Shown piece after piece: positions 1-64,000 of a stretch of 64,000 nt of DNA. Source of the stretch: Tetracentron sinense (Eukaryota > Streptophyta > Magnoliopsida > Trochodendrales > Trochodendraceae); contig CM026566.1 of NCBI GenBank assembly GCA_015143295.1, positions 4,699,072 through 4,763,071 of the forward strand, in the 5' to 3' direction. Numbering within the stretch: the first letter of the stretch is position 1; the number at the start of each line of letters is the position of its first letter. A program made the position numbers and the translations under genes. The notes beneath the pieces are model-generated. The model worked only from the letters and a program-made list of their open reading frames with translations. It was not told where the DNA came from and made no database searches.

Positions 1-509
1 ATTTCGATTTCGGTGTAAACTTGGTCACTTAGAAAGTTGAAATATTTTGAGGAAGTTTAAAGAAACAATGTATGCATTAAGGAAATGCTGGAAACATTAG
101 TAATTTGTTTAGTTACCGCCAAAATTGAGAAATAATGGTAGTGGAAAAGAACGAAAAAGGTGATTTCCTCAATGTATTTTATTGACTTGAAAAGTTCAAG
201 GAGAAAGTTTTTAGAATTGTGTTTGGTTGCTAAGAACATGGTTATCGGGTATCGAAGGGTGTATCAATCAAGCGATTTCAGGATACTTATCATGAATACG
301 CGAGAAATAATTAAGATACTCTAAGAAACACTTGGATACACAAGAAAAAACTTGGATACTTGCATAAAACTTCTTTTAATGCAAGTATTAGTTAAAAACA
401 AACAAAATGAAGCCTTCAACTACATATATAGTCATGTGTATTAGAGTTAAAAATTCTGTAAGTTCAAAAATGTGTGCACGTTAATAAATAGGTATGAAAA
501 CACGAACCA
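1..509. other. AT-rich flank, no gene recognised
   Basis: I see no open frame with recognisable protein content and no RNA gene. It borders the copia LTR that begins at 510. Confidence 0.6.
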
Positions 510-769
510 TGTTCAATAGATTTTCTAGGTTAGGGTTTGTGAGGGAAGGAGAAAGGAAGAAGAAGAGAGAAAAGGAGTGAGATATTAGTATATATACTAC
601 TCTCCTCTCTCTTAGACCTTCTTATGATGTAAAAACATAAAATATAAGCATAAGAGCCCGAAGTTCATACAAGAGAAGAAACAATGGGCCCTTATAACCC
701 AAGGCCCATGCAAGAGAAAAGACAATGGGCCTTTATAACCAAGGGTTTCTACGTCACAATATTAGAACA
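510..769 (-). repeat. 3' LTR of a truncated Ty1/copia element
   Basis: The 260-bp segment starts TGTTCA and ends AGAACA on the plus strand, a TG..CA LTR with short inverted ends. On the minus strand it directly follows a purine tract (GGAGGGGGAG, 770-779) and the end of a copia RNase H, which is the order expected for polypurine tract and 3' LTR. The matching 5' LTR is not in the window. Confidence 0.75.
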
Positions 770-771
770 CT

Positions 772-952
772 CCCCCTCCAGCTGGTGCATAGAAATCATA
801 CATGCCCTGCTTGCTCAAAATACAATAAAAAGATGAACTAGGAACTTCTTTTGTAAGGGCATCAGCAAGTTGGTCCCTCGTCTTGGCGTCTTCACATAGG
901 GAATACAAACTTGGCTAGAACTCATCTTCTCCTTTATGAAGTGCCTATCTAC
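772..952 (-). pseudogene. Copia RNase H, C-terminal fragment
   Basis: Reading the minus strand from 952 gives IEVDRHFIKEK, then a frame change, then DQLADALTKEV and a GMYDFYAPAGG tail. These are the usual closing motifs of the Ty1/copia polyprotein, where RNase H ends just before the polypurine tract. The N-terminal part of the same domain lies at 3957-4275, on the far side of an inserted hAT-like element. The frame break and the insertion make it non-functional. Confidence 0.85.
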
Positions 953-960
953 CTCAATAT

Positions 961-3948
961 CATGGATTGAAATTTTGGTAAGTATTGGCTGATACGGGCT
1001 GGTACGTATCATGTTTTAACCTACCCAATACATAAATGTGTCTTATTAAAAAAAACCCTCGTATTGGTAGCCGTATCAGTTCGAGACGCGACATGGAGCC
1101 GATACACTTACGACACGGACTCTTTCTGTTGCGGACATTGGAGCATCTAGTGTGCGAGTGTACGAGCAGAAGAGGAGGAGAGCCCTACACATGTTTCCTT
1201 GTGGATGGACATGTACATTGGGTTGATTCGAGCTTTTGATGAGTGATTTGGACCGTTGAAGGCCTCGTGTGCATATCGGATTCCTCATGAAGACCTCACA
1301 TTGAGAAAATGTGCACATGGGAAGAATTCAGCATGTCTTCTTTATGTTTAGGAGTTTAATTTTGGCTTTTATAAGGTCCAAATAGGGCCCTATGTGTGGT
1401 ATTAGTGATTATAATGTTAGTTTATAATTGAGGGTACTTTAGTCTTACTGCATGTTATTAGGTTTTATTATGTTTTAATCTTGACCGTCGATTAGTTTAA
1501 TGACCTAGATTTCGTAGGAGGTTTTAAGAGCTCTTAATAGTTGTAAAGATTCTTTTATGAGATACAAAATTTTAATGAACAAAGATTGCTTTTGATTTTC
1601 TCTTGTGAAAGGATTGGTGTGAAGTCAAGGTAATCTAGATTTCTTCCCTCTTGTTTCTTTCTTCTCCATTGCTTTTCTTTACTTTTCTGTTTGTTTCTTC
1701 CAAAACCTAATTAAACCAAAACCCTAGATTACATTCCCTGCTGTCCTACCATTTCCTAAATCTTCCCATCACTGCCGTTCCCCTCCATTGTTCCTCCCCT
1801 TGCTGCCGCCCTTCATACAACCCCTCCCCTTATTTCCCCTTTGTTCTACAGCCAGTATGCCCCCCTACAGTGACTGCCGCAGGTTTTTTTTCCCTGCCTT
1901 AGCTGCTGCCACAGCCCTGTACGTGTATTGTATGGCTGCTACCTTGTACCTAACATCAAAACACTTTCATGTTCCTTCAAACTCCACACAATATTCACAT
2001 ATTAAGCACTATGGTACCCCAACAATACCCTTCCCTAGTGCTACAACAACCCTAGACCTACCCAACTGCTGTTCCAGAATATCCTACACTTACCCTATTG
2101 CAGCCATACCCCTTTCATTAACTCAAAACCCTAAAACAGTAAAAAAAACAAAGAAAAAAACAAAACTCTAATCCTAGATTTAATCCTTTCCTTTATTTTG
2201 CTGCTGGTTTGTGTTAATCAGATATTAATTGAAAACAGACCCCATGTGCATGTTTTAACCTATAACCATTGTTGAGCCTAAATTGATTTTCTTGAAATCC
2301 TCGATTGACTATTGGTTTAAATCCCTAACCCTATGTTTGGTTGCAGAGAAACTAAGTAAAAACATGAAAAAGAAAAGAAAATTAGACAAAACACAACTGA
2401 AAAGTGTATTAGAAATCCAAAGTTTTCTTTTCTTTTCCATATTTTCACCTATTTTCTCGACAACCAAACATAGCTTAAGCTAATGGAAGTTCCCACTTCC
2501 ATTACGATCACCCAATTCAGTTTGGGAAATCCTTTACTGCGGGATAGTTATTTGACTTAGGACATTAATAAATCCTCTTGATCTTTACATTATAATTGTG
2601 GAATCTAGATAGTTTGTTAATTTTATTTTGTATTGTAATTAACTTTCTGATCTCACAATCATATCGTCCTAGGTTAGTTGCATGGTCATGCGTCACTTTC
2701 TCCTTCCATTTACACTATAAGCCTATTTACAACGCCTTAAAATATTTATATGTGAATAAGGTTATATCCCAATTTCAATTCAATAAAAATTATTCTAGAT
2801 CCAAATTCCTAAAGAATAAAAATCAACTTTCTAGTTTAAAAACAAAATCTGTATTTTAGGGATTAGGTCAAAAGTTCAACTTTCAAATGCTAAGCTATTT
2901 CTCAAATCTTAAAATTTCATAAATTGTACTACTCCCAAATTTAGTCTTCAATATTAGTCTTCATAAATCCAAAAGTTTGCTAAAAAATCTCATATTTTAA
3001 TCTTTAAAAATATTTTTATCTATTGGGTCAAAAAATAAACAAATAGTTCAGTAGAAAAAGATTCATACATTCAAGTTTGACAAAAATTTTCTAAGCATAT
3101 GCTGGGCATCCTCATTTAAATTCATTAAAAATACTCTCAAATTTAAATTTCTAAAGAATCAAAATTCAAATTTCCAGTTAAGGCTAAAATTTGGGTTTTA
3201 ACGATACGGGTCAAATTTCAACTTCCAAATTGTAAGGCTTTTTTCGAATCTTAAGGGCTCATAATTTTTAATATATCAACATAATGAAAAAGTCTGCTAA
3301 AATTATTTCACACATTAGCTTCTATATGGTATTGGGTCACTAAATGTTCTGTCCCAAGCATCGAGTGACATTTATGAACAAAGTTCATAGCTCTCGGATT
3401 TACAGTAGACTTGTACATACATATGTTCAATCCGTATACCACGTTTACATGAGTTGGCCACATTATTGTCAATATGTTTAGCTCACTTATAATGTAACAC
3501 TTTATTCAGATCCTGAGCCCACACCGTTTGAGCCGGCATGAAGCTTAATGTGGTATTGAGCTTTTATCATGTATGTAATTTACTTTATGGTTGTAAATCA
3601 ATACTTATTTAATTCATTGAATATAAGGTTCTAAACTCTAGTTTTTATTTCCTCTACATGCTAACTGACTATGGTTTGTATTTAATACCTGCTAATTACC
3701 TTTTTTAACTTTTAAAATTCTTAACTCGCATATGCATGATTATAAATGTAGTTGGAGACCTTCATTTAGTTTTTTTTTAGCTTATATTTGTATTAAAAGA
3801 AATTTTATGCAAGGTATCTAAGTTTTTCCTTGTGTATCCAATTGTTTCTTTGCGTCTTCTGATTCCAACCAATATGATTCGATACACTGATACGTATCAT
3901 ATATTCGACTTATCGATACGACACTCAATACCGACATTTTAAACCATG
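961..3948. mobile_element. hAT-like non-autonomous DNA transposon inside copia RNase H
   Basis: The element begins CATGGATTGAAATTTTGGTA and ends TACCGACATTTTAAACCATG, an imperfect terminal inverted repeat of about 20 bp. It is flanked by CTCAATAT (953-960) and TTCAATAT (3949-3956), an 8-bp target duplication with one mismatch, the length typical of hAT elements. Removing it rejoins the RNase H reading KHIE/EVDRHF. No transposase ORF was seen in its 2988 bp; the interior is AT-rich and carries a smaller MITE. Confidence 0.7.
2331..2473. mobile_element. MITE with CTATGTTTGGTTG inverted ends
   Basis: The ends CTATGTTTGGTTG and CAACCAAACATAG are perfect 13-bp inverted repeats around about 143 bp of AT-rich DNA. 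The target duplication is not clear, so the superfamily is open. Confidence 0.65.
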
Positions 3949-3956
3949 TTCAATAT

Positions 3957-4275
3957 GTTTGGTCCTACCATACTAGACTAGGTTTTGAGCAATACTAATG
4001 GCTACTTTGTTGTCATAGTACAAACTTATAGCCTCATACACAAGGAACTCCAATTCATCTAGGAGCACCTTCAAACATAATACCATGGGCCGTGGCCCTG
4101 AATTCAGCTTTTGCACTCGACCTAGTGACAATTGCTTGTTTCTTGCTCCTCTAACTCTCCATGTCACTAGATTTCCACTAACAAAAGAGTAGTAGCCCGA
4201 GGTGTATCTTCTGTCAGAAAGATCTTGCCAGGCTTGCATTTGTATAAGGCTATAAGCCTCTACCCTCAAATGCAT
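3957..4275 (-). pseudogene. Copia RNase H, N-terminal fragment
   Basis: The minus strand encodes HLRVEAYSLIQMQAWQDLSD, then RRYTSGYYSFVSGNLVTWR, then YYDNKVAISIAQNLV, followed by a stop and YGRTKHIE. This is the order of the Ty1/copia RNase H domain (DADWAG-like start, DRRSTSGY-like block, CDNKAAI-like block, RTKHIEVD). Substitutions such as Q for D in the first motif and the in-frame stop show decay. The domain continues at 952 after the hAT-like insertion. Confidence 0.88.
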
Positions 4276-4280
4276 AGATT

Positions 4281-5755
4281 TAGGGTCTGTTTGTAAACTA
4301 TACTAAAAAATAATAAGCTCTTATTAACAAAGCTCCAGAGAATAAGGTCTAAATTTTTTTCAAAATCTGGTCGTTTGATAACAGGCCAAAAGATACCTCT
4401 AATAGGGAATAGTGTGTTTGTTAAAAACATTTTTTCCTAGATTTTAAGAGCTTATTTCAGGGGTACAAATGTCATTTTAAAAAAAAATGCAAATACAATC
4501 TCTCCCATACCAGAACGTTGTACAGCATCCTTCGGTACATTTCTCAACTAAAAACGTTTGAACACCAATCTCATTCATAACTTGGCTAGCTTTTGAAGGC
4601 TTCAACCACCTCATTTGGGATCTCAGCCATGAGTTCCACTTGTGGCTTCAAACATAAACATCATCAACATGGTCCCATGTTTATGGCCAGCACTTCAAGT
4701 TGTCTAGACCTTCACAGAATCGAGCTTGCCTTTCTTCATCCTTACTTCTCCAATTTGGCACCTATCTAGAGCCTAAAATAACAGAGAAGTGTGTATTTAA
4801 AAGGATTCAAGTTTCAATAAAGCAACCATGGATTGTTTAACTTCAACTTAAAGCAATTCTTTTCTACGAATTAGATACATTACTTCTCCAATTTGGCACC
4901 CATCTAGAACCTAAAATAACAGAGAAGTGTGTATTTAAAAGGATTCAAGTTTCAATAAAGCAACCATGGATTGTTTAACTTCAACTTAAAGCAATTCTTT
5001 TCTACAAATTAGATACATTACTTCTCCAATTTGGCACCTATCTAGAGCCTAAAATAACAGAGAAGTGTGTATTTAAAAGGATTCAAGTTTCAATAAAGCA
5101 ACCATAGATTGTTTAATTTTAACAATAAAGCAAATCTTTGCTACAAATTAGATACAGGTATCCATCAACATAGTCGTGTCAGAATTTCTCCCATCAAGTC
5201 AAGATTTATTAAAAAAACCTAAATAGATACCTATAAGAAATCCTACAAAATGGGGAAATCTCTAGGGTTTTACAGGGAGAAGAAATTGCCAAGGTTGAGA
5301 AATCGCCAAGAAGAAGAAGAAGAAGAAGAAGAAGAAGAATAGGAGGAGAATGAAAATTGACATGATGTGAGAGCTCCGACAACGGCGGCGGTGGCACTTC
5401 TTCGGCCGCCTCATGAGAGTGGAGAAAGCTCCTCGTCGGAACAGGAGAGAATTGATGGGGGTTAGGGCTTTCTTCTCTCTTTTTTGGTTTTATATTGGGG
5501 ATAGTATGAGTATTTTGATAAATATGTAATGGTAATGTCGTTCGAAAATGCCCGACATTTTTGATGCCGGTCCTCTACTTGTTTAGACCTTAAAAAAAGG
5601 AACCCCCCTGCCCCTTTTTTGTTTAGAGGTTTTACCTCTACTTCTGAAGTTTGTAGAGGCGCAATAAGTGAGTTATCAAATGCAGTAAAATCCAATAAGC
5701 TCTAATAGGAGAAAAAGCACTTATTATGTAGAGTTGTCAAACACTACTTTACAAC
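4281..5755. mobile_element. Possible non-autonomous DNA element
   Basis: The left end (AGGGTCTGTTTGTAAACTAT) and the reverse complement of the right end (GTAGTGTTTGACAACTCTAC) are similar, and both lead into a ..AATAAG..TTATT stretch, suggesting imperfect inverted ends. It directly abuts the copia RNase H fragment. It has no coding content apart from low-complexity frames. It contains a three-unit tandem repeat and a GAA microsatellite near 5309-5339. Ends and superfamily are uncertain. Confidence 0.45.
4744..5156. repeat. Tandem repeat, 3 units of 138 bp
   Basis: Units start at 4744, 4882 and 5020, each opening ACTTCTCCAATTTGGCACC. Units 1 and 2 are almost identical; unit 3 diverges in its last third. 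Confidence 0.9.
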
Positions 5756-7255
5756 CCATAACCATTTTTCATAACATTTTTCAACTTTATATTAGTATAA
5801 ATGAAAAACAAAACCTGAATATAACATACCTGGCAAAATAGTATTCTTAGTCTTCTATTTGATCTCCATGGAGATCTAGTGTCCCTTTCTTTTTCTTTTT
5901 TTCTTTAAAAAAAAAAAAGCGAAACACCAAATAAAAAAAATTATCCTTTTTCCAACTTGGGAGATGGGTTTTAGGGTTCTTGTAATTTTAAGAAGTTAAA
6001 CTCAACATTTTACATGGTAGACCAATACATTTTGTAGAGTATCGATCAATTAGACCATGTCGGTACTGATATAGTCCAAACGATACAGAAACACTAGTTT
6101 TTTTTTAATACATTGGTGTTTCGTTTTGGTTGGGTGAAATTATTACACGTGCTTGTTCATCAACTTGTTTATAATTTTTTGAATACTTACAAAAGAACTC
6201 ATAAAAAACATTTATGTTTCTATGAGATTAATTAAAACAATTTTTAGTTAGGAAATTATGATCTAATACAGTAAACATGCATTGATTGATCTAGTGCTCT
6301 CTGCTTTGTTTAAATTGTTTAGTATATTTATATTTATATTAAAATTAAAATATATTTATATTTTAGCAAATTGGTAATAACATATTAAATATCTAAATTC
6401 ATCATTGAAAAATTCTTCTTAAAAATATTGTTATTTTTTAAATAAGTTATATCTCTAAAAATAAATGTTGATCATAACATTTCCATGTTTCGTCAAAAAG
6501 TTTTTTTTTGGTATAACAGAACTAATATTTTGCGAAGCGTAACAGAGAGGTACAAAGTTAACCCAATGAAATACTTCCAAAAACCATGTAGTTGTATAGC
6601 AATTATTCCGTTGGTAATTGAGGTTCTTCTCATGTGAGTGAATCCCTTTTCTTTCACTTTCCTTTCTTTAAATAATGTTGTAAGAGTTAGTCTGTGGTGA
6701 GGTTATTTTTGTTTGAGTAAAATTCTTCTATCTTGATTTTTATATTTATTTAAATTTTTATTATGATAATTTTTAACCTTTTTTATTTAGAAATATTTTC
6801 CTAACAACATTATACTTTTTTTAAAGATGTATTGTCATCTTTCATAATCTAAAGGAAAAAAACAGGCAAAAGTATTATCCCTGAATGGATGACTGCAAGT
6901 TCTTGAAATCCTATATATCTCTCTCTTTGGAACCCCCTGATACCAGAAGATGGGTTCTCTAGGAAAGATGTAAAGAATGGGCAGTTTTTTGGCACATCGA
7001 ATGGTAGGTCTTACCATTTTTACTGCCTGCTAGACAATAACTTGGTTTCCCTATTATTATTTCTATTGCTCTTTCTACTCTTGTTGTAGTAGTTGTTACT
7101 ACTACTATTATTGACTGTTTGCTACTCTTTATTTAATGCCTTATATATATATATATATATAGTACTATACTGGGAAAATACATCCATAACCTTTCCTTTT
7201 TTTATATTTTTATTTTTCAGCTCTCCTAAACTTAGGTTAAGAATAACCTAACTAT
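5756..7255. other. AT-rich stretch, no gene recognised
   Basis: Mostly A/T runs with short frames that match nothing I know, and a TA dinucleotide run at about 7142-7160. A minus-strand frame at 6835-7017 has a mixed composition but no motif I can name. Confidence 0.55.
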
Positions 7256-7625
7256 CACTACAACAAAACTACCGAGTGCAATGGAATACTAGAGACGGAA
7301 ATAATTGCGTCTCTAATACCTCACTTATAGACACAGAAAAAAATTCCGTCACAAATATTCCGTCTCTAATATATATTCCAACATTTATGTACATGTTCTT
7401 AATAAAATATATATTAGTGACGGGATAGTTTCCGTCTCTAATGTATGTAGACACAGAAGTTGTTGTTAATGACGGAAAATATCCATCTCTAAGTTAAAGG
7501 ATCATTAGAAACGGAAATATTTCCATATCTGAACCTTATACAGTATTAGAGACGGAAATATTTCCATTTCTAAACCAAAAATAGTATTAGAGACGGAAAT
7601 ATTTCTGTTTCTAATAATCTTACAT
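7256..7625. repeat. Subterminal repeats of CACTA-1
   Basis: Copies of TTAGAGACGGAAATATTTCC and its complement recur in both orientations. In En/Spm elements such subterminal repeats bind the element-encoded TnpA-type protein; that role is inferred here from position. Confidence 0.75.
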
Positions 7626-7692
7626 TCAGATGACTTAATCCCTAACCCACAAAACTTGTATTTTCCTCCAAAACCATCTCCTGTATCGAGCT

Positions 7693-8130
7693 ATCTCTCT
7701 CTCTCTCTCTCTCCTTCTCTCAGCTCCGATCACCCCCGCCGATGCCGACCAGCTCTGACCATCGCCGCGAATCTCGTAAGTCCGTTGTGCTCTCTCTCTC
7801 TCTATCTCTTTCCTATCTTTGTCTCTCTTGCTTTCTCTCTCTACCGAGCTCTCTCTCTCTCTTTGTCTCCGTCTTTCTCTATCTCTCTCTTTCCTGTCTG
7901 TCTGTCTCTCTCGCTCTCTCTCTCTGCTCTATTCTCTCTCTGTATTTCTCTCTCTCTATCTCTCTCTTTCCTGTTTGTCTATCTCGCTCTCTCTCTCTCA
8001 ATCTCTCTCTGTCTCTCTCTCTCTGCTCTATTCTCTCTGTATTTCTGTCTCTCATTCTCTCTCTATGCTCTCTAATTGTGGACTCTGTGCAAGTTCTCTC
8101 TGTATTTCTCTCTCTCTTGGCCAGCAGCAC
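7693..8130. repeat. CT-rich low-complexity tract
   Basis: Long CTCTCT runs broken by TTTCCTGT and TATTTCT. They create long open frames in several phases rich in Ser and Leu that should not be read as proteins. A shorter CT tract sits at the matching place in CACTA-2 (about 39145-39160). Confidence 0.9.
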
Positions 8131-9556
8131 CACCAACTCCATGCCTATCATCAGCTTCTCAACCCTCGGTAATAATTTCTTTTAATTTTTTTTTAAACTT
8201 TTGATTTGATTGTCGTTCTGGATTTCTGTAACCCTAGATCTTTCATAGCATCTGATATGTTCTTATATGTTCATATTTTGATTTCGATGGTAAACTGAAA
8301 TGATTTGGTTCTTTATTCTCCATTTCATTTCTTCCATATTGTAATTCATTGATTTACTGGATTTTTCTCTATTTTATTTGATATTTCACTTTTAATCCCA
8401 ACCAAAAAAAACTGCTCATGAGATCGACAAGTTTTAATGGTACCCAGATCCTCTGCTAGCTCTCATGGTTACTCGCGTTGAAGTAACATAATATGGGTAT
8501 AGGATCAGTTTTCATCAAAATATATGTTTTAAAAAAAAGCGCTTCAGAAAAATCGTGAATTCAAGGGGAGGAGCAAGTCCAATATCTGCACCTACTCAAA
8601 CACTGAGTTTCAGGGAGTTTGATCAAGTCCCAACATCTAACTATATTCCCATACTCTAAAGAAGCTTTGTGCCAGGGAGTATTCTCTTGTTTTCACTGTT
8701 TGTTTGCTTATAATTCTGAAGTAAATTATATATAAAACGATACAAAGATGAGGACTGACGAGAGATGGCAGAATAGGATTTGTGTGACCAACACTAGGAT
8801 AAGGCTTCGACAATGATGAGGATATATTCATCCTTTGAGCTCTTGAAGAAAAAGCAGCTCACAAATAGGATTTAAACTCCTTGTTCCCTTACCAACCATA
8901 GAGAAAAGAAGAGCCATGATAGAGTCCTCCTGAGGAATACCTTCTCCTAAGGCCTACAACCTTGGATATTACTCCGTTTCCAAACCAAAATCCATATATG
9001 CTTTGCTCAATCACAAAGTGACTTTTCTCGCAAGTGGTGAATAATGGTCAACTCTTCTCCTTCAAATGAAGGGATATTTTACTTTTTTTCTCGCAAGTGG
9101 TGAGTAATGGTCAACTCTTACCTTCCAAAAAAAAAAGTAGGCATGGTCGACTCTTTCCTTACCAAGCATGGGTTGAACTTATATGATTTAAGCTTTGGAT
9201 TTCCGGACCTCTCAAAAATATTTAAAAATATATAAATTAATCTCTCTTTGATGTATAGTCTGAAAAAGGATTCCTTTCAATACTTTATTGTAGACTCTTT
9301 TGATTGTAATGCATGTTTATTTGATGTTCATCCTTTTTGTTAAAACTACGAGATTGTTGATCCTTTACGTGCATGCTTGTGTTTGAAGGGAGCATAATAA
9401 TGAATTTGATACGTACATTATCATGTGGGCGGATTGTCCATACAGTTATGATCATTGGGCTGTAAGACCTATAATGATTCTTGCATCCCTCAAGGTAATT
9501 GTGAATGTAAATGCATTGAAATTTAGATCTCCCATTCAAGAATCATTGTCTGATAA

Positions 9557-10833
9557 ACATGGTTTTAAAACTCGGCCAAGTCGACTCGACGCAGTTAGGT
9601 TTTGGGTTGAGTTGGGTGAAAAACTCGGAAATATCATGTTTAAGCGAGAAACTCGTGCGACTCGCTCGAGTCGAGTCGTGAGACTCGCTCGAGTCGAGTC
9701 GTGAGACTCGCCCGAGTAATGGATATGCGATTTTGTTTAAAAAAAGACGAGTAGTCGGCGACGTGACCCAACCCGATAACCAGATTTTTACTTATTTTTA
9801 ATAACCTCAATATATAAACGAAAAAGAGGGGGTGGGGTTAGGGCACGAAAACTCCCGAGCACCCACGACCCCAATCTCTCCTCTCTCGTTGCTCTGGCTT
9901 CCATGACTGTTGACGACGATCAATAGTGAGTCTCTCTCTCCTTTCTCTCTGTTCTCTGTTCTCTTTTCCCTCTTTCTCTCTTGTTCTAATTTCGGAATCT
10001 CATCTTCTTACCTCTCTTTGTTCGTTGTGGTTTGAATTTCTGAGTTTCTTTTCTTCTCCTCTGTTTTGCTCAGACGAAATATAGAAGAGAAACTGAAGAA
10101 AGAACTCATTATTTTTTGAGGTTTGAACTGGGTTTTTTTGGGTCTTATAGATAACCCAGAAACCAAAGTGTCGAGAAGCTTAGATTTTTTTTGTGTGCGT
10201 ATTTTCGGGTCATAAACTAAGAAAATAGAGGAATAGGAGAATACACATCTGCTTTTTTCATCACTATTGCGAATAGTGAGCTTGCTTTCATTGTTCTAGA
10301 AAACCAGGAATAGGAGAATACCCATTTCCGTCACTATTTAGCTCGTTAATTTTTTTTGGTAATCCACAAGAAAAAATGAGTAATGATTTTTTGCCCTGCA
10401 GATGCTTTCTAGTTTCCCCTGTAGGTTGTAGTTGTACACTTGTATTGTAGTGTAGACTATATAGAATATAGATTATAGAAACCTGCATTTTTTAAATTCA
10501 GTCTGTATATACCTGCAATTATAGAGAGTAGAGACCTGCAATTAGAATAAAAACATAAATAATTAGTAATTCATAGTTGATGTCTTCATTATTCTCTTGA
10601 AATTGTACCATATATATAGTAATTAATGAATTGTATTAAATTATATATCTCATTTTAGGCATGTTTTATCATTAATTTTGAATTTATACCATATATAGAG
10701 TATTAGAAAAATATTATATATGTCCGAGTTTTAGGTGTCATTACTTGGACGAGTTTTGCCCAAGTTTCCGAGTTGACTCTACTCGGCAAGGTTCCGAGTC
10801 GAGTCGAGTCGAGTTTTTGGGTTTTAAAACACT
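9557..10833. mobile_element. Nested DNA element with TTTTAAAAC / ACTCG ends
   Basis: The left end reads ACATGGTTTTAAAACTCGG and the right end, reversed, AGTGTTTTAAAACCC; both lead into runs of GACTCGAGTCGAG. It is flanked by TCTGATAA and GTTGATAA, a likely 8-bp target duplication with two changes. The matching spot in CACTA-2 (about 44036-44055) is uninterrupted. The middle holds a CT-rich leader-like stretch near 9880-9990 but no ORF I recognise. Confidence 0.6.
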
Positions 10834-10952
10834 GTTGATAAGTGCCTCTCTTATCATCACTATGGACGGATTTGTTGTAGATTACGATGTTTAGTTCTTA
10901 CGTGGACTACATTGCATCTAACAACTGATTTGTCCTGTATGTGGAGTATTTG

Positions 10953-13900
10953 TGTGACGCCCTGAACACGCTCCAAAGGAATAATGTTCTAAGACGTGTG
11001 CCTGTTCGTCATAACCATGCATGCGGAAGACTTTACCTGCAAAAATGCGGAAAATTTTAACTTATGAGCTTACATAAGCAATAACAACTAGTCATCACAA
11101 TAACCCATCATAAGCAAATGCATTACCTTACTAGCTATATTAGCTTTACTTTTGACGCCACAATTGCATTAGTACGCTTTCCAAACTCTATCAAGCGTAG
11201 CTCTTTCCTAATCGGTAACCGTTTCAGAATCTGAAGACATAAAATGAGAGGAGTGAGTTATACAGCCCAACAAAATCCATAATCCATCTAGGCTATTTTC
11301 CACCTAGTAACAATCATCAATAACGATATAGTATTTCAGTACAATTCTCATATTATAATAATATATAATATTGTAATTCGTGACCCGAGGTCATTCAGGG
11401 CTATTTCACCCTAACTGAGGTTCCCGACCTCTAATTTTTCAAGTTCATCTAATCATTATCCACGACATCAGGTTATCGATCTAGATAACTACTCACACTT
11501 TATTCTCGAGTCCACAAACTCGATCGACTGGGCCTTCGCCTGTGTACAACCTTTACACCTGAGTCTGTAGACTCATGTATTAACCAACCGGGCCCACGCC
11601 CATTCAAACCATACCTTGAGTCTTTAGACTCAATATACATCCGACATTCACCCGTACAATCAATACCAATCATCTGATCTCAGCCACGGTGGGGACTCAT
11701 TCTCACGACATTTCTATCAGAGACATCGCATAACCACCCACTCCCGATTATCAGTCACGGAGGACTCACATAACACCACCACTCCAGACCTAACTAAAGA
11801 GAATCTATAGATATCAAATCCACCCACTCCCGACTATTAGTCATAGAGGACTCATATAACACCACTACTCCAGACTTAGTCAAAGAGGATCTATGGATAT
11901 TAAATCCACCCACTCCCGACTATTGGTCACGGAGGACTACATCATACCATCACTCCAGACCTTGCCAAAGAGGATCTATGGATATCAATTTGCACTCCCA
12001 ACTATCAGTCACGGAGAACTAACATAAAACCACCACTCTAGACCTAGCCAAAGAGGATCTATAGATATCAAATCCACCAACTCTCGACTATCAGTCACAG
12101 AGGACAACATCATACCATCACTCTAGACCTAACTAAAGGGGATCTATGGATATCAATTCCACCTACTCCCGACTATCAGTCACAGAGAACTAACATAAAA
12201 CCACCACTCCAGACCTTGCCAAAGAGGATCTATGGATATCAAATCCACCCACTCCCGACTATCAGTCACAGAGCACTCACTTAATACCACCACTCCAGAC
12301 CTAGCCAAAGAGTATCTATGGATAACACTCCACCCACTCTCGACGATCAGTCATGTACCTTGCCAAAGAGGATCCATAGACATTATTCCACCCACTCTCG
12401 ACGATCAGTCATGTACCTCACCAAGGAGGATCTATGAATATTATTCCACCTACTCCCGACTATCAGTCACAGACGACTATAAGACATCACCACTCCTAAT
12501 CTAGCCAAAGAGGATCTATGGATATTATTCCACCCACTCCCGACTATTAGTCACGGAGGACTATATGACATCACCACTCCTGACCTAGTCAAAGATGATT
12601 TATGGATAATAATCCACCCACTCCCAACTATCAGTCACGGAGGATTATACTTTAACCCTGATTAGGTTTTTTAACCACCGAGTAACCCCAGTTAACCCAA
12701 GCCTCGCTTGATTAACTGAAACAGCTGGGCCTCACACTCGTAGACCAAATCCGGTAACATACCGTCTCGTTAAGGAACCGTTCTAGGCCAATGGATGTCT
12801 CCATCACCTTACACGACACTCGGAGAGACTTTTCGACACCCCAGGGTGACGATCCAACCCACCCGGGATCCAACCCAGGATTTCCGAGGGTTCACCTGGA
12901 GTCCACACGCTATCACAGCCCAAAAATACAAGTCTGGGCACTGGCGATCAATTGTTAGTGCTGGGCGATCGGTCGCCCAGTACACAGTGAGCCTAAATCT
13001 GGGGTTTTGACATCCGAGACCGAGGGCTAGACCCCTCTACTCATTTTCCACACATATCCACCCTTCCACACATCACATAGGGGTCTCTAACCCTTTTTCT
13101 ATTCACGCCAAACCACACATACATTCTACATACTAAAACTAGTGAAATAAAAGGGAAAAAAGAAGAGAGGGAAGGGGTTTTACCCATTTACGCATATAAC
13201 GGGTCTTGGACCCTTTTTCATCCACGCCATAAAACAAGAACATCATCCACAACAAGAAAAGCATATTTAAAGGGAAAATAGGAAAGAGGGAAAATGGATT
13301 TTACCTCTTTCACGCACTTTGAGACTCCAGGGGAAGAAAAGAACACCGCCAATGCGCTCAGAATGATGATCAACCCCTAGGTAGAGTGTCTCTCACTTTA
13401 ACTCACACTTTCTCTCTTTAATTTTTTCACTCTCTCTACAGTCAACATGACATCCGAGGCACGGGGGAAAAAATCGGATGCCGCCAATGCGTCGAACACT
13501 GCCAAGATGGAACTCCTTTTTATTTCTCTCCTCTCTTCCACTTTCTCTCTCTAGAATCTCTGTAGAAATTCTGCTCCAGAAGTAACTGTGAGAAATGAGA
13601 GGGCTGATTCCTCTATTTATAGGCTGAGGTGGTGGGTTGAGATCGTGCGCAACGCACATACTAATAATGGTGTGGAGTTGACCGAGGCAACTAGTTTGAT
13701 CGGTTGACTTTTTTTTGATTTTTCTCGCGTATACTACTTCCGTAAACCTACTATATGACTTCCGATTTTGACGAAACTTCAGGTGACCGAACTAGGGGTA
13801 GTCCGACACTTGCTGTAAAAATTTTGGGGAAAAATGCGGAGTTTTGACTGTAAAAAGTAAGCGGGGAAGAAAATTGATAAACCCGTTAATTTCTCGATTC

Positions 13901-14498
13901 CGGACACAAACATGCTGCCGTTTCTTCATATGAGATGATGAATTGCCGTAACAATAGACAGTCGTCCTCACGGTCGATCGGCACGCTGTGGTACCAGCCG
14001 CACGGATTTCTATTAGAATCCTTATGAAATATCGAGTCTCAACGGAACTTCAGAAATCTGTAAATTTCTTGATTTTCTTACGTACAAGACCCTCGTGGTC
14101 TCGCGAATCGATACGCGACGGAACCGAAACGACAGATGACCGAACTAGTGGCAATCCGACACCTATTATACGAATTTCGAGGAAATTGATGAGTTTTGAC
14201 AGTAAAAAGTAAGTCTGGAAGAAAATTACAAAATCCACTAATTTCCTGGTTTTGGACACCGATTGTATTACAGCAACGCGAATTGATGCGTGACGGAACC
14301 GGCATGATGAATTATTGTTTCAATAGTCGACCAGCACGCTAGGTGAGATTTTCGAGAAAAAACACTAAAGTTTTATCGATACACTTTAGTCCCGAACAAA
14401 ACCCACTTTATATCAATTTAACAAACACTTAACTAATTAATCTCCGTTAAGAACCTATAATCCTATAGTTTATTATATTAAAATTCCGGATCGTTACA
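10953..14498 (+). mobile_element. 3.5-kb solo LTR inside CACTA-1
   Basis: It begins TGTGACGCCC and ends ATCGTTACA, giving TGT(G/A)AC inverted ends. It is flanked on both sides by ATTTG (10948-10952 and 14499-14503), a perfect 5-bp target duplication. The CACTA-1 sequence continues across it when compared with CACTA-2 (about 44150-44180). There is no internal domain or second LTR, so it is a solo LTR, probably from a Ty3/gypsy element left by LTR-LTR recombination. It contains an 86-bp satellite-like array and two diverged copies of a segment near 13780-13900 and 14130-14260. The strand given is arbitrary. Confidence 0.85.
11745..12660. repeat. Tandem array of about 86-bp units within the solo LTR
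   Basis: About a dozen units carry CCACCCACTCCCGACTATCA, a GTCACGGAGGACT block and AAAGAGGATCTATGGATAT. Two neighbouring units start at 11821 and 11907. Units near 12337-12446 are shortened. Confidence 0.88.
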
Positions 14499-14969
14499 AT
14501 TTGTTTGCAAATGATTCTTGAATTGTCCGTGTGGATAGTTTGGGAATGCATAATCTCGAAGCATGTGTCAGTCGCCCGTGCACACTCAATTTTGGGATTA
14601 TTTTCGTCAGTCAGTCATCCTTATTGTTCTCTGGGAACATATTTGGATAAGGAATGCATCTGTCCCTTGTCTAAATTGTGTACTTAAAGAGCCATGGGAA
14701 GATGCTGCCGAATTTTCTTAAAATTGAACAAAGCACATGAGCTACTGATTCTTGTGGATTTTGTATTCCTAAATGGGATATGAACACCTCACCCAATATG
14801 TATTCAATAACCATAGTGCATGCATTACCTTAATCATACTGGTATCATTTTTGTATGACGTTGAGTTAATGATCCACATATTGCTAGTAGACACAACTAG
14901 TAGTATCCATTAATGACAGGTATATATTGTCTTTTGTTGTTAGTGATTACAAAAGCTGATAAAGTCACC

Positions 14970-17215
14970 ATGGATAAAAGTTGGGTTTCTACAAATAGAT
15001 GGAGTGATGTATATAAAGTGGGGGTAAATAATTTCTTAGATTTTGTATTTAGTAAGTCAACACAACCTAACAGTACTATCAAGTGTCCGTGTAAAAACAT
15101 GTAGTAATCGATATTATTAGATACGACATAGTGTGTACAAGCATTTTATTTGTGATGAATTTGATAAGAATTATTATGCCATAGCCATGAGGATTTTTCA
15201 CGGGAAAAGACTGCATCCTAGATCTTCTACTACCCAAGTGGTGAGAGAGGAGAATAACCCTGTAATTGATGATATGCGCGGGATGTTGCATGCGGCATTC
15301 GAGCCCAATTGTGCAAACGAAGTGACAGTGGATGAGGGGCCAAGTGAAACAAGAGAGTCCAAACGCAGAAGCAGCAAAATTCTATAAGCTAGTGGAAGAT
15401 GCCGAGCAAGATTTGTATCCCGAGTGTAAAAAGTTCTGTAAACCTTCTTTTATCGTTAAGTTATATCACATTAAGTGTCTCAATGGATGGAGCGATAAAT
15501 CATTCACGATGTTACTTGAGTTACTGAAAGAGGCACTTCCCGAGGGTGAGACGTTGCCTGCATCCTTCGTGAATTAGGTCTTGGTTATAATAAGATTGAT
15601 ACATGCCCAAACGATTGCATGTTATACTGGAAGGAACATGCCAATGATAGTGAATGTTCCGTCTGTGGTATTTCACGGTGGAAGACTGCGGACTCTTGTA
15701 TAACGCCGTCATCTAGGAAGGAAGGCATAATCCCAGCAAAAGTTTTGCGTCATTTTCCTTTAAAGCCCAGACTTTAAAGACTTTTCATGTCAGACAAGAC
15801 AGCTGGTTCCATGAGATGGCATGCAGAGGGTCGTATCCAAGATGGGGTTCTAAGGCATCCAACTGACTCTGAAGCCTGGCGACATCTTGACAAACAATAC
15901 CGTGAATTTGCTACTGCACCTCGCAATGTTAGACTTGGGTTAGCAAGCAATGGTTTTAATTCATTTGGCACACTTAGCATCACACACAGTACTTGGCTTG
16001 TTGTTTTGACTCCATATAATTTGCCGTCCTGGATGTGTATGAAGCAACCTTTTTTGATGATGTCATTACTTATTCCCGGTCCTCGTGCTCCGGGTAATGA
16101 CATTGATGTCTACTTACAACCACTGGTAGATGAGTTATTAGATCTGTGGACTGATGGCCTTCACATGTACGATGTGTCAAGTAGTCAAAATTTTCAGATG
16201 AGAGCAGCATTTTTGTGGACAATCAATGACTTCCCTGCATATGCGAACTTGTCTGGATGGAGCACTAAGGGTCGCTACGCTTGTCCTCGTTACAATCGAG
16301 GCATATGTTCCCAGTACCTGAAAGATGGTTGTAAGTTTTGTTATATGGGTCATTGACGATTCTAGGGAGCTAGCCATAGATTCCGTAAGAACAAAACATC
16401 ATTTAATGGATAGTCCGAAACAAGACTTGCTCCTATTTCACACACAGGGACTGAATTGTTGGGGCAAATGTGTTGTCTCAACGTCCAATTTGGGAAGCAT
16501 AAATTAAAAACCTCGAGAGGAAAAAGAGAGTGAGACGGTAATGTGGAGTATATTGGATGGAAGAAGGTAAGTATATTTTTCAATTTACCTTACTGGGAGC
16601 ATCTATTAATAAGACACAATTTGGATGTGATGCATATTGAAAAAAACATATGTGACAGTATAACAGGGACATTATTGAATATTGGGGGAAAAACAAAAGA
16701 CACTTGGAAAACACGTCTTAACCTTAAGGAAATGGGTATTAGAACTACGCTTCATCCACATGCAGTAGAATAAAAAACATATTTACTTGCTACATGCTTT
16801 TCAATGTTGGCCGATGAGAGAAGTATTTTCTGTAACGTACTTACAAAGGTTAAAACTCCAGATGGATATGTGGCAAACATTTCAAGATGTATGAACCTTA
16901 AAGAGCGCAAAATAGTAGGGTTCAAAAGCCATGACTGTCATATTTTAATGCAACAGTTACTCCCATTGGTAGTGCGGAAATCACTGCCAAGGAATATAAG
17001 TGCACCGTTGATTGAGTTGAACAGATTTTTTAGAGGATTATGCTCTAAAGTTGGCATCATCGAAGAATTCACAAAACTTGAGGCTTGAAGTGCAATTACA
17101 CTTTGCAACCTCGAGAGGATTTTCCCACCTGGTACATCTAGCCATCCATTTGGCAGGTGAGGTCAGGGTTGCAGGTTCAGTACAGTACCGATGGATGTAC
17201 CCGATCGAGCAGTAA
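14970..17215 (+). pseudogene. CACTA-1 TNP2-type transposase, dead copy
   Basis: It aligns collinearly with the intact CACTA-2 transposase exon 1, starting at ATGGATAAAAGTTGGGTT and ending at the exon-1 donor (GATCGAGCAGTAAG). Visible parts include MDKSWVSTNRWSD, KCPCKN, the LSGWSTKGRYACP block and NLDVMHIEKNICDSI. The first conserved acidic position reads ASNGFNSFG where CACTA-2 has ASDGFNPFG. Frames break many times, for example TAG after KCPCKNM near 15102, an internal deletion near 15570, TAA at 15775 and TAA near 16771. It cannot make a transposase but could give rise to small RNAs against relatives. Confidence 0.92.
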
Positions 17216-17225
17216 GTGTAATGTT

Positions 17226-17611
17226 TTACGTACGTCACGCCCAAGGGTGTGCGTGAGCACTATTCATAGTATAGGATTTGGTTCTTCCCTCCTTTACATC
17301 CTCTTTAATCAATGTAAGAACTATGATTAATTCAATTCACTTTATTAACCATGATTAACTCATCATGATACTAATTTTAACTAGTTGGACGCCCATCCTA
17401 GGATGCTGCCATGTGGCACTTGCCACATGTCCTAATCTTAGTTAATAACCCTTCTTAATATATACATGTGTTAATATTGGATTTTAACACATAGTATATA
17501 ACCATATACTTAAGTAATTATCAACTCATATACTTAAGTAAAATAGGGAATTTCCTAATATTAAATCCCTTAGTAAATATTCTTAATTCTAAAAATATTC
17601 GGGTCGCTACA
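17226..17611 (-). repeat. Short LTR-like fragment
   Basis: On the minus strand it opens TGTAGCGACCCGAATATT, a common opening of gypsy-type LTRs, and runs to CACACCCTTGGGCGTGACG. It falls at the point where similarity to CACTA-2 stops. I found no exact target duplication (TACGT versus TACTT at best), so its left edge is approximate. Confidence 0.4.
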
Positions 17612-18382
17612 TACTTGCTCAGAGTCTACAGGCTGTAAATTCAGGTTTATCCTACCACGTTCCACATATATAGCCTTATTTGACTACTAAATGGGATGTG
17701 GGAAGTGAGCATCTCACCTTGTACATAGTTTCTTGCAACTATGGCTCGAGCACACAAGTAAGGCTTAAAAATTATTTTTATATTTTTATTATGTTATCTG
17801 TTTAGATGTGATCTTAAATTACAGCATTTGCCTACCTCTTAAATTTATTTAATTTCTTTATGATGATGGTTAAATAATATAGACACACGCACAAAACAGA
17901 TATAATATTTCATATCTATTTTTAATCCTTTTCAATTTTTTGTTTCTAATTTATTTTTTATTTGAAAAAGAGGGAAGGTGAAGCTTAAGCCTCACGGCTC
18001 GAGACTTACGAGTCATGCATTTGGAGGTACATCTCACTTCACGCCTTCGCATTTTAAAGCGTTGGTTGACACCTGGAAATGAGGGAGTATGCAACTATGG
18101 ATATGCAATTTTAATAAAAATTTGATGGTTTAAACAGTCAAAAACTTGGAATTTGTATTGTGATATATATCTTCTCGAAAATTTAACATTTTATCATTTT
18201 TTTTAATGGAGATTTTTCTTATATATTATTTTTAATGAACCAAAATAGGCATGGTCAAAGACTTGGCCTCAAGATTTGGACAAGCGAAGAGCCTTGCTTA
18301 TTGCCTCCACGATCAAAAAAGTTTACTACTGCTATTATTGCTATCATTTTATGGAAACTGATTAATGATGATTTATCTTCAG
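17612..18382. other. No recognised gene
   Basis: AT-rich DNA between the LTR-like fragment and the SKIP16-like exons. A frame at 18235-18380 runs into the first recognised exon but does not match the family as I know it, so I treat it as intron or rearranged DNA. Confidence 0.45.
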
Positions 18383-19957
18383 ATTCGGGCTTCTGCCGTG
18401 TTTGTTCCAGAGTTAAGTGACCTTTCAAATGAGTTCGAGAAGTACTTGTTTTCTTATTCAATCCACATGCGCCTCCTGCCTGAGGGATGCATCACGGATG
18501 CTTTATCCTTCAGCTCTTGCCAACTTTGTAGTAGGCATTGGATCATCCGCGCCAATGACATTGTTGTATCTGATATTAATGGAGAAGGCGTTATAGGAAA
18601 GTTATACCTTAATTCGATCAATTCTCGGTCTATTGGTAGTAATTTTTCATTAAATTTTTGGTGCAACCTTTCTTGAAGTGAAATTTCTTGTTTCTGCTCT
18701 TCTTTCCAAAGATTACAGAAGCGCTCATCGTATTCTTGACCATTTCATGTTAGCGTTTATCAAAGGATTTACTTGTTTTGGGATGGATGAATGGGAAAAA
18801 AAAATTCTCTCGCTGTGCAATCTAATGGCACACATGCAGGGGGCTGGGACTGTAATTCGGTATGTCCACTGATAAGATCTTTGGTAGAAACTTACTCCAT
18901 TTGGAAGGATAATCTTCTCTGAGAGATTTTATTTGAACTGGTTGCCACACCTTTTACGACCAACTGTATTTTCACTGCCTGTGTCGTCACATGGCACACA
19001 TGCAGAGGGCTATGACCCATGGAGATCTGGATCTAAATCAACTCCTGGCATGATAATCCTCTTTGAAATAGATATCTATTAAGACTGTTTTGCATACCTT
19101 GTGCGAGTCGGGTGACCAATCAATGTTATGCAATTTGATAGAATACTAGGATCCTTGGATCAGGTGATTTTTTCTCAGGATATTTCCGAGCTGGGACCTG
19201 TTGGATGTCAAATCCTGACATTTTGCATTTGCAAAGAAACAGATTCTTTCCTAACTATCATCGTAGCCTAATTATTTGTAATTTAAACGTGATTATATTA
19301 AGAGATGAAAGAACTGTGAAATAACCAGTTTGCTAGCTTCCTTGTAGTTAAGCTATAATTCCAGGGAGTAACTTTTAAGGTTGAACTTTTGTATTTCTTC
19401 CTTGTGTTTCCTAATGAGGTTGCCCCCATGAATTGATGTAATGGATGCACTTATTTGTTAATAGGGGATTTCCTCTCTCTCAATACAATCTCTTCACTAC
19501 ATAATGAAAAACATTAAATAAATAGGAAAAAAAAATGAAAAGACCAAAATACCTGTTACCTCTTATGTTCCATATTTTATTTTATGTATGTTCGTAGATT
19601 GTAATAAATATTTGTTAGGGATACTGATCTTAAAATGTTCCTCTCTTAATAGCATGTTCCACTTATCTCGGAAAAAGGGCTCAAATCTTAACTTTTCATT
19701 TCCTGGGTGTGCTGCAGTATCCAATCTTAAATCAAAACGGGAAAGAATTTGTGTATGAGAGTTGTATATACTTGTCATCTTCTCATGGATCTATTGAAGG
19801 TGATTTCACATTCATCCCTGGCAGGTACGCTACATAGATCCATCATTTCTATTTAGTATTCTTAGAATTAGAGGGAAAAATCCTCATTGGTCATATTGGG
19901 AAAAATCCTCATTGGTCATATTTCCCAAACCTAGCTATTTCTTTATGAGGTAATTGT

Positions 19958-20248
19958 AATGTTTTCATACCGGACCGGCGGTCTAACCGGATGGGTGGCC
20001 AATTCCCGGTTCAACTGGTCTGGTTCGACCTTGTCTTTTTATTATTTAAAAAATATTTTTTCCTTCTTTTCCCATTTGTCTGGCCAGTTCTTTCGGGTTT
20101 TATCACCGGTTCTCCGGTTGAACCGCCCGGTTCTGTAGTTCCCGGTTCTGAAGCCAGTTTTGAATTATGCCCGGTTTTGGTGGTTTTTGGAACCATCGAC
20201 CTAACCGGTTGCCGGTTCAACCGGCCAGTCCGGTTTTTGAAACACTGG
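19958..20248. mobile_element. GC-rich MITE in the last SKIP16-like intron
   Basis: The left end (GTTTTCATACCGGACCGGCG) and the reversed right end (GTTTCAAAAACCGGACTGGC) are imperfect inverted repeats, and CCGGTT motifs fill the interior. Length about 290 bp, no coding content. Confidence 0.65.
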
Positions 20249-20724
20249 TTAATTGAAAGCAACCTGCCTATCTTTAAAAAAAAATTGAACCCTGCCTTAA
20301 TCGATTGAAGCACCCTAGGGATGACCATCATGCTCTTCGTTCATTAGCAGTGTCATACATTTGAAGAGTACCAACAGATTTCATGTAGTTGAAGTCAAAG
20401 GTCAACCTCATTGTGTGATCAAAATCATCTTCCATATGGTTTTACAGTTCCTTTTCTTTTCAGGACTATTCGGCATCCTTTTTTCCCGGCTGTCAGGGTG
20501 GATGAGATTCTGAATTTCTCCATGCTGTGTCAGTTCCTTAAAGTTATATCTACCAGTAGGTAGTGCTTGAATGCTTGTAGCTTTCATTATCAGTGGTCAT
20601 TCTTTGTCCTAAAATTGATCCTCCCAGAAATTCTATTGCCTGTTCCTAGGTGGCTTTAGTCATTCATTTGTCCCAAAATTGATCCTCCATGAAATTCTAT
20701 TGCCTCCACCTGGGTGGCCTATTG

Positions 20725-20862
20725 TTTTATCAGGCACAATACTGGAAAGTCACACTGGTCAAAGACTAGAATTGTTTGATCTGTTTAATATCGTTTTATC
20801 CGGCACAATACTGGAAAGGCACACTGGTCGAAGACTAGAATTGTTTGATCTGTTTAATATCG
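20725..20862. repeat. Tandem duplication, 2 x 69 bp
   Basis: Units 20725-20793 and 20794-20862 differ at three or so positions, each opening TTTTATC(A/C)GGCACAATACT. An adjacent looser duplication near 20607-20720 repeats AAAATTGATCCTCC with a period of about 64 bp. Both lie inside the intron before the final SKIP16-like exon. Confidence 0.85.
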
Positions 20863-21144
20863 GAATGTTGAAGCGGTGGAAGAGCTCTAAACCAATTCGA
20901 CTGTCAGTTGTACTTTATAATAGGAACGTTTAGATTGTTTGAGGGTTTGTTTCCCCATTGGGGATTGTCCAATAGTATCTGTTATTTACCTCTGATATTT
21001 GACTAAAACTCAAATTTATAGTCGGATTTAAATTCTTGTGCTAACACAAAATAACTTTTTTTAAGGTTGACAGAACCTAGAGGCAAACCGTTTGATGCCG
21101 AAGTGGCCCTGTTACCCCTCCAACTGCCAGACTATATCTTCTGA

Positions 21145-23311
21145 TTGAACCTTGATGGAGGTTGAATTACTCAAAACGCAGGCAGTTTTTGGATAGATTA
21201 CAAATGAAAATTCCACCTTTTGGACTAACTCAAAACCAATGGATTGTATTTGTAAATATAAAAAGTAGGTAGCAGCCTAAAATCAATGATGCTATTGAAT
21301 CCACTAGGGGAATGCATTTGCATGTCATGCAGGCAAGACAAAGCGTATGAACTGTACGGACAACGGGGGTGGGAGCAGTTTTCGTATCCATATATCTTTT
21401 TTTTTTTTAAAGTATAAATATTTCCTTTTCATTTATTTGTTTATTTGTTCTATTTTAGGATTTGGCTTTAGATACTATTAAGGGCCAAGCTAGATTTGCA
21501 AATGTGAGGTTGTAATTTAGCATTTGATGGGCCCCACAAAACAGTCCTTCAGGGTCATATGCTCCCCTTAAGAGCCCTCCTAAGGCCGAGTCACACATCC
21601 TCACTATTACGGTAAGCCTAACAACCTAGGTCTATTTTTTATTTTTATTTTTATGAAGTCTCTATTTATTTATATTATGAAGTCTCAATTATTGGTTTGT
21701 TAAACCAAAAAAAAAATTTTATTGGGCTGCACGCTGCTATATCAGGTCAAGGTCAGTTTAGGCGTGGCATGCCCTTTCTAAACTGGGCCCTAAACCATCC
21801 TGTTCGGATAGGCCTTAACCCAAGGAATCCCTAGCCCAGTCCCACCGTTGACTCGGGCTAGGTGCCTGCATACCCAATATGCAGCCCTACTCATACGAAT
21901 TCATAAGTAGTTAGGAATTTTTTCAAATTATTTATATTTTCACAAGGAAAGCCTTCAAACCAAATAGAATTACACTTCACCAACAGTTAGCTTGAGTTCT
22001 TTGCGAAGAGGTTTTTTTTGCAAAGACATGTTGGAAATAACCTTGTTGCACTACAGAGATTAAATTATTTGGTCTTTATGATCAATACCTTTTATAAATC
22101 TTGACGTGTCATGAATGGACACTAGTATGAGGTTTTTCCCTTATTGCTCCTTAAGTTTGGCTTTGTTCTCAAAATACTCACCTTTTAAAAACTCTTTTGA
22201 ATGTCCCTACACATGAATCACATGTGCAAAGTTTTTCATTTTTTCCAAATTATTTGAAGGAAAGACATTCATGTACCCTCCATTCTTCATCAACCATGGA
22301 ACATCAATCATGGAAAACTCTATTTGTTCCTTATCAACAATGGAGCTCATTTGTTGATCAGGAAGAGTTCCTAAAATTTTATTATCTATTGTTTCGACTA
22401 AGATTTCAACAAGAGAGTTTCGTTCTGCTAAACTGCTAATCATGACTGTGAGAAGATGTCATTAATGGAAGAAAAACACCTATTTTCAGGTTTATTTTAT
22501 TTTTAAAAAAAATAAATTAGTTTAATCTAAAATTTTAAACCTTAAATCCTATGTTAAATGTGTTTACATGTATTTTCTTTACATTTTTTTTTAATGATTT
22601 ACAATGTGTGGTCGATACTCAACAAGTTGGGTCGATACAAATTTGTATCGATACTGGTTGTGTTCCAAGGTTGAAACGACCTGTATTGATATATATCGAT
22701 ATGTATTGTACAAGGTGTATGCCATTGGAATTGAAAAAGTGCCTCGAAAACCTAAACAACCTAGAAATGAAAATTTGAGTATTGAGAACTGCCTTTGGCT
22801 GGGTTGAAACAATGCTTTAAAGCTTGAGTGTCAAAACTATTCTTTAAAGTATCAGTGATAGTGCAGGCGTGTTTTAGACTTTTTATTTTTTTATAAATAA
22901 GAAGACTGTTTAAAAGCTGACATATTCTGAGAACAAAGGCAAACTACGGGGCAATCTGGGAAAACCTCCTCTAAGTATCGTATCCCTCTGAGTTCAATGC
23001 GAATTGGACTCCAATTGGTAATGGGTGGTCTTGCAGGCCCCACAAGAGGCCAAATTGGGTACTTACAACAAGGTTGGCTCGGGTTAAATTACTCCCAGTT
23101 CATTGTTAAAAACCCAAATCCACACTTATGCTAAAAGCTGTATTGGATTGTCCGGATCGGACCCAACCCAAATTTCTGGTGACTTCTTGTGTAGTTGAAG
23201 ATGAAAAAGCTTAATTTGACAGGATGAGTAAGTAACTGGGAGTCAAAATTTTAGATACCCTAGAATACCGTCAAAATGTTAATGGTCTCAGGTTGCCTTG
23301 AGACCGCACGG
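21145..23311. other. Intergenic, no gene recognised
   Basis: The first part may be the 3' untranslated region of the SKIP16-like gene. A minus-strand open stretch at 22207-22443 has protein-like composition, but I cannot assign it. GTATCGATAC-type motifs near 22613-22720 recall those at the ends of the hAT-like element at 961-3948. Confidence 0.45.
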
Positions 23312-23464
23312 TCTCAGTAGGCGCCTTCTTTAAGATATTACCAAAGAATAGCAAGATCTCTTAAAAAACAACCCAGTAGATTAAAACCCAAGAACAAAAC
23401 AAACATCATGACTCGCTAGATGCCTTGAAGAAGGAAAAAAGAAATAAACATGGTGTAATTGGGA

Positions 23465-25499
23465 TCAACGAGGTCTAAGACGAATGGGAAATCCTTGTAC
23501 TGGGACAGGCAATGGGTCCACTTTTATCTTTTCATTAGGAAACACAGGCTCCCATCTGAACCACTTGACCAGATTATGGAGAAACACCATATTTCTAATC
23601 GAGCATACTCATATCCGGGACACCTTCGTGGCGCCCCTCCAAATGGAACATAAGTATAAGGAGCAGGTCCATCTCCATCAAATCTTGAAGGATCGAACTT
23701 CTCTGGCTCTGGGAAGTATTCAGGATTCTTGTGCGATGAATGAACACTCCAAAACAACTGTAACAATGAAAGACAAGGATTTTTTTTTTTTTCTTGCAGA
23801 GAAAAATTAAAATTTAACATTTGCAATGAGGGATATCATGAAAGTTACTGTGACGATGCCTATAGTAGCATACCTTCCACCCTTTGGGAATGTCGAAGCC
23901 TCCGTAAGTCAAATCTGTAATCGCCTCTCGGAATGTTCCCTCGATGGGCGGCGATAGCCTCAACACTTCACATGTTGTATTCCATGAATATTTCATCTGC
24001 CGAATGTCCTTCCAGTCTAACAGTTCACCAGGTGCTTTGGAAGCTGCAATGCCTATTTGCTCTGATAACCAAAATTGATGTACATAAGTTACACTTATGA
24101 GTGATACATGCAAGAATCTAAGAACAAAAGCAGGAGTTAAATGAGACTAATTTTTAGCAAGATAAATCTAATGAAGCCTGCAAGGAATAAAATTCGTAAT
24201 AAGAAGGGGTAAAATGAGAATTTCTCACTCTAATAAATTCTAACAACTTAGCCGACATAAGCCCACTTGGGCTATGTGCTGGCTCTCTTAGGTGTTATCT
24301 GACAGGTGACCTCATCACAAGTCATGATGACACTTAAGAGAGCCAGCACATAGCCCAAGTGGGCTTATGTCGGCTAAGTTGTTAGAATTTGTTAGAGTGA
24401 TAAATTCTCATTTTACCCTTTTTTATTACGAATTTTATCCCTTACAAAGCCCCTCTTAATTTGAGTAAATTAACTGAACTGTACCTCTTAAGATCTCTTC
24501 ATAGATGTGAGGCATTTCAGCTAAATATCTCATTAGCATAGCTATAGTAGAACTGGTGGTGCCATGAGCACTGAAAAGTAATAGTAGTATGTTGTCGGTT
24601 ATCTCCTTCTCTGTCAAAAACCGGCCATTCTCATCAGCTGTGCTGAGTAAAGATGTCAAGAGGTCATGTGTCGGCGACACCGTTCCCGCTGACAAAGCTA
24701 CTCGTCGCTGCTTTATAACTGACAATAGATCCCTGCATATCACATCCCTCGCTCTCATGGCTCGGTAGTAACGTGTGCCAGGAATATTCAAAGGTATTTC
24801 TATGATCCCATCCATCAAGACATGGAATTGTTGGGTAAGATTTTGTACAATATTTGGGTCTTGAATGGTCGTGAATATGCGCGAGGCCATGACAAAGGAG
24901 TGGAGCTTGAGAAGAGGGAACACCATTATTTCTTCTTTACCCCCCCACTCAGTCTCCATGAAGCTTTGAGTGATTGAATCCATTGTTCCGACGTAACTTT
25001 GTAGAGCTTCTGGCTTGAGAAATGCAGTGAGCAGTTTCTTTATCGGCCTTGCGTGGAGGCCTCGTGAGGTGAGAACCGAAGAAGGGAAGACATTCTGTAT
25101 GGATTTCGTCCACCATGTTACAACAAGCTTGTTTTCGTTGGAGAATAGGAACTTGTTAGCGGCAGGGCCACAGACTACAGCCACTGGTTGCAAGAGAAGT
25201 GAAGTCTTAAAAACGTCTTTCCCATATAAGAGCCTTCTCCTCTTAATGTACTCTTCGGGCTTTCCCAACTGACCCAAGCGTTGGCGAATCAGGGTTTCAC
25301 CGACGAGAGGCCATCCGAAGCTTCCCGGAGGGAGAATGTAACACTTAGGTCTGAATTTGGAACGGAAGGCTGTGAAACCGGCAAGGCATGCCAATGTCAA
25401 AAGGCCTAGTAACGAGCAAGAAATGAGTAGAACGATTTTGAATAGTGACGATTCTCCTAGTCTTTGCGAGTTGCTAACCAAATAAAATAGCGAGTGCAT
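23465..25499 (-). pseudogene. CYP716-type cytochrome P450, degenerate copy 1
   Basis: Same three-exon structure as copy 2: exon 1 25499-24485, exon 2 24061-23874, exon 3 23757-23465. Exon 3 is 293 bp instead of 294: one base is missing in CCATATTT where copy 2 has CCATTATTT, shifting the frame just after GYEYARLEI and ending the protein in unrelated residues. The haem loop reads [10 protein letters not shown] where copy 2 has [10 protein letters not shown], so the invariant glycine of FxxGxRxCxG is Ala. There is also PKCYILPPGS for [10 protein letters not shown] and, past the shift, an Arg-to-Trp codon. Promoter TATAAATA (25557-25564) and splice sites remain, so it may still be transcribed. 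The start at 25499 is chosen by analogy with copy 2; an upstream ATG lies at 25553. Confidence 0.92.
24184..24441. mobile_element. Long-stem foldback element in intron 1 of P450 copy 1
   Basis: Two arms of about 100 bp, for example GCCGACATAAGCCCACTTGG and its exact complement, surround a short loop near 24290-24330. The outer ends are GGAATAAAATTCG and CGAATTTTATCCC. The same element is at the same place in copy 2, so it predates the duplication. Confidence 0.9.
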
Positions 25500-25556
25500 A
25501 ACTCCTTCCCTTTTCGTAAGGAATGAAGATGGGGAAAAGATGTGGTTAAGCATTTA

Positions 25557-25564
25557 TATTTATA
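25557..25564 (-). promoter_or_regulatory. TATA box of P450 copy 1
   Basis: TATAAATA on the minus strand, 3 bp upstream of the ATG at 25553 and 57 bp upstream of the ATG at 25499. This spacing favours the inner ATG. It is conserved in copy 2. Confidence 0.6.
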
Positions 25565-25810
25565 GGGAAAGATGATTCTATGAGACAAAAGGAAGAAACA
25601 ATATCTCATAGAGAATAACTATGAACTGGAGCTCCTTTTAAACAGTCAACGGGAGCAATACAAAATTTACCTTATATTGGACATCCACACATCATCCGAC
25701 ATATCGTGATAAAAAAGAGAGAAATCATTTAATATTCTCCCCATGTTTTTTACTTCTCCCCTATTTGATATCTCTCCCCCTTCTCATTGTCACATGTCAG
25801 ATGATGTGTG

Positions 25811-28528
25811 TGTAAACGCCTAAATTTACCGCCTTTCCTCCCCTCTCATCTCTAAGTGTCGAGATAAGGTCCGAGAGTGAGGAATAACGATAAATTTATT
25901 CTAAGAGTCGCCACCTACTTAGGGGAAAGTAGGATCCCAAGATAAATCCAAAATAAGGGGTCTACGGTCCAGAGTAGTCTAGGTAAGAGATCCGTTTAGG
26001 TCCTGGGGAAGGGGTTAGGCACCCCAGGACCTCCATCCAATGATGGTAACCTACTCATTAGGTCTAAGCCAAACATTTAAAATCGCTTAAAATTTCCTAA
26101 ACAATTACTAATTTTGCTAATCAAACACAAATCAATATGGGGTATAAAAATTTTAACTTTGGTTGGGGTCGAATCCTGGTTTGGGCTGGCTTCTTATCCG
26201 GTTAGTCGGAATCAGACCCTAATAGTAGTTCGGGGTGGTGACTGTTTTTATACTCGTTTCGGAGTTTGTGGTCACTTCCAACTCGTGCTTGAGTTGGGGT
26301 TAGTGGAGTTGAGATTTATGAATCTCACTCCGGGATTTGGTTACGCAACTAGGTGCTCATGGGGGAGCGCTATGGGGCGTTCATTTATTAGGGTAGGTCC
26401 TTTTTGAATTTTGTAGGTTTTTGTTGTTTTGTATTTTTTTGATTTTTTTTGTATTTTTTAACTAACGGGGTAGGCAAGTTGTTTAGGGTTGAATCCACCT
26501 AAGTGCCCGAAGTAGGTAAAAAGAAAGAATAAGCTATGGCCTAATCCTATGACTTGCACATACACACATGAGAGTAAATTACAATAAATTAAATATGACT
26601 GGAAATGATTAGAGATCAAAGAGGGCCAAGATGGAACTATTTTACCAAGGTCTACTGACCATTATTAGAAAGGGTCAATTGACTTTAGTCCAATAACTTA
26701 GCCTGAGGTCAAACCTTGTTTAACAAAGGCCTTAGAAATGACTTTAAAAAAGATAACTGAGGGTGATACTAACCTAGGGTCAGTCTAAAAGTAAGAATAA
26801 ATAAATGAATAAGAACGAACAAATGGGAAAGCCACTGTCATGGCCAAACATGGTTCATTGGCTGCACTACCAAATTTTAACTATACAACAGGTTTTAAAC
26901 AAACCAAAAACAAAATTAAAATAAAATAATAATAAAAAAAAATCAAATGAATCAAATATTTCTCTTCAAAAATCTGACTCGTTTCTAGTTTTGAAAATGA
27001 AAACCTAAGTCCCTAATTTTGAGCAAATTAAATCAAGCTTAACTTTAACTAGGGTCTAACCAAACACAAGAAAATGTTCGGGTTTCAGTCAAACCCCTTT
27101 TGCTCTCATGACCCAAGTAAATTCTGACTTCAGGGTTTAAACACAAGTAAACCAAAAATTGATTTCATATTTCATGACGAGTCATCTTTAATCTCAAATC
27201 ACAATCTCTTATCCAAACAAAACAATAATGGAATTCAAGCATTGTTGGATCCATAGCAGTTCGCAAAAAGGGAATTAAAAAACAGGTAAAAGAACAAATT
27301 AAAGAAGGGAGGAAGCATACCCGACCATAGCTGGCGAGAAGGGATATGATGATGCCACTGCTCCGGATTTTGGAAGAAGAAGACCACACTCAAACTTAAA
27401 TACAAATAAATAAATAAAATAATAATAAAATAAATGGAAGGAGCCACTGGTGTAGGTGAGATGATCGGTGAAGATGGCCGACTGGTGAAGTCAGCCAGAT
27501 CTTGGATCTGAGATGTTTCTGTACAATGAACCAAAGAAAATAAATATTAAATAAAATAATAATTAGAAGTAAAAGAAAAGAAAAAGAGAAGCTACAGAGA
27601 TTTGAATCCAAATTTCTAGATCTAAAAGTCTAGATCTAGAAATCCATGATCTAGAAGAATGGAGATCAGGATGGAAAAAGAACTAAGGGGAGAGGAATTG
27701 AAAAGGTTGGGTGATTATTACCTGAAAAAAAAAAAAAAGGGAGGAAGTGAGCAGCAGGCCAGAGCTACAAGCTCGCCGGAAATTGGAGTTGTTGCTGTCG
27801 CGATGTTGCTGCAATACATGATCAGAGGAGTTGCAGCTCACCGGGGAGGAGCAAACACAAGAGAAAAGAGGAGAAGGGGAAAGAGCTCGAGAGAGTTGGG
27901 TCGTCGGCCCTCTAGACAGGCTGCTGCTACCGGAGATGGAGGTGCTGAGATGCATGTTGCGGTCCAGACAATGGAGAGCTTGTTGATCAGATCCCTCATC
28001 GGCGGGAGAAAGAGAAAAATGTGAGAGCGAGCTTGAGAAAGGTTGCTAGAGTAGATAGAAGAGAGAAGTGAAGAGAAGAGAAGATAACAGGAGAGAAAAC
28101 TCTCTGTTGCCGAAAACAAATGGAGGATGAAAATGAGGTCAGCTGACCTCAAAAAGCAAATTTATAAGGTGTGGTGACTAGGGTTTCAAAATGGGCTTGG
28201 GCCTTTGAAAGTTTTAAACCCTTTTGAGAGTTTTACAAATAAGTTATGGGCTTGGCTTAGATATGGGCTTGGGATTAGGTTTCTTGAGCACATGGGCTTG
28301 GGTTTGGGGTTTTTAGATTTGGATTTTGGTTATGAATTTGATGAAATGGATTAAGAGATGGGCTTGGGATTATGGAAATTTTACTCTCTCTCTCTCTCTC
28401 AAAACTCCCCAAGCTCGCATAAAAAAAGAAATAAAATAAAACTAAAATTAAAATTTAAAATTACAAGTAAATGAGATAAAATAAAAAAAAAACAAGGGAT
28501 TGATGGGTGTAAAAATGGGGTGTTCACA
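25811..28528 (-). repeat. 3' LTR of the LARD (complete, 2718 bp)
   Basis: Nearly identical to 36408-38539 plus 53845-54449. It begins TGTAAACGCC and ends GGGTGTTCACA on the plus strand. It includes a CT microsatellite at about 28382-28400. Short open frames on both strands recur in the two LTRs and are not genes. Confidence 0.95.
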
Positions 28529-28541
28529 GTTGCCCCTCTTT
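28529..28541 (-). other. Polypurine tract of the LARD
   Basis: On the minus strand AAAGAGGGGCAAC directly precedes the LTR start TGTGAACACCC, the standard position for plus-strand priming next to the 3' LTR. Confidence 0.8.
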
Positions 28542-29089
28542 GTCGGAGATTGCTGGCAATTGAACGGCAAAGACTGAAACACCGTCATTTTTACACACAA
28601 AAATCCTGAAAAAGCTTAAAGAAATAGAAGAAAGAGAAGCTAAATTCTAACCCTAGAAAACTTGCTAAAACAATTGGATGTAGTGATGGATAGTAGTTTA
28701 TAGCCTTATTGCGGAGGACAACTGGGGAAAAACAGTGTAAACGAGATATGGACTGAAGGACTGTTGTGGAAAATGAATGTAAGGGAAACATGGATTGAAG
28801 GGAGGTCGCGTACACTACTGCATGGAGACTGATATAGTGTTTGGAGCGAGAGTAGTGCGACATGAAATTTGAGGATGAAATAGATGTCATGGGTTGAAGG
28901 GAGCTCATGAACACTACTGCATGGAGACTGATATAGTGTTCAGAGTGAGAGAAGTGCTTACGGAAAGCTGAGATGCGCATGGAACGCGGGGAATGCTCAC
29001 GGATAGCCGCGATGCACACAGAGCGCGGGGAATGCTCATGGAGAGCGAGAAATGCTCACGGAGAGCTGAGATGCGCACGGAGCGCTGGA

Positions 29090-30455
29090 TGAGGGTGACA
29101 ACACATTTCGGTGTCAGCCAGAGATTGAATTGATGGATGATAACACATTTCGATGTCAAACAGATGAGATGAAATAGATGACAACACATTTCAATGTCAA
29201 CCAAGAAGAGATGAAATGGATGACAACACATTTCAATGTCAACCAAAATGAACTAAATGACAACATATTCCGATGTCAAACAAATGAGATAAGATGGATG
29301 ACAACACATTCCGATGTCAACCACACTGAACTGAATGACAACACATTCCGATGTCAAACAGATGAGATGAATGCATGACAACACATTCCGATGTCAAGCA
29401 GACGAGATGAAATAGATGACAACACATTCCGATGTCAACCAAACTGAACCGAATGACAACACATTCTGATGTCAAACAGGTCGAGATGAATGCATGACAA
29501 CACATTCCGATGTCAAACAGACTGAACTGAGGGACAACACATTCCGATGTCAACCAAACTGAACCGAATGACAACACATTCCGATGTCAAACAGGTGTGA
29601 GATGAATGCATGACAACACATTCTGATGTCAAGGAGACGAGATGAATGACAACACATTCTGATGTCAAACAGGTCGAGATGAATACATGACAACACATTC
29701 CGATGTCAAGCAGACGAGATGAGATGGATGACAACACATTCCGATGTCAACCACACTGAACTGAATGACAACACATTCCGATGTCAAACAGATGAGATGA
29801 ATGCATGACAACATATTCCGATGTCAAGCAGACTGAATTGAGTGACAACACATTCCGATGTCAAACATATGAGATAAGATGGATGAAAACACATTCCCAT
29901 GTCAACCAAAGCATATTGAATGACAGCACATTCCGATGTCAAACAGCATAGAAAAGATGGATGACAACACATTCCGATGTCAACCAAACCAACTGAATGA
30001 CAACACATTCCGATGTCAAACAGGTCAAGATGAATGCATGACAACACATTCCGATGTCAAGTAGACGAGATGAAATGGATGACCACACATTCCGATGTCA
30101 ACCAAAGCTTATTGAATGACAACACATTCTGATGTCAAACAGCATAGAAAAGATGGATGACAACACATTCCGATGTCAACCAAACCAAACTGAATGACAA
30201 CACATTCCGATGTCAAACAGGAGAGAAAAGATGGATGACAACACATTCCGATGTCAACCAAACCGAACTGAATGACAACACTTTCCAATGTCAAATAGCA
30301 GAGAAAAGATGGATGACAACACATTCCGATGTCAACCAAAATGAACTGAATGACAACACATTCCGATGTCAAACAGATCGAGACAAAATAAATGACAAAA
30401 CATTCCGATGTCAGACAGAACTGAATGACAACACATTCCGATGTCAGCCAGATAC
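29090..30455. repeat. Tandem array with ACAACACATTCCGATGTCAA core
   Basis: Roughly 35 units of about 38 bp. A well-kept core (ATGACAACACATTCCGATGTC) alternates with variable spacers such as ACCAAACTGAACTGA and AACAGATGAGATGGATG, giving a dimeric period of about 76 bp. Long repetitive frames on both strands (MTTHSDVNQ.. and DIGMCCH..) come from the repeat and are not evidence of a protein. In Ogre/Tat elements such arrays commonly sit upstream of the 3' LTR, which matches this position on the minus strand. Confidence 0.93.
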
Positions 30456-30499
30456 GCAGTTTTTACTAGAGACCTCCCGGCCTTGCCCAGTTTAGCATG

Positions 30500-30850
30500 A
30501 TTGCGGTTTTGTATTGTATGATGTGTGTACTATACAGTGTATGTGAAGTTGCATGTGCATTACATGACTCGAATGAGTGTGTATAACTTGAGTGCAGCTA
30601 TAGTGCAATATGTGTAACTCGATTGAGTGTATGCAACGGGAGTGTGCGAAATGGGTGCAACTAGTGCGATATGTGCAACTATAGTGTACAAATGAATATG
30701 TGCAAGATGGTGCAACTAGAGTGTGATATGTGTGACTCAATTGAGTGTGTGCAACTATAATGTGCAAGATGGGTGAAAATAGAGTGCGATATGTGCGACT
30801 CGATTGAGTGTGTGCAACTATAGTGTAAACTGTGTTGAGAGTGCATTGAC
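30500..30850. repeat. Second tandem array, TGCAACTATAGTGTGCAA type
   Basis: Irregular repeats of GTGTGCAACTATAGTG, GAGTGCGATATGTG and GACTCGATTGAGTGT with a unit of roughly 60 bp. Unrelated in sequence to the preceding array. Confidence 0.8.
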
Positions 30851-31544
30851 TAGACTAGGTAGTGTGCATGTATGATATGCAGACCTATGCATGACTCGAC
30901 TTATGATGCTGTTGGGTTGGCTAAACCTGGGTTGAACCAAATTGACATCCATGAGTGACGCAGATTGATGATGGGCTAAGTATATGACTCGCTCTTTGAT
31001 ACCTGTCTCATGCTTGTCTGAGATTTCAGAGGTTCTAGACTTTGCTCCATCTTCTTGTCGAGCTTGTTTGGTGCCTTGAACAGTTGTTGAGATGGGATTG
31101 ATCTGATCAAGCCAAGAGACATGACTGACATTAGGACCTTGATGACCAAATTGAGGATGATTAGATATTTCTTGGAAATGCCCTACGGTTTGAATGAGAT
31201 TGATTTCAAACGAATATCAAGATCCTGATTTTGGTTGGTTATTTTGAAGACAACCGATATTTTTCGAATGCAAATGTTTTCTTTGCTCATTGGATTTAAT
31301 AAGGTGATCACCTTCACAAGGCGATTGAATTTTGTCCTCAAGGGTAGAACATGATGCTAAGCAAATATGACCCGTCATGCTGTGTCAGTGGTAAAGTTGA
31401 TCTTTAATCCTTGACATATGCTGAATTGGGCCTTGCTACGAACAAGAGACACTTAGTCCACTCTGACGATAAGATTCTTCAGATGATGCCTGAAAGTAGT
31501 TTGTCTTGATCTCGGGGATGCTCCTAGTGAATGCTTGTTGCTTT

Positions 31545-32065
31545 CAATTTTTTCCTTTTTTACCCTTGGAATGACCAAGTCTGGGGATTGCATAATTGTT
31601 GCACAATGAGGCCATTTCTGGTTTTCACTCATGCCTGTGAATTTGATCAGATTTTCTTTTTCCCTTTTTTGCCTTTAGTCGCAAGACTAGGCCTGGGGTT
31701 CGCGTAATTTTGCGAAATGAGGCCGTTTCCGGTGTTCTCTCATGCCCTCAATTTGCTTGAGGTAAAGCTCTGTTTCGACCATAAAATCCTTCAATTGGTG
31801 CTTGAAGTTCCTTCGAACTGATCTCAAGGAAACTACTGTTGAACGCTTGATGTTTTCAACTTTCCCTTTTTTACCCTTGGAATGACCAAGTCGTGGGGTC
31901 GCATAATTTTTGCGCAATGAGGCCGTTGCCAGTTTTCACTCATGCATGCGAAGTTGATCAATTTTTGTATTTCCCTTTTTTGCCCCTAGTCGCAAGACTA
32001 GGCCTGGGGTTCGCGTAATTTTTGCGCAATGAGGCCTTTTCAGGTTTTCACCCATGCCCGCGATT
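31545..32065. repeat. Diverged tandem duplication, period about 310 bp
   Basis: CTTGGAATGACCAAGTC..CGCATAATT and CGCAAGACTAGGCCTGGGG each occur twice, followed by TGAGGCCGTTTCCGGTTTTC-type blocks. It lies in the interior of the LARD. Confidence 0.75.
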
Positions 32066-34599
32066 TGTTTCAAGTTGGGTTTCGCTCCCTTTATTGCCTT
32101 GGATGATTGCATTCTGCTTTTGAATATTGTTTGATAAATTGTCTGCACTCTTAATCTCTAGGGGATCGAGGTGGACTTAAGATAGGACGAAATGTAGGCT
32201 GAGGGGACCGAATATTTGGGACACCCTTCTACTTGAGAAATCATTTTCCGCTATGGGGAGAAGAATCTTGATTCTTTTGCTTCTGATAGAAGATAAAAAT
32301 TTCTATTGAAAATTCATCTACTTGAGCGCCTCTTGACTTTGTTCTTGCCCATTTTTTTTCTTTTTCCTTTTGACATTTTGTCTTTCTATAATTTTTTTAC
32401 GAGCCTTTTTTGATTGAGGCTGATTTTTTGCTCAATAGATTGAATGTTATTACCAAATCTGATTTTCCAGGTTGCCTACATACCTTTTTACAGGATCAGG
32501 TCATTGACGTAGTTCAAGCAGACTGAGTACAGGGTGTCCCGTTGAAAGTTTTTTTTGAAAGAAGGGCTATTAGGCTCGAGAGGGCTAACTATCGAACTTT
32601 GATGATATATCGAGGGTGTTATATAAATCGTAAGGGAATTAGGTGACAAAAATGGCCTCCTGTCCTTTCCCGAAGAGGCTAAGAGTGCAAGCATTTATCA
32701 AATAAGACCCTAAGCATAATACTTTTTAACCTTATCCATGTTGATTGGCTCAGGGCTCCTTGTACAAATGTTGAGTTTGCCCCTTACATCTGCATAGCTC
32801 GATGATGCCTTGGTGAAAACGAATCATTTGCTCTGGCTTGTTGATTTGCACAACTGTGTGAAGAGTTTTACCACTTTTACTCCGAGTGAGTGCTCTGATG
32901 AGATATGTCACTTGAAGAAAAATATCATATCTTAATGAGAGTGGCTTTAGCTCGGCATGGACAAATCTTGATTTAGATCCGCTTTCTCGCTTGTCTATGA
33001 TAATTGTTCCGCGGCATTTCTCAAATTTAGATCTTGAGCAACCACACTATTCTTGCCCCATGCATCGGTGAGGGTACTATTGTGGTGAATCTGTTGCCCC
33101 AACTTATATCGAGATCTTAGTGGGTTTTGAATCTCACCTCAAGTAAATCTTTTCTCTTGCCCCTTTGCATGTATTAGATGTACTTCATGTATTGATTGAA
33201 TCTAACAATTTTGCATTTGATCTTCCTTGTCATAGTCAAATGCTTTGCCTGCAAACTATTGAATTGGGACAACTGAGAACCTGTAACTTTTCTTTTGAAA
33301 TGTACCCTTGAAGGGTTTTGGCGGACAATAGGAGGTGAACTTGCATTTTTTCTGATCTATCTTGACCTTGATCCCCTGCCCCTAGTGTAGCAAAGTTCTG
33401 ATTTTTACACACGTAGGATCATTACCCAACTTTGTTCTGCTTTGTAACACTCGCACGGGCTTGAGGGTTTCCAGTTAGGAATCTCTCTCTATTCTTCATC
33501 ATACTCTGCCCCCCAGGGTTGCGGATTTTATTTTTGTTTGAGTGATCCCTTATTTGATCCAATAAGCTTAGCTACCATTTTTTATTAGGAGAAAGATATT
33601 TTTGGATTTTGGATAGCTTTAGATTGCTAGACTCTTTGAGAAGTGTTAGGTCACGCCTTCATTAGCCAAAGGAGAGAAGACTCTTGAAAGGAAGAGAGAT
33701 TTCAAAGAATTGGAAGATGGAGATGACTCGAGCACTGCAAAATGAAAATGTTGCAAACTGGATTTGTACATGGGCCACTGTGATCGACACTGACCGATAG
33801 AAAGCCCAACTAAGACCGACTCAAAATTGGCTTGATTTCAATCCATCTCGCTCGACATCTTGCTCTTGGAACTCCTTTCTAACGAGACTCGAAAATGCCC
33901 TGCTTGGCTTTCTTAGGTGGCACAAGGGTGGTTTGTTGATGTAGCAAAATGATGTATGAAGACAGATGTTTCAGGGAACTCAAGTTCGAAATTGGTCACA
34001 TCCATCAAGTTTTGGGTGGTGCCCGCACTTTTACGGTGCGGAGGGTGGGCATGGAATGATATGTTGAGTAAGAGAAGTCTGTGGTTGTGTCATTAAGATA
34101 AATGAGTGGGTGTTTGTTGGAATGGCTGATGGGTGAATCTGGGTTTGCCCCTATGCCACCAAGAGTTTGTTGAGAGCCAGGATGACATCTTTGAGAACAA
34201 ATTTGATTTCTCTAATGTCTTGCCCAATGATTGAGGAGAGTCATCGTGATGATCTTTTGGTCATTCGATGTGTCTCCGTGCTCCATATTTTCTGCTTCTG
34301 TTCCACTACTTGGGCAAGTCGTAAGATGAAAGTAAAGAGCGAGTCACTACCAGATTGAGGTGGATTGGATCATGATGCTACATGAGAACGCATGGATGAA
34401 AACCAACTATTATGAATGAGGTGAGTGCTATGGGAGACTCAAAATGAATGGCCTATTAAGCAACTTCCTAAATGAGATATGCCAAATTAAGGGTCAGGAC
34501 ATGTTTTGAATGATAGACTTTTGGAACTGGACTCCATGGTTGTGCTACCTCTGAGGGTGTTGCCAACTAGATGATGCATGAGGGAGACTCGACTAAACC

Positions 34600-35640
34600 T
34601 AGCCAATGCAATGTTGAAGTGAGCGGAGTGCAGTGATAAAGTGTGCGCGGTGCAATGATAGTGTAAGTGTAGTGCAATGATGAAGTGCAGTGCAATCCTA
34701 TGATGAAATGCAGTGCAATGTCATGATGAAGCACAGTGTCACAAGGGCACGTAGTGTAGATGTATTGAAATGCCAAAATGACGTGCAATGCAAGTGTAGT
34801 GACTATAGGTGATGGATAATGTATAGTGAAAATGATAAGGCATCACAGTGAATGTCGTGACAACTAGTGATAGTGCAAGCGTAGTGGCAATGCAGTGAAA
34901 ATATTATGCTAGCATGTGAATGTGCAGTGTAGTGATTGAGCAGTGTTATGATGATAATGAAGATGACATGAGATTTTTTTTGATTTTAAATTTTTATATT
35001 TTTTTTGAACTTTAATTTTTTGTTCTTTCTTCTTTTCTTTTTTTTTATTTCTTTGAATTTTTTTTTTTGAAATTTGGATTTTTTTTCTTTTGAATTTTTT
35101 TGAAATTTGAATTTTCCTCTTTTCAACTTGGACTTTTGAATTATTTGAATTTCTGGTTTATTATTTTTGATCCTTTGAATTTTGAACTTTTGCTTTGTTT
35201 TATTTTTCTTGAACTATGAATTAATGACATTTTAGATTTTTTTTTGTTTTTTGGATTTTGAGTTTTCTCCTTTATTTTTTTGGAATTTTGAATAAATGAT
35301 TTTTTTTGAATTTTTGACTTATTTGGATTTTGAACTTCCACTTCATTTTTTTTTTTTTTATGTTTGAATTTTGACTCTTTTTTTTTTTACTTTTGATTTT
35401 ATTTGGACTTTGAATTTCTCATTTCAGTTTTTGAATTTTTTTTTTTTTTTTTTGTTCTTTTGAATTTTTTTTATTTGTTTTTGTTTTTTTTTTGTTGAAT
35501 TTTGAATCTCCTTTTTTTTTTGAATTTTGAACTTTCTTTTTTTTTTGGATTTTGAATTTCTAATTTTGTTCAGTTTTCAAATTTTAACTTCATCTTTTTC
35601 TTTGTTTTTTTTTTTTACCAATTATTTTGTTGAAAGGGGT
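34600..35640. repeat. Low-complexity interior of the LARD
   Basis: 34600-34940 repeats short AAGTGCAGTGCAATG-like words. 34970-35640 is a T-rich run of TTTGAATTTTTTTT units. No gene is supported. The rest of the LARD interior (32066-34599 and 35641-36385) shows no recognisable retrotransposon domain. Confidence 0.85.
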
Positions 35641-36385
35641 GATCCTTGACATATGTAAACCAATGGGGTAGGTAGATAGGGGTCTACCTACTAAGTTGGG
35701 TTATTGGAAACCAAGGCCCATTGGATTTAAGATAGAATATGGATATGGACATCCAATAAAATCTGGGTTTTTGAACCCCATATGCAAAGTCTAGAGATGG
35801 GTTGGGAGTTTATTCAAACCAACAACGGCTCACACAGGCCCTTTTTCTGAATGAACATATGGGTACAAATGGGTACCTTCATATTCAATCAAAAGGCAGG
35901 GCGGGTATAGGATATAAGCAAAGTAGGATTAGGGGAAACCTACCAAAACTGCTGCTTATAAACTATATCTCAACCTAAACTATATGCATATGCTGAGGTA
36001 ATGCAAGGTGTTCCTCAAGTGGTTGGGGGACACTTAGCCATATATTCGACTCCCAAAATGGGATGATTGGCGCAAGTGGGAGAAACTGAATCCGTTTCTA
36101 CGGGTATAACCCATAAGGCGTGATCCAGCTGAACTCCACAGATAAGAAAGCCCCTGACACTGAAGATACGTATCAAACAGCCGTAGGCCCCATAGATCCA
36201 ACTAATGGGTTTTGAGGTTATTACACTAAAATGCAATGAATATGATATGTACAGGAGAGAGAATAAGAACATCCCACAACATAGAAAGAATTAGCAAAAG
36301 AATAATTGCTTTAGGAAATGATTAGTGATTTAAAAATGTTTGGCTTTTACCTAATTTTCAGGTTGGATCCAACTTTTTAGCATTT

Positions 36386-36407
36386 ACTCCAGCAGAGTCG
36401 CCAAAGC
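36386..36407 (-). other. Primer binding site of the LARD
   Basis: On the minus strand, TTTGGCGACTCTGCTGGAGT begins 2 bases after the 5' LTR end (GGCGTTTACA). TGGCGACTCTGCTGG resembles the tRNA-Arg-complementary primer site known from Ogre-type elements, which is the basis for the Ogre/Tat suggestion. An alignment with tRNA 3' ends would settle it. Confidence 0.65.
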
Positions 36408-38539
36408 TGTAAACGCCTAAATTTACCGCATTTCCTCCCCTCTCAACTCTAAGTGTCGAGATAAGGTCCGAGAGTAGAGGAATAACGCTAAATTTATTCT
36501 AAGAGTCGCCACCTACTTAGGGGAAAGTAGGATCCCAAGATAAATCCAAATTAAAGGGGTCTACGGTCCAGAGTAGTCTAGGTAAGAGATCCGTTTAGGT
36601 CCTGGGGAAGGGGTTAGGCACCCCAGGACCTCCATCCAATGATGGTAACCTACTCATTAGGTCTAAGCCAAACATTTAAAATCGCTTAAAATTTCCTAAA
36701 CAATTACTAATTTTGCTAATCAAACACAAATCAATATGGGGTGTAAAAATTTTAACTTTGGTTGGGGTCGAACCCTGGTTTGGGCTGCCTACTTATCCGG
36801 TTAGTCGGAATCAGACCCTAATAGTAGTTCGGGGTGGTGACTGTTTTTATACTCGTTTCGGAGTTTGTGGTCACTTCCAACTCGTGCTTGAGTTGGGGGA
36901 AGTGGAGTTGAGATTTATGAAACTCACTCCGGGATTTGGTTACGCAACTAGGTGCTCATGGGGGAGCGCTATGGGGCGTTCATTTATTAGGGTAGGTCCT
37001 TTTTGAATTTTGTAGGTTTTTGTTTTGTATTTTTTTGATTTTTTTTGTATTTTTTAACTAACGGGGTAGGCAAGTTGTTTAGGGTTGAATCCACCTAAGT
37101 GCCCGAAGTAGGTAAAAAGAAAGAATAAGCTATGGCCTAATCCTATGACTTGCACATACACACATGGGAGTAAATTAGAATAAATTAAATATGACTGGAA
37201 ATGATTAGAGATCAAAGAGGGCCAAGATGGAACTATTTTACCAAGGTCTACTAACCATTATTAGAAAGGGTCAATTGACTTTAGTCCAATAACTTAGCCT
37301 GAGGTCAAACCTTGTTTAACAAAAGCCTTAGAAATGACTTTAAAAAAGATAACTGAGGGTGATACTAACCTAGGGTCAGTCTAAAAGTAAGAATAAATAA
37401 ATGAATAAGAACGAACAAATGGGAAAGCCACTGTCATGGCCAAACATGGTTCATTGGCTGCACTACCAAATTTTAACTATACAACAGGTTTTAAACAAAC
37501 CAAAAACAAAATTAAAATAAAATAATAATAATAAAAAATCAAATGAATCAAATATTTCTCTTCAAAAATCTGACTCGTTTCTAGTTTTGAAAATGAAAAC
37601 CTAAGTCCCTAATTTTGAGCAAATTAAATCAAGCTTAACTTTAACTAGGGTCTAACCAAACACAAGAAAATGTTCGGGTTTCAGTCAAACCCCTTTTGCT
37701 CTCATGACCCAAGTAAATTCTAACTTCAGGTTTTAAACACAAGTAAACCAAAAATTGATCTCATATTTCATGACGAGTCATCTTTAATCTCAAATCACAA
37801 TCTCTTATCCAAACAAAACAATAATGGAATTCAAGCATTGTTGGATCCATAGCAGTTCACAAAAAGGGAATTAAAAAACAGGTAAAAGAACAAATTAAAG
37901 AAGGGAGGAAGCATACCCGACCATAGCTGGCGAGAAGGGATATGATGATGCCACTGCTCCAGATTTTGGAAGAAGAAGACCACACTCAAACTTAAATACA
38001 AATAAATAAATAAAATAATAATAAAATAAATGGAAGGAGCCACTGGTGTAGGTGAGATGATCGGTGAAGATGGCCGACTGGTGAAGTCAGCCAGATCTTG
38101 GATCTGAGATGTTTTTGTACAATGAACCAAAGAAAATAAATATTAAATAAAATAATAATTAGAAGTAAAAGAAAAGAAAAAGAGAAGCTACAGAGATTTG
38201 AGTCCAAATTTCTAGATCTAAAAGTCTTGATCTAGAAATCCATGATCTAGAAGAATGGAGATCAGGATGGAAAAAGAACTAAGGGGAGAGGAATTGAAAA
38301 GGTTGGGTGATTATTACCTGAAAAAAAAAGAAGAAGGAGGAAGTGAGCAGCAGGCCAGAGCTACAAGCTCGCCGGAAATTGGAGTTGTTGCTGTAATGAT
38401 GTTGCTGCAGTACTTGATCAGAGGAGTTGCAGCTCACCGGGGAGGAGCAAACACAAGAGAAAAGAGGAGAAGGGGAAAGAGCTCGAGAGAGTTGGGTCGT
38501 CGGCCCTCTAGACAGGCTGTTGCTACCGGAGATGGAGGT
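36408..38539 (-). repeat. 5' LTR of the LARD, first part
   Basis: Matches 25811 to about 27943 of the other LTR, up to GGAGATGGAGGT, where CACTA-2 is inserted. The remainder resumes at 53842. Confidence 0.95.
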
Positions 38540-38860
38540 CACTACAAGAAAATTACCGTGCAGTGACGGAATATTAGTGACGGAAAATTTTCCGTCACTA
38601 ATATATTAATTATAGTGACGGAAAAGTAGGCCGTCGCTAATGTTTCGTTTTAATAGGAAATTTGTTGGAGATTAAGTTTTTTGCACATAAATCGAGTATT
38701 AGTGACGAAATTTTTTCCGTCACTAATAAGAATTAAATATTAGTAACGGAAATGGGCCGTCTCAAATAATATTAGTCACGGAAGTTATATATGGTAACGG
38801 AAAATAATCCGTCACTATGGGTTAAATTTTATATTGACGGAAAAAGTTCCGTCTCTACTA
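38540..38860. repeat. Left subterminal repeats of CACTA-2
   Basis: Repeated ATTAGTGACGGAAA and its complement, often as facing pairs such as GTGACGGAAAATTTTCCGTC. Likely binding sites for the element's own regulatory protein, inferred from En/Spm. Confidence 0.85.
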
Positions 38861-39259
38861 AGCTTCATTAAAAAATCAGCCCGCGAAACCTAGCAATTCC
38901 CCAAAATATCTACTGGTTCCCGCTCGATCTCCTCTTCTCCCTTTCTTCTTTCTTCAGTTTAGCGGCAAAGGAGAGAAATCTCTCCCGAAATCTTGTCAAT
39001 ACTCTCCTCTTCTCTCAGTTTGAAGACGATCTCGGCATTACGACCTCCGACTGGCACTCATGCCGGCGACAGCCCTTCTCTATCTCTCGATCTGAAGAGC
39101 ACACCCCCATCACCAAGTTCCGCCCGGCTCTCCTCTCTCCGGTAGCTCTCTCTCTCTCTTCCTTGTCTTCTTCTTGTATTTTATGATATTTTGAAAATAC
39201 AGAAACCTTAAAAGTATCAAACTAAAGCACAAATCAAATCTGGAGAAAAATAGCCTGCG

Positions 39260-39461
39260 AATGCCAATCTTCATCTTCTCAAACCCTAGAATCTTGCAGA
39301 GATGAGAGAATGCAACCCCGGACAAGGTTAAGGAAGCACATAGGAGGGTGATGGTTGCAAACCATCCAGATGCTGGCGGTAGCCATTACCTTGCCTCAAA
39401 AATTAATGAAGCTAAAGATGTGATGCTTGGAAAGACAAAGGGCAGTGGATCAGCATTTTGA
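39260..39461 (+). pseudogene. TIM14: Captured fragment of TIM14/PAM18 J-protein gene
   Basis: Frame 39312-39461 reads [20 protein letters not shown], then [18 protein letters not shown], then [11 protein letters not shown]-stop. This is the C-terminal half of the J domain of TIM14 (PAM18), the co-chaperone that stimulates mtHsp70 in the mitochondrial import motor; the HPD motif is present. Upstream similarity continues to about 39270 (RILQ, then a TGA codon at 39303-39305 where an Arg is expected before EN), so the copy is truncated and carries a nonsense codon. The membrane helix and 5' exons are absent. The following 200 bp may be the copied 3' untranslated region. It lies between the left end and the transposase of CACTA-2, so it is host sequence picked up by the element. 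Confidence 0.9.
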
Positions 39462-41871
39462 AAATACTGAAATGTCCAAATTCTGCAAAACCCCTTTGTC
39501 AAAGCTTGGAAGGTGATCTTGATGAGTGAGATATTGAATTTGTGCAGAATTTATGCCTGCCCATGGGTTGGGTACTTCTTTTAGTTACGGATTAAAAATT
39601 GATATTCCTTATAATAACCCAAAGATTAATATATGAAACTGGGACTTCTGCTTTTTATGGGGGGAAATGTTAATAGTTTGGGTTGAATGCTTATGAGAAT
39701 ACCAGAGGCATATTCAGAGCAAAAAGTATGCCATGTCTGTGTTTGTTAAAACTTGCCTGCTGATGTATTGACTTGGAACATGGACCTTTCCGTAGATTGG
39801 AAAAGAATAAGCAATAATATAGGGCTGAAGTTGGATTTCCTGACAAAAAAAAAAAAGTCGAGCAACGAATAGCAGAGGTACGGCCCGTTATTCCCTCCTC
39901 TTCTTTTTCTTCTTCTTATAATTTGAGCTAGCTAGGATTTGCAAACCCCAGCTTGTCCTTCATTCATTATCAGCATTGATTTTTGATTTCCACTTTGCGC
40001 ATTTTCTAGGGTATTTGGAATGGTTCGATTGGAGCTCTATCCCATTTGTTTGTTGTTTATCCTTTGTCTGTGAGCGCTGATCTGATACTCTGTGCTGTAT
40101 ATGTGTGCATAGATTTATCATCTGTCTAGGAATCTGCGGATTTCAGTTGGTGGGCAACATCTGCATCAGCCTTGAAATCAGTTCTCTCGTCTTTCCTTTA
40201 CACTCTCTTTACCTATCCAGTGATCTATATATGAATATGTATATTTGTTTTATACCAATACCCACCAATCTTGAATGCACACCCTAAATCAGACAAATGT
40301 TAACAAACTGATGATTTCATTGCTCTGCTTTTGGACTATCCAAGGATTTGCCCAAAAAAAAGCAAAACAAAAAAATTTGACTGCATCAGAACTATATTGG
40401 ATAGTTTATGATAGAATGCAAAAGAAAAAAAAAGGTTTGGTCTTGAGATATTAGAATTTTCAGTAGAGATGGGTCTTAAAGACCAATGTAGATATAGCTT
40501 GGAGATATTAGAATATTCAGTAGAGATGGGTCTTACATACTAGTGTGGATCAACGATGTTTTTTCATTATTCTCCTCTTGTTTCATTATTCTCTTCTTGT
40601 TGCCTCTCTACTACGGTAGATGATTCCTTCCCTCTTTTCCTTTTGTTTTTTTATATGTTATTCTTGATTGTTGTTTTAGGTTTTTTTTCTTTGAGTGTCA
40701 AAACAGTTTTGGTTTTTTTTATATGTTATTCTTGATTTATTTGTTCCTTTGAAGTTTTGCAGTGGTGACATGCATAGTTTTTCTATTTGCAATTATGCAT
40801 TTTTTAGGGTTTCATTCGTCATTGGGGATTCGCAAAATGAAACGCCCATTGGTTGTCCAGTAACTTCCAAATTTTATATCAAGGTTAGAATTTGATCAAT
40901 TGAGGTCGATTAGATCCACAGTTAAAATTTGGGGAACACAAGTGATAGATGAAAGAACCAAATTTCAGGAAACTTGAGAATGTTCTTGGTGGAGTTAAGG
41001 TTAGACGTCTCAGCATGCAATTTGGGTGCTTATTGGTGGAATGGTTAATATCTCTTGACTCTTGAGTAATTTAAGTACTTATACTCTAGTAGGTAACATT
41101 TTGGTATTCCTTCTAATCTTTTTGTAAAGGATTACCGTGATTTTATTATTTCTTTAAGTTGACTCATCAATTAGTGACTGTTTTGGCTCAGATTTGCAAG
41201 TTTGCCCATTCTTTGCTTATTTCTTGAAGTTTAATTTTTCATTAGAGTGTAGTGCTTCCTTTGATTGTCTTTTTTGCTTCAGATTATCTTATAATATCAA
41301 ATGTTTTTCGATGGTATCCGAGTTCAACTCATCAATGGGTTGGCTTTGTTTACCTTGGTGAGGAGTGATCGGGGGGTCTAGTATAAGGAGAGGAGAGCTG
41401 GGATGTTGTCTTGGGGTAATCCATTAAATTGCATATAAAAGGGGTTATATGAAATTGCTTGATCTCGGTCTCCAGTTGGTTAGGTAGTCCATTTCTCAGA
41501 TACCATTGCTGTAGGTCCAGCTAGCAAAAGTAAGTTGGGCTGGATCCCTAAGTACTGTTTTACCACTCCCTTTTATGATAAGTAGCAGAATTAAACTTAT
41601 CTCTTGGGAGATCTAAACAAGGTAGTCTCCTAAATAATGCCAATATATTTTTTTATTTACAACATTAATCAGCCTTCGAGTGGAATGTTTTCTTGTTGAC
41701 TTTTAGAATCCTAAAAAAAATGATTAATATTTGATATGACATCCCCCTTTTTAAAAACTCAAATAAAAATTTTGGAAGCATATAATGTGCAGAAAAGGTG
41801 AACGCTACAAGCTGTTTTTAACAATAGGAAACCAAACTTTGTAAATATTGTAGCGAATGCATGCTTCCATT

Positions 41872-42060
41872 CTACAAGAAAATTAGCGCGCAAGGACAAA
41901 ATAGTAGTGATGGAAATACTTCCCTTATAGTGACGGAAACATGCGCCGTCACGACTGGTCCGTCTATTTGATACGTAAGAAGTATTTTCTATGAAATGGA
42001 GTAGTAGTGAAGGAATTATGTCCATCACTAATAAGAATTAGATAATAGTAACGGAAATAT
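41872..42060. repeat. Internal CACTA terminus-like segment
   Basis: CTACAAGAAAATTAGCGCGCAA followed by GTGACGGAAACATGCGCCGTC and GTAACGGAAATATG resembles the terminus and subterminal repeats of CACTA-2, in the same orientation as its left end. It looks like the left end of a related element embedded in CACTA-2. Confidence 0.7.
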
Positions 42061-42927
42061 GTATGTACAGGTTTATACAGGTATCCCCTATTGCCAGACT
42101 ATTTGTCTGTCACTATTTGTTTCAGTCCTGTTTCTATCTTCTAGAAGTTACCTCAATTTCCACGAAGTAGATTTATTTTACTAGGTTTGTGTTAGGAAAT
42201 TTGTCTTAATGTAGGCTTTAGAATAATAAAGTCCTTCCAACTCTTAGTTGCATTAGAAATTAGGTTTTGTGTTATCAAGAGAGTTCTGTCTTTGAGTTTA
42301 GCTGTAGTAGGAGAAGGAAACAGCTGCCACCGAACTCATCTATATATATATAAACTACATACTCTTATTGTGACATACTATAGCCAAGTTATTTTGAAAC
42401 TTGCCATTGCTAGTTTTTTCCTAGAGGTGTCATCATGGTCCAAGCCTTATCCTAACTATTTGGGGTTGGCTGCACAATCATGTTCCTCCAAACAACTTGT
42501 TTTTTTTTCTTTAAAACAAGTAATAGTTAGTAATGTCAAGCGTGTTTCCTACTTTAAAAAATTGAAAGCAAAAAGTCAGTACCAATTTTTAAAAATATAA
42601 ACAGAAAAATGAAAGTGTACCCAAATGGCCCCTAAGTTGTTTTACAAAATTTTAGAGCACTGCTCAGCAGACCCATGGGTACGTTTCCTATCTTACCCCG
42701 TGTCCTTGTGTCCCTTTTAACACCCCATTAACCCTGGTTTGACTTAACTAAATTAGTGGGAAGCCAACAATATAAGAAAACTCAATCAATTTTTATAGTT
42801 TGTCGGAATTGCAATATCCAATTATGATTTCTGTGGGCATATAGATAGGAAAAACTAAACCCCAAGTATGCTTTGTGCCTTCATTGGATATTAATATTGT
42901 CACCTAGAACCTACTTTTGAAAGAGTC

Positions 42928-42945
42928 ACTACAAGAAAACAAGTA
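42928..42945 (+). repeat. Second internal CACTA-type end
   Basis: CACTACAAGAAAAC in left-end orientation, without an obvious GACGGAAA cluster after it. Position is accurate to a few bases. Confidence 0.55.
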
Positions 42946-44558
42946 ATATTTAGTAATTTCTTTTTTAATCTAATTTTTGCACACATTATAACTAGACATT
43001 CACGTGTGATGCACGTCAGCGTGCACGTGCATCTTCGATGGCAATTTAAGGGTTTGTAAAAGATTACGATTAATTGTTGTTGATTATCTTTTGATATATT
43101 CGACGATTGTGTCAATTTGTTAACAAAGATCTGATGTGCACTTGAAATATCCTACCAGAATTTACAGATACATACTACGGTACATCATTATATGACTTTC
43201 AATATCAACTTATCATTTTTTTTTAAATTTAGAAAATATTTTATTCTTTTTAATTTAGTTAATCATTGCAGGAATCACATATTTCATTTGATTCTCTATA
43301 TTGGTAGTGTTATTCTCAATTAATTTCATTTTGTCCACTTTTTAATTTATATTAACTATTGCTGCCATTTGTTTTGGAACTTATCTAATTTTTTTTTAAA
43401 TTCTTAAATTTTAACTTCATGGAATTAACTACATAATTTTATATTTTTCATACTTTACTCTGCATTCAATGGAGGTCTAGTTCACATGGTTTAATCGGGA
43501 TTTAAAAGATGGATTTGCTTCCACTTAATTGGTTCTTACATCAATAGTGTTTGGAGTTTTTTACCTAGATTAAATGCTTGGGAAGCAGAGAAGGGACGAC
43601 CAAAAAATAACATAATAATAAATTTTTGAAGTGGTACCTGACTGCAAGTCCAGGTAAATGATGTTGTGAAGATTCTTGAGGTTTGGTGTTGCAATGTTGT
43701 AAAGGATCTTAGCTTATTCATTATAAGAGTTTCTTTTATTCCATAATTTCTGCAATATCTCTATTATGCATGTTAAGCTGTTTTTTTTATACTTCTAACG
43801 ATTTATGTCGATTTCTGTAGCTTATTTCTAATACTTGGTTAATTCATTTTCTATGTTGCTTAAAAATTAACTACATCTCCCTCTAGGCTATGCTTGGTGG
43901 TTCCGTTTTGATTTTTCAAATTGCTTGTTAGATAATGCCAAGTTGGCTATATACACAATGATGTCCCAAGTTGGCACATCATTGTGTATGTGCATGCATT
44001 GAAACTTATATCTCCCGTTCAAGTATCGTTGTGTGACAAATGTTCCTCTTATCAACGAGTTGGACGAATTAGTTGTAATTTACGATGTTTAGTTCCCATG
44101 TGGATCAAACATCATATTTAACAATTGATTCGCCATGTCTGTTAAGAGGAGTATTTGTCACCAAATGATTATTGAATTGTCCGTGTGGACAGTTTGGGAA
44201 TGCATAATCCCGAAGCACGTGTTAGTTGCTCATGCTTATTCCAGTTTGTGAAAATGTGCGTCAGTCATCCCTATTGTTCTCTGGGTACATATTTTGAGAA
44301 GGTGAGATCATTGCACCAAGTCAAAATCGTGTACTTGGAGAGCCATGAGGAGATGCTGCCGAAATTTCCACAACTCTGGAGTGGAACACTTGAGCTACTA
44401 ACTCTTGGGGATTATGTATTCCTGAATGGGATAGGAAAACCCCACCCATTACACTAGTCTTGTTTGATGTTAATCATAACGCATGATCCATGCATTTCAG
44501 CCTCAGATAGCTTAGTCATTTCTATTGTCTTCTATTGCCAGTGATCACTGAACGAAAA

Positions 44559-47500
44559 ATGGTATCCACCATTGACAAAAGTTGGGTTACAACAGATCGG
44601 TTAAGTGTTGTCTATAAAGAGGGGGTCAAATTTTTTTTGGATTTTGCACTGTCTAATACAACTCGAAGTGATGGTAGTATCAAGTGCCCTTGCAAGAATT
44701 GTTGTAACCGATATTATCATGTTCGATCCTTAGTACATGAGCATTTGATATGTGATGGATGGGATAAGGGTTATGCGGCTGGCATGTGGATATATCACGG
44801 GGAATTTATGCGGAATAGAGCTTCTACTGTGCCATTACATGAAGACAACGCTGGTGAAGCATCCCCCCGAGATGATATGCACGGACTGTTGCAGGGGGCA
44901 TTCGGGATGCCACGTACTGAAGAAGGGACAAGTGAAATGCCAGAGAGTCCTAACGCGGACGCGGCTAAATTCTATCGGTTAGTGGAAGATGCCGATCAGG
45001 AGTTATACCCCGATTGCAAGAAATTTAGTAAACTTTCTTTCATCGTTCGGTTATTTCATATTAAGTGTCTGAATGGATGGAGCAACAAATCATTCACCAT
45101 GTTACTTGAGTTACTTAAGGAGGCTCTACCTAAAGGCGAAACATTACCTGAGTCCTTCTACCACTGTAAGAAGATAATTGGTGAGTTAGGTCTTGGGTAC
45201 AACAAAATTGACGCATGTCCTAATGATTGCATGCTATATTGGAAAGAAAATGCAAACGATAGTGCATGCTCTGTCTGTGGTAGTTCACGTTGGAAAGCCG
45301 CAGACGAAGGTTCAGCTCCTCCGTCATCTAACAAGGAATACAAAATACCTGCAAAGATTTTGCGTCATTTTCCACTAAAACCTAGACTTCAGAGACTTTA
45401 CATGTCTGACAAGACATCTTCTTCCATGAGATGGCATGTAGAAGGTCGCAGTAAAGATGGAGTGTTAAGGCATCCAGCTAACTCTGAAGCTTGGCGACAC
45501 CTTGATGAACAGTATCCGGATTTTGCCTCAGAGACCCGTAATATCAGGCTTGGGTTAGCAAGCGATGGTTTCAACCCATTCGGGCAAATGAGCATTGCAC
45601 ATAGCACTTGGCCTGTTGTATTGATCCCATACAATTTGCCGCCCTGGATGTGCATGAAACAACATTTTCTGATGATGTCTCTACTTATTCCTGGTCCTCG
45701 TGCTCCCGGAAATGATATTGATGTATACTTACAACCACTGGTTGATGAATTGACAGATTTGTGGACTGCCGGTATTTGCACTTACGATGCATCACTTAGT
45801 CAAAACTTTCAAATGAAGGCAGCTTTGTTGTGGACAATCAATGACTACCCTGCATATGCGAACTTGTCAGGATGGAGCACCAAGGGTCGCTATGCCTGTC
45901 CTCATTGCAATCAAGACACTTGTTCTCACTACCTGAAACACGGGCGTAAGTTCTGTTATATGGGTCATCGTCGATTCTTGGTAGCCACTCATAAATATCG
46001 CAAGAACAGACAGTCCTTTGATGGAAATATTGAATCAAGAACTGCTCCGAATTCACACACTGGGTCCGAGTTGTTGGAGCAAATGGTCGGTCTGAACGTC
46101 ATACTTGGCAAGCATAATTTGAACTCATCTAGCAAAAAAAGACCACGTCAGGATAATGTAGAGTATATTGGTTGGAAGAAGGTGAGTATTTTTTTTAGTT
46201 TACCGTACTGGGAACACCTATTAATACGCCATAATTTAGATGTGATGCATATTGAAAAGAACATATGTGACAGCATTGTGGGCACGTTATTGAACATTGA
46301 AGGAAAATCAAAGGATAGCTGGAAGGCTCGTCTTGACTTAAAAGAGATTGGAATTAGACCGACTCTTCATCCACATACAGTAGGGCTGAAAACTTATTTG
46401 CCCGCAGCATGCTTCACGTTGTCCCCAGAAGAAAAAAGTTTGTTTTGTAAGGTACTGGCGAAGGTTAAGGTCCCGGATGGTTATGCAGCCAACATTTCAC
46501 GGTGTGTGAATTTGAAGGAGCGCAAGATCAGTGGGTTGAAGAGCCACGACTGTCATATTTTAATGCATCAACTTCTTCCTTTGGCAGTTCGGAAATCACT
46601 TCCCCATGATGTGAGTGGCACATTGATTGAGTTATGTGTTTTTTTTAGAGAATTGTGTACAAAGGTTGGCACAGTAGATGGCTTCACTAAACTTGAGGCT
46701 CGAAGTGCAATTATATTGTGTCATCTCGAGAGAATATTTCCACCCGCTTTTTTTGACATTATGGTTCATTTGGCTATCCATTTGGCCTGCGAGGCAAGGG
46801 TTGCGGGTCCAGTGCATTACCGATGGATGTACCCAATCGAGCGGTAAGTGCAACGTAAGACTTCTTTATGCGTATAAATTGTTTTATGTTAGAGACTTAG
46901 CTAAACACTCACTTTTTTTCCTTCTAATAGATACCTACATACCTTGAAGTCTTACGTACGTAATAGAAGTAGACCCGAAGGTTCTATTGCAGAGGGATAC
47001 ATTGCTGAAGAATGTCTCACATTTTGTTCGAGGTATTTGGACGATGTTGAGACAAAGTCCAATCGGGTGCCAAGAAATTATGATGACAATAACACTGCAA
47101 CATATGAAGGACTGTCCATTTTTTCTAGACCTGGGCGTGCGTTGGGAAAGGAGGACACTGTACATTTATCCTACGAGTCCTCCACGCAGTTGCATCGTTA
47201 TGTACTATTCAACTGCCCTGAAGTAGCCCCATTTATTTCGTAAGGACACTTTATGCATTATTTATCTTTCAATACCAATTTATGTATTAATTAAGAGACG
47301 TAATTTACATCGTTGCTATACAGGAAGCACTTGGATCAAATAACACTAGAAAATCACCACAGGCGACAAATCGATATTGACCGCATCCACAAAGAAGCTT
47401 TCTCAAAATGGTTCTCGTCAAATGTAAGTTTTAGTCTAATCACCTTGTCACACACCTGCATAATAGATCATATCTTCACAACTATTAATGTGTTTCTAAG

Positions 47501-48256
47501 TTAAAAAAAATGTTCGGTAAACACAAACAGGTTTCTACGTTGATTCATGGAAGTTCAGATCATTTACGTGATGATCTGATATGGCTAGCACGTGGTCCAT
47601 CGAAGATTGCGAGAAAATATCAGAGGTTCGTCATTAATGGGTTCCGGTTTCGAACAAAAATAGTTGACAGTAAGAAGAAAACCTCAAATAGCGGCGTGGT
47701 CGTTACTGCACAAACGACAAACTTTGAATCTGTGAGTGACAAGTCACCGTGGACAGGGGATGTTACTTACTATGGCGTTTTACAAGAAATCGTTGAACTT
47801 GACTATTATGGCAGTAGAAAGGTCGTGTTATTCAAGTGTGATTGGGTTGATGGTAAGGCCAAAGGCAGGGGTGTGAAGCAAGACGAGTTCCAATTTACGC
47901 TTGTTAATCTTGGACGGTTGTTAAATACAAATGAACCTTATGTGTTAGCCTCTCAAGCAATGCAAGTCTTTTATGTCGAAGACCCAGTAGAAAAAAACTG
48001 GCACGTTGCTATTCAAATTAAACCCAGAGACTTCTTCGACATGCAAGATGTAATTTATTCAAATATGGGAGAGGCATGCCCCGAAACAGATCAACCAAGC
48101 GCCGCACATTTGGAAGACCCTGGAGTTGATGTCGATCACATTACCGATCTTAGGACAAATATTCCTGGGACAACTGTTGATGTACCTTTAATCATCATCC
48201 AACCCGAGACGTCTGAGTCCGATGATTCTGCCGAAGATAGTTATATACATGTTTAA
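44559..48256 (+). CDS. CACTA transposase, TNP2/TnpD type
   Basis: Four exons, joined in frame: 44559-46843, 46931-47239, 47324-47423, 47531-48256, giving 1139 residues with no internal stop. All introns are GT..AG. Domain order by motif: N-terminal transposase-associated domain (DKSWVTTDR, then KCPCKNCCNRYYH as a Cys/His cluster); TNP2 core (Transposase_21) with ASDGFNPFG near residue 336, PGPRAPGNDIDVYLQPLVDE near 386 and HNLDVMHIEKN near 561, each with a conserved acidic residue; a CPHCN..C..H cluster; then DUF4218 spanning exons 1-2 (GPVHYRWMYPIERYLHTLKS) and DUF4216 in exon 4 (VTYYGVLQEIVELDYYG). This protein cuts and moves CACTA elements. The first ATG in the frame is at 44559 and begins a protein similar to the family. 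The intact frame suggests recent activity. CACTA-1 holds a dead homologue. Confidence 0.93.
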
Positions 48257-48710
48257 CATGTAACTTGTAATACGAAATATTTATGTATTTTTGACAATCA
48301 ATGAGAGAACATTTGCCTAATTCCAGCTTAGAATTTGAGTCAAGATTTAATTATGTACCCTTACTTTGTTAAGGTATAAGTTGAGTAATTTTTCCAATAT
48401 AATTTGAGTTAGCATTTGATTCTCTCATGACAAGCATAGCGCTTTTAATTTCAGTTGACAAAGTGGGCGATAATAATAAATTTAATTACGTAATGAAATA
48501 AAGTTTTGCATTGTTTGTAGGTTAATGTTTTATGTTCCTCTTTCCCTTTTATCTATGCCTTTAATTTAACACTTTCTTTTCGATGAAATAACTATTCCGT
48601 CACTATTAGCACTTCGCGTGAAATATTTTTATTGTTTACTTGTTATGGTATCGCCATTATTGTTGTTGTTTACATTGTTTATCTCATATCACTCTCAAAA
48701 TTTTACAGGG

Positions 48711-51700
48711 ATGAGTACAATAAGGAAGAGAAGCCGGCACCGTGAGAACACTAGTCAGATTGGGGCTTCCCAACATGAGACTGGGAGTTCCAGCCAGCCT
48801 ACAGGATCGCAACAGGTTGGTTTGCCACCTCAGCAGCAGGACGGGCCAGACCATCACGAGGTTGTTCCTTTGTTAGGTAATTGAATGATTTTGTCAATTG
48901 ATCTAAAAAATTTGTGCATTTAACTTATGTGAATCTGATACAATTTTGTTTATTGTGTTCAGGCCGTCCACCGCGCAAACGGACTAGGGGACCAAACAGG
49001 GCCATTCCACCACCGCCATCGGGTCAGCCCCGCCTCTCAGTGGCGGTTAACGACGTTGGACAGCCCACCGGGACTAATGCGGGTCGATTATCACGGTTTA
49101 TAGGGGTTTTGGCGATGGATGGGGATATTGTCCCCATCAGTTACTCGGATTGGCGGCTAGTTCCTGACTTCGTGAAGCAAGGCGTGATGGATAGAGTACT
49201 AGTAAGACCAAAGTTTACTCACATCTGGCTGAGTACTGTTTTTATCTATCTTATTTATGATTTTTACACCCTATTTGCTTCAGATAGAATAATTTGGAAT
49301 GCTAAGAAATTATAAATAGTATGGGAATGCTAAGAAATTCTCATTTTGAATTTTAGACTACTTAAAGAGCAATGAGGAAAAATTAGCTAAGAGATACTTT
49401 TTCAATTAGATGGTCAAGGATAGAACAGTAGATCATTTGTTACTTAATTGTCCTCTACTTAGAGTGGAGTGCTTGCTTCAAAATTACAAGTTAAATACAA
49501 TTGTTGGCTAAAATAATTGTATATCTTCGCGTCAACACTATATCTCCGTGTGTGTGAATTTATCTTATGTTTTTCTACAAAATCCAACTTTATGTGAGTA
49601 TCAGATGCCTTTGTTATTAGCAATTTGGTGTGCAGGAGATGAGGCCTAGGTACTATTAGGTGACCTCCACTCAATAAGGGTCTTTGCTAGGCAAGGTGGT
49701 GGCCTAAGGTCCTAGGTGTTGTTTAGGCAACATTTGGGTTTATCTTAAAATCACTATTCAATTGATCTAGTTCAATTAACTAGCTTTTTTTTTTTTAATG
49801 GTGAGAGTGAGTTTATGGCTAGAATTTATTCCCGGAGATCTTAAACCAATGACCTAATGGGTATTCACTTATTGAAAAGCTGTTGGGGAGTGCATATGTG
49901 AATTGTTGGTCTGCCATTTTGGTCTTCAAAAGGAGACTGATGTGGTTGTTAGTCACTGGTGCCTGATCTGCATATCTGGTGAACCATCATTCTTGAACTG
50001 GATTCTCAAGCTCAACAGGAGTTTCTCTCATACACATGAAATTATATTCTCTTACATGTTACAGATGGATTGTTAATTGATGAGCAAGTGTCTTGAAATA
50101 TCATACAAATGGGTTCTCTACCATGTGAATTCGCCTAAATCCACAGGGCTTAGTATTTCTGAAACCATTTCTCTCCAATTGAATTACAAATCAGCCACAT
50201 TTATAAAATCTATAAATGCTTCCTCTTTAAGCTGAAATTGGAAACAAATTTACCTAGTTGCTGTCATGCTTAACTTTTGCTGCTGATGCTACAGATCTCA
50301 GTTTCAGCTTATTCGCTTAAACACATCATCAAAACAGTTCATTCACTCTGACCCATATTCGCTTTGCTGGAAGGCTTTTCCATCCATAGTCCACATTTCA
50401 TCTATCACAGGCTAACTTTTCAACATATATTTAGATGACCAAAATCATCAACTTTACCCATTTGAATGTTTTTCTATAAAGCTTTGTATTTTTTGCCCTT
50501 ATATTCTCTTTATTCTGAAACCCTATTGCTAATGGAGAGTGCTGTATATGGTTAGCTGTACCTCTACCTGGAATGGGAGCCATACACGGGTCTAGATTTT
50601 CCCTTTTAATGCTCCGTTTGTTTTGATGTAAAGTAGAGGAAAATAAAAGAATTCCACGGAAATTGTCATTTTTCTTGTGTATTTTCTATAGGACAATTGA
50701 CATTTTCCATGAATTTCACTTGCTTTCCCCTATTTTACATTAACACAAACGGAGCATAAATGTAAAATGCCTTACCCTATTTTTTCTGCTGCACGCATCT
50801 AACATAACTTCCTCTACTCTTTCTTCCTGGCAGCCTTGGTGCATTGCGTAAGTCTTTATTCTTGTGCAAAGGTAGCAAATATGTAGTACTTTTAGAGGAT
50901 GGGGATTCATAATAGTGCAGTCTAAGATGAGTATCAGCCTGCGGTGTTATAACATGTAATAGTATTTTTTAAGCTCCAATCCTTATTTTCTGAGCTATAG
51001 CAACTCCAAGTTAGTTTGCATTTGTGATGGCTTGAACCCAATATTTTTTTTAACTAATCATGAGATTAACAGGATCCAATATATCAATTTAATTGAATGT
51101 TTAATTAGTATACAACTATACATACAATAACAGTTAATTACAGACAAAAACGAATGGGATTATATGCATCATTTCTTCGTATTATGTTTATGCACTTTTG
51201 TACCCTTTCTTTTATTTCTGAATTATATATTTTCATTCAATATACACAACCGAGAATGTTATAACATGTAACTCTAATCATTGTGATGTAGACGGTATTC
51301 GACCTCCCCCCAAGAGCAGATACGCGGGCTTGGGTAGACCAAAAATGTGATGCTCTCTGGAAGAATTGGAAGGATCGGCTATGGAGGGAATAGCACAATC
51401 AACTGCTCTCATTAGATGACCAGATGGCCAGTGTCGATCATAGGGCCATTCCAGCGCAATGGAGAGCCATGGTGGCTCATCGGCGTTCCAAGCGGGTGAT
51501 GGTATCCCTTTGAGATCACATGTTTAAATCTCTGACACTCGGTACAGACCTCATATTAATATTAGATGTTATTTGCATTTGTAGGCTATGAGTAGAAGAA
51601 ACAAGGAGAACAGATCGCATCTACGTACGTCTCATACGGCAGGGACGCGGAGTTTCGCCCAGTATAGGGCAGATGCGGTATGCTTGCATATTAAGTAGTA

Positions 51701-52390
51701 CTAATTGTGACATATCAGTGACTATCTTTGTCTCATTTTTATCTATTATTAATTATTTACCTAAAGGCGAAAAAATTGTTTTATTCACGAGGATAGCAAG
51801 CACGGGATCCAAACGGACAAGAGCCAGATAGGATGCAGATGTACCATATGATGCATGTTCGCCGAGATGGGACGTTTGTCGACCAGGCATCTTCTGATCT
51901 TTATGTATGCTCATATCATCACATGAATTGATTGTTAATAAATTTCGATGTCCGTCATTATTCCTAAATTGCAATCAACGGTATTTTGTGTATACAGTCA
52001 CAGATGGATGAGCTAGTTAGCCAGCATCCGGAGGGTACCACTAGTAGCACCGCTAGGAATGAGTTGTTCACCCAGGTCATGGGTCCGGACACGCATGGGT
52101 GGGTTCGTACGTATGGACTGGGTGTTAAACCCTCTCAGTTTCGCTCTTTAGATGCTGACCATTGGAGGAGGAGGGCCGAAGAATTAGCTGACCTGAACAA
52201 GAATTTGGTGGCTACTACAGAAGAGATGCGGGCTGAGATGAGTGCCATGAACACTCGGATGAAGGCGTTTAAGGATTGGATGTCTCATATGAATGTCGAC
52301 TCACATATACCCTTCAGATCGACACCTGTTACGGACCCCGATGCTACACAGACTCCTGATGATACACAGATGCATGATGATCTCACATGA
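48711..52390 (+). pseudogene. CACTA second gene (TnpA-like, Transposase_24), two in-frame TAGs
   Basis: Six exons by splice signals: 48711-48876, 48963-49201, 51292-51501, 51585-51677, 51767-51904, 51998-52390; total 1239 bp, divisible by three. The N-terminus is basic and Ser/Gln-rich (MSTIRKRSRHRENT.., PPRKRTRGPNRA). The middle fits the plant En/Spm Transposase_24 family (LPPRADTRAWVDQKCDALWK, IPAQWRAMVAHRR, NRSHLRTSHTAGTRSFAQ). The C-terminus has a heptad-like helix (WRRRAEELADLNKNL..) suited to dimerisation. TnpA-type proteins bind the subterminal repeats and help bring ends together. In-frame TAG codons lie at 51391-51393 and 51794-51796, both explained by CAG to TAG. Alternative splicing around them was not found by eye. 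Intron 2 is about 2.1 kb and carries a MITE. If the TAGs are real, this copy lacks a full partner protein. Confidence 0.8.
50610..50756. mobile_element. Tourist-like MITE in intron 2 of the second CACTA gene
   Basis: Ends TGCTCCGTTTGTTTTGATGT and ACATTAACACAAACGGAGCA are inverted repeats with few changes. It is flanked by TAA on both sides (50607-50609, 50757-50759), the target duplication of PIF/Harbinger elements. 147 bp. Confidence 0.85.
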
Positions 52391-52929
52391 CTGGTTTTTT
52401 TATTCACTTAGTAGTGGTGAATTTTTGGTTTACATGATCTCCCATACACTTTCTTATTTGCATAGTAGATGTTTATCATGCATATTGGATGTTTATTAGG
52501 TGATCCAGTCCTGAGGACCCATTTCTCTAAAATACCAATGCTCTAAAATACCAAGGAGACTCTGCCCAAATTTTTTTTAAAAATAATAATTTTCCAAAAG
52601 GAATAAGATATGGTTTAGGGAAGTGATTTAAAACTCTTGATAGTAGGTACTATCGAGAGCTCAGCCACCGGATTAAATTCCAATGGCACTAAACATGGAG
52701 TGTGGCCTACCATTTTAAAGCGGTTGCACCTTGAAATTGTTGAATGTTTAATCTAGCTACTGAGCTCTCCATAGTAGGTAGTATCAAGAGTTTTAAATCA
52801 CCTCCTTAAACCTCAACCGCCAAATTAAAATTCCAACGACAATAAACATGAAGTGGGGCCTTCCATTTTAAAGCTGTTGGATGATTAGCTAACAGCCACT
52901 GTTTATTTTTGCTATAGATTAAAAAAAAA

Positions 52930-53290
52930 AAGTGAATGAATGAGATGAAAATGTGAATGAATGAATGGATGTACAGGTGTTGTGAATGAAAATGTGAATT
53001 GATGTACAGGTGTTGTGAATGCAAATGTACATGGATGTACATGTTTTATGAATGAAAATGTGAATGGATATGTATAGGTTTTGTGGATGCAAATGAATGA
53101 ATGGATTTATTAATGAAAATGTGAATGAATGTACAGGTTTGTGGAGTCATTTGTATGAATATGGATGTACAGGGTGGATGAAAATGTGAATTGGAATGTA
53201 TGTGAATGAATGGATGTACAGGGTTTGTGAAAATGTGAATTCAAATGTATGTGATCAATGAAAGGATGGATGAAAATATGAATTAGAATG
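52930..53290. repeat. Irregular GAATGGATGTACAGGT repeats
   Basis: Repeated words GTGAATGAATGGATGTACAG and GAAAATGTGAAT with a loose period of 35-45 bp lie downstream of the second CACTA gene and just before the right subterminal repeats. Confidence 0.75.
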
Positions 53291-53354
53291 TATGTAGTCT
53301 ATACAGGTGCAGGACATTCGAGTTAGCATTTAGATTAAAAAAAAAAAAAAAAGT

Positions 53355-53841
53355 ATTAGTGACGGAAATATTACGGTCACTAAGAACTTAGTAGCAACAA
53401 AAATATTACCGTCACTAATGATCTGTTAGAGACGGACATATTTCCGTCGCTAGTAGAGACGGACATATTTCCGTCTCTACTAACTTAGTAGGAACGGAAA
53501 TATTTTCGTCACTACTAGATTATTAGTGACGGTAAAATTTCTGTTGCTACTAAGTTAGTAGCGACGGATATATTTCCGCCGCTGTTAGCGACAGAAATAT
53601 TTCCGTCGCTAATAGATTTCCGTTACTAAATTCCTTATTCAATATTCCATCAGTAGCGACGGATAATTGCCGTCACTATTAGCGACGGAAATGTATTTCC
53701 GTCCCAAAAAACCTTTAGCCACGGAAGCAACAGTAACGGATTAGCGACGGAAATTTTTCCGTCGCTAATAGTAATAGAGACGGAAAATTGCGTATTAGTG
53801 ACGGAAAAGTTCCGTCGCTGCACGGTAAATTTCTTGTAGTG
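53355..53841. repeat. Right subterminal repeats of CACTA-2
   Basis: Many copies of TTAGTGACGGAAATATT and of GCGACGGAAATATTTCCGTC in both orientations, ending at the terminal inverted repeat. Denser than the left cluster. Confidence 0.88.
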
Positions 53842-54449
53842 GGTGCTGAGATGCATGTTGCGGTCCAGACAATGGAGAGCTTGTTGATCGGATCCCTCAT
53901 CGGCGGGAGAAAGAGAAAAATGTGAGAGCGAGCTTGAGAAAGGTTGCTAGAGTAGATGGAAGAGAGAAGTGAAGAGAAGAGAAGATAACAGGAGAGAAAA
54001 CTCTCTGTTGCCGAAAACAAATGGAGGATGAAAATGAGGTCAGCTGACCTCAAAAAGCAAATTTATAAGGTGTGGTGACTAGGGTTTCAAAATGGGCTTG
54101 GGCCTTTGAAAGTTTTAAACCCTTTTGAGAGTTTTACAAATAAGTTATGGGCTTGGCTTAGATATGGGCTTGGGATTAGGTTTCTTGAGCACATGGGCTT
54201 GGGTTTGGGGTTTTTAGATTTGGATTTTGGTTATGAATTTGATGAAATGGATTAAGAGATGGGCTTGAGATTATGGAAATTTTACTTTCTCTCTCTCTCT
54301 AAACTTTCTCTCTCTCTCTCAAAACTCCCCAAGCTCGCAAAAAAAAAGAAATAAAATAAAACAAAAATTAAAATTTAAAATTACAAGTAAATGAGATTAA
54401 ATAAAAAAAAAAACAAGGGATTGATGGGTGTAAAAATAGGGTGTTCACA
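53842..54449 (-). repeat. 5' LTR of the LARD, second part
   Basis: Resumes at GGTGCTGAGATGCATG and matches about 27941-28528, ending GTGTTCACA. The first three bases are the CACTA target duplication. Confidence 0.95.
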
Positions 54450-55562
54450 GTATGGATGTCCTGGACCATTTTTCTAAGCATCTCCATAGACAATCCCATG
54501 CCGTCCCGTTAACTCACTCACATTTTGGAAAAATCCACATGGTATGGAAAAGTTCCCCTTGGATTACACGACCAAGGGTAAACTCACTCCCTTAACACAA
54601 GCAAGTGCACATAGCACATAAATGATATTGACCCCATAATAGGCGCTACCAAATGGGAAGAGTGGCATTGATATAATTTATTCATAAGAGTAATGCAATG
54701 TCCAGTTTCCGGCCATCCACTCTTATTTTTATCAAGGAGTCAAATCCTCTAGGGGCAAATCCGGTTATCACCCCCTAGAGGTCGCCATGTGTCTCCTTTG
54801 ACATCCCTTAACCATGGTTAAGATTCACCCACCCAATTTTTTTTTTTTAAATATTAATTTTTTTTTTTAAATTAAAAAACTATTTTTAATTTAAAAGAAA
54901 CTCTTAAAACAGTTTTTGAATTAAAAAAAAAAGAATTAATATTTAAAAAAAACCAAAGATGAGTGGATGAACCCTAGGGGTGGGTGAACCTTACCCACGG
55001 TTAAGGGGTGTCAAAGGGGACACATGGTGATCTCTAGCAGTGATAACCGGATTTGCCAAATCGAGTTCTCACCGTAGATGATTTGACTCCTTTTATTAAT
55101 TCAACACAAAGGAAAAAAAAAAACAAAACAAAAGGATGGCACCCATTAAAAAAAAAAAAATAGTGTAGCAGTATTTTGTTTTCTGGTATTAAGTGGGGGG
55201 AGAGTGGATGGCAGTAAAAGCCTATAATAATAATAATATATTATGATTATAATATTATTCTTCTTTATTTTTGTGCCTCCAAAGGTAACATGTACAAGGA
55301 TGTAAATATACGGCCAACTTGTAACCGGTTTTGCCACTCTTGTGGTCACCACATGTCCCTTTTTACATCTCTTAATCGTGGTTAAGATTCACCTACCGTT
55401 AGGGTTCATCCACTTATATTTGGTTTTTAGAAAAAATTAACCTTGGGATTTGATAAATTTTAACCACGGTTAACATTTTTTTTTCTAAAAACCAAGAATA
55501 GATGGTGAACCATAAGGGTGAGTGAATTTTAACCATAGTTAAGAGGTGTCAAAAGGGACATG
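54450..55562. repeat. Duplication unit 1, right part (displaced flank)
   Basis: Matches 58981-60607 except for small indels, an extra segment near 54503-54642 and the hAT insertion in unit 2. Similarity ends at AAAAGGGACATGTG. It is the original upstream flank of P450 copy 1. Confidence 0.85.
54700..55245. mobile_element. Foldback element upstream of P450 copy 1
   Basis: The outer words GGCCATCCACTC and GAGAGTGGATGGC, and the inner words ATCCGGTTATCACC, TCCTTTGACA and TTCACCCACCC with their complements, form a large imperfect inverted repeat around an A/T-rich centre. A related smaller foldback follows at about 55281-55565. The counterpart in unit 2 is at about 59090-60250. Confidence 0.7.
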
Positions 55563-56089
55563 TGTATTTTATAAATTTGACCATTTTTTCTTTATTCTAC
55601 ATTGTCAATCAAAAATGTTGGGACTTCCTTGGCATTTATTGAAACTTGGACGATATCTCAGTTGCTAGAATCCATTGAAAGGGAAATTTCATCATCTCAT
55701 TCAAAGTGCGGGGTGTTCTTTATCAATTTGCTTAAAAGCTGAAGCGTATTTTTGTCATTCAGTTAAAGAGAGGATGAACTTTACTTGTTCTCTCTAATCT
55801 GAACTTTAAATTTCTGTTAGACAACGTCTCTTTTGATATCCTCAGGATTTTTAAAGCCTTCTTTCCCTTTTGTTTTTCTGCTTTTCTTCAAGCTTAGCTT
55901 AAAGATGCCAAGATAGATGGATAGATAGTAGCCAAACCAGTTAGGGAAAATTTTCAGCTTATTGTCTTCATCTTGTTTTCAATTTTCTTGGGAAAGAAAA
56001 TTAAAGGGGTTTAATTTCCTACTTGAATGTGAAGACTCTTCTTTGAAGATGCTAAACTTTCTGAACCTATACACACCTATATATATTCC
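55563..56089. other. No recognised gene
   Basis: Unique AT-rich DNA between the displaced flank of unit 1 and the partial CACTA end. No supported ORF. Confidence 0.5.
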
Positions 56090-56518
56090 GACTGTTATCA
56101 GCCCGTCTGTAATTATTTTCAAAAAAATGAAATTTACAGTACCGATGATTATTTACCATCGGTATATATATTATACTGATGGTACAAATATACGTCGGTG
56201 TTGTTAGAATTTTACCGACAGCAACTTACCCGTCAATATATGTTCTATACCGATGGTACAATATCAGTCACTGTATATTACATTATAACGACAGATATAT
56301 TGTCGTTTGTATTTTTGGAATTTTACCGACGGCAAAACATGCCTCGGTATATATTATATACCGACGGTTATAGGCTGTTGGTATTACATAAAAAACCGTC
56401 GAAAATATCACCGACGACTTACTAACGGTTAAATAACCGTCGGTGATGTTTCTACCGACGGAGAATTTGTTATTACCGACGGTTCTTACCCGTCGGTAAT
56501 AAGCGTTTTTCTTGTAGT
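56090..56518. mobile_element. Partial CACTA element, right end only
   Basis: Ends in TTTTTCTTGTAGTG at 56518 and carries ACCGACGGT and ACCGTCGGT repeats, a different subterminal motif from CACTA-1 and CACTA-2. No CACTACAAG left end was found. It directly abuts the start of duplication unit 2. Confidence 0.75.
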
Positions 56519-56671
56519 GACGGTCTCAGTAGGCGCCCCTTTAAGATATTACCAAAGAATAGCAAGATCTCTTAAAAAACAAGTAGATTAAAACCCAAGA
56601 ACAAAACAAACATCATGACTCGCTAGATGCCTTGAAGAAGGAAAAAAGAAATGAACATGGTTTCAATGGGA

Positions 56672-58702
56672 TCAACGAGGTCGAAGACGAATGGGAAATC
56701 CTTGTACTGGGACAGGCAATGGGTCCACTTTTATCTTTTCATTAGGAAACACAGGCTCCCATCTGAACCTCTTGACCAGATTATGGAGAAACACCATTAT
56801 TTCTAATCTAGCATACTCATATCCGGGACACCTTCGTGGCCCCCCTCCGAATGGAACATAAGTATAAGGAGCAGGTCCATCTCCATCAAATCTTGAAGGA
56901 TCGAACTTCTCTGGCTCTGGGAAGTATTCAGGATTCTTGTGCGATGAATGAACACTCCAGAACAACTGTAACAATGAAATATAAAAGATTTTTTTATTCT
57001 TGAAGAGAAAAAATTAAAATTTAACATTTGCAATGAGGGATGTCATGAAAGTTACTGTGACGATGCCTATAGTAGCTTACCTTCCACCCTTTGGGAATGT
57101 CGAAGCCTCCGTAAGTCAAATCTGTAATCGCCTCTCGGAATGTTCCCTCGATGGGCGGCGATAGCCTCAACACTTCACATGTTGTATTCCATGAATATTT
57201 CATCTGCCGAATGTCCTTCCAATCTAACAGTTCACCAGGTGCTTTGGAAGCTGCAATGCCTATTTGCTCTGATAACCAAAATTGATGTACATAAGTTACA
57301 CTTATGAGTGATACATGCAAGAATCTAAGAACAAAAGCAGGAGTTAAATGAGACTAATTTTTAGCAAGATAAATCTAATGAAGCCTGCAAGGGATAAAAT
57401 TCGTAATAAGAAGGGGTAAAATGAGAATTTCTCACTCTAATAAATTCTAACAACTTAGCCGACATAAGCCCACTTGGGCTATGTGCTGGCTCTCTTAGGT
57501 GTTATCAGGTGACCTCATCACAAGTCATGATGACACTTAAGAGAGCCAGCACATAGCCCAAGTGGGCTTATGTCGGCTAAGTTGTTAGAATTTGTTAGAG
57601 TGAGAAATTCCCATTTTACCTCTTCTTATTACGAATTTTATCCCTTACAAAGCCCATCTTAATTTGAGTAAATTAACTGAACTGTACCTCTTAAGATCTC
57701 TTCATAGATGTGAGGCATTTCAGCTAAATATCTCATTAGCATAGCTATAGTAGAACTGGTGGTGCCATGAGCACTGAAAAGTAATAGTAGTATGTTGTCG
57801 GTTATCTCCTTCTCTGTCAAAAACCGGCCATTCTCATCAGCTGTGCTGAGTAAAGATGTCAAGAGGTCATGTGTCGGCGACACCGTTCCCGCTGACAAAG
57901 CTACTCGTCGCTGCTTTATAACTGACAATAGATCCCTGCATATCACATCCCTCGCTCTCATGGCTCGGTAGTAACGTGTGCCAGGAATATTCAAAGGTAT
58001 TTCTATGATCCCATCCATCAAGACATGGAATTGTTGGGTAAGATTTTGTACAATATTTGGGTCTTGAATGGTCGTGAATATGCGCGAGGCCATGACAAAG
58101 GAGTGGAGCTTGAGAAGAGGGAACACCATTATTTCTTCTTTACCCTCCCACTCAGTCTCCATGAAGCTTTGAGTGATTGAATCCATTGTTCCGACGTAAC
58201 TTTGTAGAGCTTCTGGCTTGAGAAATGCAGTGAGCAGTTTCTTTATCGGCCTTGCGTGGAGGCCTCGTGAGGTGAGAACCGAAGAAGGGAAGACATTCTG
58301 TATGGATTTCGTCCACCATGTTACAACAAGCTTGTTTTCGTTGGAGAATAGGAACTTGTTAGCTGCAGGGCCACAGACTACAGCCACTGGTTGCAAGAGA
58401 AGTGAAGTCTTAAAAATGTCTTTCCCATATAAGAGCCTTCTCCTCTTAATATACTCTTCGGGCTTTCCCAACTGGCCCAAGCGTTGGCGAATCAGGGTTT
58501 CGCCGACAAGAGGCCACCCGAAGCTTCCCGGAGGGAGACTGTAACCCTTAGGTCTGAATTTGGCACGGAAGGCTGTGAAACCGGCAAGGCATGCCAATGT
58601 CAAAAGGCCTAGTAACGAGCAAGAAATGAGTGGAACGATTTTGAATAGTGACGATTCTCCTAGTCTTTGCGAGTTGCCAACCAAATAAAATAGCGAGTCC
58701 AT
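56672..58702 (-). CDS. CYP716: CYP716-type cytochrome P450, intact copy 2
   Basis: Three exons: 58702-57688, 57268-57081, 56965-56672, all GT..AG, giving 498 residues. The protein is a haem monooxygenase, probably on the ER membrane. CYP716 enzymes mostly oxidise triterpenoid scaffolds such as amyrins; the substrate here is unknown. Visible: an N-terminal membrane helix ([20 protein letters not shown]), the proline-rich [14 protein letters not shown], the family signature [10 protein letters not shown], the K-helix EVLR (370-373), FDPSRF, and the haem loop [10 protein letters not shown] with Cys447. The I-helix reads SAHGTTSS, so the usual acidic residue before TT is Gly (313) in both copies. 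An ATG 18 codons upstream (58756) lies only 3 bp from a TATA box, so I prefer 58702. Intron 1 contains a foldback element. Confidence 0.9.
57391..57644. mobile_element. Long-stem foldback element in intron 1 of P450 copy 2
   Basis: Same element as 24184-24441, with ends GGGATAAAATTCG and CGAATTTTATCCC and arms of about 100 bp. The loop is a few bases shorter than in copy 1. Confidence 0.9.
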
Positions 58703-58759
58703 AACTCCTTCCCTTTTCGTAAGGAATGAAGATGGGGAAAAGATGTGGTTAAGCATTTA

Positions 58760-58767
58760 TATTTATA
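58760..58767 (-). promoter_or_regulatory. TATA box of P450 copy 2
   Basis: TATAAATA within CCCTATAAATATAAATG. A start of transcription about 30 bp downstream would fall between the ATGs at 58756 and 58702 and leave a short leader before the inner ATG. Confidence 0.65.
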
Positions 58768-59393
58768 GGGAAAGATGATTCAATGAGACAAAAGGAAGAA
58801 ACAATATCTCATAGAGAATAACAGTCACCGGGAGCAATACAAAATTTACCTTATACACATCATCCGACACACCGTGATAAAAAGGAGAGAACATTTTATA
58901 TTCTCCCTTTGTTTTTGACTTCTCCCCCCATTTGATATCTCTCCCCCCTTCTCATTGTCACATGTCAGATGATGTGTGTTCTAGACCATTTTTGTAAGCA
59001 TCTCCATGATAGGCGCTACCAAAGGAGAAGAGAGGCATTGATATAATTTATTTATAATTTATTTATAAGAGTAATGTTACGTCCAGTTTCCGGCCATCCA
59101 CTCACATGTTATTTTTATCAAGGAGTCAAATCCTCTAGGGGGCAAATCCGGTTATCACCCCTAGAGGTCGCCACGTGTCTCCTTTGACACCCCTTAACCA
59201 TGGGTAAGATTCATTCACCCCCAGGTTCACCCACCCATCCTTGATTTTTTTTTAAATATTAATTCTTTTTTTAAAATTAAAAAACTGTTTTTAATTTAAA
59301 AAAAACTCTAAAACCAGGTTTTTAATTTTTAAAAAAGAATTAATATTTTTTTAAAAAAACTAAGGATGGGTGGATGAACCCTAGGGGTGGGTG

Positions 59394-60006
59394 CAGGGGC
59401 GGAGCCAGGGGGGCCATGGCCCCCCCAAATTTTTTGTAAATCCCTTCTCTACTAGTATGACTAGTGGGCCCCTCAATTAAAAAAAATATTTTTAGTATAC
59501 TTGGCCCCCCCAATTTTTTTTTTCTATTTGATGAAGTGGCCCCCCCCCCCCCCCCCCCCCCAATTTTTTTTGTCACATATATAGTGGCCCCCCAATGGAG
59601 TCCCCTTATGCTCATGTCCCTATTGACACCCCTTAACTATGGTTAAAATTCACCCAATCTCATGGTTCACCTACTTATCCTTGATTTTAAAAAAAATATT
59701 TAAATAATTTTAATCTTAGGAGTTAGTGAATTTTTAACAAGGGTTCAAAAAGAAATTTGATATATTTTTTTTAAACCAAGGAGGTGGGTGAATCTTAACC
59801 GCAATGAAGGGGTATTAATAGGACATGTGGCGACCTCAAAAGTATTACAGAGAAAAAAAAAAATTTAAAATAAAAAAACTACCCGAAAAAAAATTTTCTC
59901 GGGGGCTAGGCCCCCGAACCCCCAAATCCAATACCCTCAAACCAAATTTTTTTTTGTATACATGTATTTTGACCCCCCCAATGAAAAATTCCTAGCTCCA
60001 CCTTTG
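59394..60006. mobile_element. Non-autonomous hAT element in unit 2
   Basis: Begins CAGGGGCGGAGCCAGG and ends CCTAGCTCCACCTTTG, imperfect 16-bp inverted ends. Both flanks are GGTGGGTG (59386-59393, 60007-60014), a perfect 8-bp target duplication. Unit 1 has the empty site (AGGGGTGGGTGAACC near 54976-54990). The interior includes a long C run near 59547-59561 and no transposase. Confidence 0.92.
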
Positions 60007-60607
60007 GGTGGGTGAACCTTACCCACGGTTAAGGGGTGTCAAAGGAGACACATGGTGATCTCTAGGGGTGATAACCGGATTTGCCAAATCGGGTTATCAA
60101 CGTAGATGATTTGACTCATTTTTATTAATTCTACACAAAAAAAAAACACAAACAAAACAAAATTGATGACACCCATAAAAAAAGTGTAGCAGTATTTTGT
60201 TTTCTTGTATGATAGTGGGGGGAGAGTGGATGGCCGTAAAAGCCTATAATAATAATAAATTATGATTGTCATATTATTCTTCTTTATTTTTGTGCCTCAA
60301 AAGTCAACATGTACAAGGATGTAAATATATGGCCAACTTGTAACCGGTTTTTGGCAAAACCGGTTACCCCCTGTGGTCACATGTCCCCTTTTACATTCCT
60401 TAACCGTGGTTAAAGATTCACTTACCCCTAGGGTTCACCCACCTATATTTGGTTTTTAGAAAAAATATTTTTTAAAAATTAACCCTGGGATTTGATAAAT
60501 TTTAACCATGGTTAACATTTTTTTTTCTAGAAACCAAGAATAGGTGGGTGAACCATAGGGGTGAGTGAATCTTAACCATAGTTTAAGAGGTGTCAAAAGG
60601 GACATGT

Positions 60608-62240
60608 GGCCACCTCAAAGGCATAACTGTTTTGGCAAAACTAATTACAATCTTATGCTATGTTTCCTGAAATTCATATTAATAAATTAAACATATTTAT
60701 AAAAAACGGCATGCTTTTTCACTTTTATATATTACCTAAAATGGTATGCTTTTGACATATTTACCCCTTAGTTATGCATATAAAACCCAAACACTAATCA
60801 AGCAGTATTGGAATATATACCTTACTTGGTAAAACTTTTCAAACCATGTCCTTGAAGGTGATATTTTTTATTTATGGTGATGAAACGGTACTTATCTCTA
60901 AATTAAAAAAACTTAAAAGAAAAAAAAAAACACGTATGATACTCAATCGGCCGTAAAGTTCCACCATGACATGGCTTCACTTTTTTTTTATAAAAGTTTA
61001 TCATTTAATACGCACAATCAGACTCATGGTAATCAATAAAGTACCATAAAGGTAGATCCACACACTCCAAAAGGGTTGACTAATGGAAGAATGGAGGCCA
61101 AATGGCTTCACTTATTAAGGGTTATTTGGTGGAATCCTACCATTGCTAGAGTTTATTGGTGTGCATATCCTTATCAATCCAAATTGCTTGAATTTTTGGG
61201 TCTTGCCTACAAGGTTTCCTAGAAAGAAGAAGAAAAAAAAAAAAAAAAAAAAAAAAAAGGGTTTCCATGATTGTGAAATGCTTCGAGATACCAATGAGAT
61301 GCCTCTCGCAAAATGACATTTTGGATTTTGTCCGCTCATCAAATGTTTGCTTCTCCTCTAATGATTCCCCCAAGATACCCCCTTTTATTTTCTTATTTTA
61401 TTTATGTATGACCTTATATTTTAATTCAATTAAAGGATTTATGACAAGAAATTCCACATTAAAAAATGGAATGTGCCTATCAATGCATTTGTCTAGGTTC
61501 ACTATGGTTTAAGATGCTCATATATTAGAATCTTGGCAAATTTTATTGTATAATGTATCTTTGTCTATATATCGAGATCATATGAAACTTTAAATCTCTG
61601 AGTATTTCTGGTAGAGATGATGAATTGTGATAAGATTCGAGTTTTAAACTTGATACAAGATAAGAACAATAATCTATAACTCGTTGTCGGAATTCAAGGA
61701 TAGAAGACCCGAAGCAGAGAAGCTTATAAGACGCAGGGGACGCAGGGGGTGTAATAGGAGGTGCAGCCCTTTTATAATAATTATTAAAAAAAAACCATGC
61801 GTAGGTTCTGACTTCTGACCCATCCCAGCCACATGCCTTCACAGACAGTGTGAGCAACGGATTTCGATCACTGTGGAAAATATAAATGTTTTCTAATTTA
61901 AAATAAGAGGGTTAGCATATAAATGTTTTCTAATTAAAATAAGAGGGGTGCTAACCCCTGTCGCAATAACTTCCACAGACGCAAGAATATGTGCAACTTT
62001 GATATTTTAATAGATTAAAGAAATAAAAAATAAGGAGATGTTTAACATTTATAGCCACCACCTTGAGTCTATAGAAGAATGAGACCGGGGTTAGCATTTC
62101 TGTTAAAACAATGTCCAAAATATCAAAGATTTGGAGTTCTCACCAATTCTTATTATAAGGAAAAATAGGAACAGTAAATTATCCAATAGAAAAGAAATGG
62201 TCTATAAATAGATATTTTAGGTAAAATATTTATTTGTGCC
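60608..62240. other. No recognised gene
   Basis: AT-rich DNA with an A run at about 61230-61258 and a direct repeat of ATAAATGTTTTCTAATT near 61880 and 61919. Short frames show no family motif. Confidence 0.55.
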
Positions 62241-63479
62241 TATCACGCCCCGAAACCCAAACTCTCAAATCTTAGGGTGTGAATTCTCATTCAATCTCTT
62301 GGCTCATATTATAAACTATTTAATCATTCTTCATAACACATAATAAAGATTTGAACTTCCAAACTCATCTGTAAAATATGATTCATCAGAGCAACTATGT
62401 ACATATGTACAATCTAATTTATACACCAAAATTTTCATCACTTTCAACTACAGTTTGTATTACAACATTAACCTCAAACCCAAAATATACCTCTACTGGT
62501 ATCTCCCTTTTCACTCTTTATACAAATATACAAACTCCATACCTCAAAAAGAGACAACCGCTTCTATCTCCAATAGCCCGCTCCTACTCTGCAAGAATAG
62601 TATAAATTGGGTGAGCTGGAAGGCTCAATAAGTAATTCTCATATGTGTAGGATTCAATGAACTTTAAAAGAAATACAGCGGAAATATATGAAAATTTTCA
62701 AACTAAATATCATGCTTAATTTCAATCATTATATAATGAATTTCCAACTATATGGATGAGACCATATAAATAATTCAAATCATGAATTTAAATCGTTTGT
62801 AAACACAAACCTCCCGTCGAATCATAATAACGAAACCTAAAATAAAATCTTCAAAACTCAAGATTTATAACTTACAAAATAACTGGATATATTATATAAC
62901 TATCCAGGTTACTATATAAATACATCAGCACCAAATACCAGAATGCTATCCTATACTGACTCACGTATTTTTCACCGATCTTGTCAGCATAGTCGCCTAT
63001 AAGAGATCACGACAGAATGATCCTCTTAAAGGCTATCTCGAAATAGGACAAAACTGAATTGGTACATTGGATTCTCCCAATTATTCTAACGCAGCCGCCT
63101 GGGACCACCCTAATACGTCGGGATCTACCGGACATCTCGTATTAAGGTCAGATCCTTAGACTCTCTCGGAATACAATGTGGGAATGTAACATCCACAAGG
63201 GTTACTCACCAGCTGGTTTAATCAATCATAAACTGACTACCAAATCCATGGATCGTCAGGATGGTATTCTTCTCTAGATATCAACTGACTATCAAATCCA
63301 TGGATCATCAGTGATATATATCAAAATCAAAATCATATTTATAATACATAAATGAGATTCAAATCCTATAATCACATAACCCGAAGGTTTTTCTTTCGAA
63401 ATTTGCTATGATTCAATGATATATATTTCATTTTTCACATAAACTTATCATTTACTTTAAAAATAGGTAAGTCCTACAT

Positions 63480-63795
63480 ACCTATTCATAATTCCTACAA
63501 TCTGAAATTTTCCACTTATTCAAATTTTCTCATTTCTGAAAATTTCCACTTATTTAAAATTTCTCAACTCTAAAAATTTCCACTTAATCAAAATTTCTAC
63601 ATTCTGAAATTTTCCACATACTATAATCTAAAATTGTTTCCAAATATAACAAGTTTATTCAAAATTTCTCAAATCTGAAAATTTCCACTAATTCAAAATT
63701 TCTCAAATCTGAAAATTTCCACGTAATCAAACTTTTCACATTCTGAAATTTTCTACATACTATAATCTGAACTTGTTTCCAAATATAACAAGTTC
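63480..63795. repeat. Tandem AAAATTTCCACTTATTCAAA-type repeats
   Basis: Units of about 33-36 bp sit inside a higher-order duplication: ATACTATAATCTGAA..TTGTTTCCAAATATAACAAG occurs twice, near 63611 and 63755. Confidence 0.85.
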
Positions 63796-63887
63796 AATAA
63801 CAAATTCATGTAATAGAATTAAAAGAACAACGAATTGAATAAAAAACATATGAATTTACTTACCTAATCGAAAAAGCCAAGTAAACT

Positions 63888-64000
63888 AGGTTTTTTTTTT
63901 TTCTCCTTCTTTTCTTTCCCTTTCCTTTCCTTTCCCTTTCCTTCTTTCCCTTCCCTTTCCTTCTTTCCTTTCCTTCTTTCCCTTCCCTTTCCTTCTTTCC
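63888..64000. repeat. CCTTTCCTTC microsatellite at window end
   Basis: T run followed by TTTCC and CTTCTTTCCC units continuing to the last base. Confidence 0.95.

Follow-up and report, generated by a model that had tools for sequence, protein, structure and literature searches.

Nested transposon insertions of legible order at a duplicated P450 locus in Tetracentron sinense

Two neighbouring copies of a P450 locus in Tetracentron sinense carry transposon insertions whose order can be read by comparing one copy with the other. In the favoured history, to which a probability of roughly 85% can be given, a locus with a P450 of the CYP716/CYP725 type would have been duplicated nearby. A non-autonomous retroelement of the LARD type would then have inserted, on the minus strand, about 0.3 kb upstream of the left P450, and a 15.3-kb CACTA element (CACTA-2) would have followed into the 5' LTR of the retroelement. 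Separately, a small hAT element would have inserted upstream of the right P450. After the duplication, gene conversion probably homogenised the P450 cores. Then or earlier, the left copy, probably a pseudogene today, would have lost its frame in exon 3, while the right copy stayed open.

As a duplicated plant P450 with nested transposition, the locus is ordinary but unusually easy to read; it is not a new phenomenon. It lies in GCA_015143295.1, CM026566.1, 4,699,072-4,763,071 of the forward strand. These 64,000 nucleotides are called the window, and all positions below refer to it. An initial annotation had described the duplicated units and their nested insertions. Self-comparison of the window and base-level checks show both to be real and nearly every coordinate to be right; the probable gene conversion and the probable pseudogene are additions.

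The homology between the units runs from 23308/56520 to 55564/60608, a small correction of the earlier coordinates. Unit 1 and unit 2 are 95.9% alike over 2,508 columns on the gene side, and 82.1% (392 columns) and 85.8% (618 columns) alike to the right of the insertion. A stretch of 150 bases at 54484-54633 of unit 1, bounded there by CCAT, is missing from unit 2. This is the pattern expected if unit 2 had suffered a deletion through the 4-base repeat, although the direction of the change is suggested by that pattern rather than observed. The units, the insertions with their unfilled sites, the uneven divergence and the frameshift are given directly by the sequence (Table 1). In the whole window, searches for tRNA genes and for Rfam families gave 0 of each.

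Table 1. Features of the duplicated P450 locus, in window positions.
Feature	Position	Strand	Basis or remark
Unit 1, gene side: P450 copy 1, 3' flank, ~0.3 kb of 5' flank	23308..25810	-	aligned to 56520-58978
Unit 1, distal upstream flank	54455..55564	.	self-comparison and alignment
Unit 2, without LARD	56520..60608	-	self-comparison
Inter-unit spacer	55565..56519	.	ends in right end of truncated CACTA (56519), exactly at unit 2 border; base-level check
P450 copy 1, exon 1	24485..25499	-	counted from second ATG
P450 copy 1, exon 2	23874..24061	-	GT/AG sites
P450 copy 1, exon 3 region	23465..23757	-	frameshift, early stop at 23524-23526
P450 copy 2, three exons	56672..58702 (57688-58702, 57081-57268, 56672-56965)	-	GT/AG borders; open, 498 aa
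Foldback element, intron 1, copy 1	24179..24446	.	arms 90% alike
Foldback element, intron 1, copy 2	57386..57649	.	arms 91% alike
Low-divergence tract between units	24017..25213	.	limits drawn after seeing differences
LARD-type LTR retroelement, CACTA-2 nested inside	25811..54449 (28,639 bp)	-	LTRs, PBS-like site, purine tract, no gag/pol
LARD target repeat, left, GTGTG	25806..25810	.	
LARD target repeat, right, GTATG	54450..54454	.	
LARD LTR adjoining P450 promoter (3' LTR in LARD orientation)	25811..28528	-	
Other LARD LTR (5' LTR in LARD orientation), split by CACTA-2	36408..54449	-	
Tandem array inside LARD	29096..30453	.	unit ~40 bp, higher-order 78 to 430 bp
CACTA-2	38540..53841 (15,302 bp)	+	GGT target repeat at 38537-38539 and 53842-53844
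hAT-type element, unit 2 only	59394..60006 (613 bp)	.	target repeat GGTGGGTG at 59386-59393 and 60007-60014

The largest insertion is the LARD (large retrotransposon derivative). It has TGT...ACA ends and two direct LTRs that themselves end in TG...CA. Four bases inside the LTR at 36408 there is a PBS-like string, TGGCGACTCTGCTGGAG, which is a candidate site only; a tRNA-Arg-like PBS string found no match in a literature search. A purine tract, AAAGAGGGGCAAC, precedes the LTR at 28528. Since both are read on the minus strand, the LARD has the same orientation as the P450s. None of the 31 open reading frames of at least 60 aa within 28529-36407 matches a gag or pol family (Pfam, E up to 1), all matches staying below the curated cut-offs. 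Long LTRs (2.7 kb), an interior of about 7.9 kb and this lack of gag and pol matches agree with the LARD definition. Unlike the type element, whose LTRs measure 4.5 kb, the present one has shorter LTRs and a large tandem array. The ~40-bp unit of the array contains GACAACACATTCCGATGTCAA.

The target repeats of the LARD are alike at 4/5 positions. Their length of 5 bp is the usual one for plant LTR elements (93.4%, according to an excerpt of PMC6317226). Unit 2 was said to keep an uninterrupted site for the LARD. The site is indeed unfilled, but it is not letter-perfect: the target repeat is followed by GATGTCCTGGACC in unit 1 and by TTCTAGACC in unit 2, which differ by 4 bases in length and by substitutions. 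The imperfect repeats and this length difference count against the combined history. The length difference beside the site could also be the trace of a LARD that was present before the duplication and later lost from unit 2. Such a loss is hardly credible, as the unit 2 site holds no solo LTR and no LTR fragment and the LTRs are less diverged than the flanks of the units; a LARD older than the duplication was therefore rejected.

CACTA-2 has CACTACAAGAAA at each of its ends. It sits in one LTR of the LARD only, and the other LTR reads GGAGGTGCTGAG without interruption. Because a single template serves for both LTRs when an element inserts, the placement of CACTA-2 after the LARD is secure. Within CACTA-2 lie a tnp2-type transposase reading frame at 44535-46847 (PF02992, E 1.2e-102) and a DUF4216 match at 47510-48256 (E 1.1e-27). 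A second CACTA left end, CACTACAAGAAAACAAGTAAT, is found inside the element at 42927, so the ownership of the transposase is ambiguous and the reading frame could belong to an inner element. No right end matching this left end was found within five edits. Elsewhere in the window, 14499-17224 is 72.9% alike to the transposase region at 44153-46856 and is another, older-looking CACTA.

The hAT element is non-autonomous by its size, being too short for a transposase. Twelve of its 16 terminal bases are alike. Where unit 2 has two copies of GGTGGGTG, unit 1 has a single one, which bears out the earlier statement that this insertion happened separately in unit 2. It postdates the duplication or, at the least, is confined to unit 2, and can be placed relative to the duplication only, not to the LARD. 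Inside it, at 59600-59870, there is a foldback-type repeat akin to those found in the upstream flanks of the two units, an extra layer of nesting.

Matching unfilled sites were thus found for the LARD, CACTA-2 and the hAT element, as expected if the tandem copies serve as each other's empty-site controls. Target repeats together with such sites are far beyond chance and are hard to produce by misassembly.

The two LTRs differ at 41/2713 sites (Kimura two-parameter distance 0.0153 +/- 0.0024), and are 98.2% (2,135 columns) and 95.4% (610 columns) alike in the self-comparison. Divergence between the units is uneven. It is 0.013 in exon 1, 0.006 in exon 2, 0.017 in intron 1 and 0.021 in exon 3. 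It rises to 0.033 in the 3' flank, 0.047 in the near 5' flank, 0.064 in intron 2 and 0.078 beyond the LARD. Codon comparison gives dS 0.031 and dN 0.009 (11 and 10 changes; codon 458, which holds a deletion, was dropped from the 498). The P450 synonymous divergence that had been suggested as a measure of age can thus be computed, but with units so unevenly diverged it is a poor clock.

Outside the core tract the comparison is clearer. Silent unit sites there differ at 95/1576 positions, far more than the LTRs (p 2.5e-15). The difference holds for outside-core sites left of the LARD alone (26/640, p 0.0002) and after masking (63/1085, p 6e-12; left of the LARD 17/500, p 0.009). The LTRs do not differ significantly from the whole gene part (50/2454, p 0.17), and their divergence equals that of the core tract (p 1.0). 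In these counts the distal alignment reused three unit 2 bases that also end the gene-part alignment, so that one of its 69 differences is possibly spurious; hAT remnants in it (four left-end bases and one right-end base) became a gap. The LTR comparisons each omit one or two end bases.

LTR divergence is therefore not clearly greater than that of the units. Since it is below the silent divergence outside the core, the order of duplication, then LARD, then CACTA-2, as first proposed, stands. It rests on the flanks and ends, and the P450 bodies alone would miss it.

The low divergence of the core calls for an explanation. Silent sites in the tract differ at 8/541 positions versus 95/1576 in the rest (p 4e-6, calculated after the fact), or 5/516 versus 63/1085 with gaps and homopolymers masked. 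Shuffles of the whole silent alignment, scored by the best low-divergence segment under three penalties, reached the observed score in 0, 0 and 8 of 5000, the third penalty being the longest identical run; after masking they did so in 0, 0 and 35 of 5000. Synonymous changes in successive codon blocks number 5/73.8, 1/173.8 and 5/112.7 sites. Gene conversion between the P450 cores after the duplication would be the likeliest reading of this pattern, favoured somewhat over its alternatives and short of proof. The best-scoring segments (e.g. 23871-24400 and 23328-25701) do not match the drawn tract exactly.

Alternatively, a slow core and a fast distal flank could reflect regional rates, with no conversion and a duplication only slightly older than the LARD. 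This account is less probable than conversion but far from negligible. Left of the LARD the contrast is modest (tract 8/541 versus 26/640, p 0.008), and shuffles of silent sites there gave 112, 11 and 200 of 5000, which weakens the case for conversion; with all sites they gave 2, 0 and 3 of 5000, counts confounded by coding constraint. The distal flank also differs from the other outside sites (69/936 versus 26/640, p 0.007); it is richer in foldback repeats and so may mutate faster. However, silent sites and intron 1 should be unconstrained, and codons 98-340 show synonymous changes at only 1/173.8 sites versus 10/186.5 elsewhere.

Probable conversion has two consequences. The P450 body would under-date the duplication. 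In addition, the foldback element of intron 1, which had been placed before the duplication, does lie at the same place in both P450 copies, but it falls inside the low-divergence tract. Conversion could have carried it from one copy to the other, and it is not firmly older than the duplication. Finally, conversion might have continued in the core after the LARD had split unit 1 and not beyond the 28.6-kb insertion, which would make the insertion a barrier to homogenisation. This last suggestion is unlikely.

At the boundary between the units, unit 2 starts exactly after the CACTA right end at 56519, and ACG comes next in both units. A left end for this truncated third CACTA was not found in the spacer within five edits, and a complete element there was rejected. 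A 957-bp spacer query gave only scattered matches of <=27 bases to the left and right flanks. Unit 1 stops within the tail of a foldback-type repeat, which in unit 2 runs further. A clean, simple tandem junction was rejected in view of the CACTA end and of the rest of the spacer, which has no clear counterpart in the flanks. Together with the foldback tail of unit 1, these features suggest that the junction was either altered once the duplication had taken place or formed with additional DNA. Immediately to the left of unit 1, at 23284-23310, a near-palindrome, GGTCTCAGGTTGCCTTGAGACC, is followed directly by ACGGTCTCAG, where the homology to unit 2 begins.

The two units could also be haplotypes of one heterozygous locus, falsely duplicated by the assembler, and the LARD and the hAT element would then be insertion polymorphisms. 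Their clean presence and absence would suit this, and a gene-part divergence of 2% (50/2454) is within the allelic range of some outcrossing plants. Yet two haplotypes are expected to keep matching, and here homology stops on both outer sides, the spacer matches neither flank beyond those <=27 bases, and silent divergence outside the core reaches 6% (95/1576). A false duplication is thus very improbable.

The genes themselves are P450s: exon 1 alone matches PF00067 at E 8e-15 and 2e-15 in the two copies, and among proteins of solved structure the best relatives are chains of taxadiene 5-alpha hydroxylase (E 5.9e-111). A P450 is assigned to a family if it shares 40% identity or more with named members. 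Comparison with one sequence, CYP716A12, gave 247/465 aligned residues (53%), which the CYP716 label fits but which does not prove it. CYP716 and CYP725 P450s belong to clan 85. Both copies read SAHGTTS in the I-helix (24530-24580 and 57730-57790), and copy 1 is frameshifted. The G of this motif takes the place of the acidic D of CYP716A12, and is either older than the split of the copies or common to them through conversion.

Copy 1 likely starts at its second ATG (25499), because the first in-frame ATG (25553) adjoins a TATA-like TATAAATA. Its exon 3 has lost one base near 23590, so that the frame shifts downstream of the haem loop; in the loop itself (~23634) FGGGPR has changed to FGGAPR. 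The haem loop of copy 2 carries the P450 signature. The frameshift, the altered loop and the displaced flank indicate that copy 1 is probably a pseudogene. From the LARD 3' LTR there are 311 bases to the likely start codon and 258 to the first in-frame ATG, and read-out from the LTR into the left P450 would be possible. The left P450 promoter had been described as moved about 28 kb from its upstream flank. The distance is confirmed at 28.6 kb, but with the gene probably defunct the displacement carries little functional weight.

Dating nested insertions by LTR divergence is standard practice in plants. Nested cases of LTR retrotransposons and CACTA elements share with this locus the insertion within an insertion, the target repeats, the LTR clock and the ordering by interruption. 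They differ in that here a paralogous host unit supplies the unfilled site, an unusual convenience under the same logic. Among the literature matches listed, mostly the beginnings of abstracts, none names this locus, which does not prove absence. For the human CYP21A2 gene and pseudogene, an excerpt of PMC3843699 describes concerted evolution of a P450 pair. There, too, the P450s are in tandem, one is broken and conversion is proposed. Unlike that system, the present one is a single pair at a plant locus, with conversion not proven.

The locus offers a compact teaching case: a host gene is duplicated, one copy has received a retroelement, one LTR of the latter a DNA transposon and the other copy a hAT element, and there is a control for each insertion. 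A further lesson is that the gene body should not be used to date a duplication, since here that clock reads near the LTR clock and the flanks appear about four times older. If the LARD did act as a barrier to conversion, it would help the P450 copies drift apart. The open copy 2 may be of interest for work on P450s of triterpenoid or related kind.
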